Source: Nitrosopumilaceae archaeon (GTDB taxonomy: Archaea > Thermoproteota > Nitrososphaeria > Nitrososphaerales > Nitrosopumilaceae). Taken from it: a stretch of DNA of 32,338 nucleotides. Shown here one piece after another: positions 1 through 32,338 of this stretch. Made by a program: the position numbers and the translations under genes. The stretch is taken from NCBI GenBank assembly GCA_021296175.1, contig JAGWAX010000006.1, positions 1 to 32,338 on the forward strand, read 5' to 3'. The notes beneath the pieces are model-generated. The model was not told the DNA's origin. It searched no databases and saw nothing but the letters and a program-made list of their open reading frames with translations. Numbering within the stretch: position 1 is the first letter of the stretch; the number at the start of each line of letters is the position of its first letter.

Positions 1-54
1 AAAGCACAACTTGGCGTATTTTTGAAAATTAACACTGTCCGGAGACCCAAACAT
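1..54 (-). CDS. Outward-reading partial ORF within the repeat (left copy)
   Basis: ATG at 54 on the minus strand opens 18 codons to the window edge (MFGSPDSVNFQKYAKLCF) with no stop. A TATA-like ctatag lies about 24 nt upstream, across the repeat boundary. The same codons occur at the right end. It could be the 5' end of a duplicated gene or of an insertion-sequence gene reading away from the window. Too little is visible to name a family, and the frame may be accidental. Confidence 0.3.
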   Translation of the reverse strand, partial: MFGSPDSVNFQKYAKLCF

Positions 55-78
55 CAATTATTAATATTAGATACTATA
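2..78 (+). repeat. Left copy of 77-bp terminal inverted repeat
   Basis: Bases 2-78 are the exact reverse complement of 32262-32338; identity stops at 78/79 on the inner side. The outer side runs off the window, so the true repeat may be longer. It is more A/T-rich than its surroundings. It holds a TATA-like palindrome (taatatta, 62-69) 26 nt before the cupredoxin ATG at 91. On the minus strand it holds an ATG (54-52) opening an outward reading frame. It could be the end of an insertion element or duplicated gene, a recombination site, or a repeat at which an assembler stopped; 77 is a common assembler k-mer size. Confidence 0.95.
61..69 (+). promoter_or_regulatory. TATA-like box for the cupredoxin gene
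   Basis: ttaatatta is centred about 26 nt before the ATG at 91 and lies wholly inside the inverted repeat, so the repeat appears to supply the promoter. taatatta is itself a palindrome. Confidence 0.45.
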
Positions 79-90
79 GTTGCGGTGTTT

Positions 91-457
91 ATGGGGGGCG
101 CGGTCGGATCGTCAACCACGGTGTTAATGGTGATTTATCCCTCCTCCTCCCCGGCGTGGGGAGGGATTGAACCGGCTCCGGAATTGTGCGATTCGGGCTG
201 CGAGGCAACCACAGCCGGGTGCCACAACCATTTGGCGGTGACCGTAGCCGCAGACACGGAGATAACACTCTCGAACGCGGATGCCGCGGTCCACGCGTTG
301 ACTAGCGGCACTTCGGATGACGGGGCCGACGGTGTGTTTGACAGCAGGCTGGTAACGATCGGCTCCACGTGCAAGTTCACCATATACGAACCCGGCACGT
401 ACCACCGCTTGTCTGGTGCACCCGTGGATGCCCGGGCAGATCATAGTGTCCATATGA
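91..457 (+). pseudogene. Cupredoxin (plastocyanin/amicyanin-like), frameshifted
   Basis: Small exported blue-copper-type domain, as is abundant in ammonia-oxidising archaea, where such proteins are thought to carry electrons outside the membrane. ATG at 91 follows a TATA-like box by 26 nt; the frame is also open upstream through the repeat to the window edge. A hydrophobic N-terminal stretch precedes the domain. The first copper ligand is the His in VHALTSGT. The motif GVFDSRL and the PGTYH turn follow. After PGTYH the track frame loses the site, but the +1 frame gives CLVHPWMPG then a stop (455-457), which is the expected Cys, His and Met ligands. One extra base or two missing bases near 400-410 explains this. 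It is a pseudogene or a sequencing error. The track end at 495 is an artefact of the shift. Confidence 0.7.
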
Positions 458-491
458 ACGGCGACGGTACGACTGAGGACGCAGAGCATGC

Positions 492-3400
492 CTAGAATCT
501 TGCAATCCCCGCATCAAGCAGGTACTGGATGGACTCAACAAGGGTCTCGTCAGGGACGTGCCCCATGGCCCACCATCCGATCGGTGCGTCCAGCCATGCC
601 GGCAGCATCGAAGATCTTGCAAGGGGTGGCACGGTTGCGCCGTGCCCTTTCGTCTCGTTGCCACCCGCATCCGGCGCCTGCTTCACATCATCGCCATTGC
701 CATCGCCATCGCCATCGCCATTGCCATTGCCATCATCACCGGCGCCAAAAGCGGCGGAATCGTACGCGAGGATGTCCATGAGCACCAAGACAGACAGTTC
801 CCTGGCAAACTCGGCATCGGGTATCATGCCAACGGACCATTCGGATGCAGCGGCCCTAACAGAATCAGGGATCACCAAAGGAGTCGACTCCACATAGAAC
901 GTGAGAAGGGCAATGGGATCAGCATTCTGTCCGTACTCGACGGATACCGAATAGTTGCCCTGCGGATCGTTTCCACCCTTCAGGTTTATGATAGCGCCGT
1001 ATTTTCCATTGGCTCCCACGCGTATGTCAAATGACCGCTCGGTTCCGTCCGGATGCTTGACGGTGACGGCCGCTATGGAGTTTATCATATACGTGCCGAC
1101 GTTGCCAGAAAGCGTGATGGAGGAAACGTCACCCACGCGCTCCAATGCGACGCGGTTGGCGCTCAGGCTTGCAGATGGCTTGCGGGGCTGTTTGATCTCG
1201 GCGTCCGCAGTGCCGGCGCCACCAAAGCCGATATCGCCAGTGTCATCATCAGGTACAGGGCCGGCGGATCCCGATATGCTTCCCGTATTTCCCATCGTCA
1301 GGGGGGACTGAGTGCGGGCGCCGGATGAAGGGTCGGATTGTTGCTGCTGCTGACGCAGCATGCTAAACGTGCTTGGATTTCCCGACGAGTCAACAGAGTC
1401 GTAGTATACGACGTCCATGGCGCCTCCGGCGGGGGACATTAGATCGGAGCCGGACTTGTCGCATACCCGTGTCGGCATCTTGAACACCCCTTCGAACACG
1501 CCGGTTCCGGGGCCCGTCTCCACTAGTGTGAATCCCGTAGATGCAAGGCCTCCGTGCTGCACGCCGTCGACTGTGCAGCGCTTGTACCGGACGTCCTTGA
1601 ACTTTACCTCAAGCAGCGTATGGGCCCCGCTTCCCACCGTGTCTACGCTTGGCAGGCGCGAGTCGTCCACCACCCGGTACACTTCAATGGTATCCGCGGA
1701 CAGGTTGAGATCCGGATCGTTTAGCGTTATCGTAACCGGCGTGCCGAACCTCAGCTGCCCGGACGGCGTGGATACGGAGACCCTGCCGCTCTCCGACTTG
1801 ATCTCCGTCTCGGGCTGCGAGACGGACTGCGGTATGACGGCCCCCACCCGCGCCAGATCAGAGTATGTGATGGTAATGGCGTTCTCGTCGACCATCCGGC
1901 CGAGCGTGACGAACTTTACGTCGTTTCCTATCGGGGTCGTGCCAAGCACAAAGTCCGGATCGTCAATGTTGAGCTGGTTTGCGGCGGCAAACTCAAGCGT
2001 GCCCCCAAACACCCCCGAGTCCCCGGAGATCTCCTCGAGCTCAAGCCTGTATATTGCGTTGTTTACGATCTTCTTGCCCTCCACTCCAAGGGAAAAGACG
2101 TCAAACACCACGGGCGCCGCGTCCGCGGTCCCCACGCCTCCGGCGTCAAGCCCGCCACCGCCGGGTCCGAAATCTATCACCGCATGCACCGTGCCTCCTC
2201 CGCCCCCCTGCAGGCCAGAGGCAATCCTTTCCACATGGCCGGGATCCACGTACAGCAAACCTTGCGCCGCGCCCAGCCTGTCCGCGATTATGATCGGGTC
2301 CGCGTCCGACGTTCCCCCCACATACAAGAGCAGGGACGCTCCGCCCAGCCCCCCCACGCCGCCAAGGGAGCGCACGTCTATGTTGAACCAGTTGGTTCCG
2401 ATGTTCGACTCCCCAGATACGTCTATCAGCGTATCATACAGGCGCGATGCGGAGTATCCCGTGTCGATTGCAATCATCTCGTATGTGACGCCGCGGTCAA
2501 GCGCGGCCAGTCCAAGATCAAGGTGCAGACGGGCCGAGACGGGATCCGGCGAGCGCACCGGTATGGGCACGGCTCCCTCAAACGAGCCGCTGTCCGGGTA
2601 TGCGGCGGCCGAGGAGGCAGGGGACAGGGTCAGTGGCGAGCCAATCCTGATGGACGGGACGATGGCGCCGTCACGGAACACGTCAAGCCGGTCGCGCCGG
2701 TTTGGATCCGTGTTCTGATCGGCGTCTTGTAGCACCACAGGTATGCGCAGGCCCGAGCGCCAGCCCGAAGCGTCCACGGACAGGACGGGGCTGTCACTCC
2801 CGGTGGCGGCACCGGAGGCAGTTCCGCCAAGCGACAAGGAGGCGGTGTGGGAGCCGGTCAGTACAGAGAGCGACCGGTCGTTGTACGATATTACCGCAGA
2901 CGTCCCCCTGTCGGCGCCGGGCGCTATGCGCATGTTTGAGACGTGCGACGCGTCCACGCTCTCAAAGAGCCTCGAGTTGGGCCTGCTCTCGACCAGCGTT
3001 ACTATGCCCTCGTAGTGGCGCACGCCGTCGTATACGCTGTCGACAGGCTGGTTTCTGTTGGGCCGCAGCTCAAGCACGTTGCCGCCGCCACGCGAGATCT
3101 CCAGATATCCGTTGTCGCCGAACCCGAGCCTGCCAAGGTGCGGATACAGGTCCGCAAGCCCGGGGCCCCCGTTTGCAGCGGTGCGCCCCCCGTCATAGAA
3201 CGCCTGGTAGAACACCGAGGGGCTGCCGGGGGAGGTGCCAAACGTCCAAGAGTCCTCGTCGGTGGGATCCTGGTTGAGCTGCGGATCGCTCACCCGCAGT
3301 ATGACCTCGGCGCCCGCCGGATACGGCTCTGCCTGTCCGCGGTCAGTCGAAAACGATATGGACGAAATGTCGTCAGTATACTGCAGGACGACGCGCTGCG

Positions 3401-4178
3401 GGCCGCCGCCTCCCCGCTCGTACTCGATGCGCACGTCGCCGCCAAACGAGAAGAGCTGTATCACCGGCCATGCCCCGTCCTTGATTCCGATCTGCCCATG
3501 CAGGGGTTCGCCTCCGCTGGGCGACGGGGGGGATCTCACCACGTTGTTCTCCACAGGCGATGCAGGATCCACCAGCCCACCGCACGTCGAGAGCGGCTCC
3601 ACGCCGTTTGCAAAGTTCGAGAGCCCGCCGGAGCGGGGGACTGCCACGCCGTCAGAGTCGGGGAACTCGGCGCCCAGTACCAGTGCAGGCGTGCCGGGGC
3701 CGCAAAAGACGCCAAAGTCGAGTCCCTGTCCGGGCCGCCCCGCGTCACGGGATATTTGATCGGCCCGCCTTGCGGCGTCCTCGTTTGCAAAGTAGGCATA
3801 CCACTGGCCGCTGCCGGACTGGACCATGCGCAGCGTGGCCCCGTTTACGGACACCTTGGGCTCGCCGGCGGCCCCTCCCTTGGTATCGGAGATCAGCGGA
3901 TCGGCGACCACGACCTCGACTACCATCGACCCCGCAAAATGGTTGTCGAACTCGGGACTCTCGGCAGACACCAGCAGGTTGTCATTGGAGTTTTGGGCCG
4001 CATACGCGGGTGAAAATGGCAGGTCCGTGGCGCCGGGCGCGGCGGCCGCTACGGCCGCAAATAGGGCGCCGGCCACTGCAAGTATGGCATACGGGAGCAA
4101 TGCTCGCGCGGCGGGCCGCCGACTCACTGCAACGCGTCCCGAATGGCTGCAAACGGCCACGCCAAATGGATCCCTCAC
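492..4178 (-). CDS. Giant secreted S-layer-type surface protein
   Basis: About 1230-residue exported protein resembling the major S-layer proteins of Nitrosopumilus relatives. I recognise the N-terminal pattern of that family: LLVSAESPEFDNHFAG, then VVEVVVADP, VSVNGATLRMVQ and WYAYFAN. A signal peptide with an Ala-rich core (LLPYAILAVAGALFAAVAAA) ends near AYAA. Long beta-rich modules follow, and a C-terminal pair of short W-containing repeats (ending WWAMGHVPDETLVESIQYLL) like those in other thaumarchaeal surface proteins. Between them is a Gly/Asp/Asn linker from hexanucleotide repeats. The track start is ATG 4223. I prefer GTG 4178, because a TATA-like ttattatg is centred 26 nt upstream; GTG 4160 and 4127 are alternatives. 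It is divergent from the CDF gene. Confidence 0.82.
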   Translation of the reverse strand: MRDPFGVAVCSHSGRVAVSRRPAARALLPYAILAVAGALFAAVAAAAPGATDLPFSPAYAAQNSNDNLLVSAESPEFDNHFAGSMVVEVVVADPLISDTKGGAAGEPKVSVNGATLRMVQSGSGQWYAYFANEDAARRADQISRDAGRPGQGLDFGVFCGPGTPALVLGAEFPDSDGVAVPRSGGLSNFANGVEPLSTCGGLVDPASPVENNVVRSPPSPSGGEPLHGQIGIKDGAWPVIQLFSFGGDVRIEYERGGGGPQRVVLQYTDDISSISFSTDRGQAEPYPAGAEVILRVSDPQLNQDPTDEDSWTFGTSPGSPSVFYQAFYDGGRTAANGGPGLADLYPHLGRLGFGDNGYLEISRGGGNVLELRPNRNQPVDSVYDGVRHYEGIVTLVESRPNSRLFESVDASHVSNMRIAPGADRGTSAVISYNDRSLSVLTGSHTASLSLGGTASGAATGSDSPVLSVDASGWRSGLRIPVVLQDADQNTDPNRRDRLDVFRDGAIVPSIRIGSPLTLSPASSAAAYPDSGSFEGAVPIPVRSPDPVSARLHLDLGLAALDRGVTYEMIAIDTGYSASRLYDTLIDVSGESNIGTNWFNIDVRSLGGVGGLGGASLLLYVGGTSDADPIIIADRLGAAQGLLYVDPGHVERIASGLQGGGGGTVHAVIDFGPGGGGLDAGGVGTADAAPVVFDVFSLGVEGKKIVNNAIYRLELEEISGDSGVFGGTLEFAAANQLNIDDPDFVLGTTPIGNDVKFVTLGRMVDENAITITYSDLARVGAVIPQSVSQPETEIKSESGRVSVSTPSGQLRFGTPVTITLNDPDLNLSADTIEVYRVVDDSRLPSVDTVGSGAHTLLEVKFKDVRYKRCTVDGVQHGGLASTGFTLVETGPGTGVFEGVFKMPTRVCDKSGSDLMSPAGGAMDVVYYDSVDSSGNPSTFSMLRQQQQQSDPSSGARTQSPLTMGNTGSISGSAGPVPDDDTGDIGFGGAGTADAEIKQPRKPSASLSANRVALERVGDVSSITLSGNVGTYMINSIAAVTVKHPDGTERSFDIRVGANGKYGAIINLKGGNDPQGNYSVSVEYGQNADPIALLTFYVESTPLVIPDSVRAAASEWSVGMIPDAEFARELSVLVLMDILAYDSAAFGAGDDGNGNGDGDGDGNGDDVKQAPDAGGNETKGHGATVPPLARSSMLPAWLDAPIGWWAMGHVPDETLVESIQYLLDAGIARF
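690..741. repeat. Hexanucleotide tract (gccatc/gccatt)n
   Basis: Eight or so units of gccatc or gccatt encode a (Gly-Asp/Asn)n linker near the C-terminus of the S-layer-type protein on the minus strand. Such tracts change length by slippage in steps of two residues without breaking the frame. Confidence 0.8.
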
Positions 4179-4297
4179 GCGTATAACAAAGCCGGCCACA
4201 CATAATAACTGAATCCCGCCCATGAGACTGCAATGGCGGCGGCAGTGGCAGGGGAAGAAGAGTGGGCGGCGCGGAGCGGCCGGCTCCGACTACGGAT

Positions 4298-5842
4298 ATG
4301 CGCATGGTGGGCCGCATGAACGACGAAAATGGCGGCGGCGACGCACGTGCAGAGAGTTCCGCGGATAATCACAAGGGCGGCATGCCGGCCGCCGGTGCGG
4401 GTTCCGGTGCGGGTTCCGGTGCGGGTTCCGGTGCGGGTTCCGGTGCGGGCGCCGGCCGCACCAATGCCAGGGGCAGCAACAGGACAAGGGTCCTCTACAT
4501 GTCGCTTGCCGCAATATTCTCGGCATTCGTGGTAGAGCTGGTACTGGGGGTGGTGTCAAACAGCCTAGCGCTGATAACTGACAGCATACACGCGCTGCTC
4601 GACTGCATAGTCACGGTGGTGCTGCTGATTGCCACCAGAATGGCAATAAAACCGCCGGATGCAGAGCACACTTACGGGCACGGCAAGATCGAGTCCCTGG
4701 GCGGCATGATGGGCGGAATCGCCATATTTGCCATCGCGTGCTTCTTCATATACGAGTCGCTGCACCGATTCCAGTCGCCGCCCCCCTCCGTGCTGCCGGG
4801 CATGCTTGCAATCGCAGGCGGGTTGTACACCATAGGCGTGGACGTATTTCGCATAGTGCTGCTCAAAAGGAGCCTAAAGGTAGAGCCAGGGACGAGCCTC
4901 AGCGGCAGCACCACGGTAAAGGCCGACCTGTACCATGCGGTGATGGACCTGGGCTCCACCACGGTGGCCATAGTCGGAATATACCTCGCGTACACGGGCA
5001 CGCACCAGGGAGACCTGGCCGCGGCGCTGATCCTGGGAGGACTGCTTGCCGCCCTCAGCATAAAGCTGGTGCACAAGACGGCCCTTGACCTGACTGACGT
5101 GATATCGCCGGAGATGGTCTCGAAGGTCAGGGGCGTTGCCAACGGTACGGACGGCGTAATCATGACCGGATCCGTGCTGATGCGCCGATCAGGCGGCACC
5201 ACGTTTGCGGACATCACCGTGTCGCTGCGGGGCGACACGAGCTTTGAGCGCGCCCACGAGATCAGCGCGGGGGTGGAACAGAACGTGGCAGAGTGCATAC
5301 CCGGGGACGCCTCGATAACGGTACACTTTGAGCCGGACTGGAGCGGCGTTCCGCCCGATGCCAGGATACTCGACATCGCAAGGCGCGCGGACGGCGTCAA
5401 GGGCGTCCACAACGTCAACACCCGTATGACGGGGGGCAAGACGTACGCGGACCTACACGTGATGGTGGACAGCGAGATGAGCCTGCAGAGGGCGCACGCG
5501 ATATCAGAAGTTGTAGAGTCGGACATCAGGCGCCAGATGCCGCACATAGAGCACACCACGGTGCACCTGGAGCCGTTCACCAACATACCGCGCAACCTAG
5601 AGGCAGAGGATGCCGCGCTCAACGAGAAGATAAGGGCGATACTGGAAGGATATCCGCAGATAAGGGCCGTGGGCAGGATAATCGCCCTGAACGACAAGTC
5701 CGCGTTCAAGATAGACATAGACTGCTCCTTTGACGGCGCGCTTCCAATAGCGGAGGTTCACGGCCTCACGTCTGAGATTGAGCGCGCGATTGCAGAGGGT
5801 TTGGAGAACGCGGTAATTACGATACACCCGGAGCCCCTCTGA
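4298..5842 (+). CDS. Cation diffusion facilitator metal transporter with long C-terminal region
   Basis: CDF-family metal/proton antiporter that exports divalent cations such as Zn, Fe, Mn or Co across the cytoplasmic membrane. The two family metal-site motifs are visible: DSIHALLD in TM2 and YHAVMD in TM5. Six TM segments are expected across about residues 60-280. The cytoplasmic tail is unusually long and holds three successive ferredoxin-like metal-binding/dimerisation modules. They share the pattern (T)FADITV / YADLHVMV, then HE(A)IS...VE, then TVH(F/L)EP, where CDF proteins normally carry one. The N-terminus has a GAGS repeat linker. ATGs at 4298, 4304 and 4316 and the track GTG at 4262 are all in frame, so the start is uncertain. 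The specific metal cannot be told. Confidence 0.88.
   Translation: MRMVGRMNDENGGGDARAESSADNHKGGMPAAGAGSGAGSGAGSGAGSGAGAGRTNARGSNRTRVLYMSLAAIFSAFVVELVLGVVSNSLALITDSIHALLDCIVTVVLLIATRMAIKPPDAEHTYGHGKIESLGGMMGGIAIFAIACFFIYESLHRFQSPPPSVLPGMLAIAGGLYTIGVDVFRIVLLKRSLKVEPGTSLSGSTTVKADLYHAVMDLGSTTVAIVGIYLAYTGTHQGDLAAALILGGLLAALSIKLVHKTALDLTDVISPEMVSKVRGVANGTDGVIMTGSVLMRRSGGTTFADITVSLRGDTSFERAHEISAGVEQNVAECIPGDASITVHFEPDWSGVPPDARILDIARRADGVKGVHNVNTRMTGGKTYADLHVMVDSEMSLQRAHAISEVVESDIRRQMPHIEHTTVHLEPFTNIPRNLEAEDAALNEKIRAILEGYPQIRAVGRIIALNDKSAFKIDIDCSFDGALPIAEVHGLTSEIERAIAEGLENAVITIHPEPL
4394..4453. repeat. 12-bp tandem repeat in CDF N-terminus
   Basis: Four exact copies of ggtgcgggttcc and a fifth imperfect copy encode Gly-Ala-Gly-Ser repeats before the first TM helix. 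The unit is a multiple of three, so slippage keeps the frame. Confidence 0.9.
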
Positions 5843-5873
5843 ACGGCTGCGGCCGCGCCTCGCATGCGCCGGA

Positions 5874-7193
5874 CTACACCAGGATGCTGGTCACGTACAT
5901 GATCAGCATGCCGGCCACAATTCCCCCAGCAAACGGGGCGCCGGACAGGCCGCTGCCGCCGGATGCGCCGCGAGCATTACTGCCGTTCGCGGAACTGTCG
6001 CCCCTGCCAATCCACCTTACAAGCACCACCATGACCTGAAATATGGCCCCCGCTCCCACGCCTAGAAATATCACCGAGGCGATGGGCGAATACGCAAATC
6101 CTCCCACCCATCCGCCAAATATGGCCGGGGCGCCCGCCAGCACCCCCAGGCCCGCAAGCTTCCAGACCGCGACGCGCTTCCTTGAGAGCGGGGCGACTAT
6201 CGCCACGCCCTCCGTCACGTTGTGTATTGCAAACCCCACAACCAGAAACGAGCTGAACGCGACGGAGCCCAGCCCAACGGCCGCCCCTATCGCAAGCCCC
6301 TCGCCAAAGTTGTGCAGTCCGATTCCTATCGATATCATCAGGGCAATGGCCATGGGACCCGCAAGCTGCGGAGGGGCGCCGCTGCCGGCGCGGCCGTCCC
6401 CCTCCCCGGCACGCCTGCCGTCCCCAGTACCGCGACTGCCAGAGAGTCTCTCGCCGGCATAGAACAGCCCCAGAAACGACACCACAACGGAGGTGGCAAG
6501 CAACATCAACCCGTTAAAGCTGCCGGCTAGGTTCTCCTGTGACACATCCACCGCCTCCTCCACAGAGTCGAGCGCCAGAAAGAACAAGAGCCCCACGGTC
6601 ACGGCCAGAAAGAAGACGTAGACCTGCCTGCCCATGCGGCGTATGAACGGCAGCCACAGGAGCCCGATCAGCACCGGGATCACCCCCACGTACGTCCCTA
6701 TTACGGCAAAAAGGGCGACCAGCTCGCCGGAGGGTCTCAGGGCGGGGGCAGCCGACTCGACCTCCCGCTCAAAGCGCGTCCCGTCATCTGTGGTGATGCC
6801 TATCGTATACGGCTCGGCCACGTTCCAGTCAAACGGTATGCGCACCACCGCGGTCTCGTACCTCTCAAGGCGCGCATCGGGCTCAACCGCGGCCGGATGT
6901 ATCCTATCGTTGACGTCGGCCACTGCTATTGAGACCGGGATGGGGCCCGTGTTACGCACGGTCGCAAGAATCTCCGAGCCAACAAAGTCCACGCGCTCTA
7001 TGGTGACTTCCGGCAGCGGCACGCCGACTTCGAGCATCGTGGAGCCGGGGCCCGATACGTAGAGCACCAGTATGACGACGAGCGCCAGCGGGGCCGCCCC
7101 GCTTGCCGCGACGCGGAGCCGCCCCGCGCTGCCTCCGTGTCCAGGCAGGCCGCGGCCCTGCTCATGCGCCATCGGGCGCCTCCCGTCCGTCAT
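5874..7193 (-). CDS. ZIP-family metal transporter with N-terminal extracytoplasmic domain
   Basis: ZIP permeases take up Zn, Fe or related divalent cations. The two signature helices with metal ligands are clear: HNFGEGLAIGAA in TM4 and HNVTEGVAIVAP in TM5. A His/Gly/Pro-containing variable loop lies before TM4, and about eight TM segments run from residue 150 to the end. Unusually, a leading TM helix is followed by about 100 residues of predicted beta-sandwich outside the membrane, ending near residue 140 before the ZIP core. Its start overlaps the end of the multicopper oxidase gene by 32 bp (11 bp if the second Met is used), so the two are co-transcribed and probably translationally coupled. 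It converges on the CDF gene with 31 bp between stops. Confidence 0.88.
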   Translation of the reverse strand: MTDGRRPMAHEQGRGLPGHGGSAGRLRVAASGAAPLALVVILVLYVSGPGSTMLEVGVPLPEVTIERVDFVGSEILATVRNTGPIPVSIAVADVNDRIHPAAVEPDARLERYETAVVRIPFDWNVAEPYTIGITTDDGTRFEREVESAAPALRPSGELVALFAVIGTYVGVIPVLIGLLWLPFIRRMGRQVYVFFLAVTVGLLFFLALDSVEEAVDVSQENLAGSFNGLMLLATSVVVSFLGLFYAGERLSGSRGTGDGRRAGEGDGRAGSGAPPQLAGPMAIALMISIGIGLHNFGEGLAIGAAVGLGSVAFSSFLVVGFAIHNVTEGVAIVAPLSRKRVAVWKLAGLGVLAGAPAIFGGWVGGFAYSPIASVIFLGVGAGAIFQVMVVLVRWIGRGDSSANGSNARGASGGSGLSGAPFAGGIVAGMLIMYVTSILV

Positions 7194-8373
7194 ATGCGGC
7201 AGCGGGGCCGGTCACGTCCCGGGCCTGCTCCCCGGCCGCGCCGGAGGATTCCCCGGTGTCGGCATACCCGTCACCGTTGCCGCCGTCATTATAATCGCCG
7301 TCACTACCACCACCACCATCTTCTTCTTCTTCTTCTCCAGTCCCCGAATCCTTGACCAGAAACACCCCGACCCATCCCTTCTCGGAGAACTCGACCTTGT
7401 GCGCGTGGAACAGGAATTTGCCCGTATGCTCGTACGTGAACTCCATTATGCCGCGCTCCGTCTGCGACAGTGTAATCATGTCGGTGTAGAATGATGCAGA
7501 CTGGTCCGTTCCGGTAGGATAGTAATAGAACAGGTTTCCGTGCAGGTGGAAGTTGTTTATCGGGTCAAACTCCACCATGTTGACCACGTATACGCGTATC
7601 AGCCGGTCCCTCTCTATCTGTATCGGGTGGTGCTGGTAGTAAAACGGGACGGTGTTCGCCGCGTAAAAGTTGTTCTCCGTGTCAAAGTCAGTGTCAAACC
7701 CGTTCAGCACCATGACCAGCTCGTCGGCCGGGGCCCTGCCCTCCTCCGGATCCACTATAAACACGCCGTACAGGCCGTGTATGATGTGCTCCTCAAGCGG
7801 CATGATGTGGCAGTGGTACGGGTGGACGCCCACGGGCCCCGCCTCAAACTCGTATGTGAACTGTCCGCCCCCGCCCCCGACGGGCTCAAAGACCCCGTCC
7901 ATTATGGCCGGGTGTATCCCGTGAAAGTGCATCGTGTGCGGCTTTGTGCCGTTGTTGACGAACGTTATGCGCACCAGGTCGCCCTCCGTGGCGCGTATGG
8001 TAGGGCCCGGCACGGTTCCGTTGAACGTCCACACGTTGTAGAACACCCCGGGCGCAACCTCCTGCACGAGATCATCCTCGGCCACTATGACATACTCGCG
8101 TATGGTCTGGCCCGTCTCGTTGTGTACGGATACACGGCCGTACTCAAAGTTGCGCAGGTACTCGTCGGGGTCAAACTCCACCTCCGATACCTGGTATATG
8201 GGATCAAGCACCTCGCCCGTGGTCGTGATTACCGCGCCCGTATGGGTGAGAAAGGTCTGCGGCGGCCGCTGGGCCTCCGTATACACGTCGGAGATTGCCG
8301 TCGCGGACAGCACGGCAATGGCGGATGCCGCGGCCAGCGCCAGTATCACAGCCCGGAGGCGCCCAGTTGCCAT
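7162..8373 (-). CDS. Two-domain multicopper oxidase (NirK/laccase-like)
   Basis: Exported two-cupredoxin-domain multicopper oxidase of the kind widespread in ammonia-oxidising archaea. These include the archaeal NirK-type nitrite reductases and other oxidases. A signal/anchor helix spans residues 7-28. Domain 1 has HTMHFHGIHP and HPYHCHIMPLEEH, whose HCH...H holds the type-1 Cys. Domain 2 has NNFHLHGN and FHAHKVEF, with Ala where a second type-1 Cys would be, so the mononuclear copper sits in domain 1. The C-terminus is a long acidic Gly/Asp/Glu tail encoded by simple repeats and runs into the ZIP start. Whether the substrate is nitrite, a metal ion or a nitrogen intermediate cannot be decided from sequence. 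A TATA-like run (tttatttaaat, 8393-8403) lies 26 nt upstream. Confidence 0.85.
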   Translation of the reverse strand: MATGRLRAVILALAAASAIAVLSATAISDVYTEAQRPPQTFLTHTGAVITTTGEVLDPIYQVSEVEFDPDEYLRNFEYGRVSVHNETGQTIREYVIVAEDDLVQEVAPGVFYNVWTFNGTVPGPTIRATEGDLVRITFVNNGTKPHTMHFHGIHPAIMDGVFEPVGGGGGQFTYEFEAGPVGVHPYHCHIMPLEEHIIHGLYGVFIVDPEEGRAPADELVMVLNGFDTDFDTENNFYAANTVPFYYQHHPIQIERDRLIRVYVVNMVEFDPINNFHLHGNLFYYYPTGTDQSASFYTDMITLSQTERGIMEFTYEHTGKFLFHAHKVEFSEKGWVGVFLVKDSGTGEEEEEDGGGGSDGDYNDGGNGDGYADTGESSGAAGEQARDVTGPAAAYDGREAPDGA

Positions 8374-8484
8374 GACGTATATGGCTGTGACGTTTATTTA
8401 AATTTAATCAAAGCTAATTTTTTTAATACAACCTAACTTTTGGGCCCCGTGCAGGTTTTTAAGGCGACATGCCAGACAGGCAGC
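8374..8484. promoter_or_regulatory. Divergent promoter region, oxidase versus membrane protein
   Basis: This 111-bp A/T-rich spacer carries a TATA-like box for each side: tttatttaaat (8393-8403) for the minus-strand oxidase and tttttaa (8456-8462) for the plus-strand gene. Both are centred about 26 nt from their starts. The spacing implies leaderless transcripts in both directions. Confidence 0.6.
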
Positions 8485-9039
8485 GTGAACAAGATATCGG
8501 TTGCAATGGCAGGTTCGGGCGGGGCCGTTGCGCTGGGGCTCGTGCTGATGGCCCTCGGCACGCAGGCGGTGCTGGAGGACGTGGTGCAGGGCAGCGGCAC
8601 GATAAGCGCGGCGACGCCGCCGTTGGAGATCGAGTTTGTGGTGGGGTATGACAACGACGACGACAACGACAACAAGGAGGATCGGACGGGCGTGTTCGCA
8701 GTACAGGTGCTCGACGCGCCGGAGGGAAGCGAGGTGTCGGCAACGGTCCTGGACCCGCTCGGTGCAGAGATTGCGTCCGTCTCACGCATAGCCGAGGAGC
8801 CCGGGGGCAGCGTCGAGGGCAGGTTCGACGCCGAGACGGAGGGCACGTACAGCCTTGTCATACGTAACGCGGGGCAGGACGGCGCCCTCACGTTCGGGGC
8901 CATCGGCCCCCTGCCGGACGTGTCATCAAAGGCGCTGGCGTTCATACCGTTTTACTTGCTGCTTGCCGGCATAATGGGAATGGCCGGACTGGGTGTATAC
9001 TGGGCCGCCAGCATCAGAAGGCGGAAAAGGTTCAGTTGA
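8485..9039 (+). CDS. Exported two-TM protein of unknown function
   Basis: A 184-residue protein with an N-terminal signal/TM helix, about 110 residues of beta-rich extracytoplasmic domain, a C-terminal TM helix and a short basic cytosolic tail (RRRKRF). The domain (EGTYSLVIRNAG and the strands before it) is reminiscent of GOLD/emp24-like beta sandwiches; this is a shape-level impression only. A short acidic Asn/Asp run lies near residue 55. The track start is TTG 8440; GTG 8485 is preferred because tttttaa is centred 26 nt upstream. It is divergent from the multicopper oxidase and overlaps the end of the next minus gene by 8 bp. Confidence 0.75.
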   Translation: MNKISVAMAGSGGAVALGLVLMALGTQAVLEDVVQGSGTISAATPPLEIEFVVGYDNDDDNDNKEDRTGVFAVQVLDAPEGSEVSATVLDPLGAEIASVSRIAEEPGGSVEGRFDAETEGTYSLVIRNAGQDGALTFGAIGPLPDVSSKALAFIPFYLLLAGIMGMAGLGVYWAASIRRRKRFS

Positions 9040-9346
9040 GATAACTGTCCATCTTCTCGAGCCCCTCGACTGCGGCACCAAAGCCGTCACCGTCCTCGAC
9101 CAGTCTGGAGAGTTTCTCAGAGTCGGCCTCCAGCGTGACGCTGCCCGAGTCGTCCGTGCCGCGTACGACGAATCCGCACTCTATGAGGTATCCGAGCCGC
9201 TCCAGCACGTCCTCTTCGGAGGAGGACGACGCGTCGGCAAGGTGCCGGCAGGTCTTGGCCCCGTCCTCGAGTTCCGCAAGCATTGCAGACGCGGCGGGAT
9301 CAAACATACACTCTACTGCCCTGTCCCTGTCGTATGCGGGCTCCAT
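9032..9346 (-). CDS. Small winged-helix-like protein
   Basis: A 104-residue protein whose middle reads as a helix-turn-helix/winged-helix: MLAELEDGAKTCRHLA, EEDVLERLGYLIECGFV, then a short beta wing (GSVTLEA). It ends in a helical segment (GLEKMDSYLN). The layout is ArsR/MarR-like and suggests a small DNA-binding regulator; this is inference from pattern. The track start is TTG 9424. ATG 9346 is preferred because gttataat (9368-9375) is centred 26 nt upstream. The stop overlaps the convergent two-TM gene by 8 bp. Confidence 0.65.
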   Translation of the reverse strand: MEPAYDRDRAVECMFDPAASAMLAELEDGAKTCRHLADASSSSEEDVLERLGYLIECGFVVRGTDDSGSVTLEADSEKLSRLVEDGDGFGAAVEGLEKMDSYLN

Positions 9347-9458
9347 GCACGCTGGGCGCTGCGTGCCGTTATAATCCTTCGGCGCGCATGCGGCGGTTGC
9401 AAGAGATGCGGACGCGGGCTCCAAAGCGGTTAAAAATCAAGATGCATGCCAGATAACC

Positions 9459-9611
9459 ATGCAGCCCATGTGCAGGGGGGACAAGTCAGGCAGGGGGGAG
9501 CACTGTTACTGCAAGGAGGTGGACCAGCAGAGGGGCGTCAGGAAATGTTGCAGGTGCGGCATGTGGAACGTGCACGGGAGGGACTGGACCAGCATGGAGG
9601 ACTACAGGTGA
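9459..9611 (+). CDS. 50-residue Cys-rich (putative zinc) protein, absent from ORF track
   Basis: ATG at 9459 follows ttaaaaat (9430-9437) by 26 nt, the leaderless spacing seen throughout the window, and the frame ends with TGA at 9609-9611. The peptide has a lone early Cys, then HCYC, then CCRCG and a late His, a plausible zinc-binding set. Codons such as AGG for Arg match neighbouring genes. It sits between the winged-helix gene (divergent) and rps13. The role is unknown; it could be a small regulator or ribosome-associated zinc protein. Confidence 0.55.
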
Positions 9612-9813
9612 GCAGGCGCCGATCCCGGTCCTGCGTCATTCGGCTTTTTCGCCCTTCCGTCCTTCTTTTTCCGCCCGCCCGTCCATCCATCAATCCGCCC
9701 GCCCATCCATCCATCCATCTTGCCCCCTCCCCCGTCCACTGCCGATCCGGAGGCCGCGCCGCAAAGCGCGCCTTTGCATGGTTTTTATCGGGGATTTTCC
9801 GCATTTTTCGTAC
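9612..9813. repeat. Pyrimidine-rich spacer with (atcc)n and (gccc)n tetranucleotides before rps13
   Basis: This 200-bp spacer has almost pure pyrimidine on the plus strand, including gtccatccatcaatccgcc and catccatccatccatc near 9680-9720. Reading frames across it look like simple-repeat peptides and are not genes. It ends in the rps13 promoter. Confidence 0.7.
9782..9788 (+). promoter_or_regulatory. TATA-like box for rps13-rps4
   Basis: tttttat lies about 28 nt before the TTG start at 9814 and after a G/C-rich stretch. The spacing supports the TTG start over the upstream ATG of the track. Confidence 0.5.
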
Positions 9814-10419
9814 TTGAGCAGCAGCAGCACCAGTACCCAGGAATACAGGCACATAGTAAGGATCCTAGGAAACGACATACCGGGCGAGAAAAAGCTGCTC
9901 ATCGGCCTGACCCAGATCAAGGGAATAGGGTACAACTTTGCGACGGCCATTCTTGACACTCTAAAGATAAGCCCCGACCTGAACGTGGGCGACATTACGG
10001 ATGCAAACGTCCAGGACATAGAGAGGACAATAACGGATCCGGCAGGGGCCGGCTTTCCAAGGTGGTTTCTCAACAGGCAAAAGGACATAGAGACGGGCCA
10101 GGACAAGCACCTGCTGACGTCTGACATCCCGTTTACTCTCCGCAACGACATAGAGAGGGAGAGAATCACGGCCAGCTGGAGGGGATACAGGCACATGAGC
10201 GGCCTAAAGGTCAGGGGCCAGCGCACCAGGACCTCCGGCAGGAGAGGTGGCGCGGTAGGAGTCGCAAAGGGCGGCGGTGCGGCAGCTGTCCCCGCAAAGA
10301 AGAGTTCTGGCGGCGGCGGAGCTCCGGCGGCGCCTCAGAGCCCGGCCGATGCTTCTGCTGCTACAGCAGCGGCGCCCGCGGCAGACGCCAAACCCGAAGA
10401 GAGCGAAAAAAAGGAATAG
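9814..10419 (+). CDS. rps13: 30S ribosomal protein uS13 (S13p)
   Basis: Component of the small-subunit head that contacts the P-site tRNA and 5S/50S bridge. The family core begins with [17 protein letters not shown] and includes [22 protein letters not shown] and the C-terminal [13 protein letters not shown]. The track ORF starts upstream at ATG 9778; TTG 9814 gives the normal archaeal N-terminus and follows a TATA-like box. After the conserved core comes a tail of about 50 residues of Ala, Pro, Gly and Lys that is longer than usual. rps4 follows after 9 bp. Confidence 0.93.
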
Positions 10420-10428
10420 TGACATAAC

Positions 10429-11160
10429 ATGGGCGATCCAAAATATCCGCGTCGGGCATGGAGAAAGCCGAAGAGGCCGCTCAACTATAATCTGAAGATG
10501 GACGAGCTCAAGACGCTCGGTACGTTCGGGCTGCGCACAAAACGCGAGTTGTGGAAGGCGCACACAGAACTGTCACGCGTAAGGCACCAGGCAAGATCAC
10601 TTTTGGCTCTGAGGGCGGAGGACAGATCGAAAAAGGAACCCATACTGATGAGGTCGCTTGCCAGAATAGGGCTTGTGAGTCCGGACGCGACGCTTGATGA
10701 CGTGCTGAACCTCAAGGTAAGCGACCTGCTTGCAAGGAGGTTCCAGACCATCGTCACCAAAAAGTTCGAGTTCAAGACCCCGTACCAGGCAAGGCAGGCG
10801 GTGGTGCACGGGCACATGATGATAGGGGAGAGAAGGATAAACATCCCGTCGTATGTCGTAACGGTGGAGGAAGAGGGCAGCATCAGGTTTGCAGCAGAGT
10901 CAAAGATTCCAGAGAGGCTCGAGAAGAGGCGGCAGGACGACAGGGGGAGCGATAATGAGGAAGATGATCACGAGGCGGCAGGCAGCGATGCGGCAGAGGG
11001 GGCAGAGGTAAAGCAGCAGGATGTCCAGAATGAGCAACAGCAGCAGGCTCAAAATGACGGCGATACGGGCAGCGAGCAGGGCGCCAAGAACGATGCAGTG
11101 CAGAATGCAGAGACCGCGCCGGCAGCAGAGAACGCGCCTGCAGGGTCATCATCGCAATAA
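10429..11160 (+). CDS. rps4: 30S ribosomal protein uS4 (S4p)
   Basis: Primary 16S rRNA-binding protein of the small subunit. The N-terminus (MGDPKYPRRAWRKPKRPL) is the archaeal/eukaryal form. The S4 RNA-binding domain is visible around residues 100-150 (LARRFQTIVTKK, ARQAVVHGHMMIGERRINIP). After about residue 165 the protein continues as an acidic, Gln/Asn/Ala-rich tail of some 75 residues, which archaeal S4 usually lacks or keeps short. It is co-transcribed with rps13. The genes that commonly follow in archaea, rps11 and rpoD, are not here; a surface-protein gene comes next. Confidence 0.95.
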   Translation: MGDPKYPRRAWRKPKRPLNYNLKMDELKTLGTFGLRTKRELWKAHTELSRVRHQARSLLALRAEDRSKKEPILMRSLARIGLVSPDATLDDVLNLKVSDLLARRFQTIVTKKFEFKTPYQARQAVVHGHMMIGERRINIPSYVVTVEEEGSIRFAAESKIPERLEKRRQDDRGSDNEEDDHEAAGSDAAEGAEVKQQDVQNEQQQQAQNDGDTGSEQGAKNDAVQNAETAPAAENAPAGSSSQ

Positions 11161-11284
11161 CCACCACCATAACCACCATCAACGCACGTTACAAAAAGAT
11201 TCATCAAACCAATGTTTTGAAGAGTCGCGACCAAGTCTTTGAGTTGGCAGATGGCCGCAGGGCGCGTCCACCGGCATCAGAAAT

Positions 11285-11294
11285 CTTATAAATT
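11285..11294 (+). promoter_or_regulatory. TATA-like box for FG-GAP gene
   Basis: cttataaatt lies about 30 nt before ATG 11321 and only about 17 nt before ATG 11306, which favours the second ATG. Confidence 0.45.
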
Positions 11295-11320
11295 GACCCA
11301 AACAAATGATCCCATTACAG

Positions 11321-12871
11321 ATGGTACGAGCACTACTTGGAACAACCCGCGTCGCGGCGGCGGTGTTGGCACTGGCTGCAGTCGCGGTGACTGCGGCGGC
11401 AGTGACGACGGGCGCACCATACTACCAAGAGGCCCACGCTTCGTCCGCGCCGTTCCAGTACGCCCAGAGCACCGTCAAGATCCACAACGGCAGCATACCC
11501 GCACTGGCACTCAATGAGCACGACTCGTTCGGCAGCAGCGTGGACTTTGTGGGCGACGTGAACGGCGACGGGGTGCCCGACCTCATGGTGGGGGCCAGCG
11601 GCGACGACTCGCACGCCAGAAACTCCGGGGCCGCGTACCTGCTGTTCATGAGTGCCGACGGGACTGCCGAGAGCGCCGTCAAGATCACCGGCGCCGACGT
11701 GCCGTCCCTGAGGGCCGGAGACTACTTTGGCGCCGGAGTGGCCGGCATAGGCGACGTGAACGGCGACGGGGTGCCCGACGCGGCCGTCGGCGCAGACGGG
11801 GATGACGCGGGCGGGACCAACGCCGGCACCGTGCACGTACTCTTCCTTGACCGCAGCGGCGCGGTGACCTCATCGACAGAGCTCAGCCCGGACACCATAC
11901 CCGGGCTGTCGGCCAGACAGTACGAGTACTTTGGGTTCAGGGTGGCCGGCATAGGCGACTTGGACGGCGACGGGGTGCCCGACGTGGCCGTCGGCAGGTA
12001 TCCGGCGCACGGCTCCCTGCTGTTTTTGAACCTGCCGTTTAACTACACGGATACCGTCAGCGAGCGGCTGGCAGCCTACCCCGACGAGGAGTTCTACGGA
12101 TCGGTGGACGTCATATTCATGAACGCCGACGGCACGGCCAGGGAGTCGGCAAGTATAGGGCACGGTACGGCCAACGCGCCCGACCTCGAGCCGGAACACT
12201 TCTTTGGGACCGCCGTGGCCGGAATCGGCGATTTTGACGGGGACGGTGTGCCCGACCTGGCCGTCGGCTCGGATTCCACGGACCTGACATACGCCAAGGT
12301 GTGTCGCGACTCCGGCTCGTCTAGCACCACCGTACTGAATACGGGATCCATGCACGTCCTGATGATGAACGGCGACGGGTCAGTAAGGGACAGCTTTACC
12401 ATAGACGGGGCGACGGAGAACGGGCCCGTCCTGAACGAGTTCGAGTTCTTCGGGATAGAGGTGTCGGCGATCGGCGATCTGGACGGGGACGGAGTGACAG
12501 AGCTTGCCGGCGGCGCCAACCGGGGCGACGGCGGGGGACTCGACAGGGGCGAGGTGCACGTCATGTACATGAACGGGGACGGCTCCATAAAGGCGACGCA
12601 GACGCTCGACGACCTGGCCCCCAACGGACCCTCCCTTGACGACTATAACTTCTTCGGCTTTGCGATGTCCTCCAGCGCCGACGTGAACGGGGACGGCAGG
12701 CCCGACATTGCAGTGGGCGCGTACCTGGACAACATAAGGGGGCTGCACGACCAGTCCGTCGAGGATGTCGACACGCTGACCCCCGAGGAGCGCGAAGCCA
12801 TCGCAGACGAGATATCCAGGGGGGCGGCGGAGGCTGCCCTCGGCGCCGTACACGTCATACTGACAAGGTGA
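11321..12871 (+). CDS. Secreted FG-GAP (integrin-alpha-like) beta-propeller protein
   Basis: A 516-residue exported protein. A signal peptide (VAAAVLALAAVAVTAAAV) is followed by six or more FG-GAP repeats. Each has a phenylalanine-glycine turn (DSFGSSV, DYFGAGV, EYFGFRV, HFFGTAV, FFGIEV, NFFGFAM) and a calcium-binding DxDGDG/DxNGDG loop followed by (V)PD-AVG. The fifth repeat is degenerate (GVTELAGG). These fold as a Ca-bound beta-propeller and act in adhesion or surface binding; the ligand is unknown. It lies alone between rps4 and glmS with its own promoter. ATG 11306 is an alternative start. Confidence 0.9.
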   Translation: MVRALLGTTRVAAAVLALAAVAVTAAAVTTGAPYYQEAHASSAPFQYAQSTVKIHNGSIPALALNEHDSFGSSVDFVGDVNGDGVPDLMVGASGDDSHARNSGAAYLLFMSADGTAESAVKITGADVPSLRAGDYFGAGVAGIGDVNGDGVPDAAVGADGDDAGGTNAGTVHVLFLDRSGAVTSSTELSPDTIPGLSARQYEYFGFRVAGIGDLDGDGVPDVAVGRYPAHGSLLFLNLPFNYTDTVSERLAAYPDEEFYGSVDVIFMNADGTARESASIGHGTANAPDLEPEHFFGTAVAGIGDFDGDGVPDLAVGSDSTDLTYAKVCRDSGSSSTTVLNTGSMHVLMMNGDGSVRDSFTIDGATENGPVLNEFEFFGIEVSAIGDLDGDGVTELAGGANRGDGGGLDRGEVHVMYMNGDGSIKATQTLDDLAPNGPSLDDYNFFGFAMSSSADVNGDGRPDIAVGAYLDNIRGLHDQSVEDVDTLTPEEREAIADEISRGAAEAALGAVHVILTR

Positions 12872-13229
12872 CTGCCAGCAGAGCATGCCGCCTGACGGGC
12901 GCGGCCCAAAGGCGAAATACCTGCGCGCACGGCCATCCACGCCGCAAAACGGCTCAAGTCTGCCACGTCACGCGCAGGAAAAATCTGACGCGCCTGCCGC
13001 CGCGGCAGAGGCGAAGACAGTACCATCACCGCAAACCCCGAGGCGCGCATGCCTTACTGGTTGCACTAGTTTCCCTTTCCTTCCCTTCCCCTCCGCATTT
13101 CCCGACAAACAAGACGAGGGCAAGCGCCATTTTTTAGCACAGTCATTCCAGCCGGCCGCGGACCAATGCCGAGGAACTGAAAAAGAGTAGGCTTTTATCG
13201 CAAACCCGGCCCCCGCGGATCTGTTTGAG
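12872..13229. other. Gene-free spacer before glmS
   Basis: 358 bp without a convincing gene. ORFs on both strands use CGN arginine codons and simple-repeat peptides unlike the neighbours. A pyrimidine tract (13070-13100), a T-run at about 13130 that could end FG-GAP transcription, and a TATA-like cttttatc (13193-13200) some 33 nt before glmS are the visible elements. Confidence 0.5.
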
Positions 13230-15140
13230 ATGTGTTGTTCCATAATAGGGTACAGCAGTAGGGGTGACGGTGACGGTGACGGCGCGGCGCCCATACTGGT
13301 ACGCGGGCTCAGGCGCATGGAGTACCGCGGGTATGACAGCGTGGGGGTCGCAACCGCATCCGGCGAGCGCGGCCCGGGGCAGCAGGCGGATGGCGACATA
13401 ATGGTGCGCAAGGGCACCGGCAGGGTGGACGACGTGAACAGGTCGGCGCGCCTCGACGCGATGCCCGGAAGCGTCGGAATAGGCCACACGAGGTGGGCCA
13501 CACATGGAAACGTGACGGACGCAAACGCGCACCCCCATCCAAGCAGCTCAGGCGAGATCGCTGTAGTGCACAACGGCATCATAACAAACTTCGAGGAGAT
13601 AAAGTCTGAGCTTGTACAGGACGGGTACGCGTTCAGGAGCGAGACGGACAGCGAGGTGATCTCAAACCTGCTGCAGAAAAACTACGAGCGGACCAAGAGC
13701 GTCAAGGAGTCCATGGCAAGCACGGTTTCAAGGCTGCAGGGCGAGTATGCGTTCGTGGCAATGTTCAGCGGCGGCAGGCTGGCCGCGGCCAGGCTCCACA
13801 AGCCGCTCATAGTCGGGGTCGGAAAGAACGACATGTTTCTCTCAAGTGACGTGCTCGGGTTCATCGAGTACACGGACGAGGCCGTATACGTGGAGAACGG
13901 CAACATGGTGATTGCAGACAGGGACACGGCCACATTCGAGATAACGGACTTTGAGGGAAGCCCCGCCAAGTACAGCATAACAAAGGTCTCAAAGGAGTTC
14001 GGGGACGCGTACAAGGGCGACTATGCGCACTTTACCCTAAAGGAGATCTTCGAGCAGCACGAGACCGCGTCCAGGGCAGGCGGGACGGCCGTGCATGAGA
14101 TAGCAGAGGCCGCCAAAATCATACGCGACGCGGACAGCGTATGCCTGACGGGCAGCGGGAGCAGCTACAACGCGGCGCTAGTCGCAAAGCACTTCTTTGC
14201 AAGCCATGCCAAAAAGAGCACAGAGGCCGTCATGTCAAGCGAGATGCAGTTCTCATCGGAAGGAATGGGCCCCGGCTCGGTGCTCGTGGCCATATCCCAG
14301 AGCGGGGAGAGCGCCGACGTGCTGAGCGCAGTCAGGACGGCGAGGAAGGCGGGGTGCAGAATAATATCGGTGGTCAACATGATGACCTCCTCGCTTGCGC
14401 GCCAGTCAGACGTGACAATCGGGATGAACTGCGGCCCCGAGATAGGGGTGGCCGCCACCAAGAGCTTTACGTCCCAGCTGGTGGTGCTATACAGGATAAT
14501 ATCTCAAGTGGCAGGAGGCAGGCGGCCTGATGGGGGTAGTGGTGACAATGGTGGTGGTGACAATGGTGGTGGTGGTGACAATGGCGGCAACGGCAGCAGC
14601 AACAGCGGCATCACAGGCGCGGTCCCGGGCCTCATACTCCGGACGCTGGAGGATCCCACCGGCGTGCAAAAGGTGGCAAAGGAGCTAAAGGACATATCTG
14701 ACATATACGTGCTCGGCAGGGGCGTGCACTATCCCATCGCAACGGAGGCGGCCCTGAAGATAAAGGAGCTGACGTACATACACGCAGAGGGGATTGCAGG
14801 GGGCGAGCTAAAGCACGGGCCGCTTGCGCTGATGGACGACTCGACATACGTCATCGTGATAAACCCGGCCGACTCCACGCACGAAGAGATGCTGACCAGC
14901 GCAAGGGAGATAAAAGCCAGAGGCGCGAGAATAATAGGAATATCCGACGCGCGTTCAGACGTGTACGACCACTGGATAAGGATTCCGGAAGCCGGGGGCG
15001 AGGCGGAGAATGCAAAGAGCCCGCTTTATGCCATATCGGAGATCATACCCATACAGCTGCTCGCGTACTATACGGCGCTGGAGAGGAATGCGGATCCGGA
15101 CTATCCGAGGAATCTGGCAAAGTCTGTAACTGTCAAGTGA
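13230..15140 (+). CDS. glmS: Glutamine--fructose-6-phosphate aminotransferase (isomerising)
   Basis: Makes glucosamine-6-phosphate from fructose-6-phosphate and glutamine, the first step to UDP-GlcNAc and surface glycans. The N-terminal nucleophile Cys2 (MCCSIIGY) opens the class II amidotransferase domain, with RGLRRMEYRGYDS, GHTRWATHG and HNGIITN. Two SIS domains follow: TGSGSSYNAALVAKHF with SQSGES, then ILGRG-type VLGRGVHYPIA, EGIAGGELKHGPLA and the C-terminal NLAKSVTVK. Between the SIS domains (about residues 430-465) sits a Gly/Asp/Asn-rich insert encoded by ggtggtgacaat repeats. It is monocistronic, with a TATA-like box upstream, and converges on the cobT-like gene. Confidence 0.96.
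   Translation: MCCSIIGYSSRGDGDGDGAAPILVRGLRRMEYRGYDSVGVATASGERGPGQQADGDIMVRKGTGRVDDVNRSARLDAMPGSVGIGHTRWATHGNVTDANAHPHPSSSGEIAVVHNGIITNFEEIKSELVQDGYAFRSETDSEVISNLLQKNYERTKSVKESMASTVSRLQGEYAFVAMFSGGRLAAARLHKPLIVGVGKNDMFLSSDVLGFIEYTDEAVYVENGNMVIADRDTATFEITDFEGSPAKYSITKVSKEFGDAYKGDYAHFTLKEIFEQHETASRAGGTAVHEIAEAAKIIRDADSVCLTGSGSSYNAALVAKHFFASHAKKSTEAVMSSEMQFSSEGMGPGSVLVAISQSGESADVLSAVRTARKAGCRIISVVNMMTSSLARQSDVTIGMNCGPEIGVAATKSFTSQLVVLYRIISQVAGGRRPDGGSGDNGGGDNGGGGDNGGNGSSNSGITGAVPGLILRTLEDPTGVQKVAKELKDISDIYVLGRGVHYPIATEAALKIKELTYIHAEGIAGGELKHGPLALMDDSTYVIVINPADSTHEEMLTSAREIKARGARIIGISDARSDVYDHWIRIPEAGGEAENAKSPLYAISEIIPIQLLAYYTALERNADPDYPRNLAKSVTVK
14530..14600. repeat. ggtggtgacaat-type repeat inside glmS
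   Basis: Imperfect tandem ggtggtgacaat units encode (Gly)n-Asp-Asn in the linker between the two SIS domains. In-frame length change would lengthen the linker without touching active-site motifs. Confidence 0.85.
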
Positions 15141-15170
15141 GTGGAGCCGGTGCGAAGGGGACCGTAGACT

Positions 15171-15189
15171 GCCCCGTCCGGCACGGGGC
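15171..15189. terminator. Hairpin between convergent glmS and cobT-like genes
   Basis: gccccgt-ccggc-acggggc forms a 7-bp perfect G/C stem in the 62-bp convergent spacer. No T-tract follows on either side, so a terminator role is only suggested by position. Confidence 0.35.
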
Positions 15190-15202
15190 CCGCAGACCCG
15201 CC

Positions 15203-16447
15203 CTATGCGGCCCGCGATTCGGACATTTTGGTATACTCGGCGTCTATTGCGCGCGTCATTTCTGCGCGCCCGGCGTTTGTCTTTAGCATGGCAGAGATGA
15301 TGCAGCCGCCCGCGCCTACGCCCTCCTTGGCATACCCCTCCGCAAATGCCCTCAGTCCCGCATGCTTTGAGGCGTCAAGCCCCGGATCTACTGCGATTGC
15401 AGGCACGTCGGACACGTCAGATATCAGCCCTGCAAAGTCCGCATGCTTGTCTTCGGCCACGTACGAGGTTGTTCCGACTGCCACGTTGCTGCCGTCGTAT
15501 CCTATCCTCGACGCAACGGCAAGGACGGCGGCCATCTGCGTCCCGCCTGCCAGCATCACCTTGGAGGATATGGACGCCGAGCTCAGCATGCCGGCCACGA
15601 ACGGAATCATCGGATCCCCCACGGCGGCCGTTATCCGGTACACGTAATGCTGCCTCTCCGCCTCGCTTGAACCCGGTCCGGGCGGCCTTGGCGCGACGTC
15701 ATCAAGGGGAACCTGCGCGTCGTAGGCATAGTCACTGTCATTGCGTTCGGGGCGCGCGGCCGCGTGCAGGCTGCCGTCCCGGCCTTGCAGGCGCCGTCCG
15801 TCACCAGGTGCGGTGCCAGCCGCATTGCCCGCGGCGCCGCCAGGGGCGCCTTCCGCACGGCCGCCCTCCCCGCCGGGCGCGTGCTGCCGTGCACGCCCCG
15901 CGCTCTCCCTGCCAAGCCTCAGAAACGCGTCACGTACGACCCTCCTCTTGAGCGATATCGGGTTTGAGGGCATGCTGGAGCTGACCCTCGCGCGGTACCC
16001 CAGCCCGTACAAGACTGCCATTGCCGTGGTGGTTCCGGCCGGAATGCTCTCGCCTATCACCAGGCAGTCGGCAAGCGGCGCCAGGCTCCTCCCCACTATG
16101 CGCCCATAGTCCACCGCATGCAGCACGTCCTGCACCGACATCGCGTCGCGCGTGCGGATGTTGCCTCCGTATCCGAGCCCCGTGGCCACGTACGGCAGCC
16201 TCGGGGATACGCGGCTTCCGGCGTTTATCGCCACGTGCGGAATGCTTGCGTGCTCGAGGGCCGCCTTTGCAAGGACGGCGGGGGTCGGCTTGCCGTCAGG
16301 CGTGACGGGTATGCCCTTGATGGTCCTGCAGTATCCGTAATGCAGGTATTCGGCATCGGCAGGCGGCGTGAACTTGAACGAATCCGTGTCGGCGCCAGCA
16401 ATCGTAAGCCCGGGAACCTCGCAGGTGGACGTATACGACATTACCAT
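15203..16447 (-). CDS. cobT: CobT-like nicotinate-nucleotide phosphoribosyltransferase family (archaeal)
   Basis: Archaeal relative of CobT, which transfers the ribose-phosphate of nicotinate mononucleotide to the cobalamin lower-ligand base. Thaumarchaea make B12. Family motifs: TSTCEVPGLTIAGADTDSF, PPADAEYLHYG, INAGSRVSP, GESIPAGTTTAMAVL, AVGDPMIPFVAGM and GGTQMAAVLAV. An insert of about 85 low-complexity residues lies between DAFLRLGRES and YVYRITAAVGDP. The conserved N-terminus seems to begin upstream of the Met: the same frame gives DFVDSVASGRFLFS directly before it, but no standard start precedes the TGA near 16550. An out-of-frame ATG at 16544 suggests a 1-base shift. Confidence 0.85.
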   Translation of the reverse strand: MVMSYTSTCEVPGLTIAGADTDSFKFTPPADAEYLHYGYCRTIKGIPVTPDGKPTPAVLAKAALEHASIPHVAINAGSRVSPRLPYVATGLGYGGNIRTRDAMSVQDVLHAVDYGRIVGRSLAPLADCLVIGESIPAGTTTAMAVLYGLGYRARVSSSMPSNPISLKRRVVRDAFLRLGRESAGRARQHAPGGEGGRAEGAPGGAAGNAAGTAPGDGRRLQGRDGSLHAAARPERNDSDYAYDAQVPLDDVAPRPPGPGSSEAERQHYVYRITAAVGDPMIPFVAGMLSSASISSKVMLAGGTQMAAVLAVASRIGYDGSNVAVGTTSYVAEDKHADFAGLISDVSDVPAIAVDPGLDASKHAGLRAFAEGYAKEGVGAGGCIISAMLKTNAGRAEMTRAIDAEYTKMSESRAA

Positions 16448-16606
16448 CGAGAACAGGAACCTGCCGGATGCGACAGAGTCGACAAAGTCTGCGCCCCTGC
16501 GCCCGCTTCCGTGTATCCTCAGGCCGTCCGTATCCGTTGCGCATCACCGGCCCGTGCGCGGCGCAGGCCGGCTTCTTCGCGTAAATGACAGTGCGTCCAT
16601 GCGCGG

Positions 16607-17227
16607 TCACCCCATGGTCATCCTTGCCACGAACTGTTCCTCGGATACCGGGCGCATCACAGGGTTGCCCTGCTTTTGATCTCCGAGGGTGGACGTCGGC
16701 GCGGCCCCATAGTCGTGCCCCGGATACATTACAAGCGAGTCCTCAAGGTTTGCAAGCGTGTCGAATATGCTGCGGTACAGTTCGCGCGCGCTGCCGCCGG
16801 GCAGGTCGACGCGCCCGCACGTGCCCACAAACAGCGTGTCGCCGGTAAAGATCTTGCCGTCCCCGACCAAACATATGCTGTCCTTTGAGTGACCGGGGGT
16901 GTGCAGCACCTCGAGCGCCGAGTCCCCTAACGCGACGGCGTCGCCGTGCCGCAGCGATATGTCATGTGGCAGCTCGGACGCCTCGTGCTGCGCTATAGGG
17001 GCGCCGGTGGACTGGGCCATCTGCCCGTTTCCCGTCGTGTGGTCAAAGTGGTGGTGCGTGTTTACGATGTGCGTGACGTGGAGCGAGTCCCGCCTTATGA
17101 CCTGTTCGAGTGCTGCCAGGTCCCACGAGGGGTCCAGTATTATGGCATCCTTGGTTTTATAATCAGATATGATGTACGTAAAGTTCTGCATGCGTCCCAC
17201 TGGTATCTGCTCGACTCCAATGGTCAT
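16607..17227 (-). CDS. Metallo-beta-lactamase-fold hydrolase (glyoxalase II / ETHE1-like)
   Basis: A 206-residue MBL-fold enzyme. The dinuclear-metal motif THHHFDH is present, with HTPGHSKDS, FTGDTLFVGTCGRVDLPGG and a final PGHDYG. This arrangement is shared by glyoxalase II-like thioesterases and persulfide dioxygenases (ETHE1 type), which act on glutathione or other thiol derivatives. The exact substrate is not decidable, and the C-terminal glyoxalase II helical domain is absent. Start ATG 17227 overlaps the nnrE stop as ATGA, so the pair is translationally coupled. The longer track ORF start is within nnrE. Confidence 0.85.
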   Translation of the reverse strand: MTIGVEQIPVGRMQNFTYIISDYKTKDAIILDPSWDLAALEQVIRRDSLHVTHIVNTHHHFDHTTGNGQMAQSTGAPIAQHEASELPHDISLRHGDAVALGDSALEVLHTPGHSKDSICLVGDGKIFTGDTLFVGTCGRVDLPGGSARELYRSIFDTLANLEDSLVMYPGHDYGAAPTSTLGDQKQGNPVMRPVSEEQFVARMTMG

Positions 17228-17904
17228 GAGACGATTCCTGCCTCCGCCTCCGGCGGGATGCCTATCTTTTCCGTATGCAGGGCGCCGGTCAGGTCGGGGC
17301 GCCTTGGAATGCCCTGCTTCATGCGGTGGAACGTAACGGTCATGTCGCACGCCGTATGTATGTTGGCAGTCTCCCCGGTCTGCGGGTCGAGTCCCGAGGG
17401 CACGTCTACTGCCATCTTGAACGGCCCTTGCTGCTCGTTGATGTATGCGATGGCCGACGAGTACGGCTCCCGGATGCTGCCCGTAATGCCGGTTCCGAAT
17501 ATCGCGTCTACAAGGATGTCAGGCGTGCCGCTTGGCGGCACAAACGCGGCGCCGCATGCCACCAGGGACACCGAGCCGGGCATCCTCTCCAAGAGGGACC
17601 AGTTCCACCGGCTCTCCTCCGTCTTTATCATGCCGGGGCTGCCTAGCAGGTGCACTGCGGGACGAGCCCCGTACCCGGCAAGGTGCCGGGCTACCACCAT
17701 CCCGTCGCCGCCGTTGTTTCCGAGGCCGGCGGCCACCAGAACGTGCTTGCCTGCCATGTCGTGCCCCTTGGCGCGTACGGCCTCCACCAGGCGCCTGGCG
17801 GCGGCGGCGCCGGCATTCTCCATCATGAATTTTTTGAGAAAGCCCATGTCGTGCCCCCTGTTCTCGATGTCATACATCTGGGACACCGTAATTGGAGGAT
17901 CCAT
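17224..17904 (-). CDS. nnrE: NAD(P)H-hydrate epimerase (YjeF_N domain)
   Basis: Interconverts R and S forms of hydrated NAD(P)H for repair of damaged cofactor. Family features: TVSQMYDIENRG at the start, GLGNNGGDGMVVARHL (the nucleotide-binding loop), DAIFGTGITG, AVDVPSGLDPQTG and the Thr/Asp-containing MTVTFHRMKQG. The protein is 226 residues, so the ADP-dependent dehydratase domain often fused at the C-terminus in archaea is missing here. Start ATG 17904 is chosen because aaattaag (17927-17934) is centred 26 nt upstream. It is the first gene of a leftward operon with the MBL hydrolase and possibly cobT. Confidence 0.9.
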   Translation of the reverse strand: MDPPITVSQMYDIENRGHDMGFLKKFMMENAGAAAARRLVEAVRAKGHDMAGKHVLVAAGLGNNGGDGMVVARHLAGYGARPAVHLLGSPGMIKTEESRWNWSLLERMPGSVSLVACGAAFVPPSGTPDILVDAIFGTGITGSIREPYSSAIAYINEQQGPFKMAVDVPSGLDPQTGETANIHTACDMTVTFHRMKQGIPRRPDLTGALHTEKIGIPPEAEAGIVS

Positions 17905-18035
17905 GGCGTGGTGGGCGGGGGCGGCCAAATTAAGCTTGCCAAGCGTCGGCAGCAGGCGCGGGGCAGCCGCACCCGTGAATGCGGCCGCGGGCAAAAGCTC
18001 TCAAGGAATTTAACGGGGCCCTTGGCAGTACAATC

Positions 18036-19256
18036 GTGAAGAGTGTCCTCACGCTTGATGACTTTGACCTCAGGGGCAAGACCGTGTTTCTGAGGGTCGA
18101 CATAAACTGTCCCATCGACCCCAATACAATGGAGATTCTAGGCACAAAGCGGATAGAGGAGGCGGCGGCCAGCCTAAAGTCGCTGCAGGATGCAAAGGTG
18201 GTGATCGCATCCCACCAGGGAAGGGTGGGCAACAACGACTATACCGGAATGTCAAGCCATGCGGGGGTGCTCCAGAAGGTGACCGGCCGCAGCATCAGAT
18301 ACGTGGAGGACGTGATGGGGGCAGCTGCCCAGGACGAGATACGAAACATGAGGGACGGCGACATCATACTGCTTGACAATCTCAGGTTCTGCGCGGAGGA
18401 GAACTATGAGTTTCCTCCCGAGGCCGCCGCCAAGACGATAATGGTCTCCAGGCTCTCAAAGCTGTTCGACGCGTGCGTCATGGACTCGTTTCCGAGCGCG
18501 CACAGGCAGCATCCGTCGATTGTGGGCTTTCCCCACGTGCTGCCGGCGTGCGCCGGCAGGATCGTAGAGCGCGAGGTCCAGAACCTCGACAACATAATGA
18601 CGGTGGCAAAGGCCCCCCACGTGATCGTGTTGGGGGGCTCAAAGGTGCCCGACAGGCTCGAGGCCATAAAGATGCTGATAGAGAACGGCAGGGCCGACCA
18701 CATACTGCTGACCGGGCTCATTGGAAACGTGTTCCTGCGCGCCCAGGCAAGGATAAAATCGTCGCTTGGGATAAAACGCGAGGAGGAGGCAGTGGCAAGG
18801 GCCCACGCGCTGATCGGCGAGTATCCCGACGTGTTTGCCACCCCCGTGGACGTGGCAATCGACAAGGACGGCGAGAGGGTCGAGATGGACGTCAGGGAGA
18901 TGAGCAGGGGGGACAAGGTGTACGACATGGGCCCAAAGACGGTGGAATACTACTCAAGGCTGATATCGGGCGCCGGCACCGTGTTCATAAGCGGCCCTGC
19001 GGGGTTCTTTGAGAACGAGAACTTTAGCTACGGGACAAACTCCCTGCTGAGGGCAGTCGCGGACTCCATGGCCACCACCATAGTCAGCGGCGGCCACCTG
19101 ACCTCGGCGCTAAAAAAGCTGGGGCTGACTGACAGGATAAACCACATCAGCACCGCCGGCGGGGCCCTCGTGTTGTACCTGACAGGCAAGCGCCTTCCCA
19201 TGATAAGCGCGCTAGAGGATGCGGCCGCCAGGCACAGGAACCAGGGGCCTAGATGA
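18036..19256 (+). CDS. pgk: Phosphoglycerate kinase
   Basis: Interconverts 1,3-bisphosphoglycerate and 3-phosphoglycerate. In autotrophic thaumarchaea it serves mainly gluconeogenesis. Archaeal-type features: GKTVFLRVDINCPID, the substrate-binding SHQGRVG and LDNLRFC, FPSAHRQHPSIVGFP, VIVLGGSKVPDRL, GPAGFFENE and the nucleotide-binding loop STAGGALVLYLTG. The length (406) is normal for the archaeal group. Start GTG 18036 follows aatttaac (18007-18014) by 26 nt; the track ATG at 17979 lies upstream of that promoter. It is divergent from nnrE. Confidence 0.95.
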   Translation: MKSVLTLDDFDLRGKTVFLRVDINCPIDPNTMEILGTKRIEEAAASLKSLQDAKVVIASHQGRVGNNDYTGMSSHAGVLQKVTGRSIRYVEDVMGAAAQDEIRNMRDGDIILLDNLRFCAEENYEFPPEAAAKTIMVSRLSKLFDACVMDSFPSAHRQHPSIVGFPHVLPACAGRIVEREVQNLDNIMTVAKAPHVIVLGGSKVPDRLEAIKMLIENGRADHILLTGLIGNVFLRAQARIKSSLGIKREEEAVARAHALIGEYPDVFATPVDVAIDKDGERVEMDVREMSRGDKVYDMGPKTVEYYSRLISGAGTVFISGPAGFFENENFSYGTNSLLRAVADSMATTIVSGGHLTSALKKLGLTDRINHISTAGGALVLYLTGKRLPMISALEDAAARHRNQGPR

Positions 19257-19322
19257 TACGAGTTTGCCGCCCCAAGGGATGCCGGCAGTGGCGGGGGATA
19301 CGAGTACCTGTGATCAGGAGCA

Positions 19323-19532
19323 TTGGGGCACCGTCGAGTTGCGGCGGCGGCGATCGGGGTGGCGGCTGCAGGGATGGCGGCATGCATGACGGCGGCGGCA
19401 TCTGCCCCTCCGCATGGCGCCTTCAAATACGGCATTTACGGACTAGAACTATCACGCCGTGCGGATCCGGCGGACTCGGATTCGCATGACGTGTCGCGAC
19501 CGCGCACGGAAGGGCCGTACAGGTATAGCTAA
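19323..19532 (+). CDS. Possible small secreted peptide
   Basis: A 69-residue frame from TTG 19323. Its first 26 residues resemble a signal peptide: basic n-region, Ala/Gly/Met-rich core, and AASA before PPHGAF. The rest is polar. No TATA-like box is seen upstream; it could be read through from pgk 66 bp before. An overlapping frame exists, so this may be chance in G/C-rich DNA. Confidence 0.3.
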   Translation: MGHRRVAAAAIGVAAAGMAACMTAAASAPPHGAFKYGIYGLELSRRADPADSDSHDVSRPRTEGPYRYS

Positions 19533-19629
19533 AAGCAAAAGTCCCCGGGGGATCAAATTTGCCAAATGTAATGCGCCATGTTCACCGCGGCCGTCACCGT
19601 TCGCGGGAACCGCGCCTGGCGCCGCCTCG

Positions 19630-21810
19630 TCAGTCGGCCCCGGTCACCGTCACGCCGACCATCCGGAAATTGCTCGTGCCAAAGTCGCCCGTCGAGGTGG
19701 CGTTGACGGCGTACTTGGCCTTGTCAGGATAGTCAGCGGACGGTTTTACCACCAGGGTGTTTCCATCGATCTCAAAGAGGTCAGAGTCCCCGCCGGTTCC
19801 TATGCCGTATGCCGGGTTCTGGCCGTCAAGGATCGGGTTTTGCGCGGCGATGTTTCCTACCTTCTTCGCTGCGCCGTCGTCGCCGCCGCGTAGGTCGATG
19901 GACGCGTTGTCCAGAACGACGTACCAGCTGCCCAAGTTTTGAACGAAGGACGAGGCGCGGCCGAACATCCGGTCCATGTTTTTCACGTTTGAGACGCCCC
20001 ATCCGGAGACGTCGCCGTTGAAGGACGATGCGATGTGGAACATCTCCCCCATGTTGGTCACGCCCGAGACGTCCCATCCGGAGACGTCACCGTTGAAAGA
20101 TGACCTGCTGAACATCCTGTACATGTTTTCCACGTTTGAGACGTCCCATCCGGAGAGGCGGCTGTGGAAGAACGGCGTACCCTGGAACATGCCGCTCATG
20201 TCCGTCACTGTGGAGACGTCCCAGTTTGAGATGTTTTCGTTGAAGGCAGAGCCGCTGAACATGTAACCCATGTCCGTCACTTTGGAGACGTCCCAGTTTA
20301 GATGTTTTCGTTGAAGGCAGAGCTGCAAACGTTTCGTGCATGTCCGTCACGTCCGAGACGTCCCAATTTGAGATGTCGCCGCTAAAGTCAGAATCTTGGA
20401 ACATGCCGCTCATGTTAGTCACTTTGGAGACGTCCCAATTTGAGATGTCGCCCTTGAATTTAGAATTTTGGAACATGCCGCTCATGTTAGTCACTTTGGA
20501 GACGTCCCAACCGGAGATGTCGCCGTTAAAGTCAGAATCTTGGAACATGCCGCTCATGTCAGTCACTCCGGAGAGATCCGGAGTATCTGCAGTATGGGAT
20601 GTAAACACCACTTTTCTGAACGCGAAAGCCATAGACTCCCATTGGGCGTCACCCCACTGTTCAATTGACACGGTTTTGTAGGCGTTATCGTGATCTTCGG
20701 TAAGCAGTATCCTCGTAAAGTCGCCATATATGCGGACAGTGTATTCCCCGGCATCCGTATACGCGTGGCTCTGGTCTCCGGTGACGTTGGCAGATATGCT
20801 GCCGTCGCCCCAGTCTACCGTGTAGGCGCCAGTCGCGTTGCCCACAGGGATGGTTATGGACTCGTTTGGCGAGATGGTCCTCCACGTGGTGACAAACGGC
20901 CTGTCGCCGGTGTCTTCTATGTCGGCGCTGCTGAGCCTCGGGTTCCTGGGCGCGTCTGGCTGTTTGTCGGCAGGCACGAATCCCAGGTTTAGCATCGTTC
21001 TGACGTCGTCATGGGACACCCTCAGGGACAGCGTTACTCCGTCCGGGCACGAACAGCCATCACACACAATTTGGTGGGTGCGCTCCGTCTTGAGATCTAA
21101 CACGTCCACGCCCAAACCCGCATAATACGCCCTGAGCACGTCCAGGCTGTGCACGTGTCCCCACGGATTGCCGCCACATTGTATGGGGTCGATTTGGATC
21201 CAGGCCGTTTCCTCCACGTCGTCCAGGACTGCCGGGATTTCAAACAGCTCGCCGGCGCCTATCTGTCGCACCATATCGTACGCCGACAGGGCCTGGATTT
21301 CTCCAAGCGGCACGCTGGCAGTCACAAACGACAGGGAACTGGCCGCGGCCACATTCGTGGCACCGTGGCAATCAACAAGTATCTGTTTCACTGCCTGCTT
21401 GTCTGTATCGGAGACTATGAGCAGCACGGAATAACTGCCGGTGACGTTGGCGTCCAACATCTCGCTGATCCTGTCGAACAGTCCCGCGTCGAACTTTCCG
21501 GCATTGGCGGTTTCCTGCCGGTCCTTGCAGTCTTTCCCGCTGTGGGATGTTTCCGGGCTTGCCTGCAACCCGGCTGCCGCCTTCCATCCCCTTTCTGCAA
21601 GTTTGGCAGATGATGACTCGTTGACGCACGCCGGCGTGCCACCGGGTGACTGCATCAGTATTTGCCGTCGCGGCACTGTATCTCGTCGAATGGGACGCCT
21701 TCCCGTATCTGCTGAAGCGGGGACGGGATCGCGTCGGCGCCTGCGGCAGGCACGGCAGCTGACAGCACGAATGCCGCCAGCGCGAGACCGGGCATCGCGG
21801 CTTTCAGCAT
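19630..21810 (-). pseudogene. Secreted PKD + DUF285 (BspA-like) repeat protein, three frameshifts
   Basis: ATG 21810 follows a TATA-like acatatat (26 nt) and opens a signal peptide (GLALAAFVLSAAVPAAGADA), then a segment typical of thaumarchaeal exported proteins (PLQQIREGV...IQCRDGKY). A TGA follows, but one frame over the sequence continues LMQSPGGTPACV and SAKLAERGW; one missing base near 21657 explains it. Then come a PKD-like domain (YTVDWGDGS...AYTDAGEYTVRIYG) and eight DUF285 units of the type ISNWDVSKVTNMSGMF. Two more 1-bp losses (about 20300 and 20324) are obvious against the next repeat. BspA-like proteins are adhesins or surface proteins in other microbes. The two track ORFs (607 and 232 aa) are pieces of this gene. 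Real decay, phase variation or base-calling errors are all possible. Confidence 0.8.
19960..20580. repeat. Array of about 75-bp DUF285-coding repeats
   Basis: Eight tandem units share a core such as gagacgtcccantttgagatgt and cat(g)ccgctcatgt. Neighbouring units are highly similar in DNA as well as protein, for example the two units around 20390-20540, pointing to recent internal duplication. Confidence 0.85.
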
Positions 21811-21831
21811 CAAGAGTGGCTACGCGGGTGG

Positions 21832-21841
21832 TACATATATG
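21832..21841 (-). promoter_or_regulatory. TATA-like box of the BspA-like gene
   Basis: tacatatatg is centred about 26 nt upstream of ATG 21810 on the minus strand. It supports the start in the signal-peptide frame over that of the track ORF. Confidence 0.5.
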
Positions 21842-21879
21842 ATCTTGACTTGGGGGGGGCGCCGTCCAACCCGAGTATA

Positions 21880-22053
21880 TCAATTGGTGCGTAGGGTTCC
21901 TTGAGCACATAGGGCGGACCGATTAGCGCCAACCCTATTGACGCAGAGACTATCTTCCAATTCGCGATATAGACTCTGGGCCGGCATATCACTCTTGACG
22001 CCCATGTCACGAATTGGAAGCAGCACCCAACAGGAAGACTTCAGAATACGCAC
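21880..22053 (-). CDS. Possible 57-residue hypothetical protein
   Basis: GTG 22053 opens 57 codons (MRILKSSCWVLLPIRDMG...) with a TATA-like gcatataatc about 20 nt upstream. An overlapping 66-residue frame (22010-21810) with one hydrophobic stretch (IVSASIGLALIGPPYVL) competes with it. The 350-bp interval 21811-22160 is more A/T-rich than its neighbours and may hold remnants of a gene. No family is recognised. Confidence 0.22.
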   Translation of the reverse strand: MRILKSSCWVLLPIRDMGVKSDMPAQSLYRELEDSLCVNRVGANRSALCAQGTLRTN

Positions 22054-22160
22054 GAACTTTGGATCGGGATTATATGCCGGCTTATTGGGGGAAAAATCAT
22101 ATCCGTATGTTTGATTTCATATGTTCCACTAACACTAACACTTACACCGATGCCAAGTTC

Positions 22161-22565
22161 CTACAACGGCGCCCCGCAGCCGGGATTCGGGCATGCGCGC
22201 TCCTCTGCCCTTCCCAGGTGGACCGTTTGGGAGCAGGCGCCGCACTTCATCTCGTCCACCGCGTCAAAGAGGCGCAGCCACATCGTGTTAAAGTTCTGCG
22301 CTATGTTGCGCACAAGGCCCGACTCGCACAGCGACACAAAGTCGGACTCGACGTCGCACACGTCGCACGCGTCGTCCACGACGCCTTTTTTGCGCATGAT
22401 GCCCAGGACTTCGTCGTTGGTAAACCGGAGCTCGAGGTCGTTGAAGTTCTCAAATATCGCGCGGCGCATCTCAAGGTTCAGCGCGGCGGTGGCGGCGTTA
22501 TTGCCAGAAGCGGCGGTGTCGGCAGCGTCGTCGGCCCCTGCCGCCCCGTCAGAATCGCCGGCCAT
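22161..22565 (-). CDS. Zinc-ribbon protein at the end of the suf cluster
   Basis: A 134-residue protein, unknown by name. An acidic Ala/Asp/Gly leader (about 30 residues) is followed by a helical segment (RRAIFENFNDLELRFTNDE). A pair CDVCD and further Cys (SLCESG) come next. The C-terminal treble-clef/zinc ribbon has CGAC and CPNPGCG. Its ATG directly follows the sufU stop (TAGATG), so it is coupled to the suf cluster and probably works in Fe-S biogenesis or its control. The partner is not known. Confidence 0.75.
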   Translation of the reverse strand: MAGDSDGAAGADDAADTAASGNNAATAALNLEMRRAIFENFNDLELRFTNDEVLGIMRKKGVVDDACDVCDVESDFVSLCESGLVRNIAQNFNTMWLRLFDAVDEMKCGACSQTVHLGRAEERACPNPGCGAPL

Positions 22566-23060
22566 CTAGTACAGTCCAGCAACCTCTTCTTTTAGTCTGT
22601 CGATCTCCTCAGAAGACGTGGCGGCATCCGCGGCGGCCGGGTCAGCAGAGCTGCCCGAATCCTGCATGTGCCTTCCAAGATACGTGTATAGCGCCGACTT
22701 GAACACCTTTAGTGACAGCAGCGCGCACTTTATGCGGACCGCCTGCAGGTGCTCCAGCCCCAGCTCGCCCAGTATGTCGTCCTTGCCGACTGCCCTCACG
22801 TCCTCCAGGCTCTTTCCCTTTGTAATCTCAGTCAGTACCGACGAGCACGCCATGCAGATTGCGCAGCCCTTGCCATGGAACTTTATGTCAGAGACGGTGT
22901 TGTCAGATATGTTCATGTCTATGTCTATGCTGTCACCGCACAGCGGGTTTGAGTCATGAAACGTCACGTCGGGGTCCTCTATCTTGCCAAAGTTTGCCGG
23001 ATTCCTCGAATAGTCCACGATCATCTCGTGGTAGATGTCCGCGTTGCCGCCGCTGCTCAT
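22566..23060 (-). CDS. sufU: SufU/IscU-type Fe-S scaffold or sulfur-transfer protein
   Basis: Receives sulfur from SufS for Fe-S cluster assembly. The family metal/cluster ligands are present: Cys41 in PLCGDS, Cys66 in GKGCAICMACSSVL (with extra Cys69 and Cys72), and the last Cys in RIKCALLSLKV. The N-terminus (YHEMIVDYSRNPANFG) is typical. A C-terminal acidic and coiled tail of about 25 residues extends beyond the core. The start overlaps the sufS stop by 4 bp (ATGA). Confidence 0.93.
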   Translation of the reverse strand: MSSGGNADIYHEMIVDYSRNPANFGKIEDPDVTFHDSNPLCGDSIDIDMNISDNTVSDIKFHGKGCAICMACSSVLTEITKGKSLEDVRAVGKDDILGELGLEHLQAVRIKCALLSLKVFKSALYTYLGRHMQDSGSSADPAAADAATSSEEIDRLKEEVAGLY

Positions 23061-24616
23061 TTTACGGCCCCGTCCTCCTCTTTCTTGCCGCGCACCGCAA
23101 ACTTTTGCGCCACCGCGTCAAGCGATTCTACCAGCGCGTCGATCTCGGAGGTCGTATTGTACAGGTAAAAGCTCGCCCTTGACGTGGCCGCCACGTCGAG
23201 CTTTTCCATCAGCACCTGCGCGCAGTGGTGTCCCGACCGGAGCGCCACGCCGGCCTCGTCTATTATGTACGCGACGTCGTGCGGGTGCACCGACTGGAAG
23301 TTAAACGAGATGACGCCGCCGCGCCTCGAGGCGTCCTTTGGCCCGTATATCTTGAGATCCGGCACGGCCGACAGTTTCTCTAGCGCATATTTCGTGAGGA
23401 GCACCTCGTGGCTTCTGACGTTCTTCATCCCGATCCGCTCAAGATAGTCTATGGCGGCACCCAGCCCTATCACGTCGGCGATGTTTGGCGTGCCGGCCTC
23501 GAACTTGTACGGCAGGTCGTTCCACGTGGACTCGTACTTGTGCACCTCGCGTATCATGTCGCCGCCCCCGTGGAACGGCACCATCTCGCCCAGCATTCTC
23601 TTGCTAGCCCAGAGTATGCCTATGCCGGTGGGCCCCAACATCTTGTGGCCGGAGAATGCAAAAAAGTCACACCCGAGCGACGCGATGTCGACTGGCATGT
23701 GCGGCACGGCCTGGGCGCCGTCCACCAGCGTGGGGACGTCGGCGGCCTTGCACTTTGATATGATTGCATCGGCGTCTGTGATGGTGCCAAGCACGTTTGA
23801 CATCAGGCTGAACGCGACCAGCCTCACCCTCCCGGTCCCAAGCAGCCTGTCCAGATCGTCAAGAATCAGCTCGCCGTTGTCGTCAATCCTGACATATTCC
23901 AGGACCGCCCCCCTTTCCTCGGCCACGAGCTGCCACGGCACAATGTTGCTGTGGTGCTCGTATTCCGTAGTGACTATGATGTCGCCGGGCTTTACGTGGC
24001 CCCTTCCCCACGCGTACGCCACCAAGTTGATCGCCTCAGTAGTGCCGCGGACGAATATTATCTCCTGCCGGTCCTTGACGTTTACAAACTTGGCCACCTT
24101 GTCCCGGACCGCCTCGTAGGCCTCAGTGGCCTCCTCGGCGAGCGCGTATACGGCCCTGTGGGTGTTCGCATTGTACGTCCTGTAGTAGTCGCCTATCGCG
24201 TCTATCACCTGCGTGGGCTTTTGCGTGGTGGATGCATTATCCAGGTATACCAGGGGCTTGCCGTCCCTGACGGTCCTGGCAAGTATCGGAAAGTCCCCCC
24301 GGAGATCCTCAAAGTTTACTGCGGGCGGCGCAGTGGATTTTGTTTGCGAAGGGGGCTGCTGTGGCCGCGGCTGTTGAGCATTGTGCGGCAGTTTTTGCTG
24401 CTGCTGCGGTTGCTGCTGCTGTGGTGTTTGCTGCTGCGGTTGCTGCTGCTGTGGTGTTTGCTGCTGCTGTGGTGTTTGCTGCTGCTGCTGTGGTTGTTTT
24501 TGCACATGCTGTGATTGCCGATGATGTCGATTCCGGCGGCGTGCCTTTTTGCCCTGCTGTTGCTGTTGTTGTGGCTGCTGCTGCCGTGATGGTTGCCCAT
24601 TCTGAGTCGCGTCCAT
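23057..24616 (-). CDS. sufS: SufS cysteine desulfurase with polyglutamine N-terminal extension
   Basis: PLP enzyme that takes sulfur from cysteine for Fe-S clusters. The conserved domain starts at FEDLRGDFPIL near residue 100: YLDNASTTQKP, TTEYEHHSNIVPW, VDGAQAVPH, the PLP lysine in FSGHKMLGPTGIG and the catalytic Cys (about residue 465) in RSGHHCAQVLM. The first 95 residues are unusual, with Gln-Pro-Thr repeats ((Q)n-TP, Q-PQQQ) around a basic patch (KKARRRNRHHR). They are encoded by near-pure ctg/ttg-type microsatellite. SufS proteins normally lack this. The stop overlaps sufU; Rieske ends 9 bp upstream. Confidence 0.95.
   Translation of the reverse strand: MDATQNGQPSRQQQPQQQQQQGKKARRRNRHHRQSQHVQKQPQQQQQTPQQQQTPQQQQPQQQTPQQQQPQQQQKLPHNAQQPRPQQPPSQTKSTAPPAVNFEDLRGDFPILARTVRDGKPLVYLDNASTTQKPTQVIDAIGDYYRTYNANTHRAVYALAEEATEAYEAVRDKVAKFVNVKDRQEIIFVRGTTEAINLVAYAWGRGHVKPGDIIVTTEYEHHSNIVPWQLVAEERGAVLEYVRIDDNGELILDDLDRLLGTGRVRLVAFSLMSNVLGTITDADAIISKCKAADVPTLVDGAQAVPHMPVDIASLGCDFFAFSGHKMLGPTGIGILWASKRMLGEMVPFHGGGDMIREVHKYESTWNDLPYKFEAGTPNIADVIGLGAAIDYLERIGMKNVRSHEVLLTKYALEKLSAVPDLKIYGPKDASRRGGVISFNFQSVHPHDVAYIIDEAGVALRSGHHCAQVLMEKLDVAATSRASFYLYNTTSEIDALVESLDAVAQKFAVRGKKEEDGAVK
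24370..24590. repeat. CAG/CAA (polyGln) microsatellite in sufS
   Basis: On the minus strand, runs of cagcagcagcaa with aca and cca interruptions encode Gln-rich repeats (TPQQQQ units). Other frames of the same tract give the poly-Ala, Asn/Ser and Leu ORFs of the track, which are shadows. Confidence 0.9.
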
Positions 24617-24625
24617 GGCCGATCA

Positions 24626-25057
24626 CTACGCCTCTACGTATATCTGTCCATCGTCCACTCTAACATTGTAGACCTGCACGGGTTTTTCGGCGGGGGGGTT
24701 CAGGGGGCAGCCGGACTCCAAGTCAAACACGGAAAGATGCAACGGGCAGCGCACGCCGTCGGGCCCCAGAAAACCCGTCGACAGGTCCGCGTCCTCGTGG
24801 GTGCACATCAAATCAGTCGCGCGTATCACCCCGCCCTGGTTTGCGACCAGCATCCTGCGGCCGCCCTCATGATCCTCGAATTTTTGCAGCGTCCCGTCTG
24901 CAACGTCGGAAAGCGGGCACACGTAGAGCCATCCTTTTTTGTCGTCGCGGCTGTCGCCGGCACCCACACCTGCGGCAGCGTCCACGGCAGCGTTCTTGTC
25001 GCCGCCGCCGCCGTCATCATCAGCGGTACTTGTAGTGTTGCTCAATCTCCGCATCCT
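24626..25057 (-). CDS. Rieske-type [2Fe-2S] ferredoxin in suf operon
   Basis: Soluble Rieske protein. The two cluster-binding motifs CTH (in MCTHEDADLS) and CPLH (in VRCPLHLSVFD) supply two Cys and two His, and the following CPLNPPAEKPV is typical of dioxygenase-type ferredoxins. It may hand electrons to Fe-S assembly or to oxygenases; the partner is unknown. The N-terminus is a low-complexity Asp/Gly/Ala leader. The start is uncertain: ATG 25057 overlaps the sufD end by 38 bp, GTG 24985 would remove most of the leader, and the track start at 25120 looks too far inside sufD. Confidence 0.85.
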   Translation of the reverse strand, partial: RMRRLSNTTSTADDDGGGGDKNAAVDAAAGVGAGDSRDDKKGWLYVCPLSDVADGTLQKFEDHEGGRRMLVANQGGVIRATDLMCTHEDADLSTGFLGPDGVRCPLHLSVFDLESGCPLNPPAEKPVQVYNVRVDDGQIYVEA

Positions 25058-26465
25058 CGTTGTACCGGGTCTCCTCGACCTCGACGAACTTTGCAAGCTC
25101 CTCGTCCGTATTGATGCCAAGCTCGCGGCCCTCCCATTTTGACTCGATCAAATATGCAATCCAGGCCCTTACCTGGTACGACATCCTCCTGGACAGCGGC
25201 TCCAGGAACCCCTCGACGATGGTACGCTCGGCCTCCTCCTTGCTGAGGCACCTTGACTGCAGGTAGAATATCTGCTCCTCGTCGATCTGGGCGACTGACG
25301 CCGAATGCGTGGCCTTGACGTCGTTTGTCAGTATCTCCAGTCCGGGTATGGCGTCGGACTTGGCATCTGGGTCAAGCAGGATTGACCTGCCTGACAGAAA
25401 CGAGTTTGACTTTGCCGCGTTCTCCTTTATGCGTATCATGCCCTTGAACAGCGACTTGGACTTGTCGCGCAGGATGGACTTTTCGACGACCCTGCCCTCA
25501 GTCGAGGGGGCCTCGTGGTTCACCTCGGTCTGGATGTCAAAGGACTGGTCCGCGTTTCCGAACACCACCTCCGAGTCGTTTGTAGACGCCCCGCTGCCGC
25601 GCAAAAAGTAGTCTATGCGGTACCTGCTCAGCTGGGCCCCGAAGAGCCCCGAGTACCAGTTCACCTGGGCGTCCTGCGATATGTCGGTAAGCCGGGTCGA
25701 AAAGTTGACGGCCGACTGGTCGAACATCTGGAGCGTCGTCACGTCAAGGCGCGAGTTGGCGCCCACCGTCGTGTTGAGCATCTCCATATATGACGGCTGC
25801 AGGGCGGCCGCCGGGGATGATGCAGAGCCGTCGCCGGGCTTCGGCGAGTACATTTCCTGCGCGATGGTGGCCTTCGCCGAGTCCCCCATTGCAATGACGT
25901 TGCGGGATATTACAGACGAGCCGTCCTGGGGCAGGCAGACCAGCGCGTATATGGGCTTGTCAATCTGGACCCCGTCAGGCACGTGTATGAACACCCCGGA
26001 GTTAAAGGCCGCATTGTTCAGCGCGGTGAACTTGTCGCCCTCCGAGTCCGACGACTCGAGGGCGGCGCGCACGGCCGGCTCGTTGCTGCTGTCGTTTAGC
26101 GCGTCATATATGGAGCTGATCACGACGCCCTTGGCGGCCGCGTCATCGGGAATGTTGGTGCGGACAATGCGGGTGCCCACCTGTATGATCGACGTCTCGT
26201 CCTTTAGTTCCGCGATGCGGCGGCCCAGAAACTCGGGCTCGGCGTCGGATGCGGACATGCCGGGCGGCAGCAGCACCTGCGCGGGATCAAGCCTCCTGGC
26301 ATCGGTATACTTGTTGTACAGCGGCGAGGTCTCAAGAGGCAGCCGGCCGTACGTCTCAAACGAGCTGCGCCTGTACTCTTGGAGCCACTGCGGATCGCGC
26401 CCCTGGGCGGATATCTCCTCTATGTGGGACTCGTCGAGTTCGGACAGCTTTTGAAGTGTGGACAT
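25020..26465 (-). CDS. sufD: SufD, Fe-S assembly scaffold subunit
   Basis: Partner of SufB in the SufBCD scaffold. The beta-helix core is recognisable (FTALNNAAFNSGVFIHVPDGV, GANSRLDVTTLQMFDQSA, FKGMIRIKENAAKSNSFLSGR). The conserved C-terminal segment has THSASVAQIDEEQIFYLQSRC and EEAERTIVEGFLEP. A short Ser/Ala/Pro insert (DGSASSPAAALQ) breaks the middle. Homology to SufB is visible in the same order. It lies 41 bp after sufB. Confidence 0.93.
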   Translation of the reverse strand: MSTLQKLSELDESHIEEISAQGRDPQWLQEYRRSSFETYGRLPLETSPLYNKYTDARRLDPAQVLLPPGMSASDAEPEFLGRRIAELKDETSIIQVGTRIVRTNIPDDAAAKGVVISSIYDALNDSSNEPAVRAALESSDSEGDKFTALNNAAFNSGVFIHVPDGVQIDKPIYALVCLPQDGSSVISRNVIAMGDSAKATIAQEMYSPKPGDGSASSPAAALQPSYMEMLNTTVGANSRLDVTTLQMFDQSAVNFSTRLTDISQDAQVNWYSGLFGAQLSRYRIDYFLRGSGASTNDSEVVFGNADQSFDIQTEVNHEAPSTEGRVVEKSILRDKSKSLFKGMIRIKENAAKSNSFLSGRSILLDPDAKSDAIPGLEILTNDVKATHSASVAQIDEEQIFYLQSRCLSKEEAERTIVEGFLEPLSRRMSYQVRAWIAYLIESKWEGRELGINTDEELAKFVEVEETRYNEDAEIEQHYKYR

Positions 26466-26506
26466 TGCATTATCAACTCACAGGCAGCGGGCAGGCACGA
26501 CGGCGG

Positions 26507-27907
26507 TCACCCCACGGAGTCGTCCATCTCGAGCTTTATCAGCCGGTTCAGCTCCACCGCATACTCCATCGGGAGCTCCTTTGTGAACGGCTCCATGAAC
26601 CCGTTTACTATCAGCGACAGGGCCTCCTCCTCCGTAAAGCCCCGGCTCATCAGGTAGAATATCTGGTCGTCGCCGATCTTGCCTACGGTGGCCTCGTGCG
26701 TGATGGTGGCGTCCTCCTGGTTTATCTCCATGTACGGGTACGTGTCGGTCTTCGACGTGTCGTCAAGAAGCAGCGCGTCGCACCTTACGGTCGACTTTAC
26801 GTTGGTCGCGCCCTTTGCCACGTTGAGCAGTCCGCGGTACGTGGAGCGCCCGTCATGCCTGCTCACTGACTTGGAGGTGATCTTTGACTTTGTGTTTGGC
26901 GCCAAGTGCACCATCTTGGCGCCCGTGTCCTGATGCTGCCCCTTGCCTGCAAAGGCAATCGACAGCGTCTCGCCGTATGCGCGCTCTCCCATCAGGTACA
27001 CGCCGGGATACTTCATCGTGAGGCGGCTTCCAATGTTGCCGTCAATCCATTCCACCGTGGCCCCTTCGTACGCGTAGGCGCGCTTTGTCACCAGGTTGTA
27101 CACGTCGTTGCTCCAGTTCTGGATTGTGGTATACCGCAGGCGGGCGTCCTTGTGGGCCACCAGTTCCACCACCGCAGAGTGCAGTGATTCGGACGAGTAT
27201 ACGGGAGCCGTGCAGCCCTCTATGTAGTGGACCTCTGCGCCCTCGTCTACGATGATCAGGGTGCGCTCAAACTGCCCGATGTTCTCCGCGTTTATCCTAA
27301 AGTATGCCTGGAGTGGCATGTCGACCTTTACGCCCGGCGGCACATAGATGAACGAGCCGCCGCTCCAGACGGCGCTGTTGAGGGCCGCAAACTTGTTGTC
27401 CTCGGGTGGTATGACTTTGCCAAAGTACTTGCGGAATATTTCAGGCTGCTCCTTTAGCGCCGAGTCGGTATCAAGGAACATCACGCCCTGCTTTTGCAGG
27501 TCCTCCCTGAGGTTGTGGTATACGACCTCGGACTCGTACTGGGCCCCGACGCCGGCCAGGAATTTCTTCTCGGCCTCTGGAATTCCAAGCTTGTCAAATG
27601 TGTTCTTTACGTCGGCCGGAACGTCGTCCCAATTCTTCTCGGTCTTTTCTGACGCCTTTGCATAATAGTAGATGTTCTGAAAGTCTATCTTGCTCAGGTC
27701 GCCGCCCCACGTGGGCATGGGTTTTTTCATAAACGTCTCATATGATCTCAGCCTAAAGTCGAGCATCCACTGCGGCTCGTCCTTCATCTTGCTGATTCCA
27801 ATTACCGTCTCCTTTGTGAGCCCCTTTTTGCTCAGGTGGACGTACATTTCAGTGGAATCCTTAAAGTCATACTTTGAATAATCCATCTCAAGGTTCTCAG
27901 TTGCCAT
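26507..27907 (-). CDS. sufB: SufB, Fe-S assembly scaffold subunit
   Basis: Main scaffold of the SUF system, where clusters are built on the SufBC2D complex. Highly conserved: [76 protein letters not shown] and [19 protein letters not shown] 27907 ([11 protein letters not shown]) is chosen because attataaat (27929-27937) is centred 26 nt upstream; the track ATG 27919 would lie too close to that box. First gene of the leftward suf cluster. SufC, the required ATPase, is not beside it. Confidence 0.96.
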
Positions 27908-27918
27908 CACACACGACA

Positions 27919-27929
27919 TAACGTCGTTA
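27919..27929. promoter_or_regulatory. Palindrome between TATA box and sufB start
   Basis: TAACG-T-CGTTA is a perfect 5+1+5 inverted repeat directly downstream of the sufB TATA box, a position where a bound repressor would block transcription. Role inferred from position only. Confidence 0.4.
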
Positions 27930-27948
27930 TTATAAATAGATGTGGGAA

Positions 27949-27976
27949 AATAGGCAGAGCTAAATAGGCGCAGCTA
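27949..27976. repeat. 14-bp direct repeat upstream of sufB promoter
   Basis: aataggcagagcta is followed at once by aataggcgcagcta (12 of 14 identical), 12 to 40 bp upstream of the sufB TATA box on the minus strand. It could be a pair of activator sites or a chance duplication. Confidence 0.5.
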
Positions 27977-28011
27977 AAGGAAGGGAGGAAGGAAGGAGCG
28001 GGTAGGGAGAG

Positions 28012-28839
28012 TCAGAACAGGCCCGCAAACGAGAGCAGCGCGACGCAGCCCATTATGATTGCAAACCACCAAAAGCTGACCCTGCCCGCTATACCCACTA
28101 GTACGCGCATCGACAGGTACCCGAACGCAAAGGAGAGCGCAAGCCCCACCAGCAGTTCGGAGGGTTCGGCATCCGGGAATCCGTACACAAGCAGGAGTCC
28201 CGCTTGGGCCGTCAGCACGGCGGGAATGCCCATCAAAAAGGAGAGGCGCAGGGCCTCGGGCGCCGAGTATCCGCGCAGGAGAAGCGCAGAGACCGTGACG
28301 CCGGACCGGGACAGCCCGGGCAGGGCGGAGAACGCCTGGACCGCCCCGAGAAGTATGGTGTCACGCAAGTTGAGCGACGCGGCGGACTTTAGGCCGGCGG
28401 CATATGCGGCAGGGCCCTGCCGCCTCTTGGTGGCATACAGGATTACCCCCGTCGCTATCAGCGCGATCCCGACCAGTCCGAGCAGGAACTCGCCGGATAC
28501 GGCGCCCGCATCCGCGGCAAACGCAAACACGGAGAATCCGAGCGCCCCGCTCAGGAGCGTGGATACGACCAGGAACGTAATCATGCCGTCGGAGGGGCTG
28601 CCGTATCCGGGGTGGTAACCGCTTGCACTGCGGAGTATGCGTGCTATGTCCCGGCGCAGGTACAGGGCCGCTGAGCCGGCCGTTCCAAGGTGCAGGAAAA
28701 ACGACAGGTCCGCCGCGTCTTGGGGCGCGTACCCGAATATCCCGGTCATTATAATGACGAGCTCGCCCGTGCTGGATATGGGGAGCCACTCAAGGACGCC
28801 CTGCAGCATGCCAAATATCGCCGACTCGGCAAGCGCCAT
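28012..28839 (-). CDS. uppP: Undecaprenyl-diphosphatase-type (UppP/BacA) membrane phosphatase
   Basis: Integral membrane phosphatase that recycles polyprenyl diphosphate; in archaea the lipid carrier for protein glycosylation and surface glycans would be the substrate. Both family signatures are visible: LQGVLEWLPISSTGEL (residues 13-28) and the Ser/Arg motif LPGLSRSGVTVSALLLRG (about 175-192). About eight TM helices; 275 residues is normal. The ATG at 28839 follows ctattaactc (28861-28870) by 26 nt on the minus strand. Its 3' end lies 105 bp from the sufB start. Confidence 0.92.
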   Translation of the reverse strand: MALAESAIFGMLQGVLEWLPISSTGELVIIMTGIFGYAPQDAADLSFFLHLGTAGSAALYLRRDIARILRSASGYHPGYGSPSDGMITFLVVSTLLSGALGFSVFAFAADAGAVSGEFLLGLVGIALIATGVILYATKRRQGPAAYAAGLKSAASLNLRDTILLGAVQAFSALPGLSRSGVTVSALLLRGYSAPEALRLSFLMGIPAVLTAQAGLLLVYGFPDAEPSELLVGLALSFAFGYLSMRVLVGIAGRVSFWWFAIIMGCVALLSFAGLF

Positions 28840-29187
28840 GGACGTCGGGACACGCCGCGTCTATTAACTCTAGCAGGATGCAGGCAAGGGGGCGCGAGCA
28901 GGGCCCTTTTTGTACGTCCGGCCAACCGCGGACTGCGGGGCGCGATATATTGTATGCTGCCAAACTATATCGGGATCAAAGAATGGTTCCGTTGCGAATT
29001 CGCAAGATTCTACGAAACCACCGCACGAAACTCACGGTTTGTTGACGCTTCCCGCTTCGGTCCTTAAGTTTTACAAATATGTCTATTCCCGGTTCCGTTT
29101 CAATTCGTGACCTGTATGTCGAAGGGCGGGTGACGAGTACCTGACCATGCTCGCACCGTGCAATCATATGGTCATTCATATCGCAGC
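28840..29187. other. A/T-richer spacer of the accessory region
   Basis: About 350 bp without a firm gene. It holds the uppP promoter at its left end, an imperfect direct repeat (ggttccgttgcgaattcg at 28983 and ggttccgtttcaattcg at 29092), and a weak 67-residue minus-strand frame (listed separately). Composition differs from the G/C-rich core to its left. Confidence 0.45.
28976..29179 (-). CDS. Possible 67-residue basic protein
   Basis: ATG 29179 opens MNDHMIARCEHGQVLV... ending RFRRILR-type basic residues (WFRRILRIRNGTIL). It is divergent from the broken gene at 29188. No TATA-like box at the usual distance and no family recognised. It may be a remnant. Confidence 0.25.
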   Translation of the reverse strand: MNDHMIARCEHGQVLVTRPSTYRSRIETEPGIDIFVKLKDRSGKRQQTVSFVRWFRRILRIRNGTIL

Positions 29188-29597
29188 ATGGCCGCAAGGG
29201 GGGCAACGGATTTTAATGAATTCCGGTCGAGGCTGTCGGCGGAACTGGGATCCGCGGAGCCGTTCAAGACCATGCATCAGTCAAGGGCATTTGAGGCAGC
29301 AATGGCAGGCGACTATGCGGTAGCCGCCATACCGGGATCTTCGGCAAGCCCCCGGAACGTGCCGATGAGCTAGTTTCGACGGATGCGGGATATGATGAAG
29401 GACGACGCGCGGGGCGAAAGATATGCAATATTGCCGGCCGCTATCGCGACTTTTTTAACAGGTCCTACATTTGCGCGCTGATCGACTATATCGTAGCGGA
29501 CCAGGGCATGCGGCGAGTGCCAGAGTGGGAGATGCCCAATCCGCCGCGTTGCCACATCCTGCAAAAAAAAGAAATGATCAGGCCCTCTAATCTGTAG
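29188..29597 (+). pseudogene. Frameshifted conserved-looking gene of unknown function
   Basis: ATG 29188 opens a soluble protein (DFNEFRSRLSAELGSAEPFK, HQSRAFEAAMAGDYAVAA). The track frame stops at 29373. The -1 frame continues naturally from about 29340: IFGKPPERADELV, GRYRDFFNRSYICALIDYI, RRVPEWEMPNPP, ending IRPSNL and TAG at 29595-29597. One missing base near 29335-29345 restores about 136 residues. The second half looks like real coding sequence with aromatic-rich helices. I do not recognise the family with confidence. It overlaps the 3' end of the minus-strand remnant by 11 bp. Confidence 0.55.
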
Positions 29598-30190
29598 CGA
29601 CAGGGTACGGGCTGGCGTTCTGCAGGACGGTCTTTCGCTTGTTGGCGGCCTCCGTGGCGATGCCCGCGGCCTCCGTGGGGGTCTTGCGTATGATATCATG
29701 GGAATTATACCTCTAGGCGGCCGCCACACCCTTCGACGGCTTCCCCGTAAGGTCCGACGCATCCTCGCCGCGCCCTTTACGAAACTTTTTGCGCCGCCCG
29801 TTGTACCCGGATGCGGTGGACGTCGACATGTTCTCGCTCTCGCTCTCGTTCTCGTTCTCGTTCTCGTAAAACGCGATCGTCTTCCCAAGCCCTGCAATCC
29901 CACCCTTCGGCGCACCGTTCTCGGCCCTTGCCTTGCCCTCCCTCCCATGCGATGCCTTGAGCTCCCCGCGCGGGAGCCCGGCGTCCGCGCCATCTCCGGC
30001 CTGCGCGTCAAGAAGCGTCCGGAGTCCTTGCCCGGCCCTCAATCTGCCTGCGCCGCCTCCAGGGCCCTCCCCCGGCCCTCAGTCCGGGACTGCATCTCAT
30101 TTAGAATCCTCATCCGGGCGGGGGATTCACTCCGGCGCCTGCCATACGGGCACGCAAGGAGGCAGGCTCTGAGGGCTGACCAGTTTTTCT
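29587..30190 (-). pseudogene. Decayed minus-strand gene, polar low-complexity protein
   Basis: A minus-strand reading frame is interrupted twice. From about 30190 it reads NWSALRACLLACPYGRRR and RILNEMQSRTEGRGRALEAA, stops, then continues one frame over near 30040 as RAGQGLRTLLDAQAGDGAD through an (Glu-Asn)n/(Glu-Ser)n microsatellite and a basic patch (GRRKKFRKGRG). It hits TAG at 29713, and continues in the same frame to TAG at 29587 (SHDIIRKTPTEAAGIATEAA). No start is visible upstream. Function unknown. The arginine content and helices might suit a nucleic-acid-binding protein. Confidence 0.4.
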
Positions 30191-30293
30191 ACTCTAATTG
30201 ATCAAACTATCCTGCATCCCGCAACTCGGATTCAAGGTTGTACGTGCGAGGGCCGCGTGAATTCGTACATGTCTGCCTGTTTGATTCTTTTTT

Positions 30294-30329
30294 GTACTGA
30301 GTACTTATATTACTTTAGTACAATTACTA
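30294..30329 (+). promoter_or_regulatory. Promoter with flanking palindromes for the AbiE-like pair
   Basis: TATA-like cttatatta (30304-30312) is centred 26 nt before ATG 30335. It is bracketed by two inverted repeats: GTACT-G-AGTAC (30294-30304), touching the box, and TAGTA-CAAT-TACTA (30316-30329) between box and start. They share the AGTA(C) half-site. This is the layout expected of an autorepressed toxin-antitoxin operator. Confidence 0.6.
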
Positions 30330-30334
30330 TACAC

Positions 30335-31111
30335 ATGTTGTACGAGCAGATAAGGCATGCCGGCGTCATCCGGAGGATGTACAAGATGAGGCACCTGCTA
30401 AACCAGAAGAAACCGCCGGAAATGGGCACAAGACTCGGATACCCAAAGTACAGCAAGCAGTTCTACAGGATCAAGTCAAAGCTTAGGAAGGAGGGGATAA
30501 CCGGCGACCGCGGGACGTTCGTGGAAAACCCGCCCAACCTGCACATGGCGGCAATGGTGCTACGCGTGGATGCGGCGCAGATCAGCGTGCTGGGGCACAA
30601 GGTTCCGTACGTCCTGTTCCTAGCGCTAATCGCAGGCCCGCCCAGAAAGGCATCATGCTTGGCAAGGGAATGCGGTTTTAGCAGGAAGGCCGTATATGAC
30701 GTGCTGGGGAGGATGGAGGGGGCAGGCCTGGCAGGGAGGGACGGTTCTGCGGCTGCAGCGGCAGCAGAAGACGGCCCTGCCCGAACGTGGCTGGAAGAGT
30801 ATCTGGAGGCTGCCAGGGCGTGGGTCGACTCCAGCGGAGACGCCTCTGCCCTGTTTAACGCGATCCCCTCGTACGTGGGAGGCCCCCACGTGCGCCGTCT
30901 GTCGCATTATGAGTCGGGTGCCCCGATGGGCCCTGCAGAGATGCACATATTCACGTACAAGCCGTTGCTCGGCTTGATGGAGACAATGGTAAAAGAGAGC
31001 CGGCATTTTAGGAATTACCCAAAACCCGTGTCCGTCAAGCCGCATTACGGCGTGCAGGTGCAGAGCGCGGATGGCGCGTCCCGGAGCGGCGCCCAAAGGA
31101 TCGGCAGTTGA
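30335..31111 (+). CDS. AbiEi-like winged-helix antitoxin/repressor
   Basis: A 258-residue protein immediately upstream of an AbiEii-like nucleotidyltransferase. Residues 1-75 are basic with a helix-turn-helix look (KYSKQFYRIKSKLRKEGIT). A second winged helix lies near residues 95-145 (LALIAGPPRKASCLARECGFSRKAVYDVLGRMEGAGL). The C-terminal half (AMFN-type ALFNAIPSYVGGP to PHYGVQVQ) is probably the toxin-facing domain. In known type IV AbiE systems the AbiEi protein represses its own promoter through inverted repeats and counters AbiEii. The assignment rests on gene order, size and HTH rather than clear sequence identity. Start ATG 30335 is set by the promoter; the track start at 30257 precedes the TATA box. 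The stop is 1 bp from the toxin ATG. Confidence 0.6.
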   Translation: MLYEQIRHAGVIRRMYKMRHLLNQKKPPEMGTRLGYPKYSKQFYRIKSKLRKEGITGDRGTFVENPPNLHMAAMVLRVDAAQISVLGHKVPYVLFLALIAGPPRKASCLARECGFSRKAVYDVLGRMEGAGLAGRDGSAAAAAAEDGPARTWLEEYLEAARAWVDSSGDASALFNAIPSYVGGPHVRRLSHYESGAPMGPAEMHIFTYKPLLGLMETMVKESRHFRNYPKPVSVKPHYGVQVQSADGASRSGAQRIGS

Positions 31112-31112
31112 G

Positions 31113-31997
31113 ATGGGCGCCTTTTTCTTCATAGACGACAGGCTGGTCAACCTTGATGATCCGACTGCGATGGTAAAAGACGAGCACTACGAACGCTTTG
31201 CAAGGAGAGAGTTCGCGCCGTTCATACGCTCTGAAATATGCGCGCTGGACATGCTGTACGCGGTTGCCGACATGAGGGACGGGCATTACGTGGAAAGGCT
31301 CAGCCTGAGAGGAGGGCTGTCCGTCCGGAGCGTGGTGCCCCTGGCAGACCACAGGTTCTCGTTTGACGCCGACTTTAGTCCCAACACGCCGGGGGGATTC
31401 ACCTACAGGCACGTGGGCGATCTGAAAAGCGACATGATGCGGTACGGGACAACGAAGGGGTGCAAGACGCGCGTCCGCGTCACCACGAACGACGCCAAGC
31501 TGTTCTTTATGGAGGTCGGGTACAGGAAATCCCTAGGGCCAAACCACGGGATAATAGAGCCCCCCAAGATTGAGGTGTGCAAGACCTGTCGAGTTTTGAA
31601 AGAACCCGTGCTGGGCCCTGTTGAGACGATCATTGATCTGGATATTCTGGGACTGGATCCCCCCAAAATTGCCCATCTTTCCTTGGAGGAGCAACTTGCC
31701 ACGAAGCTTTTCGTGATAGGCTCTAGCGGCAGGCAGAGGAACCACTTTGACGCGTATGACTCGTTCAGGATACTCAAGCACAACGAGCCGGACATGAGGA
31801 GGACGCGTGACATATTCAAGGAGTTGTGTGGCAGGCATAAATCAAGGCCATCCGTCTATGCCTCCGAGTGCAGGCGACAACTTGACGCGATGCGCAAGAA
31901 TTCCAAAAAGCGGGCAAGCTTGGAGGAGACCGCGTTTGCAGACGAGTTCGACTTTAATGCCATGGTGGCGACTGTAAACTCATTTTATGATTTTTAA
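31113..31997 (+). CDS. AbiEii-like nucleotidyltransferase toxin
   Basis: A 294-residue protein with the polymerase-beta-like nucleotidyltransferase pattern of the AbiEii family. LSLRGGLSVRS (GG-S motif) is followed by RFSFDADFS (the R-S-x-D-x-D motif, catalytic Asp pair). In the C-terminal half comes LSLEEQLATKLFVIGSSGRQRNHFDAYDSFRIL, matching the family's E-x2-LA-x-KL...R...D-x-YD block. A CKTC pair lies in the middle. AbiEii-type toxins transfer nucleotides to RNA targets, and MenT relatives modify tRNA; the target here is unknown. ATG 31113 is used because it directly follows the antitoxin stop; the track start at 31071 lies inside that gene. Confidence 0.78.
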   Translation: MGAFFFIDDRLVNLDDPTAMVKDEHYERFARREFAPFIRSEICALDMLYAVADMRDGHYVERLSLRGGLSVRSVVPLADHRFSFDADFSPNTPGGFTYRHVGDLKSDMMRYGTTKGCKTRVRVTTNDAKLFFMEVGYRKSLGPNHGIIEPPKIEVCKTCRVLKEPVLGPVETIIDLDILGLDPPKIAHLSLEEQLATKLFVIGSSGRQRNHFDAYDSFRILKHNEPDMRRTRDIFKELCGRHKSRPSVYASECRRQLDAMRKNSKKRASLEETAFADEFDFNAMVATVNSFYDF

Positions 31998-32261
31998 CGG
32001 CGCCTGCGTCTCGGACGTGGTACCTGTTGATTGGCCACGGTGTGGAGCAAAAATCTTTGCCATAATCCGACTGGCAAGCACAAGGTATGCTGCGACTCCC
32101 GCGGGGATGAGCAATGAGATTGGCGTGCCTGTTCAGGGAAAAACGGGGACAAGGACTCATTTAAGGCACCTGACGCCAAAAAAGAATGTGATTCCGCTCA
32201 GCGCGTACGAGAGGATCAAAAGCGCCAGAAAGTCAACTGGAATGTTTTCATAGTAGCGGTA
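31998..32261. other. Terminal spacer with hydrophobic minus-strand remnant
   Basis: On the minus strand, the frame entering from the right repeat reads ENIPVDFLALLILSYALSG, then FFFGVRCLK, a TGA, VLVPVFP, a second TGA, and TPISLLIPAGVAAYLVLASR before ending near 31990. Two TM-like helices in one frame broken only by two TGA codons suggest a decayed membrane protein. A plus-strand 88-residue ORF (31987-32253) covers the same DNA and looks like its shadow. No gene is called. Confidence 0.35.
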
Positions 32262-32338
32262 TATAGTATCTAATATTAATAATTGATGTTTGGGTCTCCG
32301 GACAGTGTTAATTTTCAAAAATACGCCAAGTTGTGCTT
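32262..32338 (-). repeat. Right copy of 77-bp terminal inverted repeat
   Basis: Perfect reverse complement of bases 2-78. The inner junction at 32261/32262 falls inside a TATA-like stretch (gtatatag). Reading outward on the plus strand, an ATG lies at 32286. Reading inward on the minus strand, the frame that carries the cupredoxin ORF at the left end here continues into a hydrophobic stretch with two in-frame TGA codons. With core genes between the copies, recombination between them would invert about 32 kb; no inverted form is visible in this sequence. Confidence 0.95.
32286..32338 (+). CDS. Outward-reading partial ORF within the repeat (right copy)
   Basis: ATG at 32286 opens 17 full codons identical to the left copy and is still open at the window end. 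A better TATA match (gtatatag, 32259-32266) is centred 24 nt upstream, the spacing used by other leaderless genes here. This supports a real gene start in the repeat, possibly a transposase or other duplicated gene whose body lies outside the window. Function unknown. Confidence 0.35.
   Translation, partial: MFGSPDSVNFQKYAKLC

Follow-up and report, generated by a model that had tools for sequence, protein, structure and literature searches.

Gene content and ends of the contig

The window analysed here, a stretch of 32,338 nucleotides, is a whole contig (G000:C1) of a Nitrosopumilaceae MAG of 1.78 Mb with 60% G+C. Between the two insertions discussed below, the unique chromosomal segment (positions 79-32261) encodes CDF and ZIP-like transporters, a multicopper oxidase, ribosomal proteins S13 and S4, GlmS, Pgk, Suf/NifU proteins and a BacA/UppP family protein. 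The sequence-only reading had seen mostly core chromosome in this content (ribosomal proteins, suf, glmS and pgk) and had described the contig ends as exact 77-bp reverse-complement arms with abrupt inner edges; the former is correct and direct comparison upheld the latter.

A few features of the interior deserve mention. Repeats occur within the gene for a DUF285/PKD surface-type protein (19945-20581), and the beginning of the SufS gene holds a CAG-like, minus-strand repeat (24355-24614). Just inside the right end, at 30257-31997, a TrmB-like winged-helix gene (below the Pfam cut-off) overlaps a gene for an AbiEii-like nucleotidyltransferase, and the two are a possible type IV toxin-antitoxin pair; no match to the AbiEii-like gene was found among 40 relatives. 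Abutting the right insertion, a membrane-protein-like frame with two stops (32049-32261, minus strand) is probably a decayed gene, for which a search of 30 relatives returned no match.

Each arm of the inverted repeat occupies one end of the contig. Over 77 nt, bases 2-78 match the reverse complement of bases 32262-32338 at 100%, and no other inverted repeat of 30 bp or longer occurs within the window; shuffled sequences gave no chance match to the arm pair, even with 3 mismatches allowed. Divergence at the inner edges is sharp, the shared ACTATA being followed by GTTGCGG on the left and by TACCGCT on the right. The arms have 31% G+C, against 60% for the contig. We refer to the terminus that both arms carry as the ‘right’ end. 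The left arm (2-78, minus strand) reads outward from base 78, with a TA target at bases 77-78, after which the element begins with TAGTATCTAATATTAATAATTGAT. The second copy of the same terminus lies in opposite orientation (32262-32338, plus strand) and reads outward from base 32262. In both, the TA together with the 24-bp terminal inverted repeat that follows it makes up TATAGTATCTAATATTAATAATTGAT (53-78, minus strand; 32262-32287, plus strand).

Within the genome, searches for the whole arm placed it at the window ends only, and 60 relatives yielded only weak AT-rich chance matches. As an exact 29-mer, the arm was found neither in genome-contig nor in viral-contig collections, and plasmid and phage collections contained no match to it. 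Rfam and tRNA searches at the window ends were likewise empty, hence the arm corresponds to no known RNA gene.

Length of the arms

Comparison of contig tips covered 1.23 Mb of the same MAG, 85 kb of which are masked bases; sequence amounting to about 30% of the genome (contigs below 3 kb, which were masked, some contigs including C142-C166, and long-contig ends) fell outside the comparison. Exact runs of 75-79 bp common to other places were found at 61 of 197 contig tips and at none of 197 interior controls, which were windows 1 kb further in from the tips. Outward-reading exact runs between tips of different contigs cluster at 75-79 bp, with a maximum of 79, and exact repeats of 80 bp or more were absent among the compared contigs. 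Because tip matches pile up in this range and stop short of 80 bp, the length of the arms is set by the assembly: 77 bp is a property of the assembly, whose word is near 80.

The proposal that 77 was itself the assembler k-mer is thus to be dropped, as the ceiling is at 79 exact bases (a word near 80) and 77 falls under it. The companion proposal, that the contig stops where the assembly graph branches at a real and longer repeat, is supported by the shared tips and by the length ceiling. The arms are exact terminal matches under an assembly-wide length ceiling, which is the mark of end overlaps at collapsed repeats. They resemble the graph-end overlaps left at such repeats by de Bruijn graph assemblers in their exact terminal matches, fixed upper length and occurrence at dozens of tips. 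They differ from the usual case in that both ends of one contig enter the same repeat, so that an inverted pair arises where two contigs would otherwise match each other.

Partner termini in other contigs

A partner, or ‘left’, end with the sequence TATAGTGACTAATAGTGATATTTGAT was identified at the tips of contigs C88 (L118, positions 52-77) and C165 (L191), which agree exactly over 75 bp. After the TA, 19 of 24 bases in the C88 sequence are identical to those of the window terminus (shuffle p 0.001). The right end and the left end, TAGTGACTAATAGTGATATTTGAT, are paired terminal inverted repeats, each located at exactly two contig tips. A pattern covering both ends, TATAGTNNCTAATANTNATANTTGAT, when searched with at most two mismatches, has only four matches in the genome, two in the window contig and one each in C88 and C165. 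Neither 59 congeners nor reversed controls contained this pattern, and the genomes to which L181 and L182 belong, the two closest high-G+C relatives, lack it as well. TA adjoins the terminus at all four junctions and may be a duplicated target in each copy, the pairing of the flanks being ambiguous. Since each of the two ends occurs twice, the element is present in more than one copy, and the four tips are accounted for by two copies of one element.

Transposon class of the termini

Many of the shared tips are families of transposon-like termini with differing unique flanks. A TATAG[TC] start was found 70-85 bp from the tip at 17 of 197 tips (0.57 expected), both window ends included. In three contigs such ends lead into DDE_3 (PF13358) transposase sequence: C50 (end at 1147, DDE_3 at 153-545), C48 (end at 860, DDE_3 at 12-302) and C72 (end at 488, DDE_3 at 160-405). 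Elements with TATAG termini in C48, C50 and C72 thus encode a DDE transposase, and the body of the element studied here lies outside the assembly; among internal elements, an initial scan retrieved no complete one with TATAG at both ends. Transposase sequence of the DDE_3 kind is of IS630 type.

The element at the window ends shares with the IS630 family (IS630-Tc1-mariner group) inverted repeats at its termini, imperfect and about 24 bp long, and TA at all four of its junctions, and its TATAG[TC] terminal motif is that of the DDE_3-encoding elements of this genome. IS630-Tc1-mariner elements target TA (PMC8533490). Beyond TATAGT, the terminus at the window ends differs from the other TATAG groups in the genome, and it has an A+T content far above that of the host genome.

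Two further TATAG-type stretches occur inside the window. One is a 39-bp remnant (22028-22066) with 92% identity to the terminus of another TATAG-type element, found at the C63/C99 tip; the other (19524-19573) is an isolated, terminus-like TATAG..CAAAAGT stretch.

Two probable inverted copies of an IS630-like element

We consider it very probable that two inverted copies of one AT-rich IS630/Tc1-mariner-like insertion sequence, inserted at TA, flank the 32-kb segment. Insertion-sequence copies in inverted orientation had been suggested from the arms themselves, and the terminal repeats together with the partner ends at C88 and C165 bear this out. Both copies would turn the same right end towards the window, and their left ends would form the tips of C88 and C165. 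A short-read assembler with a word near 80 would have followed unique DNA for 77-78 bases into each copy and then stopped, as the two copies are indistinguishable from that point. The layout would be C165, element, window, element (reversed) and C88, with the window lying either this way or the other way round.

The whole element would be a single short sequence running from TAGTGACTAATAGTGATATTTGAT to ATCAATTATTAATATTAGATACTA. IS630 elements are typically about 1 kb in size. The body is probably missing since the MAG retains no contig below 2 kb: the smallest contig among those compared measures 2002 bp, so a collapsed element contig of about 1 kb would drop out. We infer the body of the element, its transposase and its mobility; transposition would most likely proceed by cut-and-paste into TA sites.

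A non-autonomous, MITE-like derivative of the same transposon class could stand at both ends in place of a full insertion sequence, which we regard as unlikely but worth serious consideration. Each end is visible for 77-79 bp only, with no certain coding region, and the genome has other orphan TATAG-type termini, of which the one at window positions 22028-22066 is an example. On the other hand, DDE_3 transposase sequence accompanies the TATAG termini of several other elements in this genome; the element at the window ends would itself fit either form.

Orientation of the 32-kb segment

With two copies in inverted orientation, the two possible layouts are the two products of an inversion between the copies, and the assembly cannot tell them apart. 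The orientation of the 32-kb segment relative to C88 and C165 is ambiguous, and its inversion is possible under this arrangement. At the C88 tip (L118, 53-613) the element interrupts a gene whose product has weak similarity to an HNH-like protein from G012. The rest of this gene was found at neither window end nor among the compared contigs, which hints at later rearrangement or decay. At C165, the DNA downstream of trpA differs in each of two near relatives. Since neither the continuity of the C88 gene nor the comparison downstream of trpA gave a join, the pairing of neighbours to window ends stays ambiguous.

A role of the pair as a functional switch, with recombination between the copies inverting the 32-kb segment, or as a composite unit that mobilises this segment, is improbable. 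Inverted copies do flank the segment; the interrupted, weakly HNH-like gene at the C88 junction, with no continuation at the window ends, would fit rearrangement after insertion, and the C165 partner end sits in a spot downstream of trpA that is different in each relative. Loss of the gene remainder is, however, equally explained by decay or deletion. Cut-and-paste IS630 elements are, to our knowledge, not known to carry 32-kb composites. We likewise give little credence to the idea that the pair flips this core-gene segment in the living population, with two genome forms coexisting.

A purely technical origin of the arms, by a chimeric foldback or false terminal duplication of sequence that is not a real repeat, is very improbable. 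The arm length is indeed tied to the assembly word, but a foldback has a single junction, at which a sequence meets its own reverse complement, whereas here two different unique flanks run into the same arm at places 32 kb apart; moreover, the matching partner terminus is present at exactly two other contigs, and the arm has the terminal repeat of a transposon class found at many other tips. The perfect inverted repeats at both contig ends might suggest that a whole linear replicon, a virus or plasmid ending in such repeats, makes up the window. This reading can practically be dismissed, for the interior carries normally single-copy chromosomal genes (S13, S4, glmS, pgk, suf) in place of replicon-type content, the partner termini sit in other contigs, the repeat length equals an assembly ceiling common to dozens of other tips, and neither phage and plasmid collections nor viral contigs contain the arm.

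Genomic context

Two transposon ends bounding a contig are ordinary for a transposon-rich archaeal genome, the kind of element being already known and the member new. When a MAG contig ends in a perfect inverted repeat, the repeat can be read as the fingerprint of an insertion sequence, with a length set by assembly, and matching the opposite termini at other tips reveals indirectly both the missing element and the number of its copies. In this genome, transposon insertions underlie many of the contig breaks, and how this core segment is ordered and oriented is ambiguous.

The S4 protein has 88% and 81% identity to those of two MAGs (JAJEHG01 and JAPPIP01), whose fetched loci also have 60% G+C; sampled congener loci have a G+C near 28-35%. 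Some sponge-associated thaumarchaeota combine raised G+C with more transposases (PMC7848895). This combination would fit the present genome.

Because several further repeated-terminus families break the assembly, the number of different mobile elements in the genome is probably large. These families include GGCGCTGTCCA..., GTAGTTAAGG..., GTTACCGGTTAG..., ATAGTTAGTTGC... and others, with example tips at L075, L082, L054 and L114, at L033, L069 and L088, and at L103 and L157.
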